From Demequina sediminis (GTDB lineage Bacteria; Actinomycetota; Actinomycetes; Actinomycetales; Demequinaceae), in NCBI RefSeq assembly GCF_030296675.1, contig NZ_AP027736.1:1426001-1490000 (forward strand): a DNA stretch of 64,000 bases, read 5' to 3'. Of this stretch, positions 1-64,000 are shown piece after piece. The translations under genes were made by a program, and so were the position numbers. The notes beneath the pieces are model-generated. The model made no database searches and was not told where the DNA came from. It saw only the letters and a program-made list of their open reading frames with translations. How positions within the stretch are numbered: position 1 is the first letter of the stretch; every line of letters starts with the position of its first letter.

Positions 1-1133
1 TTGCCGAAGCCGCCCTGATACGACGCCCACTGGACCTGACCCTCGCGGGCGGCGTAGATGGGCGTTCCGCAATAGGCGCGGAAGTCGGTGCCGGCGTGAA
101 GTCGCCAGTAGTTCAGCACGGGGTGGTAGCGCATCCCGTAGCTCGAGGTGATGTACGGCACCTCGGTCGGATAGCCGAGCGTGCCCTTCGACGGACCCGC
201 GCCGCTCGATCCGCCGCTCGATCCGCCGCCTGCGGCCGCCTCTTCCTGACGGCGCTTCTCTTCCTCGGCAAGCTTCTTCGCCACGAGGCTCTTGAGCTTG
301 TCGCGCGTCGCCTGCTGCTTCGCCGCGATCTCGTTCTGCTTGGCCAGCTCCTCGGCCTTGCGCTCCTCGAGCTGCGCCTTGATCGCCCGCTGCTCCTCGA
401 CGATCGCGTCGAGCGCGGCCTTCTTCTCCGCCGCGGCCTCCTGGAGCACCTTGGTCTCCGCGACCAGGCGGTCGGCCTCGACCTTGAGCTCCGCGATGTA
501 CTCGCGCACGGCCTCCTGGCGGGCACCGCGGTTGCGGTTGACGGCGGCGATCTCCTCCATGTCAGCCAGGGAGTTGGACTGCACGCGCGACGCGTTGTGG
601 TCCGCGGCAAACTCGTCGACAAACTCCTGCGAGGTGGTCGCGCCAAACACCAGGCTCAGCGCCTCGTCGTCGCCCACGCCCTGATACTGGGCCCGCGCGA
701 GCGCCGCGACGATCTGCTGGAGGTCGGCGATGCGGTCCTCGTCCGCCGCGATCTGGTCGGAGATCGCCTGGTCCTGAGCCTCGGCGGCCGCGAGCTTGTC
801 GGCGACGAGCTGCTGCTGCACGAGTGCCTCGTCGACCTTCTCGTTCGCCGCGTCGAGCTCGGCCTGCGCCGCGGGCAGCTTGGCCTCGGTCTCGCGCAGT
901 GCGCGCGCGGCCTCGACGATCTCCGCGCTGGTGTCCTCGAGGGCGGCCTCGAGGTCCGCCATCTCCTGCTCGTAGCGCTCCTGCTCGTCGCGCGTGCGGT
1001 CGATGTCGTCGTCGTAGCTGGACGCGGCCTGGAAGCCGCCCACGGCATCGGCGCCGGACACGACCGCGCCGGTGACCAGGGCGATCATGAACATTGCGGC
1101 GGCCACGACGGCCGCGGACCTTAGCCGAATCAT
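1..1133 (-). CDS. M23 family murein hydrolase with coiled-coil N-terminus (3' end outside window)
   Basis: This is an EnvC/RipC-like peptidoglycan hydrolase or hydrolase activator, probably driven by FtsEX during septation. The frame is open from the ATG at 1133 to the window edge (about 377 residues seen). After a hydrophobic N-terminal signal or anchor segment (residues about 6-25) comes a long Glu/Ala/Gln/Lys-rich coiled coil to about residue 290, then a Gly/Ser linker. The LytM/M23 domain then begins: YGMRYHPVLNYWRLHAGTDF contains the zinc-site H-x-x-x-D pattern, followed by GTPIYAAREGQV. The rest of the catalytic domain lies left of the window. The ATG overlaps the ftsX stop by 4 nt (ATGA), so it is translationally coupled to ftsEX. 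The FtsEX link is known for the family; the direct partnership here is inferred from the overlap. Confidence 0.9.
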   Translation of the reverse strand, partial: MIRLRSAAVVAAAMFMIALVTGAVVSGADAVGGFQAASSYDDDIDRTRDEQERYEQEMADLEAALEDTSAEIVEAARALRETEAKLPAAQAELDAANEKVDEALVQQQLVADKLAAAEAQDQAISDQIAADEDRIADLQQIVAALARAQYQGVGDDEALSLVFGATTSQEFVDEFAADHNASRVQSNSLADMEEIAAVNRNRGARQEAVREYIAELKVEADRLVAETKVLQEAAAEKKAALDAIVEEQRAIKAQLEERKAEELAKQNEIAAKQQATRDKLKSLVAKKLAEEEKRRQEEAAAGGGSSGGSSGAGPSKGTLGYPTEVPYITSSYGMRYHPVLNYWRLHAGTDFRAYCGTPIYAAREGQVQWASYQGGFG

Positions 1134-2037
1134 GCGCGCGTGTACCTCCCGAGCGTGACGAGCGACGCGATGGCGGCGAGCCCCACGGCGATGACCATGA
1201 GCCACGGCGCGACCGCCCACACGTCCTGCGCCCCAATGTACTGAACCCACGTGACGGAGCCGCGCAGCCAGTCCTCGACGAGGTAGCGCACCCCGAAGTA
1301 CAGGCCGCCGACGGCGAGCAGCGCGCCCGCCGTCGCGGCCACCGCGCCCTCGAGCATGAACGGCATCTGGATGAGCGAGCGGGACGAGCCCACCATGCGC
1401 ATGATCTGCGTCTCGCGACGCCGGCTCAGCGCGCTCAGGCGGATCGTGGTGGTGATGAGCAGCATCGCGGCGAGCAGCATGACACCCGCGAGCGCGGCCG
1501 CGATGAGCGTCGCGGCGTTGAGGAAGCGGAACAGTTCGGAGAAGATCTCGCGCTGGTCCTGGACCACGTCGACCCCCGGCAGGCCCTCGGTCGCGTCGGC
1601 CACCACCTGGAACTGCTCGGGATCGGAGAGCTTGACGCGGAAGCTGGGCTGCATCTGGTCCGGCGTGAGCGAGGACCAGATGCCGTCCTCGTCGTTCGCG
1701 ACGAACTTCTCGTAGGCCTCTTCGCGCGACTCGTAGAAGACCTCCTGGACCAGGTCCTGCAGCGCGCCGTCCTCGAGCACGCCGCGGATCGACTCCTCCT
1801 GGTCCGCGGTCACCGCGCCCTCGGCACAGCGCTCGTTGCGGGAGTTCTCGGGGCACAGGAAGATCGAGATCTCGACCTTGCCGTACCAGTCGTCCTTGAG
1901 CTGGTCGATCTGCATCTGGATCAGCGCGGCCGCGCCCACGAAGGTGAGCGACACGAAGGTCACGAGCACCACGGACAGCGCCATGGTCGAATTGCGGCGC
2001 AGGCCGTTGACCACCTCGCCCAGGATGAACTGGAGCC

Positions 2038-2041
<4 letters not shown>
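1130..2041 (-). CDS. ftsX: Cell division protein FtsX
   Basis: FtsX is the membrane subunit of the FtsEX complex, which couples ATP hydrolysis to extracellular peptidoglycan hydrolases at the septum. The 303-residue protein has the family layout: a cytoplasmic N-terminus, TM1 at about 20-43, an extracytoplasmic domain to about 170 that would contact the hydrolase, then TM2-TM4 near 175-200, 227-250 and 270-295. The sequence [20 protein letters not shown] between TM2 and TM3 is typical of the FtsX permease core. The start overlaps the ftsE stop by 4 nt and the stop overlaps the M23 gene start by 4 nt, so all three form a tight operon. Length and order match actinobacterial ftsE-ftsX loci. Confidence 0.96.
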
Positions 2042-2730
<689 letters not shown>

Positions 2731-2771
2731 GAGTATCGGGGCGCGAGGGGTTGGGCACACGCCACCTCAGC

Positions 2772-2777
2772 ATCGTA
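2772..2777 (-). promoter_or_regulatory. Possible -10 element for the ftsEX operon
   Basis: On the minus strand the hexamer TACGAT fits TANNNT, 41 nt before the ftsE ATG in the gap after prfB. No good -35 hexamer was found, so readthrough from prfB is also possible. Confidence 0.3.
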
Positions 2778-2818
2778 GGAATACCGCTCGGGAGGAGCAG
2801 GGAGGCGCGCCGCGAGGC

Positions 2819-3928
2819 CTACTCGGCGTTCTGGGCCGAGCGACGCCAGCGGATGCCCGCGTCGATGAAGCCGTCGAGGTCACCGTCGAACACGATCTGC
2901 GGGTTGCCGACCTCGTAGCCCGTGCGCAGGTCCTTGACGAGCTGCTGGCCGTAGAGGAAGTACGAGCGCATCTGGTCGCCCCAACTCGCCTTGATGTCCC
3001 CGGCGAGCTCCTTCTTCTGCGCGGCCTCCTCCTCCTTCTTGAGCAGGAGCAGTCGCGACTGCAGCACGCGCATCGCGGCGGCGCGGTTCTGAATCTGCGA
3101 CTTCTCATCCTGCATCGACACCACGAGGCCGGTGGGCAGGTGGGTGAGGCGCACCGCGGAGTCCGTCGTGTTGACGGACTGGCCGCCGGGGCCCGACGAG
3201 CGGAACACGTCGACCTTGATGTCGGACTCGGGCACCTCGATGTGGTCCGTCGACTCGATGAGCGGGATCACCTCGACGGCCGCGAAGCTGGTCTGGCGCT
3301 TGTCGGCCGAGCCGAACGGGCTGATGCGCGCGAGGCGGTGCGTGCCCGCCTCGACGGACAGCGTGCCGTACGCGTAGGGGGCGTTGAGCTCGAAGGTCGC
3401 GGACTTGATGCCGGCGCCCTCCGCGTAGGAGGTGTCGAGCACCTTGGTGGCGTAGCCGTGACGCTCGGCCCAGCGCAGGTACATGCGCAGCAGCATCTCG
3501 GCGAAGTCCGTGGCGTCGTCGCCGCCCGCGCCCGAGCGGATCGTCACGACGGCGTTGCGCTCGTCCCACTCCCCCGTCATGAGCGTGCGGATCTCAAGGG
3601 CGGAGAGGTCCTTCTTGAGCTTCGCGAGCTCGACCTCCGCCTCGGCGAGCGTGTCCTCGTCCTCGCCCTCGGTGCCCATCTCGACCAGCACCTCGAGGTC
3701 GTCGATGCGCCCACCCATGCGGGTCACGCGGTCGAGCTCGGCGTTGGCCTGGCTGAGCTGGCTGGTCACGGCCTGGGCGTTGTCCTGGTCGTCCCAGAGG
3801 TCGGGGGCGGCCGCCTGGCTCTCGAGCTCGGCGATGCGCGCCTTGAGCTTCGCCGGGTCGGTCACCGCCTCGATCTGAGAAAAGGTCGAGCGCAGTTCTT
3901 GAATCTCGGTCGCGAAGTCGGTGGCCAC
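2819..3928 (-). CDS. prfB: Peptide chain release factor 2
   Basis: RF2 terminates translation at UGA and UAA. The 369-residue protein has the RF2 codon-recognition tripeptide SPF (203-205) and the peptidyl-hydrolysis GGQ motif (248-250, in [10 protein letters not shown]). The reading frame is continuous: there is no in-frame UGA near codon 25, so the programmed +1 frameshift that autoregulates prfB in Escherichia coli is absent. The start is GTG at 3928 (VATDFATEI); a TAGACT -10 element ends 8 nt upstream, suggesting a leaderless or nearly leaderless mRNA. The gene sits just upstream of ftsE on the same strand, a common actinobacterial arrangement. Confidence 0.97.
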
Positions 3929-3936
3929 GAGGATTC

Positions 3937-3942
3937 AGTCTA
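3937..3942 (-). promoter_or_regulatory. -10 element of prfB, near-leaderless
   Basis: TAGACT on the minus strand ends 8 nt before the GTG start. A transcript starting 6-8 nt downstream would have almost no 5' leader. No clear -35 is visible in the GC-rich upstream sequence. Confidence 0.4.
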
Positions 3943-4010
3943 GTGCGGCGCGCGCGGGGCACGCCGCTGGCGGCGCATCGTCCCGGCGCTCGCGCCCCGC
4001 ACACGGCACA

Positions 4011-4043
4011 GGACCCCGACGCTCGGATGGAGCGTCGGGGCCC
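4011..4043 (-). terminator. Hairpin terminator downstream of adhE
   Basis: A perfect 11-bp stem (4014-4024 pairing with 4030-4040, arm CCCCGACGCTC) with a 5-nt loop lies about 50 nt past the adhE stop. A second smaller stem, GGGGAC/GTCCCC at 4059-4064 and 4071-4076, lies closer to the stop. There is no U-tract, as is common in high-GC actinobacteria. Confidence 0.7.
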
Positions 4044-4091
4044 TGCGGGAGCGACTCAGGGGACGGTCGAGTCCCCGGAGCCAGACTGTGG

Positions 4092-6798
4092 TCAGGCCTT
4101 CTTGCGAGCGACCTTCTTGGGGGCGGCGGCGGGGCCCGACTCGGTCTTGCGGCCGGCCTTCACCTCGTCCCACGTGATGCCGTAGTACGCGGCCTCCATC
4201 ATCACCTTCATGTCCTCGAGCATCGGCAGACGCGGGTTCGCCGGGGCGCACTGGTCCGCGTAGGCGTTCATCGCGAGGGTGTCGAGTCCGGACATGAAGT
4301 CCGTCTCGTCGACGCCGACGTCCTTGAACGACCGCTCGATGCCCACCTTGTCGCGCAGCTCCTCGACCGCCTTGGCGTAGGACTCGACGCCCTCGTCGGG
4401 GGTCGAGGCCGGCAGACCGAGCATCTTCGCGATCTGCTGGTAGCGCTCGGGAGCCACGTAGGACTCCGCCTTGGGCCACGAGGTCGGCTTGGTGGGAACC
4501 TTGCCGTTGTAGCGGATCACGTGCGGCAGGTAGATCGCGTTGGTGCGGCCGTGTGCGACGTGGTGCGTCGAACCGGTCACGTGCGACATGGCGTGTACGA
4601 GGCCCAGGAAGGCGTTCGCGAAGGCCATGCCCGCGATCGTCGCGGCGTTGTGCATCTTCTCGCGCGCCTTGACCGCGCTGCCGCCGACCGTGACGGACTC
4701 CTCGATGTACTCGAAGACCATCTTGATGGCCTGCAGGGCGAGGCCGTCGGTGTAGTCGTTGGCGTACACCGAGACGTAGGCCTCGGTCGCGTGGGTGAGG
4801 GCGTCGAAGCCCGAGTCCGCGGCCACGCGAGCCGGGAGGTTCGCGGTGAGCACCGGGTCGACGATCGCGACGGTCGGGGTCAGCGCGTAGTCCGCGAGCG
4901 GGTACTTGCGGCCGGTCTCGGGGTCGGTGATGACCGCGAACGGCGTCACCTCGGAGCCGGTGCCCGACGTGGTCGGGATGCAGACCAGCTTCGCGAGCTC
5001 GCCCAGCTTGGGGAACTGGAACGCGCGCTTGCGGACGTCGAAGAACTTCTCCTTGAGGTCGGCGAAGTCGATGTCGGGGTGCTCGTAGAGCAGCCACATG
5101 ACCTTGGCCGCGTCCATGGGCGAGCCGCCGCCGACCGCGATGATCGTGTCGGGCTTGAAGGCGCGCAGCACCTCGGCGCCCTTGCGGACCGTCGCGACGC
5201 TCGGCTCGGGCTCGACGTTGTCCATGATCTGCACGGACACCGGGTTCGCACGGCGGTTGAGGACGTCGAGGACCTTGTCGACCACGCCGATGCGGGTCAT
5301 GGTCGCGTCCGTGATGATCGTGACGCGCTCGACGCCGTTCATGTCGTGCAGGTACTGGATCGCGTTGGGCTCGAAGTACGTCTTCGCCGGCACCTTGAAC
5401 CACTGCATGTTGTTGTTCCTCCGGCCGATCCGCTTGACGTTGATCAGGTTCACCGCGGTGACGTTGTTCGACACCGAGTTGCGCCCGTACGAGCCGCAGC
5501 CCAGCGTGAGCGAGGGAAGGAAGGCGTTGTAGATGTCGCCGATTCCACCGTGCGAGGACGGCGAGTTCACGATCACGCGGATCGCCTTGACGCGCTTGCC
5601 GAACTCCTTGATGAGAGCGTCGTCGGTCGCGTGGATCGCGGCCGAGTGGCCCAGGCCGTGGAACTCGACCATGCGCTCGGCGTAGTCGAGGCCCTGCTCC
5701 GTGGTCTCGGCGCGCAGCACCGCGAGCACCGGCGCGAGCTTCTCGCGGGTGAGGGCTCGCTCTCGCCCACGGTCGACACCTCGGCGAGGATGATCGAGGT
5801 CTCCTCGGGCACCGAGAAGCCCGCCTGCTCGGCGATCCACTGCGGCGACTTACCCACGACGTTCGGGTTGAGCTTGGCACCGGCGCAGTTCTCGCCGTTC
5901 GCCTGAACGCCGAAGATGAACTCCTCGAGCTTCGCCTTCTCGTCCGCCGTGACGCGGTACGCGTGGAGGCGGTCGAACAGCGCGAGCGCCTCGTCGTAGA
6001 TCTCGGTGTCGAGGATGACGGCCTGCTCGGACGCGCACACCATGCCGTTGTCGAACGCCTTCGAGATCACCAGGTCGTTGATCGAGCGCTTGAGGACAGC
6101 GGACTTGTGCACGTAGGCGGGCACGTTGCCCGCGCCGACGCCCAGCGCCGGCTTGCCGCAGCTGTAGGCCGCCTTGACCATGGCGTTGCCGCCGGTCGCG
6201 AGGATCAGCGCGATGCCGTCGTGGTTCATGAGCAGGTTGGTCGCCTCGAGCGAGGGGTCTCGACCCACTGGATGCAGTGCTCGGGCGCACCCGCGGCGAT
6301 CGCGGCGTCGCGCACGATCTTGGCGGCCGCGACGGACGACTTCTGCGCGCTCGGGTGGAACGCGAAGATGATCGGGTTGCGGGTCTTCAGCGCGATGAGC
6401 GACTTGAAGATCGCGGTCGAGGTGGGGTTGGTCACGGGGGTGACACCCGCGACCACGCCGACGGGCTCCGCGATCTCGGTGATGCCCGTGATCGGGTCCT
6501 CGCTGATGATGCCCACGGTCTTCATGGGGGCCATCGAGTGGGTCACGTGCTCGCACGCGAAGATGTTCTTGACGGCCTTGTCCTCGAACACGCCGCGGCC
6601 GGTCTCCTCGACCGCGAGGACGGCGAGCTCGCCGTGCTGGTTGAGGGCGGCGACCGAAGCCTTCTTCACGAGAAGGTTGACGTCGTCCTGAGTGAAGGTG
6701 GAGTAGGCGTCCAGCGCGCGCTGCGCGTTGGCGACGAGCGCGTCGATCGACTCCGCGACGGTGGTTTCCGCCGGCGTCTCCGGTGCGGTGGTAGTCAT
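4092..6798 (-). CDS. adhE: Bifunctional acetaldehyde-CoA/alcohol dehydrogenase AdhE (two frameshifts in the sequence)
   Basis: AdhE reduces acetyl-CoA to acetaldehyde and then ethanol, regenerating NAD+ in fermentation. Read through two single-base losses it is about 902 residues, normal for AdhE. The N-terminal ALDH domain (MTTTAPETPAETT onward) carries the catalytic Cys in FDNGMVCASEQ. The C-terminal iron-dependent ADH domain has GGGSPMDAAK and the metal-site histidine region HAMSHVTGSTHHVAHGRTNA. The frame breaks are at the G4 run 6254-6257 (should read ETPSLEAT) and the G3 run 5753-5755 (should read ESEPLTREK); one extra G in each restores the protein. The last residues form a Lys-rich tail (PKKVARKKA). 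An SD (AGGAG, 6809-6813) precedes the ATG at 6798. DosR-like boxes lie about 105 nt upstream. The breaks are probably sequencing errors. Confidence 0.93.
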
Positions 6799-6887
6799 GG
6801 TGATTCGGCTCCTCTGGCGCGGGTTCCGGCCCCCTCCGGGCCTCGATCCCATGACTTCACGGTAGGACGCGTGCCGCCGGGATTCGA

Positions 6888-6916
6888 CAGTCCTAGGTCC
6901 CAGGGACCATAGGCCC
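6888..6916. promoter_or_regulatory. Paired DosR-like boxes upstream of adhE
   Basis: GGGACCATAGGCCC (6903-6916, plus strand) matches 12 of 14 positions of the actinobacterial DosR/DevR core GGGACTWWAGTCCC. A second, weaker box, GGGACCTAGGACTG, runs the other way at 6901-6888; the two flank the palindrome GGTCCCAGGGACC (6896-6908). They lie about 100 nt upstream of the adhE ATG. Binding by a NarL/FixJ-type oxygen or redox regulator is inferred; no such regulator gene is in the window. Confidence 0.45.
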
Positions 6917-6976
6917 ACTACCAGGCCCTTCATACCCCGGGGGCATCTTCACCAGGGGTTTTCGTGGCTTCCGGAG

Positions 6977-7011
6977 GGGGACGATGCCCCGCCCACCCGG
7001 GCATCGGCCCC
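6977..7011. repeat. Intergenic hairpin built on the GGACGATGCC motif
   Basis: An exact copy of the interspersed motif (6979-6988) is followed by a partial inverted copy. CGATGCCC (6982-6989) pairs with GGGCATCG (6999-7006), and after one mismatch GGGG (6977-6980) can pair with CCCC (7008-7011). It lies in the roughly 309-bp gap (6799-7107) between adhE and the OFA operon, which otherwise holds the adhE leader, the DosR-like boxes and the OFA terminator. Confidence 0.6.
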
Positions 7012-7056
7012 CCGACTTCCGGGGTGGACGGCGCGTCGCGCACGCCTGCCCAGACG

Positions 7057-7096
7057 CCGACGGGGACCGGCGCCGTGCGGCGCCGGTCCCCGTCGG
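7057..7096 (-). terminator. Strong hairpin terminator of the OFA transporter operon
   Basis: A perfect 18-bp stem (7057-7074 with 7079-7096) closed by a GTGC loop lies 11 nt past the stop of the small membrane protein. It has no U-tract. Confidence 0.85.
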
Positions 7097-7107
7097 TCGA
7101 GGCGGGA

Positions 7108-7239
7108 CTATCCCGTGAAGAGCGCGAACGCCTTGATGGCCGTCTGGCTCACGCCGTACAGCAGCGCGGCTCCCACGAGCACCCACAGGACATACGCGAG
7201 GGGCTGCGAGGCGCCCTTGTTCTGCGGCTCCTGTGCCAT
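7108..7239 (-). CDS. 43-aa membrane protein, OFA/MFS transporter small subunit
   Basis: This small gene starts 3 nt after the stop of the OFA-type MFS gene. It encodes 43 residues: a polar start (MAQEPQNKGASQPLAY), one hydrophobic helix (VLWVLVGAALLYGV, about 17-30) and a short tail ending in FALFTG. Its position and form match the small proteins annotated beside oxalate/formate-family carriers as an MFS transporter small subunit. It probably sits in the membrane as an accessory to the carrier; the functional role is inferred. The stop (TAG) is followed by a strong hairpin terminator, so it is the last gene of the two-gene operon. The upstream SD lies within the end of the transporter gene (GGAG near 7251). 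Confidence 0.8.
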   Translation of the reverse strand: MAQEPQNKGASQPLAYVLWVLVGAALLYGVSQTAIKAFALFTG

Positions 7240-7242
7240 GGC

Positions 7243-8618
7243 TCAGGCCTCCTTTCCAGCGGCGGCCAGTTCGTGCGCCGCATTGTGCTTGCCGTGGTCG
7301 GGGATCGCGTCGGCGTGCTCGTGCCACTTCACGGCGACGGGACGCACCAGCAGGTTCGCGACGAATCCGATCGCGAGCACGCCCACCATGACGAGCAGCG
7401 ACGGGCGGTACAGATCCGCTCCGCTGAGCCCGCGGGACTCGAGCAGGTCGAGCAGCCCGTTGATGATCAGCGGACCGGCCACGCCCGCGGCGGACCAGGC
7501 GGTCAGCAGGCGCCCGTGGATCGCGCCCACCTCGAACTCGCCGAACACGTCCTTGAGGTACGCGGGAATGGTCGCGAATCCGCCTCCGTAGAAGGAGATG
7601 ATGACGACCACGAGCACGACGAATAGCACGAGGTTGGACGGGCCGAACAGCGCCACGGCCGTGTAGGCGAGAGCGCCGGCCCCCAGGTACATGACGTAGG
7701 TCGCCTTGCGTCCGAGCTTGTCCGACAGGCTCGACCAGCCGATGCGCCCGCCCATGTTGGCGAGCGACAGCAACCCGACGAAGCCGGCCGCCGCCGCGGC
7801 GGACACCGCGGGGAAGTAGTCCTCGATCATGGGCTTGGCGTTTTCGAGGATGCCGATTCCCGCCGTGACGTTCGTGAACAGCACCAGCCACAACATCCAG
7901 AACGGGAAGGTCTTGATCGCGTTCTTCGCGTTGACCTGGCCGCCGCTGCTGACCTTGGCGACGTGAGCCGTGGGCTCCCAGCCCTCGGGCTTGTAGCCCT
8001 GGGGAGGCACGCGGATCACCGCGGCTCCCAGCAGCATGAGGACGGCATAGCTGCCGCCGAGCGTGAGGTACGTCGGCACGAGCGCGTCGACCTCGTTCTC
8101 CGCGTACGCGCCCAGCAGGAACTGCGTGAGGGGCGCCGCGAGCATCGCGCCGCCACCGAATCCCATGATCGCGAGCCCGGTCGCGACGCCCGGGCGGTCG
8201 GGGAACCACTTGATGAGCGTCGACACGGGCGAGATGTAACCCAGGCCCAGGCCGATTCCGCCGATCACGCCGTAGCCGATGTAGACGAGCCACAGCTGGC
8301 CGATCGACACGGCAAAGCCGGCGACCAGGAAGCCCGTGACCCATGCCGCGGCCGCGAGCACCATGGTCTTGCGGGGGCCGTGACGCTCCATCCAGCGGCC
8401 CCCGAACGCGGCCGACAGGCCGAGCATGACGATCGAGATGGAGAAGATCACGCCGATCTGGGTGTGCGACGCGTCGAAGCGGTCGCGCAGCGCGTCCTTG
8501 AGGACGGAGTAGGCGTACACCTGGCCGATGCTCAGGTGGACGGCAAGAGCGGCAGGGGGCACCAGCCACCTGTTGTATCCGGGGGTGCGACGGTACGTTC
8601 TCGGTCAAGGATGGACAT
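7243..8618 (-). CDS. OFA family MFS transporter (one frameshift near the N-terminus)
   Basis: This is a 12-TM major facilitator of the oxalate/formate antiporter group, probably moving a small organic anion such as formate, oxalate or lactate across the membrane. Family features include LSIGQVYAYSVLKDALR in TM1 and the loop FGGRWMERHGPRK. The gene starts at the ATG at 8618 (MSILDRERTVAPPG), preceded by the SD AAGGGAG. The frame is lost at the G5 run 8581-8585; one more G joins MSILDRERTVAPPG to YNRWLVPPAALAV, giving about 458 residues. Downstream is the 43-aa partner. Proximity to adhE, and the pfl genes 15 kb away, suggest a fermentation product or exchange substrate; the substrate is not shown by sequence. 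Confidence 0.88.
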
Positions 8619-8720
8619 CGTTGTTCTCCCTTCGGGGGCTCACGACGTTGGGGGCAAGGGGGTTTTCGAAAAACGTTGTTACCTGACCTGAATGGTGGAC
8701 TCCGTCGGGCACGGAATCGA

Positions 8721-8734
8721 AGGACCTAGGTCAC
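8721..8734 (+). promoter_or_regulatory. DosR-like box upstream of the OFA transporter
   Basis: AGGACCTAGGTCAC matches 10 of 14 positions of GGGACTWWAGTCCC and resembles the adhE boxes. It is 103 nt upstream of the transporter ATG, nearly the same distance as at adhE. The site also lies upstream of the divergent TDT gene. Confidence 0.35.
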
Positions 8735-8753
8735 GAGGAATGCGCGCGTCTCG

Positions 8754-8768
8754 ATACACCCCCGGTAT
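8754..8768. promoter_or_regulatory. Possible degenerate CsoR/CstR-type site upstream of the TDT gene
   Basis: ATACACCCCCGGTAT has inverted ATAC/GTAT ends around a C/G-rich core, like the much better palindrome at the rhodanese promoter (10261-10276). It is 60 nt upstream of the TDT start. The symmetry is imperfect, so this is tentative. Confidence 0.25.
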
Positions 8769-8827
8769 ACGCTCGGAGGCGAGGGTCGGCGCTCGCCCGA
8801 CCCGGCATCGTCCCGCCAGGAGGAGCC

Positions 8828-9793
8828 ATGACCGCCGCACCCCGCTCTCTCGCTCACCTGCCCGTCGGCATCTTCGCGATCGCGATGGGCACGGGCGGTA
8901 CGGCCGTCGCGTGGCATCGCGCCGCCGCGGCGATCGACGCGCCGGAGGGGGTCGGAATCGCGCTCGCCTGGCTCGGCCTCGCGGCGTTTGCCGCGGCGGC
9001 GGTCGCCTATGGCGCCAAGGTCGCCCTCCACGGCGCCGATGCCAGGGCCGAGTGGTCGCACCCCGTCACGTCGGCCTTTGTTGCGACGGTGTCCGTGTCG
9101 ATGCTGGTGCTAGCGGTCGCCTTCCTCCCGGTCTCGCACGGGCTCTCCGCGGTGCTGTGGTGGGCGGGAGCGGCGCTGCAGGCGGCGCTGACAGTGCTCG
9201 TGATGCGCACGTGGATCGCGGACGCGCGCATCCAGGCCATGCACATTCATCCGGCGTGGTTCATCCCCGTGGTGGGCAACCTGGTCGCGCCGCTCGCGGG
9301 CGTTGACCACGCGCCGGCCGAGGTGACCTGGTACTTCCTCGGCGTGGGCGCGCTCTACTGGCTGGGCCTGCTGCCCGTGGTGCTCGGCAGGCTCTTCGTC
9401 GAGGGGGTCATCCCGCCGCGACTCGCTCCCACGCTCGCGATCCTCATCGCGCCGCCCGCGGTGGCGGCTCTCGCGTGGGTGCGGCTTGGCGGCGCATGGA
9501 CCGATCCCCTCACGCTCATGCTGCTCGGCGTCACGCTGTTCCAGCTTGCGCTCCTCGCGGCGCAGGCCACGTCCCTGTTCCGCACGCCGTTTGCGGTGAG
9601 CGCGTGGGCGTATACGTTCCCCCTCGCCGCGGCGGCCTCGGCGATGTTCGCCGCCTTCGAGGGAGGGCTCTCCGCGGCCTCCGCATGGATCGGAGGCTTC
9701 GCGCTCGCCGCCGCCTCCGCGCTCGTGGTGGCGCTGGGTGCGCGCACCGTCATCGCGGTGCGCCGCGGCGAGCTCGTCACGGCGCACGGCTGA
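8828..9793 (+). CDS. TDT/SLAC1-family anion channel or exporter (TehA-like)
   Basis: A 321-residue, very hydrophobic protein with about ten predicted membrane helices and the N-terminal pattern LAHLPVGIFAIAMGTGG typical of the tellurite-resistance/dicarboxylate (TDT) family, which also includes fungal sulfite pumps and plant SLAC1 channels. It would conduct or export an anion across the cytoplasmic membrane; which one cannot be read from the sequence. It starts at an ATG with a strong SD (AGGAGG, 8818-8823). A GGACGATGCC-family motif sits at 8804-8813, just before the SD. It converges with a rhodanese lipoprotein whose promoter has a persulfide/copper-sensor-type operator, which makes sulfite or another sulfur anion a reasonable guess. 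Confidence 0.8.
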   Translation: MTAAPRSLAHLPVGIFAIAMGTGGTAVAWHRAAAAIDAPEGVGIALAWLGLAAFAAAAVAYGAKVALHGADARAEWSHPVTSAFVATVSVSMLVLAVAFLPVSHGLSAVLWWAGAALQAALTVLVMRTWIADARIQAMHIHPAWFIPVVGNLVAPLAGVDHAPAEVTWYFLGVGALYWLGLLPVVLGRLFVEGVIPPRLAPTLAILIAPPAVAALAWVRLGGAWTDPLTLMLLGVTLFQLALLAAQATSLFRTPFAVSAWAYTFPLAAAASAMFAAFEGGLSAASAWIGGFALAAASALVVALGARTVIAVRRGELVTAHG

Positions 9794-9811
9794 CGCGGAA
9801 CGCTCCGCGTC
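9792..9811. terminator. Bidirectional hairpin between TDT and rhodanese genes
   Basis: GACGCGG (9792-9798) pairs with CCGCGTC (9805-9811) around a 6-nt loop in the 23-bp gap between the two convergent genes. Confidence 0.5.
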
Positions 9812-9816
9812 CCGCC

Positions 9817-10251
9817 TTAGTCGGTCACGACCTCGCCGGCCCACGCCCCGATGCCGCCGGTCAGGCCCACCGTCTGCTCGACGCCGTCGGCCGCCATCTC
9901 CTCGATCGCGACCTGCGAGCGGTTGCCCGAACGGCAGTACACCGCGTACTCGCCCTCGGGATCGAGCTCGGCCACCTCGGCATCGAAGGTCGCGCCCGAG
10001 ACGTCGATGTTGACGGCACCGGGCAGGTGCCCCTCGGCAAACTCGGCGGGGGTGCGCACGTCGATGACCACCACGCCCTCGGTTGCCACGGCTTCCGCGA
10101 AGGTCTCCGCGGACACGTGAGCGCCGTCGAAGGCGAGCGCCTCCGGCTCGCCGCCGGAGCACGCGGACAGGGATAGGGCGGCGCCCAGGGCGGCCGCGAG
10201 CACGGCGAACTTCGCCGCGCGGGCGCGACGCGAGGGAAGAGTGAGAGTCAT
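9817..10251 (-). CDS. Rhodanese-domain lipoprotein
   Basis: A 144-residue exported lipoprotein: basic N-terminus, hydrophobic stretch 15-30 and a lipobox LSAC with the lipidated Cys at 31. The single rhodanese domain has the active-site loop CRSGNRS (catalytic Cys106) and the usual DVRTPAEFAEGHLPGAVNID. It would carry a persulfide and transfer sulfane sulfur on the outer face of the membrane. The ATG at 10251 is 6 nt after a TATAGT -10 element, so the mRNA appears leaderless, and the promoter overlaps a perfect CsoR/CstR-type palindrome. The gene is probably derepressed by persulfide or copper stress (inferred from the operator type). Confidence 0.9.
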   Translation of the reverse strand: MTLTLPSRRARAAKFAVLAAALGAALSLSACSGGEPEALAFDGAHVSAETFAEAVATEGVVVIDVRTPAEFAEGHLPGAVNIDVSGATFDAEVAELDPEGEYAVYCRSGNRSQVAIEEMAADGVEQTVGLTGGIGAWAGEVVTD

Positions 10252-10257
10252 GCGGAC

Positions 10258-10276
10258 ACTATACCCCAGGGGGTAT
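10258..10276 (-). promoter_or_regulatory. Rhodanese promoter with CsoR/CstR-type operator
   Basis: The minus-strand -10 is TATAGT (10258-10263), exactly 6 nt before the ATG. Overlapping it is the perfect palindrome ATACCCC-AG-GGGGTAT (10261-10276), the form bound by CsoR-family repressors including the persulfide sensor CstR. Repression would block RNA polymerase directly. No csoR/cstR gene is in the window. Confidence 0.65.
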
Positions 10277-10299
10277 CGAGCACGAAAGCGCCCGGCCCC

Positions 10300-11661
10300 C
10301 TACGCCACCCGGATGAGCTTCTTGTTGACGAACTCGTCGGCGGCGAGCAGCCCCATCTCGCGCGAGGTGCCGGACCGCTTCACGCCGCCGAACGGCAGCT
10401 CCGGGCTGTCCGCGAGCACGCAGTTGACGTAGACCATGCCCGCCTCGATCGCGTCCGCGACGCGCTGGGCCTGCTCGGGGTCGGTCGTGTAGACGTACGA
10501 GCCCAGTCCGTAGGTCGTGTCGTTCGCGAGGGCCACCGCCTCCTCCTCGCTCGCGACGCGGTAGACCGCCGCGGCGGGACCGAACAGCTCCTCGCGGTAC
10601 ACGTCCATGTCGGAGGTGACGTCCGCGAGCACCGTGGGCGAGTAGTACGCGCCGTCGCGCGTGCCGCCCGCGACCAGCGTCGCGCCCTGCTCGACCGCGC
10701 GATCGACCTGCGCCTCGAGGCGCTCGGCAGCGGCGAGCGACGACAGCGGCCCCAGGACGGTGTCCTCGGCGAAGGGGTCGCCCATGGTGCACGCCGTCAT
10801 GGCCGCGGTGAACTTCTCGAGGAACTCGTCGTAGAGCGAGTCGATCACGATGAACCGCTTGGGCGCATTGCAGGACTGGCCGTTGTTGTCCATGCGCGCC
10901 TCGACGGCGCCCTCCACGACCGCGTCGAGGTCGTCGGTCGACAGCACGATGAACGGGTCCGAGCCGCCCAGCTCGAGCGCGACCTTCTTGAGGTGCTGTC
11001 CGGCGAGGGCAGCCACGGCGGATCCTGCACGCTCGGAGCCGGTCACGGACACGCCCGCGATGCGGCGGTCGGCGATCATGGTCGCCGCCTGCTCATTCGA
11101 CGCGTACACGTTGACGTAGGCGCCCTCGGGGAAGCCGGCGTCGCGGTACATCGCGGCGATTGCAGCGGCCGACTCGGGGCACTGCGGCGCGTGCTTGAGG
11201 ATGATCGTGTTGCCCACCACGAGGTTCGGCGCGGCGAAGCGCGCCACCTGGTAGTAGGGGAAGTTCCACGGCATGATGCCCAGCAGCGCCCCCAGCGGAG
11301 AACGGCGGATCACGGCGGTGCCCTCGCCCAGGATCTCGAGCGGGGTGTCCGCCGTGATCGCGTCCGCGTTGTCCGCGTAGTACTCGGTGATGTCGGCGGC
11401 GAAGTCGACCTCGCCCAGCGCGGCCTCGAGCGGCTTGCCCATTTCGCGCACCACGATCGCGGCGAGCTCCTCGCGGCGCTCACGGTGGAGCTCGGCCACG
11501 CGGCGCACGAGCGCGGCGCGCTCGTCGACCGTCGACGTGCGGGACCAGCCCCTGAACGCGCCGTCCGCCGCCGCGAGCGCGGACTCGACGTCCGCCTCGG
11601 TCATCGTCGGGTATTCGGCCAGGCGCTCGCCGGTCGCGGGGTTCACCACTGCGTAGGTCAT
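10300..11661 (-). CDS. NAD(P)-dependent succinate-semialdehyde dehydrogenase-type aldehyde dehydrogenase
   Basis: A 453-residue class 3-type ALDH. The cofactor region reads GIMPWNFPYYQVARFAAPNL, the general base Glu is in LELGGSDPF, and the catalytic Cys is in NNGQSCNAPKRF. This compact form, with GQSCNAPKR rather than GQACTAANR, is typical of the second, shorter SSADH type in actinobacteria. It probably oxidises succinic semialdehyde from GABA to succinate, or a related semialdehyde. The ATG at 11661 has an AGGAG SD upstream. It is the last gene of a minus-strand run gabT-gabD-ALDH and lies 23 nt downstream of gabD. The substrate is inferred from the neighbours. Confidence 0.88.
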   Translation of the reverse strand: MTYAVVNPATGERLAEYPTMTEADVESALAAADGAFRGWSRTSTVDERAALVRRVAELHRERREELAAIVVREMGKPLEAALGEVDFAADITEYYADNADAITADTPLEILGEGTAVIRRSPLGALLGIMPWNFPYYQVARFAAPNLVVGNTIILKHAPQCPESAAAIAAMYRDAGFPEGAYVNVYASNEQAATMIADRRIAGVSVTGSERAGSAVAALAGQHLKKVALELGGSDPFIVLSTDDLDAVVEGAVEARMDNNGQSCNAPKRFIVIDSLYDEFLEKFTAAMTACTMGDPFAEDTVLGPLSSLAAAERLEAQVDRAVEQGATLVAGGTRDGAYYSPTVLADVTSDMDVYREELFGPAAAVYRVASEEEAVALANDTTYGLGSYVYTTDPEQAQRVADAIEAGMVYVNCVLADSPELPFGGVKRSGTSREMGLLAADEFVNKKLIRVA

Positions 11662-11684
11662 GTCTCTCCTCGGGTGCTCGGCGG

Positions 11685-13148
11685 CTACTCGGCCGGGATC
11701 AGGGTGTACTTGGTGGACAGGTATTCGTGAATGCCCTCGGCGCCGCCCTCGCGGCCCAGGCCCGACTGCTTGACGCCGCCGAACGGAGCGGCGGCATTTG
11801 AGACCACACCGGCGTTGAGGCCCATCATCCCCGTGTCGAGGAGATCGACCATGCGGTGCCCGCGCGCCAGGTCTCGCGTGTAGACGTAGGAGACCAGGCC
11901 AAACTCGGTCGAGTTGGCGAGCTCCACCGCCTGCGCCTCGGTCGCGAACGTCGCGATCGCGAGCACGGGGCCAAAGATCTCCTCGGTGAGGATCTCGCTG
12001 CCTGGCCGGACGCCCGTGACGACGGTCGGCGCGAAGAAGTGTCCCGGGCCGTCGAGGGCCGCGCCGCCGGTCGCGACCGCGGCGCCCCTGGCCACGGCAT
12101 CGTCCACGAGCGAGGCCGACTTCTCGACCGCGGCCGCGTCGATCAGCGGCCCGATCTGCACCCCGTCCTCGGTGCCGCGACCTACCTTCATGACCCCGAC
12201 GCGCGCGGTGACGCGACGCGCGAACTCCTCGGCGACGGACTCGTGCACGATGAACCGGTTGGCCGCGGTGCAGGCCTGGCCGATGTTGCGGAACTTCGCC
12301 GCGAGCGCGCCCTCGACGGCCGCGTCGAGGTCCGCGTCCTCGAACACCACGAACGGCGCGTTGCCGCCGAGCTCCATCGACACCCGCAGCACGCCGTCGG
12401 CGGCCTGCTTGAGGAGCGCGCGGCCCACCTCGGTCGAGCCGGTGAAGGACAGCTTGCGCAGCCGCGGGTCGGCGATGACGGGCGTCGAGACGCCGCGCGA
12501 GTCGGTCGTGGTGACCACGTTGACCACGCCGGCCGGCACGCCCGCCTCCTCGAGGATGCGCGCGAGCAGCAGCGTCGTGAGCGGCGTGAGCGCGGCGGGC
12601 TTGACCACCACGGTGCAGCCGGCCGCGAGCGCGGGCGCGATCTTGCGCGTCGCCATCGCGAGGGGGAAGTTCCACGGCGTGATGAGGTACGACGGCCCCA
12701 CGGGCCGCTGCGACACCACCATCCGGCCGGTGCCCTCGGGATTGAGCCCGTAGCGACCGGTGATGCGCACGGCTTCCTCCGAGAACCACCGCAGGAACTC
12801 CGCGCCATACGCGACCTCACCGCGCGCCTCGGCGAGCGGCTTGCCCATCTCGAGCGTCATGAGCAGCGCGAGGTCCTCCTTGCGCTGCTGCGCCAGGTCA
12901 AACGCGCGGCGCAGGATCTCAGCACGCGCTCGAGGCGCGGTGGCGGCCCACGCGTCCTTCGCCTCGACCGCCGCGTCGAGGGCGCGCATTCCGTCCGCGG
13001 GAGACGCGTCGGCGATCGACAGGAGGGTCGCGCCGGTCGACGGGTCCGTGACGTCGAAGGTCGCGCCGGAGGACGATGCCTGCCACCGGCCCCCGATGAA
13101 CAGACCGGTCGGCAGAGAGTCGAGAAGGGCGCGTTCGGCATCGCTCAT
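11685..13148 (-). CDS. gabD: Succinate-semialdehyde dehydrogenase (NADP+)
   Basis: A 487-residue ALDH of the GabD type: TPWNFPLAMATRKIAPALAA, ELGGNAPFVVFEDAD (general base Glu), NIGQACTAANRF (catalytic Cys) and PFGGVKQSGLGREGG. It converts succinic semialdehyde to succinate, feeding GABA carbon into the TCA cycle. The ATG overlaps the gabT stop by 4 nt (13145-13148). Two copies of the 10-bp interspersed motif lie inside the gene (12096-12105 and 13071-13080). With gabT upstream, the GABA assignment is firm. Confidence 0.93.
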   Translation of the reverse strand: MSDAERALLDSLPTGLFIGGRWQASSSGATFDVTDPSTGATLLSIADASPADGMRALDAAVEAKDAWAATAPRARAEILRRAFDLAQQRKEDLALLMTLEMGKPLAEARGEVAYGAEFLRWFSEEAVRITGRYGLNPEGTGRMVVSQRPVGPSYLITPWNFPLAMATRKIAPALAAGCTVVVKPAALTPLTTLLLARILEEAGVPAGVVNVVTTTDSRGVSTPVIADPRLRKLSFTGSTEVGRALLKQAADGVLRVSMELGGNAPFVVFEDADLDAAVEGALAAKFRNIGQACTAANRFIVHESVAEEFARRVTARVGVMKVGRGTEDGVQIGPLIDAAAVEKSASLVDDAVARGAAVATGGAALDGPGHFFAPTVVTGVRPGSEILTEEIFGPVLAIATFATEAQAVELANSTEFGLVSYVYTRDLARGHRMVDLLDTGMMGLNAGVVSNAAAPFGGVKQSGLGREGGAEGIHEYLSTKYTLIPAE

Positions 13149-14515
13149 GAGTTCACCTCCTGGCGGTTCGCGGCGAGCGCCGCGGCGACCACGTCGAGGC
13201 CCTCGTGAAGGAGAGCATCGCCGATGCTCAGGGGTGGCAGGAAGCGGATGACGTTGCCGTGCGTGCCGCACGTGAGCACGATCACGCCGTTCGCGATCGA
13301 CGCGCGCGCGACCGCCCCGGCGAGGGCCGCGTCCGGGCGCCCCTCCGCGTCGACGAACTCGATCGCCATCATGGCGCCGCGCCCGCGCACCTCGGCGATG
13401 CGGGGATCGCCCGCGCGCATCGCCTCGAGGCGCGACGCGAGCACCTCGCCGATCTCCCGCGCTCGCTCGACCAGGCCGTCGTTCTCGAAGGCCTCGAACG
13501 ACGCGAGCGCGGCGGCGCACGCGATCGGGTTGCCGCCGTACGTGCCGCCCAGCCCGCCCACGTGGGACGCGTCCATGATGTCGGCGCGACCGGTCACCGC
13601 GGCGAGCGGCAGTCCCGCAGCGATCCCCTTGGCGGTGGTGACGAGGTCGGGCTCGACGCCAAACAGCTCCGACGCGAACATCGCGCCCGTGCGGGCGAAG
13701 CCCGTCTGCACCTCGTCCGCGATGAAGACCACGCCGTTGTCGCGACACCACGCGGCGATCGCGGGCAGGAAACCCTCGGCGGGAACGATGAACCCGCCCT
13801 CGCCCTGGATCGGCTCGATGATGACGGCCGCGAGGTTGGCCGCGCCCACCTGCTTCTCGATCACGTCGATCGCGCGTGCAGCGGCGGCCTCTCCGGACAA
13901 CCCATCGCGCAACGGATACGAGGCCGGGGCGCGATACACCTCGGCCGCGAAGGGGCCGAACCCGCTCTTGTAGGGCATGGACTTCGCGGTGAGCGCCATC
14001 GTGAGGTTCGTGCGGCCGTGATACGCGTGGTCGAAGGCCACGACGGCCTGGCGGCCCGTGAACTTGCGCGCGATCTTCACGGCGTTCTCGACGGCCTCCG
14101 CGCCGGAGTTGAAGAGCGCCGACTTCTTCTCGAAGGCGCCGGGGGTGACCCGGTTGAGCGCCTCCGCGACCTCCACGTAGCCCTCGTAGGGCGAGATCAT
14201 GAAGCACGTGTGGGTGAACTGCGCGGCCTGGCGTTGCACGGCCTCGACCACGCGCGGGTGGGCGTTGCCCACCGAGGTCACGGCGATTCCCGAGCCCAGA
14301 TCGATGAGCGAGTTGCCGTCGGCATCGACCACGACTCCCCCGCCGGCGGCGACGGCCGCGATGGGAACCGTGTGCCCCACGCCCGCGGCCACGGCGGCGG
14401 CCTTGCGCGCGAGCAGGTCGCGCGACCGCGGTCCAGGGATCGCGGTGACGAGCCGGCGCTCCTGCGCCAGGCCCGGGCCTCCCAGCGGGATGGCCTGAGT
14501 CTCGACGGCGCTCAT
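13145..14515 (-). CDS. gabT: 4-aminobutyrate aminotransferase
   Basis: A 456-residue fold-type I PLP enzyme. Key features: FNSGAEAVENAVKIARKFTG, the FDHAYHGRTNLTMALT block, IIEPIQGEGGFIVP, the PLP-ring Asp in VFIADEVQTGFARTG, and the Schiff-base Lys in LVTTAKGIAAGLP. It transfers the GABA amino group to 2-oxoglutarate, giving succinic semialdehyde for GabD. The start (ATG, 14515) overlaps the stop of the upstream aminotransferase by 4 nt and the stop overlaps gabD by 4 nt, so the three genes are coupled. Confidence 0.93.
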   Translation of the reverse strand: MSAVETQAIPLGGPGLAQERRLVTAIPGPRSRDLLARKAAAVAAGVGHTVPIAAVAAGGGVVVDADGNSLIDLGSGIAVTSVGNAHPRVVEAVQRQAAQFTHTCFMISPYEGYVEVAEALNRVTPGAFEKKSALFNSGAEAVENAVKIARKFTGRQAVVAFDHAYHGRTNLTMALTAKSMPYKSGFGPFAAEVYRAPASYPLRDGLSGEAAAARAIDVIEKQVGAANLAAVIIEPIQGEGGFIVPAEGFLPAIAAWCRDNGVVFIADEVQTGFARTGAMFASELFGVEPDLVTTAKGIAAGLPLAAVTGRADIMDASHVGGLGGTYGGNPIACAAALASFEAFENDGLVERAREIGEVLASRLEAMRAGDPRIAEVRGRGAMMAIEFVDAEGRPDAALAGAVARASIANGVIVLTCGTHGNVIRFLPPLSIGDALLHEGLDVVAAALAANRQEVNS

Positions 14516-15882
14516 GACTGCGAGCCTAGGGCGAGTCCGTCGGTGACTTCTAGGGCGGCGTCGATGACGTCGAGCCCGCGGCGCAGCTCGTCCTCCGTGA
14601 TGACGAGCGGTGGCGCGAGGTGTGTGCGGTTGAAGTGCAGGAACGGCCACACCCCCGCCTTCTTGCACGCCGAGGCAAACGCGGCCATGGGGGCGGCGTC
14701 CGCCCCGGACGCGTTGAAGGGCACCAGCGGCTCGCGCGTCTCGCGGTCCCTCACCAACTCGACGGCCCAGAACAACCCCGCGCCGCGCACGTCACCCACC
14801 GAGGGGTGCGTCTCGAGCCAGCGCGTCACGGTCGGTTCGACCACGCGCGTCCCGAGGTCGCGCACGCGCTCGAGGATTCCGTCCCGCGCGAAGACCTCGA
14901 AGGTCGCGACACCCGCGGCGCACGCGAGCGGATGGCCGGAGTACGTGAGCCCGCCGGGGAAGGCACGCTGATCGAAGGCGCGCGCGATGTCTCCCGAGAT
15001 CACCACGCCACCCAGCGGCACATAGCCCGAGTTGACCCCCTTGGCGAACGTGATGAGGTCGGGCACGACGCCGTGCGCCTGGAAAGCGAACCACTCGCCC
15101 ACGCGCCCGAATCCCACCATGACCTCGTCCGCAATGAGCACGATCCCGTGGCGGTCGCACAGCGCGCGCACGCCCTGCAGATACCCGGGCGGCGGCACCA
15201 GCACGCCGTTGGTGCCCACGATGGTCTCGAGGACGATCGCCGCGATGGTCGACGCGCCCTCGAGCATGATCACCTGCTCGAGGTGCGCGAGAGCGCGCTC
15301 GGCCTCCTCCTCGGGGGTGGTCGCGCCCCACGCGGAGCGGTAGAGGTAGGGACCGAAGAAGTGGACGATGCCCGGGTCGGCGGGCTCGTTGGGCCACCGC
15401 CGGGGGTCTCCCGTGAGCGCGATCGCGGTCGAGGTGTTGCCGTGATAGCTGCGGTACATCGCGAGCACCTTGCGCCTGCCGGTCGAGAGGCGTGCCATGC
15501 GCACGGCGTTCTCGTTGGCGTCGGCGCCGCCGTTGGTGAAGAACACCTTCTCGAACGGCTCTCCAGCGACCTCGACGATCCGCCGCGCGAGCTCCCCGCG
15601 GACGTCGTTCGCGAACGAGGGCTGCACGGTCGCGAGGCGGCGCGCCTGGCGCTCGATCGCCGCGACCAGGTCGGGATGCTGGTGACCCAGGTTGAGGTTC
15701 ACCAGCTGAGACGAGAAGTCGAGGTAGCGGTTGCCCTCGTAGTCCCAGAACTCGGATCCCGCGCCGCCCTCGACGGGCAGCGGGTCGATCGTCGCCTGGG
15801 CGCTCCACGAGTGAAACACGTGACCGCGGTCGTCGGCGCGCACGCGCGCCTCCTGCCCGGTCATCGCCTGCTGCGCTGTCAT
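14512..15882 (-). CDS. Class III omega-aminotransferase (beta-alanine/taurine:pyruvate type)
   Basis: A 456-residue PLP aminotransferase, separate in type from GabT. It has HSWSAQATIDPLPVEGGAGS at the start, VFFTNGGADANENAVRMAR, MYRSYHGNTSTAIALTGDP, IADEVMVGFGRVGEWFAF and the PLP Lys in LITFAKGVNSGYVPLGG. This matches omega-amino acid:pyruvate and taurine:pyruvate-like enzymes. With the methylmalonate/malonate-semialdehyde dehydrogenase just upstream, beta-alanine to malonate semialdehyde is a likely reaction; taurine or another amine is possible. The SD AAGGAG precedes the ATG. It lies 39 nt after mmsA and overlaps gabT by 4 nt. Confidence 0.85.
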   Translation of the reverse strand: MTAQQAMTGQEARVRADDRGHVFHSWSAQATIDPLPVEGGAGSEFWDYEGNRYLDFSSQLVNLNLGHQHPDLVAAIERQARRLATVQPSFANDVRGELARRIVEVAGEPFEKVFFTNGGADANENAVRMARLSTGRRKVLAMYRSYHGNTSTAIALTGDPRRWPNEPADPGIVHFFGPYLYRSAWGATTPEEEAERALAHLEQVIMLEGASTIAAIVLETIVGTNGVLVPPPGYLQGVRALCDRHGIVLIADEVMVGFGRVGEWFAFQAHGVVPDLITFAKGVNSGYVPLGGVVISGDIARAFDQRAFPGGLTYSGHPLACAAGVATFEVFARDGILERVRDLGTRVVEPTVTRWLETHPSVGDVRGAGLFWAVELVRDRETREPLVPFNASGADAAPMAAFASACKKAGVWPFLHFNRTHLAPPLVITEDELRRGLDVIDAALEVTDGLALGSQS

Positions 15883-15921
15883 GGCGCTCCTTGATGAGTG
15901 GTGCTCGGTGGTGGCGGGAAC

Positions 15922-17409
15922 TCAGTGGTTGCTGGGGAAGCCCAGGTCGATCTGCGACTCGCTGGGCTGGGGCCACCGCGTGGTGACCACCTTGCTGCGC
16001 GTATAGAAGTGGATCGACTCGGGACCGTAGATGTGCGAGTCGCCGAACAGCGACTGCTTCCAGCCGCCGAACGAGTACGCCCCGATCGGCACGGGCAGCG
16101 GCACGTTGATGCCCACCATGCCCACCTGGATGTCGAGCTCGAAGCGGCGCGCGGTGCCGCCGTCGCGGGTGAAGAGCGCCGTGCCGTTGGCGAACGGGTT
16201 CGCGTTGACCAGCTCGACGGCCTCCTCGTAGGACGCCGCGCGCACGACGGACAGCACGGGGCCGAAGATCTCGTCGTCGTAGACCCGCATGCCCGGGCGG
16301 ACGTGGTCCACGAGCGACGTGCCCACGAAGAAGCCATCACCCGCGAACTCCGCGAGCGTGCCGTCGACCACCACGGTCGCGCCCTCGGCGGCCGCGCCGG
16401 CGACGTAGCCGGCGACGCGGTCGCGGTGCTCGCGCGTGATGAGCGGGCCCATCTCGGACGCGGGGTCAGTGCCGGGGCCGATGCGCAGGCGCGCCATGCG
16501 CTCGGCGACCTTGGCGACCAGGGCATCGGCCGTCGTGTCTCCCACCGCGACCAACACGGAGATCGCCATGCACCGCTCTCCGGCCGAGCCATACGCGGCC
16601 GACACGGCGGCGTCTGCCGCCCCGTCGAGGTCGGCATCGGGCATCACGATCATGTGGTTCTTCGCACCGCCGAGCGCCTGAACGCGCTTGCCGTGACCGG
16701 CCGCGCGCTCGTAGATCGACCGCGCGATGGGCGTCGACCCCACGAAGCTCACGGCCCCCACGGCGGGAGAGTCGAGGATCGCGTCGACGGCCTCCTTGTC
16801 GCCGTGAACGACGTTGAGGACGCCGGGCGGCAGTCCCGCCTCCTCCCACAGCCTGGCGAGCAGGACCGATGCGCTCGGGTCCTTCTCCGACGGCTTGAGG
16901 ATCACGGCGTTGCCCGCCGCGAGCGCCGAGGCACTCATCCACAGCGGGACCATGACGGGGAAGTTGAACGGGGTAATCGCGCCCACGACGCCGACCGGCT
17001 GCTTGAGCGTGTGAACGTCGACGCCGCCCGCGACCTGGGTCGAGTGCTCTCCCTTGAGGAGGTGCACCAGCCCGGCCGCGAACTCGACGTTCTCGATGCC
17101 GCGGCTGATCTCACCCTTGGCGTCCGCGAGCACCTTGCCGTGCTCGCGCGTGATGACCGCGGCGATCTGGTCCTGACGCTCGATGAGCAGTTGACGCATG
17201 CGGAAGAACACGTCGGCGCGTCGCACCAGGCCCATCGCGGCCCACGTGCGCTGCGCCTCGACGGCCACCGCGATCGCCGCGTCAACCTCGGCGGTCGACG
17301 CGAAGGCCACCTGCGCGACCTGGGCACCCGTGGCCGGGTCGAACACGGGTCCCGTGCGCTCTGCCGCGCCGGCCTCGGTTCCACCGATGTGGTGACGGAT
17401 GACGTCCAC
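15922..17409 (-). CDS. mmsA: CoA-acylating methylmalonate/malonate-semialdehyde dehydrogenase
   Basis: A 495-residue ALDH with the hallmarks of the MmsA/IolA group: catalytic Cys in AYGSAGERCMAISV, LGGAKNHMIVMPDADLD in place of the usual ELGG, and the C-terminal SFGGWKQSLFGDSHIYG. These enzymes make acetyl-CoA from malonate semialdehyde, or propionyl-CoA from methylmalonate semialdehyde, using CoA. Placed before an omega-aminotransferase, it probably finishes beta-alanine breakdown. It is the first gene of the minus-strand run and is divergent from the PucR-type regulator across an 86-bp gap. Confidence 0.92.
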   Translation of the reverse strand: MDVIRHHIGGTEAGAAERTGPVFDPATGAQVAQVAFASTAEVDAAIAVAVEAQRTWAAMGLVRRADVFFRMRQLLIERQDQIAAVITREHGKVLADAKGEISRGIENVEFAAGLVHLLKGEHSTQVAGGVDVHTLKQPVGVVGAITPFNFPVMVPLWMSASALAAGNAVILKPSEKDPSASVLLARLWEEAGLPPGVLNVVHGDKEAVDAILDSPAVGAVSFVGSTPIARSIYERAAGHGKRVQALGGAKNHMIVMPDADLDGAADAAVSAAYGSAGERCMAISVLVAVGDTTADALVAKVAERMARLRIGPGTDPASEMGPLITREHRDRVAGYVAGAAAEGATVVVDGTLAEFAGDGFFVGTSLVDHVRPGMRVYDDEIFGPVLSVVRAASYEEAVELVNANPFANGTALFTRDGGTARRFELDIQVGMVGINVPLPVPIGAYSFGGWKQSLFGDSHIYGPESIHFYTRSKVVTTRWPQPSESQIDLGFPSNH

Positions 17410-17458
17410 TGGTCTCCCTCCATGCGCGGCTCGGACACTCTGAGTGACGCGCCATCAC

Positions 17459-17489
17459 TTGCTCGTGAGCCAAGATTCACACATAGGAT
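17459..17489 (+). promoter_or_regulatory. Promoter of the PucR-type regulator, leaderless
   Basis: TAGGAT (17484-17489) lies exactly 6 nt before the ATG at 17496, so the mRNA should begin at the start codon. TTGCTC (17459-17464) is a possible -35 with a long 19-nt spacer. The 86-bp gap must also hold the divergent mmsA promoter. Confidence 0.5.
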
Positions 17490-17495
17490 GCACAG

Positions 17496-19109
17496 ATGGA
17501 GATCGCCGAACGTCGCGATATCGACACCCGCCGAACGAATCGTCCGAAGCGCTCGGCGCTGGCGGCGCTGCCCACCGTGGGCGAGCTTCTCGAGGACGAT
17601 GCCTTCCGGGCCGGTGTGCCCGAGGTGGTGGTCGGAGGCGCCGCCCTCGAGGCCCCCGTGAGGTGGGTGCACACCTCCGAACGGGGCGACATCGCGCGCA
17701 TGCTCGAGGGCCGCGAGCTGTTGCTGTCGATGGGCACCGCGTGGCCCGACACGGACGCCGAGCTGCGCCGCTTCATCGAAAGCCTGGTCGAGGCCGGCGT
17801 CTCCGCGCTGGTGCTCGAGCTCGGCACGCGCTACTCCGAGACCCCGCCGGTCGTGCGCGACGCGGCGCAGCGCGCGGGGCTCGCGTTGATCGTCCTTCAC
17901 CGCGAGGTGAGGTTCATCGCGCTCACCGAGGCGGGCCACAGCCGCATCATCGCGGGCCAGATGGCGGCCCTCAAGGCGCGCGACGAGGTCCGAGAGCTGT
18001 TCACGAGCCTCACGCTGCGCGGCGCCCCGGCGGACCACGTGGTGCGCGAGCTCGCGCGCACGCTCGGCTCGCCCGTGGTGCTCGAGAGCCTCGCGCACGA
18101 GGCCCTCATCTCGGAGGTGCCGTCCGGCTCCGAGGCCGCGGTGCTCGCCGATTGGGAACGCCGCTCGCGCGCCGCACACCGCGAGGCGTCCGATGAGGAC
18201 GGCTGGCTCGTGGTTCCCGTCGACGCGCGCGGCAAGCGGTGGGGATCGCTCGTCGCGCTGCCCGGACCGCCGCATGCCGCGGGGCGACGCAACGTGCTCA
18301 TCCAGGGAGCGATCGCTCTCGCGCTCGGGCGCCTGGCCGACGGCGGCGCGGACGAGTGGGCAACCCTCGCGCGCCGTCACCTCCTCGATCCGCTCCTCGC
18401 CGGCCGCTTCGCGACCTCCGAGGCGGTCACCGCACGCCTCGAGGCCGCCGGGGTGCCCGTCGCCGGACGCCTCCTGTACGGCCTCGCGCTGCGCGGGGCC
18501 GCGCACTCGGCGACCGCGGTCGAGGCCTGGGCGCTCACCCTCGGCGGGCGCGCCCGCGCGCTCGCCCTGCCCGACCGGACCGGCGGGCCGCTGACGGTCG
18601 TGCTGCTGTCGCAGCCCGCGCATCGTCCCCTCGACGACTCCTCGCTGGCCGCGCTGCTGCGCACGCTTGGGGAGGGAAGCCGCGTGTCCGCGACCGTGGG
18701 CCGCGCGGCCTCGGGAGTCGACGCCGCGGTGCTGTCGCTGCACGAGGCGATCGACAACGCGGCCGAGGCCCCCACGGGCGCCGTGCTGTGGGTCGAGCGG
18801 CGTCCCCTCGCGCGGCTGCTGTCGAGCCTGCGCGACGATCACCGGCTGATCGACCACGGCGAGCGCATGCTCGCGCCGATCATCGAGCACGATCAGCGCG
18901 TGGGCGGCGACCTCCAGCGGGTGCTGCGCGCGGCGCTCGCGCACCCGGGCAACAGGACCGCCGCCGCGCGGGCGGCTCACCTCTCGCGATCGGTGTTCTA
19001 CCAGCGCCTCGAGCTCATCTCGACGCTGCTCGACGTGGACCTGGAGGACGGGGAGACGCAGACCGCGCTGCACATCGCGCTGTTGTCGCGGCCGGGCACG
19101 CGCGGGTAG
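17496..19109 (+). CDS. PucR-type transcriptional regulator (GabR-like) of the GABA/amine genes
   Basis: A 537-residue PucR-family regulator. An N-terminal purine-catabolism regulatory domain (about 25-150; PTVGELLEDDAFRAGVPEVV) is followed by a GGDEF-like/central region and a C-terminal helix-turn-helix (AALAHPGNRTAAARAAHLSR, VFYQRLELISTLL near 480-520), the usual PucR HTH. In Corynebacterium glutamicum the gabTDP operon is activated by a PucR-type protein, GabR, so control of the adjacent minus-strand catabolic operon is a good inference. A copy of the GGACGATGCC motif lies at 17594-17603. The leaderless start is supported by the -10 spacing. Confidence 0.88.
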   Translation: MEIAERRDIDTRRTNRPKRSALAALPTVGELLEDDAFRAGVPEVVVGGAALEAPVRWVHTSERGDIARMLEGRELLLSMGTAWPDTDAELRRFIESLVEAGVSALVLELGTRYSETPPVVRDAAQRAGLALIVLHREVRFIALTEAGHSRIIAGQMAALKARDEVRELFTSLTLRGAPADHVVRELARTLGSPVVLESLAHEALISEVPSGSEAAVLADWERRSRAAHREASDEDGWLVVPVDARGKRWGSLVALPGPPHAAGRRNVLIQGAIALALGRLADGGADEWATLARRHLLDPLLAGRFATSEAVTARLEAAGVPVAGRLLYGLALRGAAHSATAVEAWALTLGGRARALALPDRTGGPLTVVLLSQPAHRPLDDSSLAALLRTLGEGSRVSATVGRAASGVDAAVLSLHEAIDNAAEAPTGAVLWVERRPLARLLSSLRDDHRLIDHGERMLAPIIEHDQRVGGDLQRVLRAALAHPGNRTAAARAAHLSRSVFYQRLELISTLLDVDLEDGETQTALHIALLSRPGTRG

Positions 19110-19115
19110 GCGACT

Positions 19116-19151
19116 CGCCGCGGGCCGTCAGCGCGCCGCGGGCCGTCAGCG
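19116..19151. repeat. Exact 18-bp tandem duplication between convergent genes
   Basis: The unit CGCCGCGGGCCGTCAGCG is repeated twice without change in the gap between the PucR gene and the cupin gene. The second copy contains the cupin stop codon (19146-19148). Confidence 0.8.
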
Positions 19152-19505
19152 CGCGAGGTAGACCTTGCGCAGGGTCTCGGTCACGGTCCACGTGGTGGCC
19201 ATGCCCGCGCCGAGCCGCACGAGCGAGCCGGGGCCCACCTCGAGCGACACGGGCCCGCCTGCGGCTGCCGCGATGTCGATGCGCGCGCGGCCCGACAGCA
19301 CCACGAAGGCCTCGTCCACCTCAATGTCCGTCGCGACCCCCGGCGTCATCACCCACACGCCGAGCTCGGCGTCCCCTAGTTCGCCCAGCGCCACGTCGCC
19401 CGTGGCCGGCGTCCCGTCGACCACCTGAGCGGCCGGGAGGGGTGCGGTGGCCACGTCGATCGCGGCGGCATCCACGGCGGTGCCCGGGCGCAGCATCTCT
19501 GTCAC
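19146..19505 (-). CDS. Cupin-domain protein
   Basis: A 119-residue single-domain cupin (EutQ/DUF861-like). Beta-barrel strands are suggested by LGVWVMTPGVATDIEVDEAF, VVLSGRARIDI and LEVGPGSLVRLGAGMATTW, ending VTETLRKVYLAR. It starts with GTG at 19505, overlapping the stop of the FAD oxidoreductase by 4 nt, so the two are coupled. Small cupins are often beside amine-oxidising FAD enzymes, possibly binding a metal or a substrate; the exact role is unknown. It converges with the PucR gene. Confidence 0.8.
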   Translation of the reverse strand: MTEMLRPGTAVDAAAIDVATAPLPAAQVVDGTPATGDVALGELGDAELGVWVMTPGVATDIEVDEAFVVLSGRARIDIAAAAGGPVSLEVGPGSLVRLGAGMATTWTVTETLRKVYLAR

Positions 19506-20893
19506 GAGTCGAAGCCCATGCCCACGGCGTCGAGGCCGCGCAGGAGGAGGTTGCGCCTGCCCTCGCGGTGATCCGCGCGGTCGAGCGACCAACGGGTCGC
19601 GTTGATGCCGAGGCTCGCGAGCGGCTCGGGAGGGAAGGGCAGCGGCTTCTCCCTGACCATGCGCAGCCCGGTGCGCTCGGTCTCCTCTCCCGCGAGCAGG
19701 TCGAGCATGACGTTCGCGCCGAACCTCGTTGCGCCCACGCCCAGCCCGGTGAAGCCGAGCGCATACGCGACCGCGCCGTCGCGCGCGGTCCCGAAGAACG
19801 CGCAGAACCGCGAGCTCGTGTCGATCGCTCCGGCCCAGCGGTGCGTGATCGTCACCCCCTCGAGCTGAGGGAACGTGGTCAGCAGGTGACTCACGAGCCG
19901 CTCGTAGGACGCGGGCCGGTCCTGATAGGACGCCTTGAGACGGCCTCCCGCGTGATAGATCGCGTCGTAGCCACCGAAGAGGATGCGGTTGTCGCGCGTG
20001 AGCCGGTAGTAGTGGAACTGGTTGCCCACGTCCGCGACGCCCTGGCGCCCCTCCCACCCGATGCTCGCGAGCTGCGCCGCAGTGAGCGGCTCCGTCATCA
20101 CCACGTAGTCGTACACGGGCACGGTCATGAGCCGGTTGCGCCTCAGCAGCGGACGGAACGCGTTGGTCGCGAGGGCCACGCGCGACGCGCGCAGCTCGCC
20201 GTCCCGCGTGAGGAGCACGGGCCCGTCCTCGAGCGCCATCACGGGAGAGTCCTCGAAGATCTCGACCCCCAGGTCCGCGGCGACCCTCGCGAGCTCGGCG
20301 GCGAGGCGGCCAGGATGGACCATCGCGGTGTCGTGGGGACTCACGCTGCCCGCCAGGTACGTCGGCGAGTTCACGAGCGTGCGGGTCGATGCGGCGTCGA
20401 GGAAGCCGGGGTCGTCGCGCAGCCAGTCGACCTGGTGCGGCTCGACCGCGACCGCCAGAGTGCCGTTGCGCTCCCAGTGGACGTCCATGCCGTAGCGCGC
20501 GACAGTCGCCTCGATCTCGTCGAGATTCTCGAGACCGAGCCGCTCGAGCGTGTCGATCTCGTCGGGCCAGCGGCTCGCGCCGTTCTCGTACCCATGGGTG
20601 AGGCTCGCCTCGCAGAAGCCGCCGTTGCGTCCCGAGGCCGCCCAGCCGACTCGCCGCGCCTCGACCACCACCACGCGCAGGCCGGGATCGCGCTCCTTCG
20701 CGAGCACCGCGGTCCACAGCCCGCTGTAGCCGCCGCCCACGATCGCGAGGTCGGCCTCGTGCCGCCCCGCGAGCGTGGGGAAGCGCCGCGCGGGCGCGTC
20801 GTCGATCCAGAACGGCGACAGCCGCGACGGCGCGAGCGCCGCCTCGATGGCCGCGCCCGCTGGGCGGTGACGCTCGAACACCGTGGTGCCCAC
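19502..20893 (-). CDS. FAD-dependent amine oxidoreductase (DAO family, PuuB-like)
   Basis: A flavoprotein of about 463 residues with a dinucleotide-binding motif (ADLAIVGGGYSGLWTAVLAK), the second FAD motif VVVVEARRVGWAASGRNGGF and the C-terminal VAYALGFTGLGVGATRFGAN. The AASGRNGGF sequence is typical of gamma-glutamylputrescine oxidase-like and related DAO enzymes. Together with gabT/gabD it suggests oxidation of a polyamine or other amine to an aldehyde that ends as GABA. The start is uncertain: GTG at 20893 is used, GTG at 20902 is in frame, and neither has a well-spaced SD. It is divergent from the GSA-like aminotransferase. Confidence 0.82.
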   Translation of the reverse strand: MGTTVFERHRPAGAAIEAALAPSRLSPFWIDDAPARRFPTLAGRHEADLAIVGGGYSGLWTAVLAKERDPGLRVVVVEARRVGWAASGRNGGFCEASLTHGYENGASRWPDEIDTLERLGLENLDEIEATVARYGMDVHWERNGTLAVAVEPHQVDWLRDDPGFLDAASTRTLVNSPTYLAGSVSPHDTAMVHPGRLAAELARVAADLGVEIFEDSPVMALEDGPVLLTRDGELRASRVALATNAFRPLLRRNRLMTVPVYDYVVMTEPLTAAQLASIGWEGRQGVADVGNQFHYYRLTRDNRILFGGYDAIYHAGGRLKASYQDRPASYERLVSHLLTTFPQLEGVTITHRWAGAIDTSSRFCAFFGTARDGAVAYALGFTGLGVGATRFGANVMLDLLAGEETERTGLRMVREKPLPFPPEPLASLGINATRWSLDRADHREGRRNLLLRGLDAVGMGFDS

Positions 20894-20988
20894 GCCTCTC
20901 ACATCCTCACGCTGAGGGCCGCGCAAGCTGCCGCGGCCGGTACCCGCATCCAAACCCACCCCGCCGCCCGCGCGCAATGCCCCACCCC

Positions 20989-21046
20989 GGCATCGTCCCC
21001 GCGCACGACGCTCTGTCCGGACAGGGCCCTGCGCAGGGACGATGCG
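20989..21046. repeat. Inverted pair of the 10-bp interspersed motif in a divergent intergenic region
   Basis: GGCATCGTCC (20989-20998) and the inverse GGACGATGCG (21037-21046) form a 10-bp stem (20990-20999 with 21036-21045), continued by GCGC/GCGC (21001-21004 with 21031-21034). The loop holds the perfect palindrome CTGTCCGGACAG (21013-21024). The roughly 300-bp region 20903-21203 otherwise shows no gene. It lies between divergent genes, so it is not simply a terminator. Confidence 0.7.
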
Positions 21047-21203
21047 CCGGTACCCCTGGATTTCCTGGCGCACCATCCGCTACCGTCGAGAGCGCGCACC
21101 CGCCCACGGCGGGCGGCGCACGACCGGCCAGCGCCAGGCCGGCGACCGGTCGTCATCTCCTCACAACACATGCCCGTCGCCAGGCCGGTCGGGTGGAGGA
21201 AAC

Positions 21204-22577
21204 ATGGCTATCGAGCTCGACCGGGCCCGCATCGCTCAGCTCATCGAGGAGCAGACCGCTCTTCTCAACTCGCGCACCGTGAAGTCCAAGGCGATGTACG
21301 TGCACGCCTCCGAGCACCTCTCGGGCGGCGTCGCCTCCAGCTATCAGGGCCGCGACCCGTGGCCCATCTACATCGACTCCGGCAGCGGCGACCGCATCAC
21401 CGACGTCGATGGCAACGAGTACTACGACTTCCACAACGGCTTCGGCTCGATGGTGCAGGGTCACGCGCACCCCGCGATCGGGGAGGCGCTCGCGAAGCGG
21501 TACCCGCTCGGGACGCACTTCGCGGCGGCCACCGAGGACGTGATCGACGTCGCCGACGAGCTGGCGAGGCGCTGGGGACTGCCCAAGTGGCGCTTCACCA
21601 ACTCGGGCTCCGAGTCCACGATGGACGCGATCCGCATCGCGCGCGCCTACACGGGCCGCGACACCGTGATGAAGATCTTCGGTTCGTACCACGGCCACCA
21701 CGACACCGTCATGGTGTCGATCGGCGTCGAGTACGACAAGATCGGCGACCGCGACAATCTCGCGTCGCTGCCCTACGGCGGCGGCATCCCGCAGTCCACC
21801 GTGGACATGACCATCGCGGTGCCGTTCAACGACGCGGAGGCGATGGAGCGGCGGATCGTGCGACTCGACGCCGAGGGCCGCAAGCCCGCGTGCGTCATCA
21901 TGGAGGCCGCCATGATGAACCTGGGCGTGGTCCTGCCCGAGCCGGGCTACCTCGAGGCCGTGCGCGACATCACCACGCGCCACGGCATCGTGCTGATCTT
22001 CGACGAGGTCAAGACGGGGCTCGCGATCGCGGCGGGCGGCGCGACGGAGAAGTTCGGCGTGACCCCGGACATGGTGACGCTCGCCAAGGTGCTGGGCGGC
22101 GGTCTGCCGTCGGGCGCGATCGGCGGCTCGGCAGAGGTCATGAGCGTGGTCGAGGACCACACGGTTTACCAGGTGGGAACCTACAACGGAAACCCGCTGT
22201 CGATGGCCGCGGCCAAGGCGTCTCTGCTCGAGGTGCTGACGCCCGCAGCGTACGAGCGGCTGGGCGAGCTCAACGACCGGATCGTGGCCGGCTGCCAGGC
22301 GGTCATCGAGAAGTACGACCTCCCCGGCTATGCCGTGGGCATCGGGTCGAAGGGCTGCGTGACGTTCTCGACCGAGAAGATCGTGGACTACGAGACCTTC
22401 AAGAACGCGCAGGATGTCGAGCTGTGCGACCTCGCGTGGCTGTGGAACATGAACCACGGGATCTTCATGACGCCGGGCCGCGAGGAGGAGTGGACGCTGT
22501 CGGTGGTGCACTCGGACGAGGCGATCGACGCCTACGTGCGCGTGTTCGACGAGCTTGCGGCTGCGCTGACCGCGTAG
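21204..22577 (+). CDS. Class III aminotransferase, glutamate-1-semialdehyde aminotransferase-like
   Basis: A 457-residue PLP enzyme related to HemL but placed in a catabolic cluster. It has HLSGGVASSYQG, FHNGFGSMVQGHAHPAIGEA, RFTNSGSESTMDAIRIARAY, GSYHGHHDTVM, LIFDEVKTGLAIA (PLP Asp) and the Schiff-base Lys in MVTLAKVLGGGLPSGAIGG. HemL-like paralogues outside heme loci often act on amines or beta-amino acids; the substrate here is unknown. The ATG has a strong SD (GGAGGA, 21195-21200). It is transcribed away from the FAD oxidase and followed by a clear terminator. Confidence 0.85.
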   Translation: MAIELDRARIAQLIEEQTALLNSRTVKSKAMYVHASEHLSGGVASSYQGRDPWPIYIDSGSGDRITDVDGNEYYDFHNGFGSMVQGHAHPAIGEALAKRYPLGTHFAAATEDVIDVADELARRWGLPKWRFTNSGSESTMDAIRIARAYTGRDTVMKIFGSYHGHHDTVMVSIGVEYDKIGDRDNLASLPYGGGIPQSTVDMTIAVPFNDAEAMERRIVRLDAEGRKPACVIMEAAMMNLGVVLPEPGYLEAVRDITTRHGIVLIFDEVKTGLAIAAGGATEKFGVTPDMVTLAKVLGGGLPSGAIGGSAEVMSVVEDHTVYQVGTYNGNPLSMAAAKASLLEVLTPAAYERLGELNDRIVAGCQAVIEKYDLPGYAVGIGSKGCVTFSTEKIVDYETFKNAQDVELCDLAWLWNMNHGIFMTPGREEEWTLSVVHSDEAIDAYVRVFDELAAALTA

Positions 22578-22592
22578 GCGCAGGAGGCCGGT

Positions 22593-22628
22593 CCGGTGGG
22601 GTCCCGTTGAGGGGCGGGACCCCGTCGG
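22593..22628 (+). terminator. Terminator of the GSA-like aminotransferase
   Basis: A stem with a 9-bp perfect core, GGGGTCCCG/CGGGACCCC (22598-22606 with 22615-22623), extends to about 14 bp with two G-U pairs. It starts 16 nt after the stop. Confidence 0.75.
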
Positions 22629-22634
22629 CGCCGG

Positions 22635-22912
22635 CTTGGCGCATACGATCTTGCGATTCTCGGGCGGTGTGAGGGCTTCGCGCAGAGGATCTTGTGATTG
22701 TTCTGCCGTGGGGCTTGGCGCGGTGAGGCGTGGGGTGTGTCGTGGGGTGTGTCGTGGGGTGTATCGCGCGCAGTACGTCGCGCGGGGCGCGCCGGGGTCG
22801 CGCCGGGGTCGCGTCGGGGCAGGTCTGTGGGATGCGTCGAGGGGCAGATCGCACCACGCGATGCGCGAGGCCGAATTCGCGCCCCGAAACCGCAAGATCC
22901 TATGCGCGAAGC
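22635..22912. repeat. Composite intergenic repeat, locus 1 (four 27-bp units)
   Basis: Four related units, consensus GGCYTCGCGCAT-(6-7 variable)-TGCGRTTC: two forward at 22635-22661 and 22674-22702, two inverted at 22847-22872 and 22886-22912. Within each pair the starts are 39 bp apart. The centres differ: CGATCT, GGATCT, GCGTGG and GGATCT types (read in unit orientation). The region 22578-22974 between the convergent aminotransferase and pflA genes holds this element, a terminator and small tandem repeats, and no gene. The same architecture recurs at 57949-58128. Confidence 0.75.
22729..22764. repeat. 12-bp tandem repeat, three copies
   Basis: CGTGGGGTGTGT repeats at 22729, 22741 and 22753 (the last ends TGTAT). 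A second short tandem, GCCGGGGTCGC twice, follows at 22791-22812. Both lie in the middle of the composite repeat element. Confidence 0.75.
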
Positions 22913-22974
22913 GCCAGGCCCGTCCCGCCACGCTTCACCTCGCGGACCCGCCACACCTCGCGGTACCGCCACCC

Positions 22975-23850
22975 TCACATGACGGTGATGCCGCGGCGCG
23001 CGAACTGCTGCTTGACGCGCTCGATGAGCTCCTTGTCCGGCGGCTGCGTGTTCTCGAGAAGGTACGGCTCGCCCGTCGCCGCCCACTTGTCGCGTCCAAG
23101 CTGGTGGAACGGCAGCACCTCGAGGCGCTGCACCCCGTCGAGTGTCGCGACGAAGTCGGCGATCGCGTCGACGTTCTCGACCGCGTCCGTGAGGCCGGGT
23201 ACGAGCACAAACCGGATCCACATGGTCTTGCCCAGGTCGGAAAGGCGCCGTGCGAAGTCCAGCGTGGGCTGCAGCTCGCGACCGGTCACCCGCTTGTAGG
23301 TCTCCGGCAGCCCCGACTTGATGTCGAGAAGCACCAGGTCCACGTAGTTGAGGTCGTCGTCGCTGAGGCGCGCTCCCAGCAGCCCGGCGGTGTCGAGAGC
23401 GGTCTGCACGTTGAGGTCGTGGCAGCGGCGGAAGATGTTCATGACGAACTTCGACTGCAGCAGCGGCTCCCCGCCCGAGATGGTGAGCCCGCCGCCCGTG
23501 ACCTTCATGATGGTCGCGTAGCGGGTGACCTTCTCCATGACCTCGTCGACGGTGTGGCGCTTGCCGTCACGCATGCGCCAGGTGTCGGGGTTCTGGCAGA
23601 ACTGGCAGCGCATGCCGCAGCCCGCGAGGAAGAGTGTCATGCGCGTGCCGGGACCGTCCGCGCCGGTGACCAGGTCCCACGAGTGGACCGATCCGGTCTG
23701 GTGGTCGCGAATCAGGTCGGCGGCGGCGATCTCCTGGTCGGCGATCTCCATAGGCGGCGCGTCGAGCACGGGAGCAGCCACAGGAGCAGCCACCGGGGCG
23801 GCAACGGCCGCAGCCGCGCCCGCCTCCACGGGAAGGGTGTCATCGGTCAT
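22975..23850 (-). CDS. pflA: Pyruvate formate-lyase activating enzyme
   Basis: A 291-residue radical SAM enzyme that installs the glycyl radical on PflB. The [4Fe-4S] motif is C78-GMR-C82-QF-C85, preceded by the substrate-binding sequence SWDLVTGADGPGTRMTLFL, and TISGGEPLLQ is the SAM-binding GGE. An unusual N-terminal extension of about 40 residues is rich in Ala/Pro with AAPV repeats. The SD is strong (AGGAGGT) and the ATG is at 23850. The gene follows pflB after a strong hairpin and has a possible promoter of its own. Confidence 0.95.
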   Translation of the reverse strand: MTDDTLPVEAGAAAAVAAPVAAPVAAPVLDAPPMEIADQEIAAADLIRDHQTGSVHSWDLVTGADGPGTRMTLFLAGCGMRCQFCQNPDTWRMRDGKRHTVDEVMEKVTRYATIMKVTGGGLTISGGEPLLQSKFVMNIFRRCHDLNVQTALDTAGLLGARLSDDDLNYVDLVLLDIKSGLPETYKRVTGRELQPTLDFARRLSDLGKTMWIRFVLVPGLTDAVENVDAIADFVATLDGVQRLEVLPFHQLGRDKWAATGEPYLLENTQPPDKELIERVKQQFARRGITVM

Positions 23851-23870
23851 GGGGGGACCTCCTAGAGCCG

Positions 23871-23876
23871 AGCATA
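23871..23876 (-). promoter_or_regulatory. Possible separate -10 element for pflA
   Basis: TATGCT on the minus strand lies between the pflB terminator hairpin and the pflA SD, about 20 nt before the ATG. It could give pflA transcription independent of pflB. Confidence 0.35.
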
Positions 23877-23880
23877 GAGA

Positions 23881-23913
23881 GCGGCGCCCCGCCCCGGAGG
23901 GGCGGGGCGCCGC
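23881..23913 (-). terminator. Hairpin between pflB and pflA
   Basis: A perfect 15-bp GC stem (23881-23895 with 23899-23913) with a 3-nt loop lies 27 nt past the pflB stop. It should reduce readthrough into pflA, giving much more lyase than activase. Confidence 0.75.
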
Positions 23914-23940
23914 GGGGTTGTCCTGTCTGGTCGGACGGAG

Positions 23941-26223
23941 CTACAGGCCCGCGTGGAAAGTGCGGGAGAGCACGTCGAGCTGCTGCTCACGCGTCAAACG
24001 GACGAAGTTCACCGCGTATCCGGAGACGCGAATCGTGAGCTGAGGGTAGTTCTCCGGGTGCTCCATGGCGTCCTCGAGGACCTCGCGGTTGAGGACGTTC
24101 ACGTTGACGTGGAAGCCGTTCGACACGTTGTACGCGTCGAGGATGCCCACCAGGTTCTTGACCTGGTCCTCACGGGTGCGACCGAGTCCCGAGGGCACGA
24201 TCGACGTGGTGAGGGAGATACCGTCCTGGGCCTCCGAGTACGGCAGCTTCGCGACGGAGAGGGCCGAGGCCATCACGCCGTGAACGTCGCGTCCGTTCAT
24301 GGGGTTCGCACCCGGCGCGAACGGCTCGCCAGCGCGGCGACCATCCGGGGTGTTGCCGGTGTGCTTGCCGTAGACCACGTTCGAGGTGATGGTGAGCACC
24401 GACTGCGTGTGCACCGCGTTGCGGTACGTGGGCTGACGGCGCACCTTCTCCATGAAGCGACCCACCAGGTCGACGGCGATGTCGTCGACGCGGTCGTCGT
24501 CGTTGCCGTAGCAGGGGAACTCGCCCTCGACCTCGTAGTCCACCGCGAGGCCCGACTCGTCGCGAATCGGACGCACCGTGGCGTACTTGATCGCGGACAG
24601 CGAGTCCGCCGCGACCGAGAGGCCCGCGATGCCGCACGCGAGGGTGCGCAGGATGGTGCGGTCGTGCAGCGCCATCTCGATGCGCTCGTACGCGTACTTG
24701 TCGTGCATGTAGTGGATGACGTTGAGCGCATCGACGTAGGTCTCGGCGAGCCAGTCGAGCAGCTTGTCGTAGGCCTCCATCACGGTGTCGAAGTCGAGAA
24801 CCTCGTCCATGATCGGCGTCGAGACCGGGGCGACCTGCTTGCCCGAGATCTCGTCGCGGCCGCCGTTGATCGCGTACAGCATCGACTTGGCGAGGTTGAC
24901 GCGCGCTCCGAAGAACTGCATCTGCTTGCCCACGGTCATGGCGGACACGCAGCACGCGATCGCGGAGTCGTCACCGCACGTGGGGCGGATCAGCTCGTCG
25001 GACTCGTACTGGATGGCCGAGGTGTCGATCGACACCTTCGCGCAGAAGTCCTTGAATCCCTGCGGGAGGCGGTCGGACCAGAACACGGTCAGGTTCGGCT
25101 CGGGCGCGGGGCCAAGGTTGTACAGCGTCTGCAGGTAGCGGAACGACGTCCGCGACACGAGCGGGCGGCCGTCCTCGCCGATGCCACCGATGGTCTCGGT
25201 GACCCACGTCGGGTCGCCGGAGAACAGCGCGTCGTACTCGGGGGTGCGCAGGAAGCGCACGATCCGCAGCTTGATCACGAAGTCGTCGATGATCTCCTGG
25301 GCCTGCGCCTCGGTGAGCACGCCATCGGCGATGTCACGCTCGAGGTAGATGTCGATGAAGGTCGAGGTGCGACCCAGCGACATCGCGGCACCGTTCTGCT
25401 CCTTGACCGCGGCGAGGTACGCGAAGTACAGCCACTGGACGGCCTCGCGGCCGTTGGTCGCGGGCTTGGAGATGTCGAAGCCGTACGAGGCCGCCATCTG
25501 CTTGAGCTCGCCGAGCGCCTTGATCTGCTCGGAGTTCTCCTCGCGGTCACGGATGATGTCCTCGGTCGAGCGCTCCATGTCGAGCTCGATGCGCTCGACC
25601 TTCTTGGCCTCGATGAGAGCGTCGACGCCGTAGAGCGCGACGCGGCGGTAGTCGCCGATGATGCGGCCGCGGCCGTACGAGTCCGGCAGTCCCGTCACGA
25701 TGTGAGAGCTACGTGCGGCGCGCACGTTCGGCGGGTACGCGTCGAACACGCCGTCGTTGTGGGTCTTGCGGTACTTGGAGAAGATCTCCTCGAGCTCGGG
25801 CTTGACCGGGTAGCCGTAGGTCTCGAGCTCCTTGACCACCATGCGCCAGCCGCCGAACGGCATGATCGCCCGCTTGAGCGGCGCATCGGTCTGGAGGCCC
25901 ACGATGACCTCGTTGTCCTGGTCGATGTAGCCGGGACCGTGCGACGTGATGAGCGCCGGGGTCTCCCAGTCGACGTCGTAGACGCCCTTCTCGCGCTCCT
26001 CGGGGAACATCGCGGAGAGCTTCTCCCAGATGCCGGTGGTGCGCTCGGTGGGGCCCGCGAGGAACGAGTCGTCGCCCTCGTACGGCGTGTAGTTCGCCTG
26101 GATGAAGTCACGGACGTTGACCTCGTCGCACCAAGCGCCGGCGGTGAAGCCGCGCCAGGCGTGTGCGCGGGGGTCGCCCGCGTCGTCCTGAATGGTGTCG
26201 CTGTTGACGGCTTCAGCAGTCAT
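23941..26223 (-). CDS. pflB: Formate C-acetyltransferase (pyruvate formate-lyase)
   Basis: A 760-residue glycyl radical enzyme that converts pyruvate and CoA into acetyl-CoA and formate without oxygen. The catalytic Cys pair is C424-C425 (AIACCVSAM) and the radical Gly is G735 in [10 protein letters not shown] near the C-terminus, both as expected. The start was placed at the ATG at 26223 ([12 protein letters not shown]), with a GGGAG SD; the longer open frame upstream is not PFL-like. A DosR-like box lies 124 nt upstream. It forms the formate branch of fermentation with AdhE and possibly the OFA transporter. Confidence 0.97.
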
Positions 26224-26346
26224 GGCCTGTACTCCCTCTCCCTGGGTGAACGCCCTTGTGGGGCTAGCGGCGAGCGGTTTCTTCCCAGTCCGGGTGACCG
26301 GGGATTCCGACTTCTTCACGGTACGTCCGGGGGCATCGGGAATCCC

Positions 26347-26360
26347 GGGACCAAGTGCCT
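26347..26360 (+). promoter_or_regulatory. DosR-like half-site upstream of pflB
   Basis: GGGACCAAGTGCCT shares GGGACC-A-A and the distal CC with the adhE box (9 of 14 positions of the DosR core). It is the weakest of the three sites and is included because the same element precedes adhE and the OFA transporter. Confidence 0.3.
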
Positions 26361-26392
26361 GACATTGTTTTCTGTTCTCGTTTCGAGGTGCG

Positions 26393-26842
26393 TCAAGGGG
26401 TCGCAAGGGCCGATGCGGTGGCCGTCAGCGCCACTCGGCCCGGCAGCCAGTCCGCGCCAAAGAGCACGGGAGTGGAGAGCGCGACGCTCACCTCCACGGT
26501 GGTCCCGTCGGGGGACGATGCCCGGGTCAGGATCGCGCCCGGCATCCCCTGGCGAGCGGCGGAGGCGGCGAAGTGCTCGCGGGCCTCGTCCGCGAGCCGG
26601 TCCGGGTCCAGCGTGGCGGGCCCCTCCCCCACTCCCGTGGCGTAGTACGCGTCGAGGTCGATCGCGTCGGCCGCCGCGAGCGCGGTCTCGTCCGCGACGT
26701 GCGCGAGCCGCGCGCGCTGCAGCTGGACGTGAGTGATCGCCGCGACCGTCACCACGGCGGCAAGCAGCACCCCGATCAGCCCGATCGTGAGCACGGTGAC
26801 CGAGCCCTCGTCATTGCGACGGTCGACAAGCCGGCGTCTCAT
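26393..26842 (-). CDS. TadE/Rv3654c-like pseudopilin-type protein
   Basis: A 149-residue protein with a basic start ([20 protein letters not shown]), one N-terminal helix (about 13-35, starting after DEGSVTVL like a prepilin-processed segment) and an extracytoplasmic domain. It matches the Rv3654c-type TadE/TadG-like proteins that end actinobacterial Tad clusters. It is the last gene of the Tad operon and its ATG overlaps the preceding tadE-like stop by 4 nt. The motif GGACGATGCC lies at 26513-26522. It is probably a minor pilin or secreted factor; function is inferred from position. Confidence 0.75.
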
Positions 26843-27333
26843 GGCACGTAGCCGTCGACGGGGCTCGCGGCCGTCGCATCGAGCGTCACGCGCGCGGGGA
26901 TGACGGCGCTGACGAAGGCGGGGACGCCGGGCAGCGCGACGTCGATCTCGACGCGCGCCCGCACGGTCGAGCCCGCGCTCAGACACTGCGCGTCGCAGTC
27001 GAGTTCGACGCGCGCCGCACCGATCCCGAAGTCCCCGGCCACCACCTCGGCGGCCAGGGCCGCCGACTCACGGGCTGCCTGGGTGGCGGCGGCGGGCTCG
27101 AGTCCCGCGTCGAGCGCGTCGAGGCCCGTGACGACAGCGGCCCTGGCGGCGGCATACGCCGCGCCCTCGGCGGCGTAGGCGCCTGCCTGGACCCGCGTCA
27201 TCGCGACCACCAGGTAGAGGATCGGCAGGAGCAACACGAGCGTGAGCGCGAGGAACTCGACCGCCGCGGCGCCGTCGTCCCCACCCGGACCACCCCCGCG
27301 CGGCCGGTGCCCGCGCGACTCGTCACGGGGCAT
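26839..27333 (-). CDS. TadE-like minor pseudopilin
   Basis: A 164-residue TadE-family protein: a polar start, then DDGAAAVEFLALTLVLLLPILY, the classic E-at-+5 prepilin-like segment followed by a helix, then an Ala-rich periplasmic domain with two Cys (ELDCDAQCLSAG). It starts at the ATG at 27333, overlapping the upstream tadE-like gene by 11 nt, and an interspersed motif copy (27329-27338) covers this start codon. It would seed or cap a Tad/Flp pilus. Confidence 0.8.
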   Translation of the reverse strand: MPRDESRGHRPRGGGPGGDDGAAAVEFLALTLVLLLPILYLVVAMTRVQAGAYAAEGAAYAAARAAVVTGLDALDAGLEPAAATQAARESAALAAEVVAGDFGIGAARVELDCDAQCLSAGSTVRARVEIDVALPGVPAFVSAVIPARVTLDATAASPVDGYVP

Positions 27334-27711
27334 CGTCCACCCCCTCGAGCAGCGCGCGCCCGCCCGCCTCGACGCGGCCGCCATCCCACAGCGCGAGCAC
27401 GGGAACGGACGCGTCGAGGGTGATCCGCACGCCCGCGCGGCCGCCCACGGGAAGGTGTTCGACGGTGACCGTGGGCGCGATCCCCAGCGACGACTCGGCG
27501 CACGCGGCCGCGCGCGCGGCGCCGGCATCGTCCCCCTGCCGCGCGACCGCGGCGACTCTCGCCCCTCCGACGCGCACGCGGTGAGCGTGCTGCGCACGTG
27601 AGACGCGAGCACGATCTGCAGCACACCGAGAGCGACCGCCACCACCAGCGCCGCGACCAGCACAAACTCGACGGCGGCGCTGCCGGCGTCAGCCTCCCGT
27701 GACCGACTCAA
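27323..27711 (-). CDS. Second TadE-like pseudopilin (frameshift in the sequence)
   Basis: The N-terminal half (READAGSAAVEFVLVAALVV, then a helix and SHVRSTLTACASEG) and the C-terminal half (RVAAVARQGDDAGAARAAAC through ALLEGVDDAP) are in different frames. Adding one base in the C4 run 27562-27565 joins them into one TadE-like protein of about 129 residues. The start is probably TTG at 27711, inside the end of the upstream small pilin gene; no better start is in frame. The interspersed motif is at 27524-27533. It is probably intact in the real genome. Confidence 0.65.
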
Positions 27712-27850
27712 GGGCCGTGGTGAACATCTCGCCGAGCGCGGGCCCAGCCAGTGCCCAAATCGTGGCCACGAGCCCGGCCGTCATCAGCGTGATGAGCACC
27801 CAGCCGGGCACATCGCCGCGGTCGTCGAGTCTCCAGTCACTGTCCTCCAT
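27689..27850 (-). CDS. Small Flp-type pilin candidate (53 aa)
   Basis: A 53-residue protein, MEDSDWRLDDRGDVPGWVLI onward, with one helix (about 16-36, PGWVLITLMTAGLVATIW) and a short amphipathic tail. Size, position after tadC and a single N-terminal helix after an acidic leader fit a Flp-type major pilin or a Tad-associated DUF4244-like peptide. It lacks a clear G-x-x-x-x-E-Y processing motif, so the pilin call is tentative. It overlaps the start of the downstream tadE-like gene by 23 nt. Confidence 0.6.
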   Translation of the reverse strand: MEDSDWRLDDRGDVPGWVLITLMTAGLVATIWALAGPALGEMFTTALESVTGG

Positions 27851-27865
27851 GTGTTCCCCCTTTTC

Positions 27866-28756
27866 TCATGCGCCCCAACGGAGCGCCACCAGGCCCGGAT
27901 ACAGCGCGAACACCACTGTCACCGGCAAGATCAGCAGCACGACGGGCACGAGCATCGCGATCTCGCGCTTGCCGCCCTCCTCGAGCAGCGCCTGACGCGT
28001 GCGGTCGCGGATGTCGCCGGCCTGCGCGTGGAGCACCTCCGCAAGAGGCGTGCCGCGATCGAGCGCGGTCGCGATCGCGTCGCAGAACGCCGTCACCACC
28101 GGCTCGTCGACACGGCCGGCGAGTGCGTCGAGCGCCGCGGCCAGGGGGCGGCCCGCGCGCACGTCCGCCACTACGCGTCGCAGCTCCTCGCCAAGCGGTC
28201 CTCCGGTGATGGCCGCGACCCGTTCCAGGGCCGCGGGCACGGACTCCCCCGCGACCACCGCGAGGGCCAGCATCTCGGCCGCGGGCGGGAGGTCGGTACG
28301 CACCCGCGCGGCGCGCGCCGCGGCACGGCGGGACAGCGCGATATCGGGCCCGATCGCTCCCGCGGCGCCACCGGCAGCCGCCACGGCGATCACCACGACG
28401 GGGCCCGCCCCTCGCGCGGCCGCCAGCGCGCCGCCCATCACCAGTCCCGCGATGAGCCCGGCGGCGCCACCGATGAGTCCGTGTGCGCGATGGCGCGCGA
28501 CCGTCGACGCTGACCCGGCGCGCGCGAGCATGCGCTCGACCTCGGCTGTCGGGCGGCCCCACCGTTGACTCCACCGCAGGATGTCCCCCGCTACGGGGGC
28601 GACCACACGCGCGAGCATCGGGGCGGGGGCGTTCGCGCTGCGCGTCGCACGCAGGCGCGGAGCGAGGCGCCTCTCGAGCGAGAACCGACGCGCATCGGCC
28701 CACGCCCACACCAGCGCGAGGCCCAGCCCCAACGAGACGGCCGCGAGCGCCGTCAT
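27866..28756 (-). CDS. tadC: Type II/IV secretion F-domain protein TadC
   Basis: A 296-residue integral membrane platform protein with a T2SSF domain (about 150-270; LPPAAEMLALAVVAGESVPA, TALDRGTPLAEVLHAQA) and helices at both ends. TadB and TadC form the inner-membrane platform on which TadA acts. It overlaps tadB by 4 nt and precedes the small pilin candidate. Confidence 0.87.
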   Translation of the reverse strand: MTALAAVSLGLGLALVWAWADARRFSLERRLAPRLRATRSANAPAPMLARVVAPVAGDILRWSQRWGRPTAEVERMLARAGSASTVARHRAHGLIGGAAGLIAGLVMGGALAAARGAGPVVVIAVAAAGGAAGAIGPDIALSRRAAARAARVRTDLPPAAEMLALAVVAGESVPAALERVAAITGGPLGEELRRVVADVRAGRPLAAALDALAGRVDEPVVTAFCDAIATALDRGTPLAEVLHAQAGDIRDRTRQALLEEGGKREIAMLVPVVLLILPVTVVFALYPGLVALRWGA

Positions 28757-29610
28757 CGGAGCACCCGCTCTTCGACGGGCAGCCTGCCAAAGGCGCGCAT
28801 GAGTCGGTAGGCGCCCAGGCTTGCGGCGGCGCCGCCGAGGAGCACCATGACCCCGGTGGGCGTGTCGAACGCCTCAAGCCCTCCTGGTCGGGTCGCCAGC
28901 ATCGCGAGCAGGACCCAGGGCGCCGCGACCGCGAGCCGTGCGGCGTTGACCGTCCATGACTGTCGCGCCTCGAGCTCGCCGCGAATGCGTGCCTCCTCTC
29001 GCAGGTAACGCGCGAGTGCGCGCAACACGCGGCCCACCTCCGTCCCGCCCACGTCACGCGCGATGCGCACGGCCTCGACGATCCTGTCCGCGACAGGGTC
29101 GGCAAGTCGCGCCTTGAGCGCGTCGAGCGATGCATCGAATCGACCGCTCGCGCGGTAGTCCTCGGCGAACGCGGCGAAGGCCGGCCGCAGGTCCTCGGGA
29201 CCACGGTCGGCGAGCGCCGCGAGCGCCTCCGGCAACGCCAGGCCGGCGCGGATCCCGGACGCGAGGGTGTCGACGGCATCCGGCCACGCGCGTGTGAGCC
29301 GCGAGCGGCGGCGTGCCGCGCGCGCCGTCACCCACGCGAAGGGCGCATACACCGCCGCGATTGCCATGCACGCGGCGACTGCGAGCGACCGCGTCGCGGA
29401 CCACACGAGTGCGAGCACGACCACCGCGGTGGCGAGGGCGATCACGCCGAATGCGGCGACCGACACACCGTGGATGCCCGCCTGCACCAGCCGGTCGTGA
29501 AAGGCGCTGCCGCGCGGATGGCGCCCCTCACGTCGCTGCTCGGGCTCCCACCACGACATCCATACGAGCAGCAATCCGGTCCCCAGCACGAGCCCCCACA
29601 CGGCGTCCAT
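28753..29610 (-). CDS. tadB: Type II/IV secretion F-domain protein TadB
   Basis: A 285-residue platform protein: an N-terminal helix (MDAVWGLVLGTGLLLVWMSW), a helix pair near 60-100, a T2SSF domain (WPDAVDTLASGIRAGLALPE; DVGGTEVGRVLRALARYL) and C-terminal helices. The ATG at 29610 was chosen because it lies directly after the tadA stop and gives a normal TadB N-terminus. It overlaps tadC by 4 nt. Confidence 0.87.
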   Translation of the reverse strand: MDAVWGLVLGTGLLLVWMSWWEPEQRREGRHPRGSAFHDRLVQAGIHGVSVAAFGVIALATAVVVLALVWSATRSLAVAACMAIAAVYAPFAWVTARAARRRSRLTRAWPDAVDTLASGIRAGLALPEALAALADRGPEDLRPAFAAFAEDYRASGRFDASLDALKARLADPVADRIVEAVRIARDVGGTEVGRVLRALARYLREEARIRGELEARQSWTVNAARLAVAAPWVLLAMLATRPGGLEAFDTPTGVMVLLGGAAASLGAYRLMRAFGRLPVEERVLR

Positions 29611-29611
29611 G

Positions 29612-30838
29612 TCAGGCAGCCAGCAACTCGTGCAGCACGAGCCCGCGGCTCGCGAATCGATCCGCGTGAGGCGGGAATCCCGCTCCACGCACCAGCTCGC
29701 CCTCGCGGGTCGAGAAAATGTCGGACAGCTCGATGGTCCCTGACTCGACGCGGCCCGAGACCCCAGCGATCTCGCGCACGCGGCGCGAACCGTCCGGGGC
29801 CATGGCCACGTGGACCACGAGGTCGATCGCCGAGGCGACGGCCGGCACCACGAAGCGGTCGGACACGTTGTCGCCAGCGAGAAGCGGCAGCGTGCACAGC
29901 TTGCCGAGCGCGTCCCTCGCGGAGTTCGCGTGGATCGTGCACATACCGGGCAAGCCGGCGTTCAAGGCGATGAGCAGATCAAGGGCCTCCGCCTCGCGCA
30001 CCTCGCCCACCACGATCCTGTCGGGGCGCATGCGCAGCGCCTCCTTGACGAGGCGGCGCAGCGTGATCTCACCCGTGCCCTCGAGAGATGCCTGCCGACA
30101 CTGCAGCGCGACCACGTCCCGCAGCGGTAGCGCGAGCTCGAAGACCTCCTCGCACGTCACGACCCGCTCGCGCGCGGGGATCGCACCGGCGAGCGCACCG
30201 AGGGTGGTCGTCTTTCCCGCCTGTGTGCCGCCTGACACCAGCACGGTGAGGCCCGCGTGGACGGCTCCCGCGAGGAAGCGCGCCGCCGCCGGCGTCAGGG
30301 TCCCGAGCGCGACCAAGTCATCGACGTCCGTGGCCCGCGCGATGTACTTGCGGATGTTGACCGCCCAGTGGCGGCGCGTGACGTCAGGGATGGCCACGTG
30401 CAGTCGCTCGCCGCCGGGCAGAGCGGCGTCCACGAACGGACTCGACAGGTCGAGCCGGCGCCCGGCGAGCGCGAGCATGCGCTCGACGATTCCCCTCACG
30501 CCCTCCTCGGTGAGGATGATGCTGGTGAGTTCGCTCGAGCCGCGCCGGCTCACGTAGACCTCGTGCGGGGAGTTCAGCCAGATCTCTTCCACCTCGGGAT
30601 CGTCGAGGAGGGGCTGCAGCGGACCCAAGCCGGCCACGGCATCGGTGATGAGGCGCGCGAGCGCGTCACGGTCGGGCACGGGCGCGGACCCGCTGAGCAG
30701 TGCGCGCTCGTCGAAGTCGTCGATCGCCCCGGCCACGAGCTTCTCGACCGCGCGCACGTCGCGTGCGGGATCCACACCGTGATCCCTGATCCGGGCGCGC
30801 ACGTCCTCCTCGATGCGTGCCAGCGCGTCTGCCCCCAT
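29612..30838 (-). CDS. tadA: Tad/Flp pilus assembly ATPase TadA (CpaF-like)
   Basis: A 408-residue secretion ATPase: Walker A GGTQAGKT (203-210), an Asp box near 228 (VVTCEEVFEL), a Walker B region (RPDRIVVGEVREAEALDLLI) and a His box (GLPGMCTIHANSARDAL). It powers assembly of Tad pili. The ATG at 30838 sits exactly 6 nt after a TATGGT -10 box, so the operon mRNA should be leaderless. It is the first gene of tadA-tadB-tadC-pilin-tadE-tadE-tadG-like. Tad pili serve DNA uptake in Micrococcus luteus, which may matter for the interspersed motif. Confidence 0.93.
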   Translation of the reverse strand: MGADALARIEEDVRARIRDHGVDPARDVRAVEKLVAGAIDDFDERALLSGSAPVPDRDALARLITDAVAGLGPLQPLLDDPEVEEIWLNSPHEVYVSRRGSSELTSIILTEEGVRGIVERMLALAGRRLDLSSPFVDAALPGGERLHVAIPDVTRRHWAVNIRKYIARATDVDDLVALGTLTPAAARFLAGAVHAGLTVLVSGGTQAGKTTTLGALAGAIPARERVVTCEEVFELALPLRDVVALQCRQASLEGTGEITLRRLVKEALRMRPDRIVVGEVREAEALDLLIALNAGLPGMCTIHANSARDALGKLCTLPLLAGDNVSDRFVVPAVASAIDLVVHVAMAPDGSRRVREIAGVSGRVESGTIELSDIFSTREGELVRGAGFPPHADRFASRGLVLHELLAA

Positions 30839-30844
30839 AGGGGG

Positions 30845-30850
30845 ACCATA
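30845..30850 (-). promoter_or_regulatory. -10 element of the Tad operon, leaderless
   Basis: TATGGT on the minus strand is followed by 6 nt and then the tadA ATG. No obvious -35 is seen. Confidence 0.55.
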
Positions 30851-31013
30851 GCCGCAATACAGACATCGTGGACAGGGATGTGGAGAGGATCCGTGGTTCT
30901 CGCCAGACCCGGCGATGACCCCAGAAGTGGGGATAGCGGCGCCCGCCCCCGCCGCCATAGCGTGGCCGTGGACCGGGGCACGTCCATGCATCGGCGCAGA
31001 GACAGGAGTGGCC

Positions 31014-31445
31014 ATGCTCTCCAGCAGCCTGGGAGGGATCATCATCGTCTCCTGGCTCGCGGTCAGCCTGGTGGTCATTGTCGGGACGCTCGCGGTCGCG
31101 GCGGGCCCGGTTCGCGACGGCGGGCGCACGCCGTGGCCGCTCATCGGGCTGGCGCTCGCGCTGGTCGCGCTGTTCGCGACCGCGGTGTGGGTCACGCTGT
31201 GGCCCTCCTCGTGCTACCCCGCGGACGCCACGATCTTCCTCACCCTCGACAACAGCAGCCTCATGACCGATGCGCGGATCGAGGAGGCGACGCGGCTCGC
31301 GTGCCGCGACGACGCTCGGCAGGTGGTCGCGCTGTGGGGTGCCGCAAGCCTCGCCGGGATCGCGCTGTGGGCGGTTGCGGCCTGGCGGACGGCTCGCGCG
31401 GCGCAACGCCCGATCGAGCAGCGCGTCCTCGCCCGGACGCGGTAG
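31014..31445 (+). CDS. Hypothetical membrane protein with three predicted helices
   Basis: A 143-residue protein not recognised as a named family. The ATG at 31014 has an SD (AGGAG, 31004-31008). Predicted helices lie at about 6-30 (GGIIIVSWLAVSLVVIVGTL), 43-65 (PLIGLALALVALFATAVWVT) and 108-125 (VVALWGAASLAGIALWAVAA). The loop between helices 2 and 3 has two Cys (SSCYPADA and RLACRDDA) that could form an extracytoplasmic disulfide. It is divergent from the Tad operon and followed by the SRAP gene. Confidence 0.7.
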   Translation: MLSSSLGGIIIVSWLAVSLVVIVGTLAVAAGPVRDGGRTPWPLIGLALALVALFATAVWVTLWPSSCYPADATIFLTLDNSSLMTDARIEEATRLACRDDARQVVALWGAASLAGIALWAVAAWRTARAAQRPIEQRVLARTR

Positions 31446-31488
31446 CGGGCCACAGATGAGCACCACCCCCACCGTCGGGCCGGATGCC

Positions 31489-31494
31489 TAGGCT
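31489..31494 (+). promoter_or_regulatory. -10 element of the SRAP gene, leaderless
   Basis: TAGGCT is followed by 6 nt and then the ATG at 31501. Confidence 0.55.
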
Positions 31495-31500
31495 GGCCTC

Positions 31501-32202
31501 ATGTGCGGCCGCTACGCGAACTTCCTCACCGAGCAAGAGCTCATCGACGCCTTCGAGATCGCCATCGTCGCCGATGACGCCCGGCTCTCTCCCCGCTACA
31601 ACATCGCGCACACGCAGGAGGCGGCGATCGTCGTCGCGCGCACGCGGGAGAACAGCGCCGCGGAGGGGCGCTCGCTCGAGCTCGCCCGGTGGGGACTCGT
31701 GCCGTCATGGGCCAAGGACCCCTCGGTGGGCTCGCGCATGTTCAATGCCCGCTCCGAGACGGTCGCGGAGAAGCCGTCGTTCCGCGCGGCCTTCGCCAAG
31801 CGCCGCTGCCTGGTCCCGGCGAGCGGCTACTACGAGTGGCGCACCCAGGCGGGCGTCAAGACGCCCTACTTCATCCACAGCAGGGACGAGTCCCCGCTCG
31901 CCTTCGCCGGCCTGTTCGAGTTCTGGCGTGACAAGGCCAAGGGAGACGATGCCCCGTGGCTGGCGTCGTTCTCGATCGTCACCACCGCGGCCCGCGGGGC
32001 CATGGAGGAGATCCACGACCGCCAGCCGGTGATGCTCACGCGCGGCGAGGCCGACGCGTGGCTGGACCCGGCATCGTCCCCCGACGATCTCATGGCGGCG
32101 ATCGCGGCGCCCGCGCCGGAACTCGCGTGGCACGAGGTCGGGCGCGAGGTCGGCAACGTCCGCCACCAGGGCGCGGAGCTCATCGCGCCCGTGTCAGGCT
32201 GA
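31501..32202 (+). CDS. SRAP (YedK/HMCES-like) DNA abasic-site crosslink protein
   Basis: A 233-residue SOS response-associated peptidase-fold protein. It begins MCGRYANF, with the invariant Cys2 that forms a thiazolidine link to abasic sites in single-stranded DNA after Met removal. Other conserved features are RYNIAHTQ, RWGLVPSWAKD, FNARSETVAEKPSFR (active-site Asn and Glu), LVPASGYYEW and the His in EIHDRQPVML. It shields abasic sites at replication forks. The start follows a leaderless -10. It contains an interspersed motif copy at 32070-32079. Confidence 0.95.
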   Translation: MCGRYANFLTEQELIDAFEIAIVADDARLSPRYNIAHTQEAAIVVARTRENSAAEGRSLELARWGLVPSWAKDPSVGSRMFNARSETVAEKPSFRAAFAKRRCLVPASGYYEWRTQAGVKTPYFIHSRDESPLAFAGLFEFWRDKAKGDDAPWLASFSIVTTAARGAMEEIHDRQPVMLTRGEADAWLDPASSPDDLMAAIAAPAPELAWHEVGREVGNVRHQGAELIAPVSG

Positions 32203-32280
32203 CCGACCGGCGTCTTCCCGCGCTCCGAACGCCCCTCGCCCCACACGTGGCGCGCGGGAGCCGCCCCCACCCCACCGCTT

Positions 32281-32286
32281 TACACT
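32281..32286 (+). promoter_or_regulatory. Possible -10 element of the LytTR/GHKL pair
   Basis: TACACT lies 28 nt before the GTG start with the SD AAAGGAG in between. It overlaps the small inverted repeat ACACT-TG-AGTGT (32282-32293), a possible regulator site. Confidence 0.4.
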
Positions 32287-32314
32287 TGAGTGTCAGTCCG
32301 CATAAAGGAGCAGC

Positions 32315-33028
32315 GTGATCAGGATCGGGATCGTCGAGGACGACGAGTCGAACCGCGACGCCCTCCTCAACCACCTGGCGCGCTACGACGCGGAGCACGG
32401 CGTGCAGTTCGACATTCGCACGTTCACCGACGGCCGCGAGCTCATCGAGGGCTACCGACCGCAGTAGGACATCCTCTTCCTCGACGTCGAGATGCCCGAC
32501 GTCGACGGCTTCGAGGCCGCCCACCGCGTGCGCGAGGTCGACACGGACGTGGCCATCATCTTCGTCACCAACATGGGCCAGTACGCGATCAAGGGCTACG
32601 AGGTCGACGCGCTGAGCTACCTCCTCAAGCCCGTGCCGTACTTCGGGTTCGCGCAGGAGCTCTCGCGCTCGCTCAACCGCCTGTCCAAGCGTGAGTCGCG
32701 CGGGGTGGTGCTCACGATCAACAACTCGGTGGTGCGGCTCGACCCCACGGAGATCGTCTACGTCGAGTCCGTCATGCACCGCATCACGGTGCACGCGATG
32801 GACCGCGAGTACGCGTTCTCCGGGACCCTCAAGGCCATGGAGGAGGAGCTCGCGGGGCAGGGCTTCTTCCGTTCCAACAACTGCTACCTGGTCAACCTGC
32901 GCCACGTGAAGCGCGTCGAGCAGTCCGTCAGCGTCATGGTGGGCGGCGCCGAGCTCCAGGTGAGCCGGCCCCGCCGCAAGGCCTTCCTCGAGGCGCTCGC
33001 CGACCACGTGGACGGGCGCTCGTCGTGA
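32315..33028 (+). CDS. LytTR-family response regulator with an in-frame amber codon
   Basis: From the GTG at 32315 (SD AAAGGAG) the frame reads IRIGIVEDDESNRDALL, then meets TAG at 32465-32467 (codon 51), and continues DILFLDVEMPDVDGFEAA with phosphoacceptor Asp57. The receiver domain (1-125) and LytTR DNA-binding domain (about 135-237; NNSVVRLDPTEIVYVESVMH, RSNNCYLVNLRHVKRV) are otherwise complete. The expected residue at codon 51 is Tyr (TAC or TAT), so one substitution explains the stop. Real loss, a sequencing error or rare suppression are all possible. It overlaps the histidine kinase by 4 nt. LytTR-type direct repeats lie upstream of two nearby GH3 genes. Confidence 0.85.
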
Positions 33029-34335
33029 TCGAGGACGCCCTCCAGGACATCCCCCGGATCATGACCGCGCTCGCGGAGTGGGGCGCATGCGTGCTCTACA
33101 TCTCGCTCAGCCCCAAGCGCCTGCGCGGCGCGGCCCTGGTCGCCGTGCTGATCGCGGGCCTCGGCGTGCTGATCGGCGTCCAGACCATTGCGGGGGCGCT
33201 GCCCCTCGGCCTGTGGTCGCTCGGCATGGTGCTCGCGGCCGGCGCGATGTACGGCCTCATCTGGGCGACCACGGACATGGACGCGAAAGGCGCGGGAGAC
33301 CTGGTCGCGCGCGCGTTCGTGCTCGCCGAGCTCATCGCATCCTTCGAGTGGCAACTCGACCAGAGCTTCTTCGCCGGCGAGCACTGGGGTCCCGCGCGCG
33401 TGTCGCTTGTGATGGTGGTCTACGGCGCCGCGTTCGTGGCGGCCTACTTCGCGGAGCGACGCAACTTCCCGCCCGGCGTGACCATCCCGATCGACGGCCG
33501 CATCCTCGCCTCGACGCTGTCGATCGCGCTCGTGACGTTCCTCATGTCCAACCTCAGCTTCGTCACCGACGACACCCCGTTCTCGGGCCGCGCGGGCCAG
33601 GAGATCTTCTACATCCGCACCCTCGTGGACTTCGCGGGCTTCATCGCGCTGTACGCGATGCGCAGCCAACGCCTCCAGCTCATGCGCGCGGTCGAGCTGC
33701 AGTCGATGAACACCCTGCTGCGCACGCAGCACCAGCAGTACCTGCGCTCACGCCAGGAGCGCGAGGCGGTCAACGCGCGGTATCACGACCTCAAGCACTA
33801 CATCGCGGCGATTCGCCAGGAGACGGACGCCACGGTGCGCTCGGGCATGGTCGACCAGCTCGAGCAGTCGATCCGCGGCTACGAGGCCGTGGCGGTCGAC
33901 ACCGGCAACGCGGTGGTCGACACGATGCTCGCCTCCAAGACGGCCCAGGCCGAGCTCGAACAGATCACGGTCACGAGCGTGGTCGACGGCACGGTCGTGG
34001 ACTTCATGGACGTCATGGACGTGGTCACCGAGATGGGCAACGCCCTCGACAACGCGATCGAGGCCACCGCGCGCGTGCCAGAGCGCGAGAAGCGGCTCGT
34101 GAGGGTCGCGGTGTACCGCCAGGACCACTTCGCGCTGCTGCGCTTCGAAAACTGGTTCGGCGGCGAGCTCACCCTGGTCGACGGCCTCCCCGCGACCACC
34201 AAGGACGACGCCCACCACCACGGCTACGGCCTCAAGAACATCCGCCAGGCGGTCGAGAAGTACGACGGCACGCTGACCGTCAACGTCGAGGACGGCTGGT
34301 TCGTGCTGAGGATGCTGGTGCCCATCCCCGATTGA
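33025..34335 (+). CDS. GHKL-type sensor histidine kinase (AgrC/VirS-like)
   Basis: A 436-residue kinase with about six N-terminal membrane helices (10-215), a coiled dimerisation stretch, the phospho-His H254 in NARYHDLKHYIAAIRQE and a GHKL ATPase domain: N-box EMGNALDNAIEATARV and G-box HHHGYGLKNIRQAVEKYDGT. It starts with GTG overlapping the regulator stop (33025-33028). As in other LytTR systems, the signal is probably sensed by the membrane domain; the ligand is unknown. It converges with the glycosyltransferase gene. Confidence 0.9.
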   Translation: MIEDALQDIPRIMTALAEWGACVLYISLSPKRLRGAALVAVLIAGLGVLIGVQTIAGALPLGLWSLGMVLAAGAMYGLIWATTDMDAKGAGDLVARAFVLAELIASFEWQLDQSFFAGEHWGPARVSLVMVVYGAAFVAAYFAERRNFPPGVTIPIDGRILASTLSIALVTFLMSNLSFVTDDTPFSGRAGQEIFYIRTLVDFAGFIALYAMRSQRLQLMRAVELQSMNTLLRTQHQQYLRSRQEREAVNARYHDLKHYIAAIRQETDATVRSGMVDQLEQSIRGYEAVAVDTGNAVVDTMLASKTAQAELEQITVTSVVDGTVVDFMDVMDVVTEMGNALDNAIEATARVPEREKRLVRVAVYRQDHFALLRFENWFGGELTLVDGLPATTKDDAHHHGYGLKNIRQAVEKYDGTLTVNVEDGWFVLRMLVPIPD

Positions 34336-34386
34336 GAGGGGACGATGCTGGGGCCCGGCGGGCGGGAGGGTCCGGGCGGTGCGGGC

Positions 34387-35403
34387 TCAGTTGAAGCCGA
34401 CGCGCCACTGCGCGGCGCGATACGCGGCCAGCGTCACCTTGCGGCCGCCGCGGCCGGGCAGCGTGCAGATCTGGCCGAGCGCCCCGCGGCGCAGGCGGCG
34501 GTGGAGCTGGCGATCCTCCTCGCGAATGCCGCGCCACAGCGCCTCCTTCGCGACGATCGCCTCAGCGGTGCCCGAGCGCAACAACAGCGTCGAGGACACG
34601 GCGCAGATGATCTCGAGGTAGTGCGTCATGTAGCGGTACGCCGGGTGCGACGGGGACACCTCGCGCGCCACGTGCTCCATCATCATGCGATTGATGCGCA
34701 ACTGCTGGTCGAGCCTGGAGATCATCACCTGCTCCGAGACGGACTGTCCCTCGCGGCCGATGAAGTAGCGGTAAAGGTCGACGTCGAGGTAGTAGATGCG
34801 CTCCACGTAGGGCAGCGGCATGTACGCGAAGATGTTGTCGACGTAGAACGTGTGCTCGGGAAGCTCGAGCTTGACGTCCCGCAGCAGCTGCGTGCGGTAG
34901 ACCAGCGAGTGCATGAGCAGGTACTGCGTCTTGCGCATCCTGCCGACCTCGTCCCACCCGAAGACCCGCGCCTGCGGCAGCACGCGGCGGTAGCGCACCG
35001 CATTCTTGCGGTCGCGCCCCTCCTTCTCGTAGACGAAGTTCGAGACCACCATGTCCACCGCGGCGTCCTCGCCGTCGAGGCGCTTGAGCGTCACGATGAG
35101 CTCGACCAGGGCATCGGCGTCGACCCAGTCGTCCGAGTCGACGACCTTGAAGTACCGCCCCGTCGCCACCGCGAGCCCGGCGTTGATGGTCGATCCGTGG
35201 CCACCGTTGGGCTTGTGGATCGCGCGCACCCTGCCGGGGAACCGCGCCGCGTACCCGTCCGCCACGACGCCCGTCGCATCGCGCGAGCCATCGTTGACGA
35301 TCAGGATCTCGACCTCGTCGCCGCCCACGAGCAGCGAGTCGATGCAGCGGTGCATGAAGTCGGCCGAGTTGTAGCTCGGCACAACGACGGAGAGTGTGGT
35401 CAT
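34387..35403 (-). CDS. Family 2 glycosyltransferase
   Basis: A 338-residue GT2 enzyme with a GT-A fold: LSVVVPSYNSADFMHRCIDS, VNDGSRDATG, KPNGGHGSTINAGLAVATG and the metal-binding VVDSDDWVDADALVEL. It would transfer a sugar from a nucleotide sugar to a cell-surface polymer or lipid. The ATG at 35403 is 8 nt after a TAGGAT box, so the leader is very short. It lies next to a GtrA-type membrane protein, and such pairs often decorate surface glycans. Confidence 0.88.
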   Translation of the reverse strand: MTTLSVVVPSYNSADFMHRCIDSLLVGGDEVEILIVNDGSRDATGVVADGYAARFPGRVRAIHKPNGGHGSTINAGLAVATGRYFKVVDSDDWVDADALVELIVTLKRLDGEDAAVDMVVSNFVYEKEGRDRKNAVRYRRVLPQARVFGWDEVGRMRKTQYLLMHSLVYRTQLLRDVKLELPEHTFYVDNIFAYMPLPYVERIYYLDVDLYRYFIGREGQSVSEQVMISRLDQQLRINRMMMEHVAREVSPSHPAYRYMTHYLEIICAVSSTLLLRSGTAEAIVAKEALWRGIREEDRQLHRRLRRGALGQICTLPGRGGRKVTLAAYRAAQWRVGFN

Positions 35404-35411
35404 CGGGGTGG

Positions 35412-35417
35412 ATCCTA
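35412..35417 (-). promoter_or_regulatory. -10 element of the GT2 gene, near-leaderless
   Basis: TAGGAT on the minus strand ends 8 nt before the ATG at 35403. Confidence 0.4.
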
Positions 35418-35431
35418 CAGGTGCGGTCGGG

Positions 35432-36076
35432 TCATCGGTCGAGGGTCTCGGGTGTGGCCTGCGACACAGTCGCGGGGGCCACGGTCTCATCAGGGGTGTT
35501 CTTGAAGATCACCTTGAAGATCGGGAAGAAGATCCAGAAGGCGATCGCCGCGTTAATGATCATCGTGATGACATCCGCGACCGCCTCGCCGCCCGAGGGC
35601 CACACCTCCATGGTCCACGAGTAGATGGGCGCCTTGTAGAAGCCCTGGGCCGCGGCGGCACCGATCGTGATGAGGATGTAGGCGATCACGTACCAGAACG
35701 CGGCCTTCGCGACCGAGTTGTTGGCCTTGAACGTGATGTTGCGCTGGGCGAAGAAGTTGATGACCTGCGCGATCGCGATGGTGATCTGCACCGCGAGGAA
35801 GTACGCGAGGCCGCCGCCCACGCCGGACTCGTCCACCGGGCCGGCCGGGTAGTCGAAGATGTAGTACTGCGAGCCGTCGACGTTCGCGCCCACGGGCCAC
35901 ACCTGGAACGCGATGTCCACGAGCGCGGTCTGGTTGAAGATCGCCTTGAACGCGGGCATGAGCGCGAGCTGCAGGACGGTGACGCCGTTGCTCAGCAGGA
36001 AGAACATCGCGAACTGCGCGGTCCCTGGGCGCTTCTCCTCGAAGCGGCGCCAGGCGGAGGTGAGGGGCTTGAGCAT
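35432..36076 (-). CDS. GtrA-family membrane protein
   Basis: A 214-residue protein with four predicted helices (about 22-45, 88-110, 122-145, 165-190) and the GtrA-like QVINFFAQRNITFKANNSVA. GtrA proteins are thought to help flip polyprenyl-linked sugars for surface glycan modification. It lies 26 nt downstream of the first GH3 gene and upstream of the GT2 gene, all on the minus strand. Confidence 0.83.
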   Translation of the reverse strand: MLKPLTSAWRRFEEKRPGTAQFAMFFLLSNGVTVLQLALMPAFKAIFNQTALVDIAFQVWPVGANVDGSQYYIFDYPAGPVDESGVGGGLAYFLAVQITIAIAQVINFFAQRNITFKANNSVAKAAFWYVIAYILITIGAAAAQGFYKAPIYSWTMEVWPSGGEAVADVITMIINAAIAFWIFFPIFKVIFKNTPDETVAPATVSQATPETLDR

Positions 36077-36102
36077 CGTTGGTCTCTCTCGGGTCGGACG
36101 GG

Positions 36103-38541
36103 TCAGGCGCGCACGGATGCGGGCGACGAGGCGGGGGCGGAGGCGGTCGAGGCGAGCTCGGCTTCGAGCCGCTTGCTCTCGCGGCGATTGCGGAAGAAGC
36201 CGGAGACCACTCCCCCGATCCCGCGCAGGTGCTTGCCGTTCACCAGGGTGACGATCGCGTCGACCATCTCCATGCTGACCGCGCCGTTGGTCATCTTGCC
36301 GATCGCACGGAACGGCATGTTGTACAGGAAGAACAGGTTGAGGTCGGGCTTGCCACGACGCTGCGAGCGGTCGATCAGGGAGCGCAACACCTTCGCCGCG
36401 AGCCGCGCGAGCGGGCTCGGGGCCTGGTGCATCGCGAGCAGCGGCGAGTTCGCGTGGAGCGGCCCGCGCGCCTCCGTGTGCGCCGGCAGCGCGCGGCCCA
36501 ACAGCACCTCGAACTCGGCGTCGCTCACGTGAGCGACCTGGCCCGAGTAGTAGGACGGGAGGTCGGCGCGCCGGTCGACCGCCGCGGCCTCGCCCTCAAC
36601 GCGCAGCGTGGCCACGCCCCGGATGTCCTCGACGGAGGCACCCACGCCGATCCAGTACTCGCCGGCCTCGACGCTCCAGCCGCCCTGCGCGACCGAGTAG
36701 TGACGGAACGTGCGCTCGTCGAAGGGAATCGTCACGGTCGCGGTCTCGCCGGGTGCGAGGCGCACCTTGCGGAATCCCTTGAGCTCACGGGCCGGACGGT
36801 GGACGCCGTTGGAGACGCGGCCCACGTACAACTGCGCGACCTCGGCACCCTCGACGTCGCCGGTGTTCTCGAGCGTGAAGGTGACCCCGGCATCGTCCAC
36901 CCGCACGTCGCCGTAGGCGAACGTCGTGTAGCTGAGGCCGTAACCGAACGGGAAGAGCACCGGCACCTGGGCCGTCGTGTAGTAGCGGTAGCCCACGTAG
37001 AGGCCCTCGCGGTACTCGGCGGCCTCGCGGACGCCGGGGAAGTACGCGTGGCTGGGGTTGTCCTCGAGGTGCAGCGGGTAGGTCTCGGCGAGGCGCCCCG
37101 ACGGGTTGACCGCGCCGGTGAGCACGCGCATCGTCGCCTCGGCGCCGGCCTGGCCGCCCAGGTAGCCGTGCACAATCGCGCGGGCGTCGTCGATCCACGG
37201 CATCTCGATCGCGGACCCGGCGGCGAGCACCACGACGATCCTGTCCGTCGACTGGCGCAGGCGGTTGAGCAGCTCGACCTGGTTGACGGGCAGCTCCATG
37301 TGCGTGCGGTCGTTGCCCTCGGACTCGCTCGTCTCGTCGAGACCCAGGTACAGCAGCACCACGTCGGCGGCGCGCGCGGCCTCGACGGCCTCCGCGGCGA
37401 GAGTCTCGTCGGCGCCGCCCGAGCGGCGGAAGCCCTGAGCGAAGCTCACGAGCGCGAGGCCCGAGCCCTCGACCGCGTCGAGAGCGCTCGACAGCCGCGT
37501 GGGGTTGACCAGCGAGGAGCCGGCGCCCTGGTAGCGGGGGGTCTGGGCGAAGTCGCCGATGATCGCGACGCGCGTGCCCTCGGCAAGGGGCAGCAGCGCA
37601 TCGTCGTTCTTGAGGAGCACCTGGCTCTGCTCGGCGACCCGGCGCGCGAGCTCGTGCTGCGCCTGCGCATCGACGGCCCGCGCGAGGCTCGGGTCGATCC
37701 TGTCGATGAGCGTGCGCATCTCCTGCACGCGCACGTCGAGCTCGGCCTCGGTGAGGCGACCCTCGGCGACCGCGGCGAGCAGCTGGCGCGCCGAGTCGAG
37801 TCCGGGCGAGGGCATCTCGAGGGTGCCGCCCGCGCGCACGGCCTCGACGGCATCGTTTGAGCCGCCCCAGTCGGAGATCACGGCACCGTCAAAGCCCCAC
37901 TCGTCGCGCAGGACGGTCTGGAGCAGGTGCGCGCTCTCGTGGGCGTACGCGCCGTTGACCAGGTTGTACGAGGACATGATCGACTTGGGGGCGGCGTCGC
38001 GCACCACGATCTCGAACGCGGTCAGGTAGATCTCGCGCAGCGTGCGCTCGTCGACCACGGAGTCGCTCGCCATGCGGCGGTGCTCCTGGCTGTTCACCGC
38101 GAAGTGCTTGGGGCATGCCGCCACGCCCTGCGACTGGATGCCGCGCACGTAGCCCGCCGCGAGCGTCCCCGACAGGAACGGGTCCTCCGAGAAGTACTCG
38201 AAGTTGCGCCCGCACAGCGGGCTGCGCTTGATGTTGAGTCCGGGACCGAGCACCACGTCGACGCCCAGCGCGACGGCCTCGGCACCCAGGGCCTCGCCCA
38301 CCTGCTCGGCGAGCTCGAGATCCCACGAGTTCGCCACGGTCGCCGCCGTCGGGAAGCACGTCGCCTCCGCGGAGGCGTTGATCCCCAGGTGGTCGCCCGA
38401 GCCGAGCTGCTTGCGGATGCCGTGCGGACCATCGGACAGCGTCAGCGCGCGGATGCCCGCCCGCTCGACGGCGCGCGTCTGCCAGATGTTCGCGCCGCTG
38501 AGCAGCGCCGCCTTCTCCAGCAACGTGAGCTCGTGTGACAT
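36103..38541 (-). CDS. Glycoside hydrolase family 3 beta-glucosidase (cytoplasmic, extended C-terminus)
   Basis: An 812-residue GH3 enzyme with no signal peptide. The (alpha/beta)8 domain has substrate-binding sequences LTLSDGPHGIRKQ, KHFAVNSQEHRR and the nucleophile Asp224 in VISDWGGSND. The alpha/beta sandwich domain follows (QSQVLLKNDDALLPLA; YLGLDETSESEGNDR), then a fibronectin type III-like domain (FPFGYGLSYTTFAYG; RPARELKGFRKV). The last 120 residues are an unusual tail without a recognised domain. It would hydrolyse beta-linked glucosides taken into the cell. LytTR-type direct repeats lie about 195 nt upstream. Confidence 0.92.
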   Translation of the reverse strand: MSHELTLLEKAALLSGANIWQTRAVERAGIRALTLSDGPHGIRKQLGSGDHLGINASAEATCFPTAATVANSWDLELAEQVGEALGAEAVALGVDVVLGPGLNIKRSPLCGRNFEYFSEDPFLSGTLAAGYVRGIQSQGVAACPKHFAVNSQEHRRMASDSVVDERTLREIYLTAFEIVVRDAAPKSIMSSYNLVNGAYAHESAHLLQTVLRDEWGFDGAVISDWGGSNDAVEAVRAGGTLEMPSPGLDSARQLLAAVAEGRLTEAELDVRVQEMRTLIDRIDPSLARAVDAQAQHELARRVAEQSQVLLKNDDALLPLAEGTRVAIIGDFAQTPRYQGAGSSLVNPTRLSSALDAVEGSGLALVSFAQGFRRSGGADETLAAEAVEAARAADVVLLYLGLDETSESEGNDRTHMELPVNQVELLNRLRQSTDRIVVVLAAGSAIEMPWIDDARAIVHGYLGGQAGAEATMRVLTGAVNPSGRLAETYPLHLEDNPSHAYFPGVREAAEYREGLYVGYRYYTTAQVPVLFPFGYGLSYTTFAYGDVRVDDAGVTFTLENTGDVEGAEVAQLYVGRVSNGVHRPARELKGFRKVRLAPGETATVTIPFDERTFRHYSVAQGGWSVEAGEYWIGVGASVEDIRGVATLRVEGEAAAVDRRADLPSYYSGQVAHVSDAEFEVLLGRALPAHTEARGPLHANSPLLAMHQAPSPLARLAAKVLRSLIDRSQRRGKPDLNLFFLYNMPFRAIGKMTNGAVSMEMVDAIVTLVNGKHLRGIGGVVSGFFRNRRESKRLEAELASTASAPASSPASVRA

Positions 38542-38734
38542 GCTGTCGGGTCCTTTCTTGACCGCGGATGACCGCGATCCTCCGGCGTCGTCGTCCGGCT
38601 GAGGGGGCCACTGCCGCGCTGGTCACGCCACCCGTGCGTCCTTGCGTGCACGGTGCCGGAGACCCGGCGCGGTTTCTGACTGTTCTGTTGAGTCCATTAA
38701 GCCCGCCCGCCGCCACCCCGTGGTGCGATCTCGC

Positions 38735-38764
38735 ATGAACTGCGCGTCACGACGCACGTTCTGT
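38735..38764 (-). promoter_or_regulatory. LytTR-type direct repeat upstream of the first GH3 gene
   Basis: Minus-strand 9-mers GCAGTTCAT (38735-38743) and ACAGAACGT (38756-38764) are exactly 21 bp apart. They match the LytTR consensus [TA][AC][CA]GTTN[AG][TG] at 8 and 7 of 9 positions. Two sites one to two helical turns apart is the usual form. The 337-bp region 38542-38878 holds this site and the terminator hairpin of the permuted GH3 gene, and no gene. Confidence 0.45.
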
Positions 38765-38835
38765 CGAGTGCCTGGTGTGAGCCCGTTTTTGGGTCGGGCG
38801 AAGCCGCCCGTGGGGTCATCGGGGAAGGTGGGGGG

Positions 38836-38874
38836 ACGATGCCGGGCCCCGCGGGGGACGAGGCCCGGCATCGT
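38836..38874 (-). terminator. Hairpin terminator of the permuted GH3 gene, made of the 10-bp motif
   Basis: ACGATGCCGGGCC (38836-38848) pairs perfectly with GGCCCGGCATCGT (38862-38874) over 13 bp with a 13-nt loop, 4 nt past the GH3 stop. The left arm carries an exact GGACGATGCC (38834-38843) and the right arm a 2-mismatch inverse copy. Confidence 0.75.
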
Positions 38875-38878
38875 TGTC

Positions 38879-41872
38879 CTACGAGGCGTCGGTGGCCGAC
38901 GCTCCCGTGGAGGCGGGGCGGTGGCGGCGCACGCGGCGCACCACCATCACCACCGCGAGCAGCACCAGCACGCCCACCACCGCGGTGGCGACGATCTGGA
39001 TGACCACCCACGTCGGCGGCGTGTAGTCGACCGTCGCGCCGGGCGCGAGGCCGTCCATCGCGTTCGAGTTGGCCACCGTGAACAGGATGTTGTGGGTGGC
39101 CTCACGGATGTCCGTGACCGCCTTGTCCGACGACGTGTCGCCGAAGGACTTGGAGGGCTGGAACGTCAGCGTAAGGTCGGTGCCCGCGCTGATGGACTGG
39201 TTGGGGTTCATGTACGGGTAGAGGTTGAAGTCCGAGATTGCGAATCCCTCGAAGCCCCACTCACCCCGCAGCACGTTGGTCATGAGCGCCTCGGAGCCGC
39301 CGGCCCACACGGCGCCGATGCGGTTGAACGAGCTCATGATGCCGCCGGCACCGATCGTGGTCTCGGCGAGGGTGCCCTCGTCGTCCGCGATGTAGGTGAC
39401 GTCCATCGTGATGTTCTTGACGCCGATCTCGAAGGCCTTGAGATAGACCTCGCGGATCGTCTGCTCGGTCGCCCAGGTCGCGATGCCGTTGTTGACGCGG
39501 TTCGTCTCCTGCTCGTTGAGCGCGAAGTGCTTGATCATCGTGTAGACGCCCTTGGTCGCCGCGCCGTTGGCGACGGCGGTGAGCATCTGACCCGAGACCA
39601 CCGGGTCCTCCGAGTAGTACTCGAAGTCGCGGCCGCCGAAGGGCGAACGGTGGAGGTTCACCGCGGGGGCGTACCAGCCGTTGATGTCCTTCTGGAGCGC
39701 CTCGTTGCCGAGCATCACGCCCATCGCCTCGCCGAGCGCGACGTCCCACGTCTGGGCGATGAGCACCTCTGACGGGTAGGCCACGCCGTTGATCGACGAG
39801 TTGATGAAGGAGGAGAAGCCGGCCGGGCCGTCGGGCTCGACGGTCTGGGGCTTGCCGATCGAGCCGATCGCGGCGGTCTGGTACGCGCCGTTGAGCAGCA
39901 TGTCGGTCATCTCACCGAGCGACAGCGAGTCGAGCAGCGTGTCCCACTGAGGGTCGTCCTTCGCCAGTCCACGCATGTCGATCAGCGCGAGGTCGGAGTC
40001 GGCGTTCAGCGTGGGTGCGTCGCCCTCGAAGGCCTCCGCGGCGGCGTCGTAGTCCCACGCCTGGAAACCCTCGATCGCGGTCTCGCTCGCGACCAGCATG
40101 TCCTCGGTCGGCGCCGTGGGGAACGTGCCGGCGAAGTCGGCGCGCGAGAACACGGGGATCTTGCCCGCCTCGCCCGTCGTCGTGAACGCCTCGGAGACGT
40201 CGTCGAACTGGTTGGTGACCTCGGCCAGATCCGACGCGCGGTGGTCGTCGCCCGCGTACACCACGTCGGAGTCGACGGTGTAGACGAACGGCTCGGTGCC
40301 CTCCGCGATCGTGTGCGAGTCGGTCTGGACCGTGATCTGGTAGTCGCCGGCCTCGAGCACGTACGCGCGGTTCTCGAGGTAGTCGTAGGACGCCATGTCC
40401 TCGACCGCGATCTCGATCGTGACGGCCTCGGAGGCACCGGGCTCGATCAGTCCGGTCTTGGCGAAGCCGCCGAGCACGACCGACGACTTCTCGATGCCGC
40501 CCGGCGTGTAAGGCGCCGAGTAGTACAGCTCCACGACGTCCTTACCCGCGACGTCACCCGTGTTGGTGACCTCGACCGTGACCGCGATGGTGCCGTCGAC
40601 GTCGCCCGCCTCGGTCGCCGTGACCTCCCACGCGAAGTCGGTGTAACTCAGGCCGTAGCCGAAGGGGTACACGACCGCGGAGTCGTAGTCGATGAAGCCC
40701 TCGACGGCGGCGGTCTCGTAGTAGCGGTAGCCGAAGTAGATGCCCTCGGCGTAGTTGACGAACGGCGCATCGGTCGTGATGGTCGCGTTCGAGGTCGCGG
40801 CCTCGGTCGCGGACACGGGGAACTCGGCCTCGATGTTCGAGTACACGAACTCGCCGAAGTTGTTCCAGGTGGGGTCCGCGGTGAAGTCGGCGGCCCAGGT
40901 GTCGACCGTGCGACCCGACGGGTTGACCTCGCCCGCGAGGATCGAGCCGAGCGCGTTGAAGCCGGTCGCGCCAGGAGAACCCGCGAACAGGATCGCGTCG
41001 ATGCCGGCGTCGTCCTGAAGGTCGCCCATCTCGAGCGTCGTGGACGCGTTGACGACCACGACGACCGTCTCGAAGCTCTCCTTGGCGAGGGCGATCAGCG
41101 CCTTCTCGTCCTGGTTGAGCTCGAGCTGGTGCTCGCCCTCCTGGGCGCGCGGGTCAATGTTGTCGGGGTTGGCGATGTCGAGCATGTCCTGCGCGAGGTC
41201 ACCGCCCTCACCACCCGGACGGCCGATCACGACGATTCCGGCGTCGCCGTACTGCGCGAAGGTCGAGGACTGCGCCTCGTAGCCGTCGATCTGCATCTCG
41301 CCGATGTGGAAGGTCGAGGTCATCGGCTGATCCATCTCGATGTGACCGCGCTTGTTCTCGGCCGCGAAGGCCTCGATCGCCGCGTACATCGAGTCGTTGA
41401 TCGAGAAGCCGGCGTTCTCGAGGCCCGTGCGCACGTTGACCGCCGAGTTGGTGTCGACCGAGCCGGAGCCCGATCCACCGAACACGGGGTCGGCCGCCGC
41501 GCGGCCGAGCAGTGTCACGGCCGCGCCCTGCTCGAGCGGCAGCGCGCCCGACTCGTTCTTCGCGAGCACGATGCCGCCCGCGGCGATGTCCTCGACCAGC
41601 TGCTGGGCGGCCGCGTCGACCTCGTCCATGTCAGCGAAGTCGGACGTGTAGTACTCGGTGTCCCAGCCGGCGGACTGCTCCGAGTTGGTGAAGGTGTAGG
41701 TGCCGGATCCGAACTGCGAGGCGACCCATCCGCCCGCGACGACCAGGGCCACGTTCGCGACGACGGCGACCGCGGTCACCAGCGCGATCACGGGGATCCA
41801 GATCGACAGATACTTCTTGTTCGACATCCGTGCCTTCTGGGGCGCGGTGTCCTTGGGCGGACGCTTGCTCAC
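38879..41872 (-). CDS. Membrane-anchored GH3 enzyme with permuted domain order
   Basis: A 997-residue GH3 protein whose domains run in reverse. After TM1 (about 22-48) comes the alpha/beta sandwich domain (AAGGIVLAKNESGALPLEQG; VNASTTLEMG), then an Fn3-like domain (VVYPFGYGLSYTDFAWE), and only then the catalytic (alpha/beta)8 domain (EPDGPAGFSS; IKHFALNEQETNRV; nucleophile Asp881 in AISDFNLYP). TM2 (about 955-978) and a basic tail follow. Such order is known for some GH3 enzymes, for example from Ruminococcus albus. The enzyme is predicted to sit outside the cell, anchored at both ends, acting on oligosaccharides. A terminator hairpin follows. Confidence 0.9.
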   Translation of the reverse strand: MSKRPPKDTAPQKARMSNKKYLSIWIPVIALVTAVAVVANVALVVAGGWVASQFGSGTYTFTNSEQSAGWDTEYYTSDFADMDEVDAAAQQLVEDIAAGGIVLAKNESGALPLEQGAAVTLLGRAAADPVFGGSGSGSVDTNSAVNVRTGLENAGFSINDSMYAAIEAFAAENKRGHIEMDQPMTSTFHIGEMQIDGYEAQSSTFAQYGDAGIVVIGRPGGEGGDLAQDMLDIANPDNIDPRAQEGEHQLELNQDEKALIALAKESFETVVVVVNASTTLEMGDLQDDAGIDAILFAGSPGATGFNALGSILAGEVNPSGRTVDTWAADFTADPTWNNFGEFVYSNIEAEFPVSATEAATSNATITTDAPFVNYAEGIYFGYRYYETAAVEGFIDYDSAVVYPFGYGLSYTDFAWEVTATEAGDVDGTIAVTVEVTNTGDVAGKDVVELYYSAPYTPGGIEKSSVVLGGFAKTGLIEPGASEAVTIEIAVEDMASYDYLENRAYVLEAGDYQITVQTDSHTIAEGTEPFVYTVDSDVVYAGDDHRASDLAEVTNQFDDVSEAFTTTGEAGKIPVFSRADFAGTFPTAPTEDMLVASETAIEGFQAWDYDAAAEAFEGDAPTLNADSDLALIDMRGLAKDDPQWDTLLDSLSLGEMTDMLLNGAYQTAAIGSIGKPQTVEPDGPAGFSSFINSSINGVAYPSEVLIAQTWDVALGEAMGVMLGNEALQKDINGWYAPAVNLHRSPFGGRDFEYYSEDPVVSGQMLTAVANGAATKGVYTMIKHFALNEQETNRVNNGIATWATEQTIREVYLKAFEIGVKNITMDVTYIADDEGTLAETTIGAGGIMSSFNRIGAVWAGGSEALMTNVLRGEWGFEGFAISDFNLYPYMNPNQSISAGTDLTLTFQPSKSFGDTSSDKAVTDIREATHNILFTVANSNAMDGLAPGATVDYTPPTWVVIQIVATAVVGVLVLLAVVMVVRRVRRHRPASTGASATDAS

Positions 41873-41912
41873 TGCGAGTCTCCTTCAGAACTGTGATGCC
41901 CTCGTCCCCGAC

Positions 41913-41960
41913 GGGCGGTGCGCCCGCCCGGCCCTGTCGGGCCGAGCGGGCGAGCCGCCC
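41913..41960 (-). terminator. Terminator downstream of the small lipoprotein gene
   Basis: An imperfect but long GC-rich inverted repeat (about 41913-41934 with 41938-41960) can form a stem of roughly 20 bp with small mismatches and a short loop. Confidence 0.6.
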
Positions 41961-41998
41961 ATGTCCGGAGAAGACGAGGCTTGTGGGGTCCTACCGAG

Positions 41999-42412
41999 TT
42001 ACTCGGAGACCTCGGTGATGGTGCCGTCCTGGTCGATCTGCCAGGTCTGACCGGTCGCGGCCGACTCGGCCTCGATCACGAAGTTGCCGCCGTCGATGTT
42101 GACGGTGCCGGTGACGCGCTCGGCGGCGTCGGTCGCCACGAACGGCATGACCATGAGGCCGTACTTGACGGTGGGCTCGGTCACGTCCGACGCGAGCATG
42201 ACCTGGGCCCACTCCTCGTCGGCGAGGGCGTCGAGGACCGCCTGGCGGGCGGTCTCAAGGTCGGTCGCGACGTCGACGGTCGACTGCTCTTCGGCAGCGG
42301 GGGCAGAGGCGCCGGGCTCGGCTGAGTCGCTCGAGCAACCGGCGAGCGCGAACGCGCCGCCCGAGGCGAGCAGGAGGCCGAGGCCCATCGCGCGCAGCTT
42401 GGTGTTCATCAT
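41999..42412 (-). CDS. Small secreted lipoprotein
   Basis: A 137-residue lipoprotein with no recognised family. A signal peptide (MMNTKLRAMGLGLLLASGGA) ends in the lipobox LAGC. An Ala/Glu-rich linker and a compact, beta-rich domain follow (TVNIDGGNFVIEAESAATG, TWQIDQDGTITEVSE). The ATG at 42412 has an SD (AGGAG). It lies between two GH3 genes on the same strand and could be a surface accessory, but nothing in the sequence says what it binds. Confidence 0.8.
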   Translation of the reverse strand: MMNTKLRAMGLGLLLASGGAFALAGCSSDSAEPGASAPAAEEQSTVDVATDLETARQAVLDALADEEWAQVMLASDVTEPTVKYGLMVMPFVATDAAERVTGTVNIDGGNFVIEAESAATGQTWQIDQDGTITEVSE

Positions 42413-42507
42413 GTCTTCTCCTAGGTGGGTTCGGGCCGGGGAACGGTCCACGATATGTGGCCGCCACCGGCGATCGATGACCCCTGTCGGGGCCGGTGTG
42501 GCTGTGC

Positions 42508-42552
42508 CCCGGGGGAGTCGAGCGACGACGCGCGCCGCTCGACTCCCCCGGG
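42508..42552 (-). terminator. Strong terminator of the GH3 lipoprotein gene
   Basis: A perfect 17-bp stem (42508-42524 with 42536-42552) with an 11-nt loop lies 12 nt past the stop. Confidence 0.85.
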
Positions 42553-42564
42553 AGGCCCTCCTAC

Positions 42565-44937
42565 TTAGCCCGCGATGGGGCCCGAGTAGTTGAGGCCGAA
42601 GCCGAAGTCGTAGGCGTTGCCTGCGGCGTCGGTGTAGGGCGTCATGTCCTTCGCGACGTCCTCGAGCTGGGCCTCGACCGTGTCCATGTTCGCGGGGAAC
42701 TGGATGGGCAGGCGACCCGTGGGCTCGTAGGCGCCGACGGCCACGTCGAACACGGCCTGGTCGGAGGTGCCGAAGCTGACCAGGATCGCGTCCGAGTCGG
42801 CCTCGAACTCGGCGGGGATGATCGGGTTCACGGCCTTGAGGACCGTGATGACCGGGATGTCGTTGCCCGAGGCCTCGACCGCGGCGACCGCACGCTCGAA
42901 CGCGTCCAGGTCGGCCTCGTTCGAGATGCGCGAGGTGTTGCCGAAGTACGAGCGGTTCTCCTGCGTGCCATCCTCGAGGATGTCTCCAGCGATCGACACC
43001 TTGCGGACGTTGTCGCCGTCAGCGGTGTACGGACGGTACTGGAGCGAGAACGGGTACCACTCGCCGGTCTCGGCGTCCTTGCCCGCGGCGGAGAAGTTGT
43101 CTCCGTTGTTCGGGCTGTCCATGCCGACGATGACCAGGTCGACGTCGCTGAGGTCGGGAGCCGTGATGCTCGTGGCCACGCCCTCGTCGTCGAGCACGAC
43201 CTCGTCGGTCACGACGGTGCCGAAGATCTCCGCGGCGACATCGAGGTCCATGGTCGGGCCCTGGGTGTAGGTGGCGGGGCCGAAGAGGCTCGCGACACCG
43301 TTGTCCTCGGACTGCGGGATGTAGACGGTGAGCTCCTTGGGGTCAACGCCCTCCGCGATCACGCCGTCGTTCTTGAGCATGACCACCGAGGCGAGCTGCG
43401 CCTGGTAGCCGGCCTCGACCTTGTCGTCGGACGCGAGCACCGCAGCCGACTCCTCGGGCTCGAGGAATGCCGACTCGTAGAGTCCGGCCTGGAAGAACAT
43501 GTTGAGGATGCGTGCGCCCGACTCCTGGAAGCGGGTCTCCGCGTCCACCTCGAGCTCGCCGGCCTCGAACTTCTCCTGCCACAGCGCGGCACCCTCGAGC
43601 AGGAACGTCGCGTCGTTCACGCCACCGAACATGTCGTGTCCGGTGCCCAGCACCTCGACGTAGCGCTCGGCGGGGGTCAGGTCCTCGGCGCCCCACGCGG
43701 TCGCGATGAACGCGCCCTCGTCGTTCGCGCCGGTCATGACGCCCCAGTCGGTGACGACCACGCCACCGTAGGAGTTGTCGTCGCGCAGGATCGACATGAG
43801 GCCCGAGTCGTACGCGGTGCCCATGCGGTCCTCGAACAGCGGCTCGCCGTCGGCGCCGACCGAGATCGAGTAGGAGGTCATGACGGCCGCCGAGTCGAGG
43901 GCCGACTGGAAGACCGAGATGTGCTCGGCGAGGTTGTCACCGGGGTACACGCCGTACTTGCCCGCGAAGGTGTGCGACTCGCGGCCGCCCTCGCCGGGTC
44001 CGTCGCCGGGCCAGTGCTTGATCATCGCGTTGACCGACTCGTTGCCCCACACGGCCTCGCCCGCGGTGCCCTGGAAGCCGGCCACGTAGGCGGCGGTGAG
44101 CTCGCTCGCGAGAGCGGCGTCCTCACCGAAGGTGCCGCCGACGCGCAGCCAGCGGGGCTCGGTCGCGAGGTCGATCTGCGGGCTGAGCGCGGTCGTGATG
44201 CCCAGCGCGCGGTACTCCGCGGAGGCCATCTCGCCGAACTGCTGGGTGTACGACGCGTCGAAGGTCGCGGCGAGGCCCAGGTTGGAGGGCCAGCGCGAGA
44301 TGTCGGCACCCTCGGCGTTGTAGCCGCCGGAGCCGGCGGTCGACCGCGGGTCGGAGGCGAAGTTCACCGGCACGTAGGGCGTATCGGCGGTCGCGAGGGT
44401 CTCGACATAGGCCTGCATCGCGTTGACCCACGGCACGGTCTCGTCGGCGTTGCTGCCCGCGGCGTTGAGCACCGCGCGCAGGTTTGAGTCCTTGAGGTAG
44501 GTCATCTGCGCGTCGGTGAGGCCGTCCGCGGGGGTGCGCTCGTGCGAGCTGAAGAGCATGAGGCCCGCGATCTGCTCGACGGACATCTGCGACGACAGGT
44601 CGGCGGCACGCTCGGAAGCCTCGAGGCGCCAGTCCTCCCACGTGTCGAGTTCGCCGTTCGCGTTCATGTCCTTGAACGCCACGGTCGAGCCGTCGACGTC
44701 CTCTTCGATGAGCGTGATGCCGCTCTCCGCGCCGTAGGACAGGTCGGGGGCGTCGCCCGGGTTGTCGACCACGACGAAGGTCGTGTCGCCGTCGGTGACC
44801 TCACGCGTGGTGTAGTCGCTCGCCGCCTCGGGGCTGGGGCTCTCGGTGTCGGGCGTCGCGCCGGTGCACCCTGCCAGGGTGATCGCCATTCCCACACCGG
44901 CGAATGCGGCGATGCCCTTGATCTGCATGGGCCTCAT
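42565..44937 (-). CDS. GH3 beta-glucosidase lipoprotein
   Basis: A 790-residue exported GH3 enzyme in normal domain order. The lipobox LAGC gives lipidated Cys24. A calcium-type loop, FKDMNANGELDTWEDWRL (about 88-105), is typical of this GH3 subgroup. The catalytic domain has MIKHWPGDGPGEGGRESH and nucleophile Asp397 in VVTDWGVMTG. The second domain carries LASVVMLKNDGVI and VDLVIVGMDSPNNGD. It would act on beta-glucosides at the outer membrane face. LytTR-type repeats lie about 240-270 nt upstream. Confidence 0.93.
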   Translation of the reverse strand: MRPMQIKGIAAFAGVGMAITLAGCTGATPDTESPSPEAASDYTTREVTDGDTTFVVVDNPGDAPDLSYGAESGITLIEEDVDGSTVAFKDMNANGELDTWEDWRLEASERAADLSSQMSVEQIAGLMLFSSHERTPADGLTDAQMTYLKDSNLRAVLNAAGSNADETVPWVNAMQAYVETLATADTPYVPVNFASDPRSTAGSGGYNAEGADISRWPSNLGLAATFDASYTQQFGEMASAEYRALGITTALSPQIDLATEPRWLRVGGTFGEDAALASELTAAYVAGFQGTAGEAVWGNESVNAMIKHWPGDGPGEGGRESHTFAGKYGVYPGDNLAEHISVFQSALDSAAVMTSYSISVGADGEPLFEDRMGTAYDSGLMSILRDDNSYGGVVVTDWGVMTGANDEGAFIATAWGAEDLTPAERYVEVLGTGHDMFGGVNDATFLLEGAALWQEKFEAGELEVDAETRFQESGARILNMFFQAGLYESAFLEPEESAAVLASDDKVEAGYQAQLASVVMLKNDGVIAEGVDPKELTVYIPQSEDNGVASLFGPATYTQGPTMDLDVAAEIFGTVVTDEVVLDDEGVATSITAPDLSDVDLVIVGMDSPNNGDNFSAAGKDAETGEWYPFSLQYRPYTADGDNVRKVSIAGDILEDGTQENRSYFGNTSRISNEADLDAFERAVAAVEASGNDIPVITVLKAVNPIIPAEFEADSDAILVSFGTSDQAVFDVAVGAYEPTGRLPIQFPANMDTVEAQLEDVAKDMTPYTDAAGNAYDFGFGLNYSGPIAG

Positions 44938-45176
44938 GCGCGTGCCTCCTTCGTCATCGTTGACTGCATCGGTTTCTCCTCAGTGACCAGCAGAGCTGGA
45001 TCGATGGCTGCGTCATCCGCGGCCGTGGCTCGCACTCGCACGTCTCGATCGAGGTGCCGCACCGCGGGGGTCATCACATCGCTGTCATGCCGCCTGCGGT
45101 CGTGCGCTCGAATCGGGCCGTCGGGGTGCTGAACGGCAGTCAATCAGCGCCGCGACGGCGGTCTACGGGTGGGCGC

Positions 45177-45206
45177 ACAACCTGTCGGTTGGCGCGCACA
45201 ACCTGT
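45177..45206 (-). promoter_or_regulatory. LytTR-type direct repeat upstream of the GH3 lipoprotein gene
   Basis: The 13-mer ACAGGTTGTGCGC (minus strand) occurs twice without change (45173-45185 and 45194-45206), exactly 21 bp apart. Its first nine bases, ACAGGTTGT, match the LytTR consensus at 8 of 9 positions. The region 44938-45276 between this gene and the biotin ligase gene holds no other clear feature. Confidence 0.5.
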
Positions 45207-45276
45207 GCGGGCGCGACCGGCCCGTGACCGTTCCGTTATCGGTTCGTGACCAACGGCGGGGCGCCGGCCCGTGAGC

Positions 45277-46121
45277 CTAGCTCCGCCGCACGCGCACGTC
45301 TCCGGCGAAGACCACGCGGTCGGTGCCCGCCGCGGTGCGCACGACGAGCGCGCCGGATTCGGTCAGCCCCGTGGCGCGGCCCGTGATCGGCTCGCCGTCG
45401 GGAACTTCGACCGCGACGTCCCATCCGAGCGTCGCGGTGACCCGCTCGACCTCGCCGCGGATGTCGGCCCCCGCCTGCCACTGGGCGACGGCGTCCTCAG
45501 CTCGGCCGCGAGCAGTCCCGCGAGGGTCGGCCGGTCCAGCGCCGTGGCACCGAGCGTGGCGAGCGACGCCGCGTGAGGCACCGGCAGCTCCGCGGGAGAC
45601 TGCGAGACGTTGATGCCGATTCCGGCGACCAGGGCATCGTCCCCCGGCACGGCCTCACACAGGATGCCCACGCACTTGCGCCACCTGCCCCAGCCCGCGA
45701 TGTCGCGCACCCCCGCCTCGACGACCACGTCGTTGGGCCACTTGAGCCACGCGCCCACTCCCACGCGCCGCAGCGCGCGCACGGTCGCGAGGCCAGCCAC
45801 GAGGGGTGCCCAGCCGTAGTCGGCACGATCCACGTGGTCGGGCCTGATGAGGAACGATGCCGTGAGGGCCGCGCCGCGCGGCGTCACCCACGCGCGTCCG
45901 GCGCGCCCGCGGCCGGCCGTCTGGTGGTCGGCGATGAGGACGCTGAGGTGCGGCCACTCGTCTCCATCGCGGGCCACGAGGTCGAGCAGCCTGGTGTTCG
46001 TCGAGGCCGAGGTTGGCAGCACCTCGAGGCGTGCCAGCGTCGCGGGGACGAGCCCCGCGAGAGACGCGGCGGTGAGGGGGCGACGCGAGCGCGCGGTCTC
46101 GTCGGCGCCTGGCGTGCTCAC
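45277..46121 (-). CDS. birA: Biotin-protein ligase (frameshift in the sequence)
   Basis: A monofunctional biotin ligase of about 281 residues without the N-terminal HTH of E. coli BirA. It has [38 protein letters not shown] and VGILCEAV. The frame breaks near 45498, where one extra C (minus-strand G) restores LLAAELEDAVAQW; the rest then reads through to VRVRRS and TAG at 45277-45279. It attaches biotin to the carboxylase alpha subunit encoded at 52081. The GTG start at 46121 lies 6 nt after a TAGCCT -10, so the mRNA is probably leaderless. The break is probably a sequencing error. Confidence 0.87.
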
Positions 46122-46126
46122 CGGGC

Positions 46127-46133
46127 TAGGCTA
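46127..46133. promoter_or_regulatory. Symmetric bidirectional -10 element between birA and the carboxylase beta gene
   Basis: TAGGCTA reads as TAGGCT on the plus strand and TAGCCT on the minus strand. On the minus side it is 6 nt before the birA GTG; on the plus side it is about 18 nt before the SD of the carboxylase gene. One TANNNTA element could thus serve both divergent genes. Confidence 0.5.
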
Positions 46134-46160
46134 GCGGGCGTCCGCTACGCAAGGAGAACC

Positions 46161-47749
46161 GTGTCCCCGATGAGGCCAGCGAAGACCACCCAGTCGGCGC
46201 TCGACGACCTGCGCCGCAAGGTCGACGCCGCCGTCACCGTGCCGGAGCAGGCGGCGCAAGAGAAGCAGCACGCGCGCGGAAAGAAGACCGCCCGCGAGCG
46301 CATCGATCAGCTGCTTGACCCCGGCTCGTTCACGGAGCTCGACCGCCTCGCGCGTCACCGCTCACGCAACTTCGGCCTCGATCGCTCGCGCCCCTTCGGC
46401 GACGGCGTCGTGACCGGGTATGGCACGATCGACGGCCGCCAGGTCGCGGTGTACTCGCAGGACTTCACGGTGTTCGGCGGCTCGCTGGGCGAGGTCCACG
46501 GCCAGAAGATCGCCAAGATTCAGGACTTCGCGCTGCGCACCGGCGTGCCGCTCATCGGCATCTCCGACGGCGGCGGCGCGCGCATTCAGGAGGGCGTCGC
46601 GGCCCTCACCCAGTTCGCCGAGATCTTCCGCCGCAACGTCGCGGCCTCGGGCGTGATCCCGCAGATCTCGATCATCCTCGGCCCCTCCGCGGGCGGCGCG
46701 GTGTACTCCCCGCGCTCACCGACTTCATCGTCATGGCCGACGGCACGTCCCAGATGTTCATCACCGGCCCCGACGTGATCCGCTCGGTGACCGGCGAGGA
46801 CGTGACCTTCGAGGAGCTCGGCGGCGGTCAGACGCACAACGCCACCTCGGGCGTCGCGCACTACCTGGCGCAGGACGAGGACGACGCGATCGAGTACGTC
46901 CAGCACCTCCTGCAGTACCTGCCGCAGAACAACCTCGCCGACCCTCCCGTGTGGGACCACGAGCACGACCTCGAGCCCTCGGATGCGGATCTCGCCCTCG
47001 ACACGCTGGTCCCCGACTCGGACAACCAGCCCTACGACATGACGCGGCTCATCGAGGCGGTCGTCGACGACGGCGCCTTCCTCGAGATCCAGCCGTTGTT
47101 CGCGCCGAACGTCGTCGTCGGCTTCGCGCATGTCGAGGGTCACGCCGTGGGCATCGTCGCCAATCAGCCGATGCAGATGGCGGGCACACTCGACATCAAT
47201 GCCTCGGAGAAGGCAGCGCGGTTCGTGCGCACGTGCGACGCGTTCAACATCCCGATTCTCACGCTCGTGGACGTGCCGGGCTTCCTGCCTGGCGTCAACC
47301 AGGAGCACCAGGGCATCATCCGCCGCGGCGCGAAGCTCATCTACGCGTACGCAGAGGCCACCGTGCCGCTCATCACCGTCATCACGCGCAAGGCCTACGG
47401 CGGCGCGTACATCGTGATGGCGTCGAAGCAGCTGGGCGCGGACGTCAACCTCGCATGGCCCACCGCACAGATCGCGGTCATGGGCGCGGGCGGGGCGGTC
47501 AACATCCTTCACCGCCGCACGCTCGCCGACGTCGACGCGAAGGGCGGCGACGTCGAGGCCGAGCGCCAGGCGCTGGTCGAGGACTACGAGGACAGGATCG
47601 TCAATCCATACGACGCCGCCGACCGCGGCTACGTCGACGCCGTGATCGAGCCGTCCCAGACGCGCGCCGAGGTGGTGCGTGCGCTGCGCGCGCTGCGCAC
47701 CAAGCGTGCCTCGCTGCCCCCCAAGAAGCACGGGAACATCCCGCTGTGA
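46161..47749 (+). CDS. Acyl-CoA carboxylase beta (carboxyltransferase) subunit (frameshift in the sequence)
   Basis: A protein of about 530 residues of the AccD/PccB type, which moves the carboxyl group from biotin to acetyl- or propionyl-CoA. N-terminal part: [50 protein letters not shown]-terminal part: [57 protein letters not shown]. The frame is lost at the C4 run 46708-46711; one more C gives [14 protein letters not shown]. The GTG at 46161 follows the SD AAGGAG. It overlaps the epsilon subunit gene by 4 nt. The exact substrate cannot be set by eye. Confidence 0.93.
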
Positions 47750-47991
47750 GCGAGGCCGAGTCCGCGGCGCGCGAGTCCGGCTTGCGCGTCGTCCGCGGCG
47801 CCCCCGACGAGGCCGAACTCGCCGCACTGGTCGCCGGCATGGCGGCCATGGCGTCGGCTGCCGCCGCCGACGCCGACGAGCCGGGCAATCCGCTGTCCGC
47901 CTGGATGGACCGCTCGAGGACGATGCGCGGGCACCGGGCGACGTTCCCGCTCGCCCGCGGCGCGGACTCCTGGCGGCACTCGCTCCGATGA
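47746..47991 (+). CDS. Acyl-CoA carboxylase epsilon subunit
   Basis: An 81-residue protein with the epsilon-subunit pattern: [20 protein letters not shown] near the start and a C-terminal Trp/Arg-rich segment ([11 protein letters not shown]). This small subunit, found in actinobacteria, stabilises or activates the alpha-beta carboxylase. The GTG overlaps the beta subunit stop by 4 nt, and its stop overlaps the next gene by 4 nt. Confidence 0.85.
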
Positions 47992-48610
47992 GGGTAGGGA
48001 CCGCGACCGTGGCGGCCGCCGCCGCGGTCCTGGCTGCCCCGCAGGTCTATGCCAGAGCATCGGCGCGCGGTCGCCTCCACCCGGCGAACTCGACGCTGCT
48101 GCGCCCGCCGGCGCCGCTCTGGTGCTGGGTGCGCGCGTATGGCCGGACGGACGGCCGTCCCGCTTCCTGCGCGAACGCGTCGAGGTCGCCGCCTCGCTGT
48201 ATCACCGCGGGCTCGTGCCGCTGCTCGTCATGACCGGCGCCGCCCACAACCGCGAGGGTCTCGACGAGACGGCGGCGATGTGGCGCACCGCTCTCGCGCT
48301 GGGGGTGCCTGCCGAGGCGATCACGCTCGACGGCGCCGGCCACGACACGCGGGCGTCGGCGCTGGGCGCGCTCGACCTGGGGCTCACGGACGCGATCGTG
48401 TGTTCGCAGGAGTTTCACCTACCGCGCGCGATGTGGCTGTGTCGCAGCGTGGGGCTCGATGCTCAGGGTGCGCACGCGCCGGTGCTCGTGCGCCGCCACA
48501 CCGCGATCGGATACGCGCGGGAGCTCCCCGCGACGTGGAAGGCCGCGCTCGAGATCGGCCGGGACGCCGGCCTCAGACGGGAACGCGGGTGCGGTCGAGC
48601 CCCGCGATGA
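47988..48610 (+). CDS. DUF218/YdcF-SanA-like protein (frameshift in the sequence)
   Basis: A membrane-tethered protein of about 207 residues. A short hydrophobic N-terminus ([20 protein letters not shown]) leads to a DUF218 domain (LVLGARVWPDGRPSRFLRER, LLVMTGAAHNREGLDETAAM, DAIVCSQEFHLPRAMWLCRS). The frame is lost at the GG at 48083-48084; one more G gives HPGELDAAAPAGAALVLG. Related SanA/YdcF proteins are linked to envelope integrity. It is coupled by a 4-nt overlap to the carboxylase epsilon gene and runs 38 nt into the convergent MarR gene. Confidence 0.78.
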
Positions 48611-49037
48611 GCTCGCCGAGGATGCCTCGCAGTGCCTCGAGCCTCGAGTCGTCGAGAGTCTCGAGCTGGTGGCGGCGCTGCGCGCGTGCCGTGCCCACGA
48701 CCTCCTCCGCGAGGGCCCTTCCCTCCGGCGTAAGGCTGAGGCGGCGGATGCGGCGGTCGGACGCGTCCTCGCGACGCTCGAAGAGTCCCCGCTGCACCAT
48801 GCGCTGGACGATTCCCGTCGCCACCGAGGGGTGGACGCCCACGGCATCGGCCATGTCGGTGGTCGTGCAGCCCTCGTCGGCGAAGAGGATCACGAGGGCG
48901 CGAAACTGATGCAGCGTGAGGCCCATGCTCGACACGGTCTCCGCGGTGCGGGGCACGCTGCGGCGCAGGAACGTCAGCAGGTCATCACAGGTCGCGTCGA
49001 GTAACGCGTCTCGATCGGTCACGCTGGCCCCCCACAT
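48573..49037 (-). CDS. MarR-family regulator
   Basis: A protein of about 154 residues with a winged helix: LTLHQFRALVILFADEGCTT, DMADAVGVHPSVATGIVQRM (recognition helix) and a wing DASDRRIRRLSLTPEGRAL. The ATG at 49037 is used; GTG at 49022 is an alternative, and neither has a strong SD. A TATAGT box is at 49066-49071. It lies directly downstream of a second MarR gene and near an MFS pump, so regulation of efflux is likely. Confidence 0.85.
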   Translation of the reverse strand: MWGASVTDRDALLDATCDDLLTFLRRSVPRTAETVSSMGLTLHQFRALVILFADEGCTTTDMADAVGVHPSVATGIVQRMVQRGLFERREDASDRRIRRLSLTPEGRALAEEVVGTARAQRRHQLETLDDSRLEALRGILGELIAGLDRTRVPV

Positions 49038-49065
49038 CCGCCGTTGGCCGCCCCCGGCGAATCCC

Positions 49066-49071
49066 ACTATA
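49066..49071 (-). promoter_or_regulatory. -10 element of the first MarR gene
   Basis: TATAGT on the minus strand, 28 nt before the ATG at 49037, next to the stop of the second MarR gene. Confidence 0.4.
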
Positions 49072-49077
49072 GCGGGG

Positions 49078-49533
49078 CTATTCAGGCTGTTTGTCCGAGT
49101 TCTCGGGCGCGCCCACGAGCGTCTGCAGGATCGCCCGCAACTGCGCCAGCTGATCGGCGTCCAGGAGGCGAAGGTGCTTCTCGTGCTGGCGCTCGGCGGC
49201 ACGGACCACGTCGGCCACGAACTCCTCACCCTCAGCGGTCAGGCGGAGCAGCCTCACGCGGCCATCGTCGGGATCCGACTCGCGCGCGATCCAGCCGCGT
49301 TCGACGAGCCTCTGGATCACCCCGGTGGCGACGTTGGGGCGCAACCCCACCAGACGGGCGACGAGAGACGTCGGGCACGGCTCATGCGTGTGGACCACGA
49401 GCATCGTGCGCAACTGACCCAGGGTCAGGTGAGCGTCGTCGACCATGTCGGCCTGCTCGCCGATCGCGCGGCGCGCGAGCACGCCCTGCAGATCCAGGAC
49501 CTCGCGCACGAGTCGGTCGCGCTCCATTCTCAC
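49078..49533 (-). CDS. MarR-family regulator divergent from an MFS pump
   Basis: A 151-residue MarR protein: LTLGQLRTMLVVHTHEPCPT, LVARLVGLRPNVATGVIQRL (recognition helix) and a wing DPDDGRVRLLRLTAEGEE. The start is taken as GTG at 49533 because a TAGAAT -10 ends exactly 6 nt before it, the leaderless spacing seen elsewhere in this window. ATG at 49527 with the SD-like AAGGGG is the alternative. It probably represses the divergent MFS gene and itself through the palindrome between them. Confidence 0.85.
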   Translation of the reverse strand: MRMERDRLVREVLDLQGVLARRAIGEQADMVDDAHLTLGQLRTMLVVHTHEPCPTSLVARLVGLRPNVATGVIQRLVERGWIARESDPDDGRVRLLRLTAEGEEFVADVVRAAERQHEKHLRLLDADQLAQLRAILQTLVGAPENSDKQPE

Positions 49534-49536
49534 CCC

Positions 49537-49565
49537 TTGATTCTACACTTCACGTGAACTATCCT
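49537..49565. promoter_or_regulatory. MFS promoter and MarR operator
   Basis: Plus strand: TTGATT (49537-49542), 17-nt spacer, TATCCT (49560-49565). Minus strand: TAGAAT (49540-49545) for marR. The perfect palindrome TTCACGTGAA (49549-49558) lies in the spacer of the MFS promoter and just upstream of the marR -10, where a repressor would block both. Confidence 0.55.
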
Positions 49566-49620
49566 GACCGCGTCCCCCGCGACGGTGCGGGCCCCACCCC
49601 CATCCTTTCAAGGAGCACCC

Positions 49621-51237
49621 GTGTCCGCACCCGACGCCGCCCGCGCGCGCCTCGACGACGCCCTGGCCGAGGGCATCTCGGAGTCCACCTTCCGCCGCCG
49701 CTGGGCCATCCTGGCCACGCTCTGCCTCGGGCTGATGACCGCGATGATCGCGAACATGAGCCTCAATTTGGCCCTGCCCGACATCGCCGTCGACTTCGAA
49801 CTCACCCAGCTCCAGCTCACGTGGGTCGTCGAAGCCTTCGCGCTCGTGTTCGCGGCGCTACTCTTCATCGCCGCCGCGATCGCGGACCGCTACGGTCGCA
49901 AGCGCGTCATGATGATCGGCCTCGTCATCTTCGTGGCGGCGTCGATCTACGCGCCGTTCTTCGCGACCACTGGCGCGGAGCTCATCGCCTCGCGCGCGGT
50001 GATGGGAGTTGGCGGCGCCCTCGTGATGCCCACCACGCTGTCGCTCGTCAACGTGGTGTTCCCGTCGCGCGAGCGGCCCAGGGCGATCGCGATCTGGTCC
50101 GCCGTGGCGGGCGTGGGCATGATGATCGGCTCGGTGCTGACGGGCGTGCTGCTGCACTTCTTCGACTGGCACTCCGCGTTCCTGCTGGGGGCCGTGTTCG
50201 GCATCGTGTCGCTCGTCGTCGCGCAGGTGATCGTGCCCGAGTCGGTCGACGAGAAGCGCACGCCTGTCGACTGGGTGGGTGGCGCGCTCGTGACGATCGC
50301 CCTCGCGGGGCTGGTCTACACGATCATGGAGGCGCCGTCGCACGGCTTCGACGAGCCCCTCACGGTGGCCGCCGCGGTCGCCGCCGCGCTCGCCCTCGCG
50401 GCCTTCATCGCGTGGGAGCGCCGTGCGCGCTTCCCGCTGCTGGACCTGTCACTGTTCCGCCGGTCGCGCTTCACGCTGTCCGTGGTCTCGGTCACGCTGA
50501 CGTTCTTCGCGATGATGGGCGCGTTCTTCGGCATGACCCAGATCTTCCAGCTCGTCATGGGGTACGACGCGCTCGCGACCTCGCTCGCGTTCATCCCCTC
50601 GATGCTGCCGATGATGATCATCGGGCCCATGATCCCCCGACTCGTCGAGAGGGTCGGCACGCGCTGGACGGTCGTGCCCGGACTGGTGCTCATCGCGGGC
50701 GGCTTCCTGCTGATGACCACGTGGCCCACGGTGCCCTCATACTGGGACTTCCTGCTGGCGATGAGCACCATCACGCTCGGCATGGCGATGGTCATGACAC
50801 CCGCGACCAACCTGCTCATGGCCTCCGTGCCGCGTAACCGGTCGGGCATGGGCTCCGCGATGAACGACACCACGCGCGAGCTGGGCGCCTCGCTCGGCAT
50901 CGCGGTGCTCGGCTCGATGATCGCGAACGCCTACACCGCGAACATCGGCGACGTCGCGGCCCAGCTGCCCGGCGAGGCCGCGCGCGTGGTCGAGGACTCG
51001 TTGGCCGGCGCTCTCGCCGTGACGGATCAGATGGGTCCCGCGGGCGCCGCGATCGCGGAGGCCGCGCGGGCCGCGTTCATGGACGCCAACCAGCACGCGA
51101 TGCTGATCTCCGCGATCATCGCCGCCGCAACGGCGGTGCTCATGCTCGTGGCCCTGCCGCGCGGGGACAAGTCCCTCGCCGCCGCCGAGCAGGAGCAGGA
51201 GCAGGAGGAGGACGATGCCGTGGTCGCCGCCCGTTAG
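49621..51237 (+). CDS. 14-TM MFS drug exporter (EmrB/QacA type, DHA2)
   Basis: A 538-residue transporter with about 14 helices: RWAILATLCLGLMTAMIANM, LALPDIAVDF (motif D1-like), ADRYGRKRVMMIGLVIF (motif A), AIWSAVAGVGMMIGSVLTGV (motif C-like) and an acidic C-terminal tail, EQEQEQEEDDA. It would export drugs or other hydrophobic compounds using the proton gradient. The GTG at 49621 follows the SD AAGGAG. Control by the divergent MarR protein is likely. The final codons carry an interspersed motif copy (51210-51219), and the stop codon forms part of the maf -10. Confidence 0.9.
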   Translation: MSAPDAARARLDDALAEGISESTFRRRWAILATLCLGLMTAMIANMSLNLALPDIAVDFELTQLQLTWVVEAFALVFAALLFIAAAIADRYGRKRVMMIGLVIFVAASIYAPFFATTGAELIASRAVMGVGGALVMPTTLSLVNVVFPSRERPRAIAIWSAVAGVGMMIGSVLTGVLLHFFDWHSAFLLGAVFGIVSLVVAQVIVPESVDEKRTPVDWVGGALVTIALAGLVYTIMEAPSHGFDEPLTVAAAVAAALALAAFIAWERRARFPLLDLSLFRRSRFTLSVVSVTLTFFAMMGAFFGMTQIFQLVMGYDALATSLAFIPSMLPMMIIGPMIPRLVERVGTRWTVVPGLVLIAGGFLLMTTWPTVPSYWDFLLAMSTITLGMAMVMTPATNLLMASVPRNRSGMGSAMNDTTRELGASLGIAVLGSMIANAYTANIGDVAAQLPGEAARVVEDSLAGALAVTDQMGPAGAAIAEAARAAFMDANQHAMLISAIIAAATAVLMLVALPRGDKSLAAAEQEQEQEEDDAVVAAR

Positions 51238-51240
51238 GCT
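51235..51240 (+). promoter_or_regulatory. -10 element of maf, leaderless
   Basis: TAGGCT, whose first three bases are the stop codon of the MFS gene, is followed by 6 nt and the maf ATG. Confidence 0.55.
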
Positions 51241-51246
51241 CGCGGC

Positions 51247-51888
51247 ATGCCCGTCCCCCTCGTGCTCGCCTCTCAGTCCCCCGCCCGGCTGTCGACCCTG
51301 AGATCGGCCGGCGTCGAGCCGCGGGTGATCGTGAGCGAGGTCGACGAGGACGCCGCGCTTGCGGCCGCGCGGGACTCCCACGCGGCCGCGGGCTGGGGCG
51401 AACTCGAGCCCGCCGACGCGGTGCTCGTGCTCGCGCGTGCCAAGGCCGAGGACGTGGCCGCCGCGCATGCGACCGAGGCGATCGTGCTCGGCTGCGACTC
51501 GATGCTCGAACTCGACGGCGACATCCTGGGCAAGCCCGCCGACGCCGCGACCGCGATCTCCCGCTGGCACGCGATGCGCGGCCGCACCGGCGTGCTCCAC
51601 ACCGGCCACTGGATCGTCGATGATCGCGAGAGCGGGACGGGAGCCACGCTCGGCGCGACGTCGTCGACCGTGGTGCGATTCGCCTCGCTCAGCGACGCGG
51701 AGATCGAGGCCTACGTCGCCACGGGTGAGCCGCTGCGCGTCGCCGGCGCGTTCACCGTCGATGGCCTCGGTGGCCCGTACGTCGAGGCGATCGAGGGCGA
51801 CTATCACGGCGTGGTCGGCGTGAGCCTGCCCCTCGTGCGCGAGCTGCTCCTCGAACTCGGCGTGGCCTTTCACGACCTGCGCGCCTGA
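51247..51888 (+). CDS. maf: Maf-family nucleotide pyrophosphatase
   Basis: A 213-residue Maf/YhdE-type protein: LVLASQSPARLSTLRSAGVE at the start, SEVDEDA, AIVLGCDSMLELDGDILGKP (catalytic Asp) and EAYVATGEPLRVAGAFTVDG. It hydrolyses non-canonical or excess nucleoside triphosphates to monophosphates, and in some species affects septum formation. The start is leaderless by -10 spacing. Confidence 0.93.
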   Translation: MPVPLVLASQSPARLSTLRSAGVEPRVIVSEVDEDAALAAARDSHAAAGWGELEPADAVLVLARAKAEDVAAAHATEAIVLGCDSMLELDGDILGKPADAATAISRWHAMRGRTGVLHTGHWIVDDRESGTGATLGATSSTVVRFASLSDAEIEAYVATGEPLRVAGAFTVDGLGGPYVEAIEGDYHGVVGVSLPLVRELLLELGVAFHDLRA

Positions 51889-51915
51889 GCGCCGGCGCCC
51901 GGCACCACCCCGCCC

Positions 51916-51988
51916 TTTGTAGAGGCGACACAACGACCGGACCCCTGGCAGGGCATCGTCCCCCGGGACTTTGTACCTATCCCACAAA
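51916..51988. promoter_or_regulatory. Two TTTGT...ACAA-type inverted repeats upstream of the carboxylase alpha gene
   Basis: TTTGT-(9)-ACAAA at 51970-51988 and a weaker TTTGT...ACACAA at 51916-51933 lie in the 192-bp gap between maf and the biotin carboxylase gene. An interspersed motif (51952-51961) sits between them. They could be operators for a lipid-synthesis regulator; no match to a named site is claimed. Confidence 0.3.
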
Positions 51989-52068
51989 ACGGGCCCGCCC
52001 CACCTGTCGCCCGGCACAGTCTTGGCCCGTGCCGCGCCCGGCGAGGCACTCCCCGGTGATGCCCGCGC

Positions 52069-52074
52069 TACGGT
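52069..52074 (+). promoter_or_regulatory. -10 element of the carboxylase alpha gene, leaderless
   Basis: TACGGT is followed by 6 nt and then the GTG at 52081. Confidence 0.55.
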
Positions 52075-52080
52075 TTCGGG

Positions 52081-53859
52081 GTGACTGCCTTCTCCTCCGT
52101 CCTGGTCGCGAATCGCGGCGAGATCGCGGTTCGCATCATCCGCGCATGCGCCGATGCGGGCCTGCGCTCGATCGCCGTCTACGCGGATCCCGACCGCGAC
52201 GCGCCCCACGTGTCCCTCGCCGACGAGGCCTTCGCGCTGGGCGGCTCGACCGCGCGCGAGACGTACCTCGACATCGAGGCACTCATCGACGTCGCGCGCC
52301 GCTCGGGCGCCGAGGCCGTCCACCCGGGCTACGGCTTCCTCGCCGAGAACTCTGACTTCGCGCGCGCCGTGATCGACGCCGGGCTCACGTGGATCGGCCC
52401 CTCCCCCGACGCGATCGACGCGCTGGGCGACAAGGTCAGCGCGCGCCACATCGCGCAGCGCGCCGGCGCCCCGCTGGTGCCTGGCACCCCCGACCCGGTC
52501 GAGACGGCCGACGAGGTCGTGGCATTCGCCACCGAGCACGGCCTTCCCGTCGCGATCAAGGCCGCCTTCGGCGGCGGCGGACGCGGCCTCAAGGTCGCCC
52601 GCACCCTCGAGGAGATCCCCGAACTGTTCGACTCGGCGACGCGCGAGGCCGTCGCGGCCTTCGGTCGCGGCGAGTGCTTCGTCGAGCGCTTCCTCGACCA
52701 CCCGCGCCACGTCGAGACCCAGTGCCTCGCCGACGCACACGGCAACGTCAAGGTGATCTCGACGCGTGACTGCTCGCTGCAGCGCCGCCACCAGAAGCTG
52801 GTCGAGGAGGCGCCCGCGCCCTTCCTCACCGACGAGCAGAACGCGCGCCTGGTCGCGGCGTCCGAGGCGATCCTCACCGAGGCGGGCTACCTGGGCGCTG
52901 GCACATGCGAGTTCCTCGTGGGCATCGACGGCACCATCAGCTTCCTCGAGGTCAACACGCGCCTCCAGGTCGAACACCCCGTGACCGAGGAGGTCACCGG
53001 GATCGACCTCGTGCTCGAGCAGTTCCGCATCGCGGCGGGCGGCTCGATCGCGCACCTCGCGCCCGAGGTGCGCGGCCACTCGATCGAGTTCCGCATCAAC
53101 GGCGAGGACCCCGCGAACGGCTTCATGCCGGCGCCCGGCCGCCTCACGACCCTGCGCTTCCCGAGCGGTCCCGGCGTGCGCGTCGACGCGGGCGTCGCCG
53201 AGGGTGACACCGTGTCGGGCAACTTCGACTCGATGATCGCGAAGGTGATCGTCACGGGCGCGACCCGCGACCAGGCGCTCGCCCGCGCGCGCCGCGCCCT
53301 CGCGGAGATGACCGTCGAGGGCATCCCCACCGTGCTCCCGTTCCACCGCGCCGTGCTCGACGCGCCCGAGTTCACCGCGATCGGCGGCTTCCGCGTCTAC
53401 ACCACGTGGATCGAGTCCGGATTCGCCGATGCCGTGGCCGCCCTGGCACCCGCGGCGCCCCAGCAGGACGAGGCTCCCGCGGAGGCTGTCGAGCGGGTGA
53501 TCGTCGAGGTGGGCGGCAAGCGCCTCGAGGTCGTGCTGCCCGCCTCGCTTGCGCAGGCGGGCCGGGCTGGAGCGCGCACGGCGGGCAGGCGTCCGCTACG
53601 CCGCGCGGGCAACGGCGGGCCGTCGCGCGCCGCATCCGGGGCGACCCTGTCGTCGCCCATGCAGGGGACCATCGTCAAGGTCGCCGTGGCCGAGGGCAAC
53701 ACCGTGGCCGAGGGCGACCTCGTGGTCGTGCTCGAGGCCATGAAGATGGAGCAGCCGCTCACGGCGCACCGCGCGGGCGTGGTGCGCTCGCTCTCCGCGA
53801 CCGTCGGCGCCGGCGTGACCGCCGGCACCGCGATCTGCGACATCGTCGACGCCTCCTAG
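52081..53859 (+). CDS. Acyl-CoA carboxylase alpha subunit (biotin carboxylase + BCCP)
   Basis: A 592-residue fusion protein. The biotin carboxylase part has [20 protein letters not shown], the glycine-rich ATP-grasp loop [15 protein letters not shown], and [16 protein letters not shown] low-complexity Ala/Arg-rich linker (about 475-520) leads to the biotin carrier domain, with the biotinylated Lys555 in EAMKMEQ. It carboxylates biotin with bicarbonate and ATP and supplies the beta subunit encoded at 46161. The GTG start follows a leaderless -10. BirA, encoded nearby, is the expected biotinylating enzyme. Confidence 0.95.
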
Positions 53860-53887
53860 GGGCCTCGCGTCCGCTGCTCCGCGCCCG

Positions 53888-55273
53888 CTACTCCACGGCG
53901 GTGACGCGGTGGAGGCGACGTGCCGCCTCCGACACGGTGCCCGTGAGCGACGGGTAGACCGTGAACGCGCTCGCGACGGCGTCGACCGTGAGGTGCTGCG
54001 CCACCGCGAGTGACAGCGGGAAGATGTGCTCGCTCGCGCGAGGGCCCACGACCACGGCACCGAAGACCTGGCCCGTGATGGTGTGGCCGAAGACCTTGAC
54101 GAAGCCCTCGTCGATGCCGAGCATCTTGGCGCGCGGGTTGCCCTTGAGGTCCAGCCGGGACACCTCGTAGAAGATGCCCCGCTCCTTGAGCTCCTGCTCG
54201 CTCGCCCCCACCGACGCGATCTCGGGCACCGTGAAGACGTTCGAGGCGACCAGGTTGAGGTCGATCGGCGTGACGGCATCGCCGAGCGCATGCGCCATCG
54301 CGATGCGTCCCTGCGTCGCCGCGACCGAGGCCAGCGGCAGCACGCCCGTGCAGTCGCCCGCGGCGTACACGCCCCTCGCAGTGGTGCGGCTCACGCGGTC
54401 GACCTTGATGAGGCCGCGGGAGTCGACCTCGACGCCCGCCTCGGCGAGGCCCAGGTCCTCGGTGTTGGGCACCGACCCCACGGCCATGAGCGCATGGCTG
54501 CCCTCGAGCACGCGGCCGTCCTCGAGCGAGACCTCGACGCCGGCTCCCGTGTTGCGCACGGTCGACGCGCGGCCACCCACGACCGTCATGCCGCGGTCGC
54601 GGAACACCTGGTTGAGGTGCGCCGAGGCCTCGGGGTCCTCGTGGGGCAGGAGCCTGTCGCCCGACGCGACGAGCGTCACGTCGCTGCCGAGGAGGCCGTA
54701 TGCCCCCGCGAACTCAGCGCCCGTGACTCCCGAGCCGACCACGATCAGCCGCTCGGGCACCTCGGTAAGGTCGTACAGCTGCGTCCACGTGAGCACGCGC
54801 TCGCCGTCGGGCTCACAGCCCGCCACGACGCGAGGACGCGCGCCCACGGCCAGCAGGACGGCATCGGCGTCCAGGGCATCGTCCCCGACCTCGACCCGCT
54901 GCGGCCCGGCGAGCCGCGCGCGGCCCTCGATCACCCGCACGCCGTCGCGCTCGAGCCGCGCCGCGATGTCGGAAGACTGCTTGCGCACCAGGGTCTTGAT
55001 GCGCGCGTTGACGCACTCCATGTCGACGGTGAGCGACTCGGTGAGATCGCCGCCGTCGGGGCGACGGATGCCGAGTTCGGGGGCACGGCCCGCGATGGTG
55101 AGCCACTCCGCGGTGGCGATCACGGTTTTCGAGGGGACAACGTCGGTGAGGACGGCATTTCCGCCGAGACCCTGGCGCTCGACGAGCGTCACCTGGGCCC
55201 CTGCCTTGGCGGCCACCAGGGCCGCCTCATAGCCGCCCGGACCGCCGCCAACAATCACGACGCGAGGGGACAT
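53888..55273 (-). CDS. NAD(P)H-quinone dehydrogenase, LpdA-like flavoprotein
   Basis: A 461-residue member of the disulfide reductase superfamily lacking the redox-active Cys pair: the active-site helix reads LGGNAVLTDVVPSKTVIATA where dihydrolipoamide dehydrogenase has the two Cys. FAD binding is shown by VVIVGGGPGGYEAALVAAKA, NAD(P) binding by LIVVGSGVTGAEFAGAYGLL and a second FAD motif by GVYAAGDCTGVLPLAS. Mycobacterium LpdA (Rv3303c), which has the same change, reduces quinones. The ATG at 55273 is chosen; a GGAGG lies too close to it to be an ideal SD. It is divergent from the purine nucleoside phosphorylase gene and carries a motif copy at 54875-54884. Confidence 0.9.
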   Translation of the reverse strand: MSPRVVIVGGGPGGYEAALVAAKAGAQVTLVERQGLGGNAVLTDVVPSKTVIATAEWLTIAGRAPELGIRRPDGGDLTESLTVDMECVNARIKTLVRKQSSDIAARLERDGVRVIEGRARLAGPQRVEVGDDALDADAVLLAVGARPRVVAGCEPDGERVLTWTQLYDLTEVPERLIVVGSGVTGAEFAGAYGLLGSDVTLVASGDRLLPHEDPEASAHLNQVFRDRGMTVVGGRASTVRNTGAGVEVSLEDGRVLEGSHALMAVGSVPNTEDLGLAEAGVEVDSRGLIKVDRVSRTTARGVYAAGDCTGVLPLASVAATQGRIAMAHALGDAVTPIDLNLVASNVFTVPEIASVGASEQELKERGIFYEVSRLDLKGNPRAKMLGIDEGFVKVFGHTITGQVFGAVVVGPRASEHIFPLSLAVAQHLTVDAVASAFTVYPSLTGTVSEAARRLHRVTAVE

Positions 55274-55334
55274 GCCTCCATTCTTACCGCTTCGCACGCC
55301 GGTCGCGGACCCCACCGTCGCCCGCCGCCGGGAC

Positions 55335-55340
55335 TAGGCT
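55335..55340 (+). promoter_or_regulatory. -10 element of the purine nucleoside phosphorylase gene, near-leaderless
   Basis: TAGGCT is followed by 7 nt and then the ATG at 55348. Confidence 0.5.
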
Positions 55341-55347
55341 CGTCAGC

Positions 55348-56145
55348 ATGACTACCGCCACCGAATTCGCCGCGGAGGCCGCGGCCACGCTCGCCGCCGC
55401 GACCGGCGTCGACACGCACGACATCGCCCTGGTCCTGGGCTCCGGATGGGGCGGCGCGGCCGACCTCATCGGCGAGGAGGCGGGCCGCGTGGACGCCGCC
55501 GACATCCCCGGCTTCGACGCCCACACCGTCCCCGGACACCACCCGATCTTCCGTTCGCTCATCACGCCGAACGGCAAGCGCGTGCTGGTGCTCGGTGCGC
55601 GGCAGCACTACTACCAGGTGCGCGATGCGGGCAAGGTCGCGCACGCGATCCGCATGGCCGCCGCCGCGGGCTGCACCCAGCTGGTGCTCACGAACGGGTG
55701 CGGCTCGACGCGACCCGAGGTGGGCCCCGGCTCCGTGGTCCTGCTCGAGGACCACCTCAACTTCACGGGCGCGACGCCGCTCGAGGGCGCGACCTTTGTC
55801 GACATGAGCCAGGTGTACTCGCCGCGGCTGCGCGACCTCGCGCGCGGGATCGACCCCGAACTGCCCGACGGCATCTACATCCAGTTCACTGGCCCGCAGT
55901 ACGAAACCCCCGCCGAGGTCCGCATGGCGACCATCCTGGGCGCGAACCTCGTGGGCATGTCGACCGTGCTCGAAGCGATCGCGGCGCGCGAGGCGGGCAT
56001 GGAGGTGCTGGGCCTCTCGCTCGTCACCAACCTGGCGGCCGGGATCGGCGGCGACACGCTCAACCACCAAGAGGTGCTCGACGCCGGCCAGGCGGCCGCG
56101 CCCCGCATCTCGGCCCTGCTCGCCTCGATCGTGAGGGACATGTGA
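55348..56145 (+). CDS. Purine-nucleoside phosphorylase
   Basis: A 265-residue trimeric-type PNP: LVLGSGWGGAADLI (phosphate-binding), PGHHPIFRS, RQHYYQV, LTNGCGSTRPEVGPGSVVLL and FTGPQYETPAEVRMA plus VGMSTVLEAIAAREAGMEVL. It splits purine (deoxy)nucleosides with phosphate to base and (deoxy)ribose-1-phosphate. Its stop overlaps the next ATG by one base, so pentose-1-phosphate passes to a coupled mutase. Confidence 0.94.
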   Translation: MTTATEFAAEAAATLAAATGVDTHDIALVLGSGWGGAADLIGEEAGRVDAADIPGFDAHTVPGHHPIFRSLITPNGKRVLVLGARQHYYQVRDAGKVAHAIRMAAAAGCTQLVLTNGCGSTRPEVGPGSVVLLEDHLNFTGATPLEGATFVDMSQVYSPRLRDLARGIDPELPDGIYIQFTGPQYETPAEVRMATILGANLVGMSTVLEAIAAREAGMEVLGLSLVTNLAAGIGGDTLNHQEVLDAGQAAAPRISALLASIVRDM

Positions 56146-57874
56146 TGAGCGACGTCATCGCACGCGCCGAGGCCTGGCTGGTCGACGACCCCGACGACAC
56201 CACGCGCGCGGAGCTCGCCGCCGTGGTCGAGGCGGCGAGCGACGGCTCCGACGACGCCCTCGCTGACCTCAGGGATCGCTTCGCGGGCTTCCTCGAGTTC
56301 GGCACCGCCGGGCTGCGCGGCAAGATCGGCGCCGGCCCGAACCGCATGAACCGTGCCGTCGTGATCCGCGCGGCCGCCGGGCTCGCGCGCTACCTCACGG
56401 ACTCGCTGGGTGTGCAGGGCATCGAGGGGCCAGCGCGCGTGGCGATCGGCTACGACGCGCGCCACGGCAGCTACGACTTCGCTGTCGACACCGCGGCGGT
56501 CATGACCGCCGCGGGGCACGAGGCGCTGCTCCTGCCGCGCACGCTGCCCACGCCGGTGCTCGCGTTCGCGACCCGCTTCCTCGATGCCGATGCCGGGGTC
56601 ATGGTGACCGCGTCGCACAACCCGCCGCAGGACAACGGCTACAAGGTCTACCTGGGCGGCCGCGTCGTGAGCGACGAGGGTCAGGGCGCGCAGATCGTGC
56701 CTCCGCACGATGCCGAGATCGCCTCGCGGATCGCGGACGTCGAGTCGGTCGCCTCGGTCGAGCGCGCGGATCGCGGCTGGACCGTGCTGGGCGAGGGCGT
56801 CATCGACGAGTACGTGACGCAGGTCGCCGCGCTCGTTCCCGAGGCCTCGGCAGGCGGCGACACCGCCGCGCGCCGGGCCGCCACGCGCATCGTCCTCACT
56901 CCCCTGCACGGGGTGGGCGGCGAGACGGTCGATCGCGTGCTGCGCGCCGCGGGCTTCGGCGACCTCCACACCGTGACGGAACAGGCCGAACCCGACCCCG
57001 ACTTCCCCACCGTCGACTTCCCCAACCCCGAGGAGAAGGGGGCGATCGACCTCGCGCTCGAGCTCGCGCGGTCCGTGGGCGCGGACGTCGTGATCGCGAA
57101 CGACCCCGACGCCGACCGCTGCGCGGTCGCGACGCTCATCGACGGCGAGTGGACGATGCTGCACGGCGACGTCGTGGGATCGCTGCTGGGCGAGCGCATC
57201 GCGGAGCACCGCGCGCTGCTGCGCATGGCGCCCGGCTCGCAGGTGCTGGCCAACTCGATCGTGTCCTCGCAGCAGCTGGGCGCGATCGCGAGCCGCCACG
57301 GCCTCGCGCACGCGAACACGCTCACGGGCTTCAAGTGGATCGGGCGCACGCCGCGCCTGGTGTTCGGCTACGAGGAGGCGCTCGGCTACTGCGTGGCGCC
57401 GCAGCTCGTACGCGACAAGGACGGCATCTCGGCGGCCCTGCTCATCGCGGACTTCGTGGCGGAGCTCAAGGCGAGCGGCCGCACGCTCGCCGATGCGATC
57501 GACGACCTCGCGCGGGCGTACGGCGTGTACCTCACGTCGCAGGTGTCGGCCCGCTACGCCGATCTCGCGGAGATCCCGGCGACCATGGCGCGGCTGATGG
57601 CGGCGCCGCCCGCGACCCTCGCGGGATCGGCCGTGGTCGCGACGGACGACATGTCGGCGGGCTTCCAGGGGCTTCCCCGACCACGGGGCTTCACCTTGCG
57701 GCGGAGTCGGGCGCGCGCGTAATCGTGCGCCCGTCGGGCACCGAGCCCAAGGTGAAGGCCTACCTCGAGGTCATCGTGCCCGTCGAGGGCGACGATGTCG
57801 CCGCGGCTCGCACCACCGCGGCGGCCACCATGGATGAGCTGCGCGCGGACGTGACGGCGGCGCTGGGGATCTGA
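56145..57874 (+). CDS. Phospho-sugar mutase (phosphopentomutase/phosphoglucomutase type; frameshift in the sequence)
   Basis: An alpha-D-phosphohexomutase-superfamily enzyme of about 576 residues: FGTAGLRGKIGAGPNRMN, the phosphoserine loop VMVTASHNPPQDNGYKVYLG, the metal site IANDPDADRCAVA and sugar-binding GYEEALGYC. The frame breaks at the C4 run 57675-57678; one more C gives GLPPTTGLHLAAESGARVIV and RPSGTEPKVK, the phosphate-binding C-terminal motif. Coupled to the PNP gene, it probably converts (deoxy)ribose-1-phosphate to the 5-phosphate for DeoC, though glucose-1-phosphate is also possible. Confidence 0.9.
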
Positions 57875-57948
57875 GCGAGGCGGGCGCGCGGGGCGCGCGG
57901 GGCGCACTGCAGCGGCGCCCCGCCTCCCCCGCCTCCCCCGGCTCCCCC

Positions 57949-58128
57949 GCCTCGCGCATAGCGTGGTGCGGAAATCCGGCCCGATCTCGGCTTCGCGCAT
58001 CGCGTGGTGCGGTCGCGCAGGCGACCCGAGCACAGGCGACCACGCTGCAGCGAGGCGCGGCGGAATCGCACTAGCCGATGCGCGAGGCCCCGTTCCGCAC
58101 CCAGAATCGCACTAGCCGATGCGCGAGG
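57949..58128. repeat. Composite intergenic repeat, locus 2 (four 26-27-bp units)
   Basis: Two forward units (57949-57975 and 57989-58015, 40 bp apart) and two inverted units (58063-58089 and 58104-58128, 41 bp apart) of the same family as at 22635-22912. The centres are GCGTGG (both forward units) and GGCTAG (both inverted units). The element fills most of the 309-bp gap 57875-58183 between the convergent mutase and deoC genes; no gene is seen there. Confidence 0.75.
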
Positions 58129-58153
58129 GGCGCCGGCCGCCCCGCCCGCGTCG

Positions 58154-58190
58154 GTACGGGATCAGTACAGGTGCCGTACGGGCTCAGTAC
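58154..58190. repeat. Imperfect 15-bp direct repeat at the 3' end of deoC
   Basis: GTACGGGATCAGTAC (58154-58168) and GTACGGGCTCAGTAC (58176-58190) differ at one base and are 22 bp apart. Each begins and ends with GTAC. The second copy contains the deoC stop codon. Confidence 0.7.
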
Positions 58191-58855
58191 GCGTCGGTCG
58201 ACTCGGTCCCGTCGAGCACCGCGCGCGTGCCCGAGAGCCCCAGCCGGGTTGCTCCGGCCTCGATCATCGCGAGCGCGGTCGCCGCGTCACGGATGCCGCC
58301 CGAGGCCTTGATGCCCAGGCGACCGCCCACGGTCTGCGCCATGAGCTCGACCGCGTGCACCGAGGCGCCGCCAGCGGGGTGGAAGCCGGTCGACGTCTTC
58401 ACGAAGTCCGCGCCCGCGGACTCCGAGGCGCGGCACGCCCCCACGATCGCGTCGTCGGTGAGCGCGGCGGACTCGATGATCACCTTGAGGATCTTGCCCT
58501 CGGGCACGGCGGCGCGCACCGCGGCCACGTCCGCCTCGACCGCGTCAAAGTCGCCTGCCAGGGCGGCGGCGATGTCGATCACCATGTCGACCTCGTCGGC
58601 GCCCTGCTCGATGCTCAGTGCCGCCTCGGCCGCCTTGACCGACGAGTGGTGCTTGCCCGAAGGGAAGCCGCAGACCGTCGCGACCGCGAGCCCCTCGGGC
58701 GTCTGAACCGGCAGCATCGACGGCGACACGCACACCGAGAACACGCCCAACTCGGCCCCCTCGGCGATGAGCGCCTCGACGTCGGCGGGGGTCGCCTCCG
58801 GCTTGAGAAGGGTGTGGTCGACGTAGCGGGCGAGCTCGGCGCGGGACAGGGTCAT
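58184..58855 (-). CDS. deoC: Deoxyribose-phosphate aldolase
   Basis: A 223-residue class I aldolase: [50 protein letters not shown] and the Schiff-base Lys153 in [16 protein letters not shown]. It splits deoxyribose-5-phosphate into acetaldehyde and glyceraldehyde-3-phosphate, linking deoxynucleosides to glycolysis. The ATG at 58855 has an AGGAG SD. It converges with the mutase gene. Acetaldehyde made here could be reduced by AdhE. Confidence 0.95.
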
Positions 58856-59007
58856 GACGTCTCCTGAGGGGGTCGGGTGTGCTGACACCAGCCTACGGCT
58901 TGCCACCCTCGCGGTCGCGTGCGACCCTGGATCGATGCCCCGATCGGGCACCGGACGATGAGCGACGTACCCGGCCACGCGACAAGACGACGCCACAGGA
59001 GTCACTC

Positions 59008-59322
59008 ATGTCGTGGATCGTGCTGATCGTCTCGGGTGTGTTGGAGGCCGTCTGGGCCACCGCGCTGGGCCGCTCCGAGGGGTTCACCCGTCCCGTTCCC
59101 TCAGCGGTGTTCGTCGTCTCGCTCATCGCGAGCATGGCGGGGCTCGCGTATGCGCTCCGCGAGCTGCCCGTCGGCACCGCGTACGCGATCTGGGTGGGAC
59201 TCGGCGCCGCACTCACCGTCGGCTATGCGATGGTGACGGGAGCCGAGCCCGCGAGCCTGCTGCGGATCGCGCTGATCCTCGGCATCGTGGCGTGCGTCGT
59301 GGGTCTCAAGCTGACCCACTGA
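59008..59322 (+). CDS. SMR-family efflux protein (SugE/Gdx-like)
   Basis: A 104-residue four-helix small multidrug resistance protein: WIVLIVSGVLEAVWATALGR carries the essential membrane Glu (residue 13), then GLAYALRELPVGTAYAIWVG and a short final helix ending LKLTH. SugE/Gdx members export guanidinium. I looked for a guanidine riboswitch in the 152-nt leader (58856-59007) and saw no convincing match. The ATG at 59008 has an AGGAG SD. It is divergent from deoC. Confidence 0.88.
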   Translation: MSWIVLIVSGVLEAVWATALGRSEGFTRPVPSAVFVVSLIASMAGLAYALRELPVGTAYAIWVGLGAALTVGYAMVTGAEPASLLRIALILGIVACVVGLKLTH

Positions 59323-59330
59323 CGCGACGC

Positions 59331-59342
59331 CACGGGCCCGTG
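59331..59342. terminator. Palindrome between SMR and adenosine deaminase genes
   Basis: CACGGGCCCGTG, a perfect 12-bp palindrome, lies between two convergent stop codons and directly abuts the add stop. It may act as a weak bidirectional terminator. Confidence 0.4.
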
Positions 59343-60412
59343 CTAAAGGTCGATCCCGTAGCCCTCGATGACGGACTCCGCGAGATCCGCGCGCTCGTCG
59401 TAGGGCAGGAACGCGCCCCACGCCGCGGCCAGGGTCGCCTCGAACAGGTCTTCCTTGGTCCAGCCGGCCTCGACGAGCACGCCGAACTCCGACGACATCG
59501 TCACGCCGGAGACCAGGCGGTTGTCCGTGTTGATGGTGACCGCGAAGCCGAGGTCGCGCAGCTCGTGCATGGGGTGATCCGCGATCGAGGGCGCCGCCCC
59601 AGTCTGGACGTTCGAGGTGGGACAGCACTCGAGCGGGATCTGCTGGTCGAGTGCGTGCTGAGCGATCACTCCATACGAGACCTCGTCCGTCCCGAAGCCG
59701 TCGATGTCCTCGTGAATCCGCACGCCGTGGCCGATGCGTCGCGCGGAGCCGAGCCCAAGCGCCTCGCCCACGGACGCGGCTCCGTCCGCCTCGCCCGCGT
59801 GGATGGTGACGGGCATGTGGTTCTCGCGCAGCAGCTGGAACGCCTCGCGGTGGTGCGCCGGGGGAAACCGAGCTCGGGACCCGCGATGTCGAAGGCCACG
59901 CAGCAGCGACCGCGGTTGTCGAGCGCGAGCTGCGCGATCTCGAGCGAGCGGTCGAGGTGGCGCATCGCGTCGAGGATCGCGGCCGCGCGGATCGCGTGCC
60001 CCGCCTCGAGAGCCTCGGACACGCCGTCCTCGATGCCGTCCTGGACCGCCTCGACCACCTGCTGCAGCGTGAGCCCGCCCGCGACGTGCTGCTCGGGGGC
60101 GTAGCGAAGCTCGGCGTAGATCACGCCATCGGCGGCGAGGTCGACCACGGCCTCACGCGCGATCCGGCGCAGGTTGTCCGCCGACTGCATCACGGCGGTG
60201 GTGTGGGCGAAGGCCTCGAGGTAGCGCACCAGGTCACCCGCGTCGGCGTTGTCGGAGAAGATGCGGGCCAGCTCGTCCGGGTCGGTCGAGGGAAGCTCGT
60301 GGCCGATCTCGGCGGCGAGCTCGATGAGGGTCGACGGGCGCAGTCCGCCGTCGAGGTGGTCGTGGAGGACGACCTTGGGCAGGGCCAGGATCTCGTTCGG
60401 GGTGAGGGTCAT
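59343..60412 (-). CDS. add: Adenosine deaminase (frameshift in the sequence)
   Basis: A protein of about 356 residues. It starts MTLTPNEILALPKVVLHDHL with the metal-binding HDH-L-DGGLRPSTL, then YAELRYAPEQH. After the break it reads MPVTIHAGEADGAASV (metal His), RRIGHGVRIHED (catalytic His) and FAVTINTDNRLVS (catalytic Asp). The break is at the G5 run 59860-59864; one more G gives GFPPAHHREAFQLLRENHMP. It deaminates (deoxy)adenosine to (deoxy)inosine for the phosphorylase. The ATG at 60412 is 6 nt after TAGCCT, so leaderless. Confidence 0.92.
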
Positions 60413-60418
60413 GCGCCC

Positions 60419-60424
60419 AGGCTA
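60419..60424 (-). promoter_or_regulatory. -10 element of add, leaderless
   Basis: TAGCCT on the minus strand ends 6 nt before the add ATG; its first three bases are part of the upstream gene's TAG stop codon, as at maf. Confidence 0.5.
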
Positions 60425-61435
60425 GCCGCGACGGGCCGGCACCGGCAGGACGAGCCATGCGGCGCGCGTCCAGTTCCCCAGGGCGGGCAGACGGCCCGCG
60501 TCGGGGCGCAGGTCCGAGTCCGACAACGGCAGGACCGCGCCGGCGCCAGGCTCGTAGACCAGGAAGCCATCCCCCATGTCCGCAACGAGCAGCACCACGT
60601 GGCGCGGGATGACCGTGGCGAGACCGAGAGACGCGTCCCCGGAGGTGAACATCGGCACCGGGATGCCGTCCGCGAGCGCCCGCCTCGCGTGCGCGAGCAA
60701 CGGCGCGAGCGCGGCGGGAGACGAGTCGTCGACCAGGCTGCCGCGGAACCGCAGCCCGGCAAAGCGCGTGCGGTCGTCGACCTTCCACGGCGGAGTGCCC
60801 AGCGATCGCGGCCACGCGACGGGCCCCAGCGCGCTCGCGGTGGTCTGCGCGTGCAGCACCCGCTGGAGCGCATGCCAGCGCTCCTCGATCGTGAGCGTCT
60901 CGAAGCCCTCCGCCTCCGCGTGCAACGCCTCGGGGGGCACGTAGGCGCCCAGGGATCGTCCCGTCGCGACCCACAGCGCCACGAACGGGTCACCCGTCAT
61001 GAGCATGAGGCCCATGACCGCGGCGCCGCATGTGGTCTGGTCGACCTGGCGCGCACGCACTCCCGCCCACATCACCGCACCGTCACCCGCCCCCGCGGGA
61101 TGAGCGACGATGCCGCGCGACTCGGGCGCGAGCGTCTCCCACACGCCGGCGAGGGCCGCGACGGCGGGGATCGGGGCGCCCGACGCGACGGCCCTGTCGA
61201 GCACCGCGGCATCGGCCCCCATCTGCTCGTGCGCGACGCCGAGCGCCTTCGCATCGGCGGGACTCGCGGCCTCCACGGCCCTCGAGAACGCGCGCGCGAA
61301 GAGGCCCTCCGGCGCCGCCCCATCGGCCGAACCGGCCGTGCCACCGGGGCCGTCGAGGTCCTCCGCGGGGCGCCGGGGCGTGATCCGCAGCAGCGCGCCT
61401 GCGCGCGCCGCCGCGGCCGTCACATTCCAGGCCAT
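60422..61435 (-). CDS. Uncharacterised protein with a C39/papain-like cysteine peptidase pattern
   Basis: A 337-residue protein I do not recognise by name. The segment VRARQVDQTTCGAAVMGLML (Cys136 after D-Q-T-T) resembles the Q-x-x-x-x-x-C-G active site of C39-type peptidases. His279 in IPRHVVLLVADMGDGFLVYE, followed by EPGAGAVLPLSDSDL, could supply the rest of the triad, about 140 residues later as in that fold. There is no signal peptide. It lies directly between deoA (no gap) and add inside the nucleoside salvage run. A protease, transglutaminase-like or inactive role is possible; the fold match is my inference. Confidence 0.7.
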   Translation of the reverse strand: MAWNVTAAAARAGALLRITPRRPAEDLDGPGGTAGSADGAAPEGLFARAFSRAVEAASPADAKALGVAHEQMGADAAVLDRAVASGAPIPAVAALAGVWETLAPESRGIVAHPAGAGDGAVMWAGVRARQVDQTTCGAAVMGLMLMTGDPFVALWVATGRSLGAYVPPEALHAEAEGFETLTIEERWHALQRVLHAQTTASALGPVAWPRSLGTPPWKVDDRTRFAGLRFRGSLVDDSSPAALAPLLAHARRALADGIPVPMFTSGDASLGLATVIPRHVVLLVADMGDGFLVYEPGAGAVLPLSDSDLRPDAGRLPALGNWTRAAWLVLPVPARRG

Positions 61436-62748
61436 CTAGCGGGTGTGAGCGCCGACGGAGTCGAGGATGATCTCGCGCGTGACCGAACCACCGGGGGTGA
61501 TGTCGAGAGTGCCCGCGCCGTCGCACGCCTCCGCGAGAGCGGCCAGCCCACGAGGCATGCGGTCCTCGGTCTCGGTGTGCAGCGTCATGATGACGTCGCC
61601 CGCCTTGACCTCGTCGCCCACGACCTTGTGCAGGAACACGCCCGCGGAGGCCTGCACGGGGTCCTCCTTGCGGGCCCGGCCCGCGCCCAGGCGCCACGCG
61701 GCGATGCCCACTCCCAGGGCGTCCATGCGCGTGATCACGCCGTCGCGCTCCGCCCGCACCTCCTCGACGTGCGGCGCGGCCGGCATCGTCGCGTCCGGGT
61801 CGCCTCCCTGCGCGGCGATCATCCGTCGCCAGGCGTCCATCGCGCGGCCGTCCCTCAGCGCGTCGGCGGGGTCGACGTCCGTGACCCCCGCGCCCACCAG
61901 CATCTCGCGAGCAAGCGCGAGCGTGAGCTCGACGACGTCAGCGGGTCCGCCGCCGGCGAGCACCTCGACGGACTCCGTCACCTCGAGGCCGTTGCCGATT
62001 CCGCGTCCCAGCGGCGTGGACATGTCCGTGAGGAGCGCGGACGTCACCACGCCCGCGTCGGTGCCCAGGTCGACCATGGTGCGCGCGAGTTCGAGCGCCT
62101 GCGCGCGGTCCTTCATGAACGCGCCCGTGCCCACCTTGACGTCGAGCACCAGCACGCCGGTGCCCTCGGCGATCTTCTTGGACATGATGGACGATGCGAT
62201 GAGCGGGATGGCCTCGACCGTTCCGGTGACATCGCGCAGCGCATAGAGCTTCTTGTCGGCCGGCGCGAGGCCCGAGCCCGCGGCGCAGATGACCGCGCCG
62301 ACGTCCTCGAGCTGGCGCAGCATCTCGTCGTTGGACAACGCGGCGCGCCAGCCGGGGATCGACTCGAGCTTGTCGAGCGTGCCGCCGGTGTGGCCGAGCC
62401 CGCGGCCCGACAACTGCGGCACCGCGACGCCGCACGCGGCCACGAGCGGCGCGAGCGGAAGCGTGATCTTGTCGCCCACGCCACCCGTCGAATGCTTGTC
62501 CGCGGTGGGTCGCGACAGCGAAGAAAAGTCGAGCCGCTCCCCCGTGTTGATCATCGCCTGGGTCCATCGCGCGATCTCCGCGCGGCTCATGCCACGCTGC
62601 AGGATCGCCATCGCGAGGAGCTCATCTGCTCGTCCGCGACCACGCCGCGCGTGTACGCGTCGACGACCCAGTCGATCTGGTCGTCGGTCAGGGTGCCGCC
62701 GTCTCGCTTGACGCGAATGACGTCGACGGCGTCGTGGCGCTCGGCCAT
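61436..62748 (-). CDS. deoA: Thymidine (pyrimidine-nucleoside) phosphorylase (frameshift in the sequence)
   Basis: An enzyme of about 437 residues: MAERHDAVDVIRVKRDGGTL, DQIDWVVDAYTRGVVADEQM, then after the break MAILQRGMSRAEIARWTQAM, the phosphate-binding KHSTGGVGDKITLPLAPLVA, GRGLGHTGGTLDKLESIPGW and KKLYALRDVTGTVEAIPLIA. Adding one G at 62617-62618 (minus-strand C) joins the parts as MSSLAMAILQRG. It converts thymidine or deoxyuridine to base and deoxyribose-1-phosphate. It overlaps cdd by one base. Confidence 0.93.
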
Positions 62749-63143
62749 CAGTGCTCCTCGAGGTGTTGGGGCCCGAAGGCCCACGGAAGAAGGTCGTCCA
62801 GCGTGAGGGTGCCGTCAGGGCCGTCGATCAGCAGCCCGGGGCCGCCGAACTCGTACAGCAACTGCCTGCACCGCCCGCAGGGCTGCAGCGGCGCACCCGC
62901 GGCGTCGACGCACGCGAACGCGATCAGCCTGCTGCCCAGCGCGTCCGTGTGCAGCTTCGACACGAGTGCGCATTCGGCGCACAGCGTGAGCCCGTAGCTC
63001 GCGTTCTCGACGTTCGCGCCCGTGACGATCTCGCCGGTGTCGGTGAGGGCCGCCGCCCCCACCTTGAACGTCGAGTACGGCACGTACGCGCGCGCATTCG
63101 CCTCGCGCGCCTTGGCACGGAGGAGGTCCCAGTCGATATCCAT
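62748..63143 (-). CDS. cdd: Cytidine deaminase
   Basis: A 131-residue homotetrameric-type enzyme: AYVPYSTFKVGAAAL, the catalytic CAECALV (Zn Cys and Glu) with GANVENASYGLTL before it, and the second Zn motif PCGRCRQLLYEF. It deaminates (deoxy)cytidine to (deoxy)uridine for DeoA. It lies 3 nt after the nucleoside permease gene. Confidence 0.96.
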   Translation of the reverse strand: MDIDWDLLRAKAREANARAYVPYSTFKVGAAALTDTGEIVTGANVENASYGLTLCAECALVSKLHTDALGSRLIAFACVDAAGAPLQPCGRCRQLLYEFGGPGLLIDGPDGTLTLDDLLPWAFGPQHLEEH

Positions 63144-63146
63144 GGC

Positions 63147-64000
63147 CTACTTCTTGTACGGCTTGCCCTCGGCGGCAGGCGGGCGAGCGTGGCCCACGAG
63201 TCCGGCGACGGCGAAGATGGTCGCGAGGTACGGCAACATCGCGAGGAACTGCGACGGGATCGCGGTGCCGACGATGCCGAACTGCTCGCGCAGCGAGTCG
63301 GCGAAGCCGAAGAGCAGGGCGGCGGCGAGCGCCCCCTTGGGGCTCCACCGGCCCAGGATCATCGCGGCCAGCGCGATGAATCCCTTGCCGCCCGTCATCT
63401 CCTTGCCGAACGCGAGGCCGTTCGCGACGGTGAAGAACGCACCACCCAGTCCGGCGATCGCGCCGCCCAGGATGGTGTTGCGCACGCGCGTGCGGTTGAC
63501 CTTGATGCCCACGGTGTCCGCGGCACGCGGGTGCTCGCCGACGGCGCGCACGCGCAGACCCCAGCGCGACTTGAACAGCATGATGTGCAGCACGATCACG
63601 ATGACGTACATGAGGTACACCAGCGCGTTCGAATTGAACAGCACGGGCCCGATGATCGGGATCTGGTGGAGCAGCGGGATGGGCAGTCGCGGCAGGCCGA
63701 TGGCCTGGTTGAGTTCGGTGTTCTCGCGCAGGAGGGTGCCGAAGAGGAAGTTCGTCACGCCGATCACGAGCACGTTGAGCACGACGCCGACCACGATCTG
63801 GTCGACCCAGTAGCGGACGGCGAACAGCGACAGCGCGGCGCCCACGAGGGCGCCGGCGAGAGGCGCGGCGATGAGTCCCGCGTACGCGCCCAGCTCCCGC
63901 GAGCCTGAGGCGTTCGACACGTAGCCCGTCACGACCGCCGCGAGGAAGGCGCCGGCGAGCAGCTGACCCTCGATCGCGATGTTGATGATGCCCGAGCGCT
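63147..64000 (-). CDS. Nucleoside-type ABC transporter permease (5' end outside window)
   Basis: The frame is open to the right edge. The visible part reads RSGIINIAIEGQLLAGAFLA, the conserved motif of the BmpA/PnrA-associated (YufQ/RnsD-like) permeases, followed by several helices (LGAYAGLIAAPLAGALVGAA; IVVGVVLNVLVIGVTNFLFG; ALVYLMYVIVIVLHIMLF), the coupling region RSRWGLRVRAVGEHPRAADT and GKGFIALAAMILGRWSPKGA. About 284 residues are visible, with the N-terminus missing. Together with cdd, deoA and add it probably imports nucleosides. Confidence 0.92.
   Translation of the reverse strand, partial: RSGIINIAIEGQLLAGAFLAAVVTGYVSNASGSRELGAYAGLIAAPLAGALVGAALSLFAVRYWVDQIVVGVVLNVLVIGVTNFLFGTLLRENTELNQAIGLPRLPIPLLHQIPIIGPVLFNSNALVYLMYVIVIVLHIMLFKSRWGLRVRAVGEHPRAADTVGIKVNRTRVRNTILGGAIAGLGGAFFTVANGLAFGKEMTGGKGFIALAAMILGRWSPKGALAAALLFGFADSLREQFGIVGTAIPSQFLAMLPYLATIFAVAGLVGHARPPAAEGKPYKK

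Follow-up and report, generated by a model that had tools for sequence, protein, structure and literature searches.

A 2016 review assigns sequence-tagged uptake to two Gram-negative families and the step of discrimination to the cell surface (PMC5031613). In the Neisseriaceae, the DUS is a nonpalindromic word of about 10–12 bases present at very high copy number, its several dialects are built around a short invariant core and the receptor is the type IV pilin ComP (PMC3630211). In the Pasteurellaceae, two types of USS are distinguished at 31 to 913 copies per Mb, and the predicted receptor is a minor pilin (PMC12616744). Campylobacter jejuni has another way to prefer its own DNA at uptake, with methylation as the tag (PMC8468864). 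Among actinobacteria, Micrococcus luteus takes up DNA by a ComEA/ComEC-based route, and the main text of that paper contains neither 'uptake sequence' nor 'sequence specific' (PMC4322843); a 2023 mycobacteria paper refers to uptake sequences as unreported for mycobacteria (PMC10526031). In the open-licence PMC literature, we found no paper pairing 'Demequina' with 'DNA uptake', and the statement of the earlier note that no such sequence has been described in actinobacteria agrees with the papers searched, which were open-licence PMC papers only.

The window analysed here, a 64,000-nucleotide stretch of the Demequina sediminis genome, contains 17 exact copies of GGACGATGCC (7 on the plus and 10 on the minus strand) versus 0.46 expected. 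The earlier note had counted 16 copies (10 versus 6 by orientation), which the recount corrects; the range that it gave, 6979..54884, and the use of both strands were borne out. The copies, together with those of the nine-base word GGACGATGC, are as follows.

6979..6988, plus strand, GGACGATGCC outside called genes, with an imperfect inverted copy next to it, hairpin-like
8804..8813, minus strand, GGACGATGCC outside called genes
12096..12105, minus strand, GGACGATGCC within a called gene
13071..13080, plus strand, GGACGATGCC outside called genes
15363..15372, plus strand, GGACGATGCC within a called gene
17594..17603, plus strand, GGACGATGCC within a called gene, read GAC GAT GCC
20989..20998, minus strand, GGACGATGCC within a called gene, followed by an opposite nine-base copy of GGACGATGC at 21037
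26513..26522, plus strand, GGACGATGCC outside called genes
27329..27338, minus strand, GGACGATGCC within a called gene
27524..27533, minus strand, GGACGATGCC within a called gene
32070..32079, minus strand, GGACGATGCC within a called gene
36889..36898, minus strand, GGACGATGCC within a called gene
38834..38843, plus strand, GGACGATGCC outside called genes
45633..45642, minus strand, GGACGATGCC within a called gene
51210..51219, plus strand, GGACGATGCC within a called gene, close to its 3' end, read GAC GAT GCC
51952..51961, minus strand, GGACGATGCC outside called genes
54875..54884, minus strand, GGACGATGCC within a called gene
3975..3983, minus strand, nine-base GGACGATGC, next base G
18620..18628, minus strand, nine-base GGACGATGC, next base G
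21037..21045, plus strand, nine-base GGACGATGC, next base G, the opposite partner of 20989–20998
34340..34348, plus strand, nine-base GGACGATGC, next base T
47918..47926, plus strand, nine-base GGACGATGC, next base G
56887..56895, minus strand, nine-base GGACGATGC, next base G
57151..57159, plus strand, nine-base GGACGATGC, next base T
62189..62197, plus strand, nine-base GGACGATGC, next base G

Dinucleotide shuffles of the window (n = 100) yielded at most 3 copies, and GGACGATGCC came first when all 10-mers of the window were ranked against a third-order Markov model (17 versus 0.49). In the whole 2.7-Mb genome, GGACGATGCC occurred 611 times (317 on the plus and 294 on the minus strand), while the reversed word occurred 4 times. 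Furthermore, the excess survived Markov models up to the fifth order, with 89 copies observed versus 12.75 expected in 464 kb of the genome. Synonymous-codon shuffling, which preserves each protein and the codon counts of each gene, gave 10.0 ± 2.4 copies in called genes (n = 100, maximum 18) against 68 observed, counted gene by gene over 524 kb. The two refuting conditions named in the earlier note, a count at the Markov level and an excess explained by codon pairs, were thus both checked, and neither held. Taken together, these results demonstrate that the over-representation of GGACGATGCC is real, genome-wide and beyond composition and codon usage.

The longer word GGGACGATGCC exceeded its fourth-order Markov expectation 36-fold, while its single-base variants were 0- to 3.3-fold at the nine inner positions and 6.5- and 14-fold at the two outer ones. 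Around the 89 copies in 464 kb, the clearest flanking preferences were for G or A two bases before the word, for G immediately before it and for G three and four bases beyond it; shared flanks, as noted before, are thus real in these copies, if weaker than had been stated. Multicopy repeats and insertion elements were ruled out as the source of the copies because conservation around the same 89 copies fades over the first few bases on leaving the word.

To the strand counts can be added those of the longer form GGGGACGATGCCG, whose 94 mapped copies were divided 46 to 48 between the plus and minus strands. Their arc polarity was 0.325, whereas permuting the strands gave 0.52 on average, and no two-arc split of these copies, in a test independent of where the origin and terminus lie, beat the permuted strands. 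This strand-permutation test rules out KOPS- or Chi-like polarity and bears out the earlier argument against a KOPS-like polar element. The coefficient of variation of the gaps between copies was 1.00; the spacing of the word along the genome is random. Among 144 neighbouring nine-mer pairs, 10 were closer than 80 bp, 7 of them in opposite orientation, and dyad pairs among some copies are common to DUS (PMC3630211) and the Demequina word. The 68 coding copies were near equally sense (36) and antisense (32), whereas one orientation is reported to be favoured within genes across all the uptake-sequence genomes studied (PMC2346458), a difference that may count against an uptake sequence.

A variant of the word was found in 18 of the 20 other Demequina genomes sampled, always around a fixed CGAYGC core, with dialects that include GGACGATGCS, GGCCGATGCN and GSCCGACGCT, and a second family carries its own version, GCCCGATGCC. 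For 21 of the 37 Demequina genomes, D. sediminis among them, the dialect was read directly; the remaining 16, two of which (G011 and G020) have a first contig under 1 kb, are covered by pattern counts only. Dialect patterns were also counted over whole genomes. Genome G001 had no clear word in the 153 kb examined. Pooling outgroup loci to search for words gave no information, since these loci are homologues of each other. Some members of the order that have pilin genes showed no excess of the tested words, an observation that, like genome G001, weighs against the uptake reading.

In length, absence of a palindrome, very high copy number and possession of several dialects around a short invariant core, the Demequina word resembles DUS (PMC3630211). 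The resemblance lies in the dialect pattern and not in the sequence: the words found share CGAYGC, which is unrelated to the CTG core, and none is a CTG-core dialect. With the Neisseriaceae, whose ComP receptor is a type IV pilin (PMC3630211), D. sediminis shares type IV pilus genes, but it is a high-G+C Gram-positive host whose putative uptake system is read from sequence. The Demequina nine-mer also resembles USS, with their nine-base core and dialects, and the density of GGACGATGC in D. sediminis is about 347 per Mb, a figure to be set against the USS range given above. However, USS are a different word in a different phylum and of two types (PMC12616744), while Demequina has more dialects inside one genus. 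In addition, DUS and USS dialects track whole-genome phylogeny (PMC3630211, PMC12616744), whereas those of Demequina depart from the PilC tree, the sole gene tree built (21 rows), on which dialects were not single clades and the A type requires at least three changes.

A 32-kb putative mobile island with two phage-type integrases and a TrbL-like gene contained 1 nine-mer versus 11.2 expected, in a test of one island whose bounds were set by eye and whose G+C is lower (0.60–0.61). The nine-mer was exact at the orthologous position in 9 of 38 comparisons with same-dialect genomes, 1 of 30 with other-dialect genomes and 1 of 20 with unassigned ones; these 88 comparisons are 96 rows minus 8 duplicates from overlapping stretches, and 22 of them fell in alignment gaps. 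As a baseline, any nine-mer was exact in 16.8% of all aligned windows. Word positions are therefore no better conserved than average sequence and turn over between species, and the low exact retention across the 88 comparisons rules out a conserved per-gene regulatory site.

The D. sediminis genome contains type IV pilus genes (at about 694–708 kb), comEC and a comEA-like gene whose match scores below the NCBIfam cut-offs. Micrococcus luteus likewise relies on ComEA and ComEC, but its transformation runs on Flp/Tad pili (PMC4322843). In D. sediminis, comEC and pilB are each split across two reading frames, and for this reason competence may have been lost, or the assembly may contain indels. 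The best receptor candidate, an orphan pilin for which FimT, a DNA-binding minor type IV pilin of DNA uptake (PMC8897410), is a possible model, had a strong match in 25 of the 37 Demequina genomes. D. sediminis was not among them, nor was the gene found beside metE there, and several of the 12 genomes lacking a strong match are word-rich. The orphan pilin is ruled out as the sole receptor in D. sediminis, in which it is absent and which yet has the highest GGACGATGCC copy number of the 37 genomes.

KOPS, Chi and HIP1 are short over-represented words like GGACGATGCC. KOPS, like E. coli Chi, is polar and the cyanobacterial HIP1 octamer is a palindrome, while GGACGATGCC is neither, not being its own reverse complement. 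We consider it unlikely that the word is the site of an intracellular protein (Chi-like, a KOPS-type guide or a nucleoid protein), with site and protein changing together between species. Such a site could be as abundant across the genome and as randomly spaced, and any coevolving binder could yield dialects; however, the 94 mapped copies lack the arc polarity of KOPS and Chi, the depletion in the putative island and the turnover of positions fit uptake better, and it would be unusual for a site essential to chromosome maintenance to vary within one genus.

For HIP1, accumulation through a sequence-specific bias in repair, methylation or mutation, with no part played by recognition, has been suggested, and positions conserved no better than average sequence are what such neutral drive would give. 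For GGACGATGCC this origin seems quite improbable, since the word is not palindromic as HIP1 is, words that differ by one base at an inner position show little enrichment and the target would need to change between members of one genus; moreover, the putative mobile island, though possibly a recent arrival, is hardly affected. We give practically no credence to an origin of the word in high G+C, codon usage or recurrent D-D-A and A-S-S peptides, a cause refuted by the reversed-word (4 versus 611), Markov and synonymous-shuffle (10 versus 68) counts. The earlier claim that coding copies fall almost entirely in these two readings holds for 47 of the 68 in 524 kb (GAC GAT GCC 28, GCA TCG TCC 19) but overlooks GGC ATC GTC (12) and other frames (9), and copies are denser outside called genes, where 25 of 94 lie in 15% of the same DNA.

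It is quite probable, in our judgement, that GGACGATGCC is the D. sediminis version of a genus-wide dialect word serving as a DNA uptake sequence that favours own-kind DNA. The DUS-like uptake suggested by the earlier note is supported at the sequence level by most of the predictions tested, from which we infer function: abundance, both strands, no polarity, codon independence, turnover, island depletion and fixed-core dialects were all observed, and dialects following the gene tree were not, on PilC only. In the mechanism that we propose, one of the type IV pilins would bind the word at the cell surface, pilus retraction would draw word-bearing DNA inward and ComEA and ComEC would carry it across the membrane. 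Recombination would then favour alleles with the word, so that copies would build up, and a change in receptor preference would carry all of the genome over to another dialect, lowering exchange with its sister species.

Demequina thus likely harbours a third, actinobacterial uptake-sequence system. It also seems reasonably probable that this system is independent and the first in Gram-positive bacteria, that it extends over two families and that its many dialects act as a gene-exchange barrier read by the type IV pilus. If true, DNA self-tagging would have arisen at least three times and would not require an outer membrane, the 37 Demequina genomes would offer a genus-sized natural experiment in which coevolution could point to the receptor, and such bacteria would be predicted to transform best with DNA bearing the right word.

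A recount in the window gave 17 copies of GGACGATGCC (7 on the forward strand and 10 on the reverse), one more than the 16 exact copies of the earlier note; 100 dinucleotide shuffles averaged 0.46 copies and never exceeded 3. The whole Demequina sediminis genome (a single contig of 2,705,399 bases, 92.99% complete) holds 611 copies (317 forward, 294 reverse), versus 4 of the reversed control word. Furthermore, in 464 kb of this genome (the window plus 20 evenly spread stretches) we observed 89 copies against 12.75 expected under a fifth-order Markov model that had been fitted to this DNA with the word left in; the excess persists at the highest Markov order that the earlier note had named as a control. 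In the same sample, GCATCGTCCC/GGGACGATGC was found 86 times against 7.2 expected, and it and GGACGATGCC were the best two 10-mers by score. The consensus is best given as RGGGACGATGCC, followed by two free bases and then two weakly preferred G. GGGACGATGCC occurs 36-fold above the fourth-order Markov expectation, while its single-base variants reach 0- to 3.3-fold if the change is at one of the nine inner positions, 6.5-fold at the first base and 14-fold at the last. This sharpness profile was alike in seven other genomes tested, with small counts, and was weaker in G015 for the 11-mer chosen.

The earlier note had raised codon usage as a possible source of the excess. In 524 kb with 430 genes called approximately by a simple script, 67 word copies lay within genes, 25 outside and 2 across a gene edge; the gene-by-gene tally was 68. 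Called genes make up 85% of the DNA, so word density outside genes is about twice that inside. When synonymous codons were shuffled within each gene, preserving proteins and codon counts, 10.0 ± 2.4 copies were expected (maximum 18, n = 100), or 9.9 ± 2.6 (maximum 17) with the next base also kept. For the A-S-S reading (GCA TCG TCC) the shuffles predict 0.36 copies, or 0.84 if the next base is preserved as well, and 19 were observed. The same-protein shuffles and the higher density outside genes rule out a coding effect.

The lack of strand bias claimed earlier was borne out by the longer word GGGGACGATGCCG, all 94 copies of which were mapped (46 forward, 48 reverse). Over two-arc splits with arcs holding 30-70% of copies, its maximum strand difference was 0.325, whereas permuting the strands gave 0.52 on average, and 98% of 300 permutations equalled or exceeded the observed value; no polarity was found over any such two-arc split. 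The gaps have a coefficient of variation of 1.00, as for random spacing. Ten of 144 neighbouring nine-mer pairs (the nine-base form of the word) are separated by < 80 bp; in 7 of the ten the two copies face opposite ways, and hairpin-like inverted repeats arise from several of these close pairs. A title in one reference list speaks of DNA uptake sequences (DUS) within transcription terminators of Neisseria. Three word copies spaced 18 bases apart were seen at L028:2817-2862 (a genomic stretch) and C1:55819-55864 (the contig of this genome).

We ran word discovery on 20 further genomes of the genus (probably Demequina, 37 genomes, with handles such as G017), taking 60-170 kb from each. A CGAYGC word was at or near the top in 18 of the 20, and these dialects differ from the window's word by 1-4 bases.

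Dialect words by genome
GGGACGATGCG: G017, G022, G025, G026
GGACGATGCG: G002, G004
GGGCCGATGCC: G036
GGGCCGATGCT: G010
GGCCGATGCC: G015
GGCCGATGCG: G014, G016, G034
GCCGATGCGC: G031
GGCCGATGC or GCCGATGCC: G008, G035 (weaker)
GCCCGACGCT: G009; weaker in G012
GCCGACGCT: G003

No dialect word was found in the sampled stretches of G001 and G018, or in 40 kb of the outgroup G037. Whole-genome counts agreed with the dialects from sampled stretches. In 15 of the 37 genomes of the genus GGCCGATGC outnumbered its reversed control 9- to 19-fold (for example 2018 copies in G015, 1687 in G024, 1443 in G034, and 409 versus 46 reversed in G018), and in 22 order outgroups at most 2.3-fold; this genome has 394 versus 77. 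GSCCGACGCT was found 1201 times versus 24 reversed in G009, and GGACGATGCC 16 to 299 times in the 36 other genus genomes. GGACGATGC occurs 7 times in a 21-kb locus of D. soli, and GGCCGATGC 6 times in one of D. sp. B12. In a second family, copy numbers of GCCCGATGCC run from 22 to 485 across 18 genomes, versus 2 to 92 in 41 other genomes. DUS and the uptake signal sequences (USS) of Pasteurellaceae are described as having dialects that follow phylogeny, whereas here, on a tree built from PilC alone, with 21 rows and few strong branches, no fewer than three changes are required to account for the A-type dialect, which would mean either repeated dialect switching or movement of the pilus gene.

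Other repeats were also noted. A second over-represented word, GAGCGCCT/AGGCGCTCG, occurs in G025 (32 versus 5.3 in 84 kb) and in stretches of G000 and G003; in the G018 stretches a long repeat (GGATCACCCCCGCTCGCGGGGACGG region) is present about 20 times and looks CRISPR-like by eye. In G057 stretches the second family's word is extended to GATGCCGTC, within which ATGCCGTC is identical, probably by coincidence, to the neisserial 12-mer DUS over the first eight bases of the latter.

At 88 orthologous positions, the nine-mer was exact in 9 of 38 same-dialect, 1 of 30 other-dialect and 1 of 20 unassigned genome comparisons. Without 22 gapped rows, 11 of 66 were exact, about the rate for aligned nine-mers generally (16.8%). 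The words are retained by the genome; their particular places are not. A putative mobile island of 32 kb (about 2.148-2.180 Mb, one island with bounds set by eye; stretches L078 and L024; G+C 0.60-0.61) encodes two phage-type integrases, a TrbL-like protein and a DnaB-like helicase, besides prepilins of its own. It holds 1 nine-mer, where the rest of the sample would predict 11.2.

Pilus genes lie at about 694-708 kb: PilB, a second T2SSE ATPase (PilT-like by position), PilC, a prepilin peptidase, PilM and three N-methyl prepilin matches. Among named genomes, PilC searches rank Demequina mangrovi at the top (80%), followed by other Demequinaceae, Cellulomonas and Actinotalea, which points to the genus Demequina. 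At about 422-425 kb are a ComEA-like gene, scoring under NCBIfam's cut-offs, and ComEC, above Pfam's cut-off, in two overlapping frames with a stop (C1:423579-424363; L077, about 8.6-9.4 kb). pilB is likewise split between two overlapping frames (L076:4383-6085); both breaks are either true lesions or indel errors (assembly completeness 93%). N-methyl prepilin matches occur in all 37 genus genomes and ComEC in 57 of 59 genomes searched. By analogy with ComP, a natural receptor candidate is an orphan 'WC' pilin of ~137 residues with the pattern WC...HP.G...PG.R...C (L079:5993-6406, L082:6115-6531 and L087:6487-6987, among others), neighboured in 12 loci viewed by eye by metE (8) and an acetyltransferase (11). 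Strong matches (≥ 144 bits) occur in 25 of 37 genus genomes; this genome has none, its metE lacking such a neighbour, and word-rich genomes without the pilin include G014 and G036. At a cut of 105 bits, another pilin fits the orphan profile in 9 of the 12 genomes without the orphan pilin and in 7 of the 25 with it. Separately, the window carries a guanidine-III riboswitch (RF01763, 56.1 bits) at 58932-58996.

For sequence-tagged uptake, a 2016 review names two families, Neisseriaceae and Pasteurellaceae (PMC5031613). In Neisseriaceae the DUS are described as falling into eight dialects, all with one and the same CTG core, which transformation requires (PMC3630211), and Pasteurellaceae are described as having 31-913 USS per Mb and a minor pilin as predicted receptor (PMC12616744). 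Campylobacter is said to recognise methylated DNA instead (PMC8468864), and a 2023 paper states that no uptake sequences are reported in mycobacteria (PMC10526031). Among the open-licence PMC papers listed, none described an actinobacterial uptake sequence. The Demequina pattern is of the same kind as DUS and USS, with an unrelated word and in another phylum, and the sequence evidence makes it probable that the word functions as an uptake signal.
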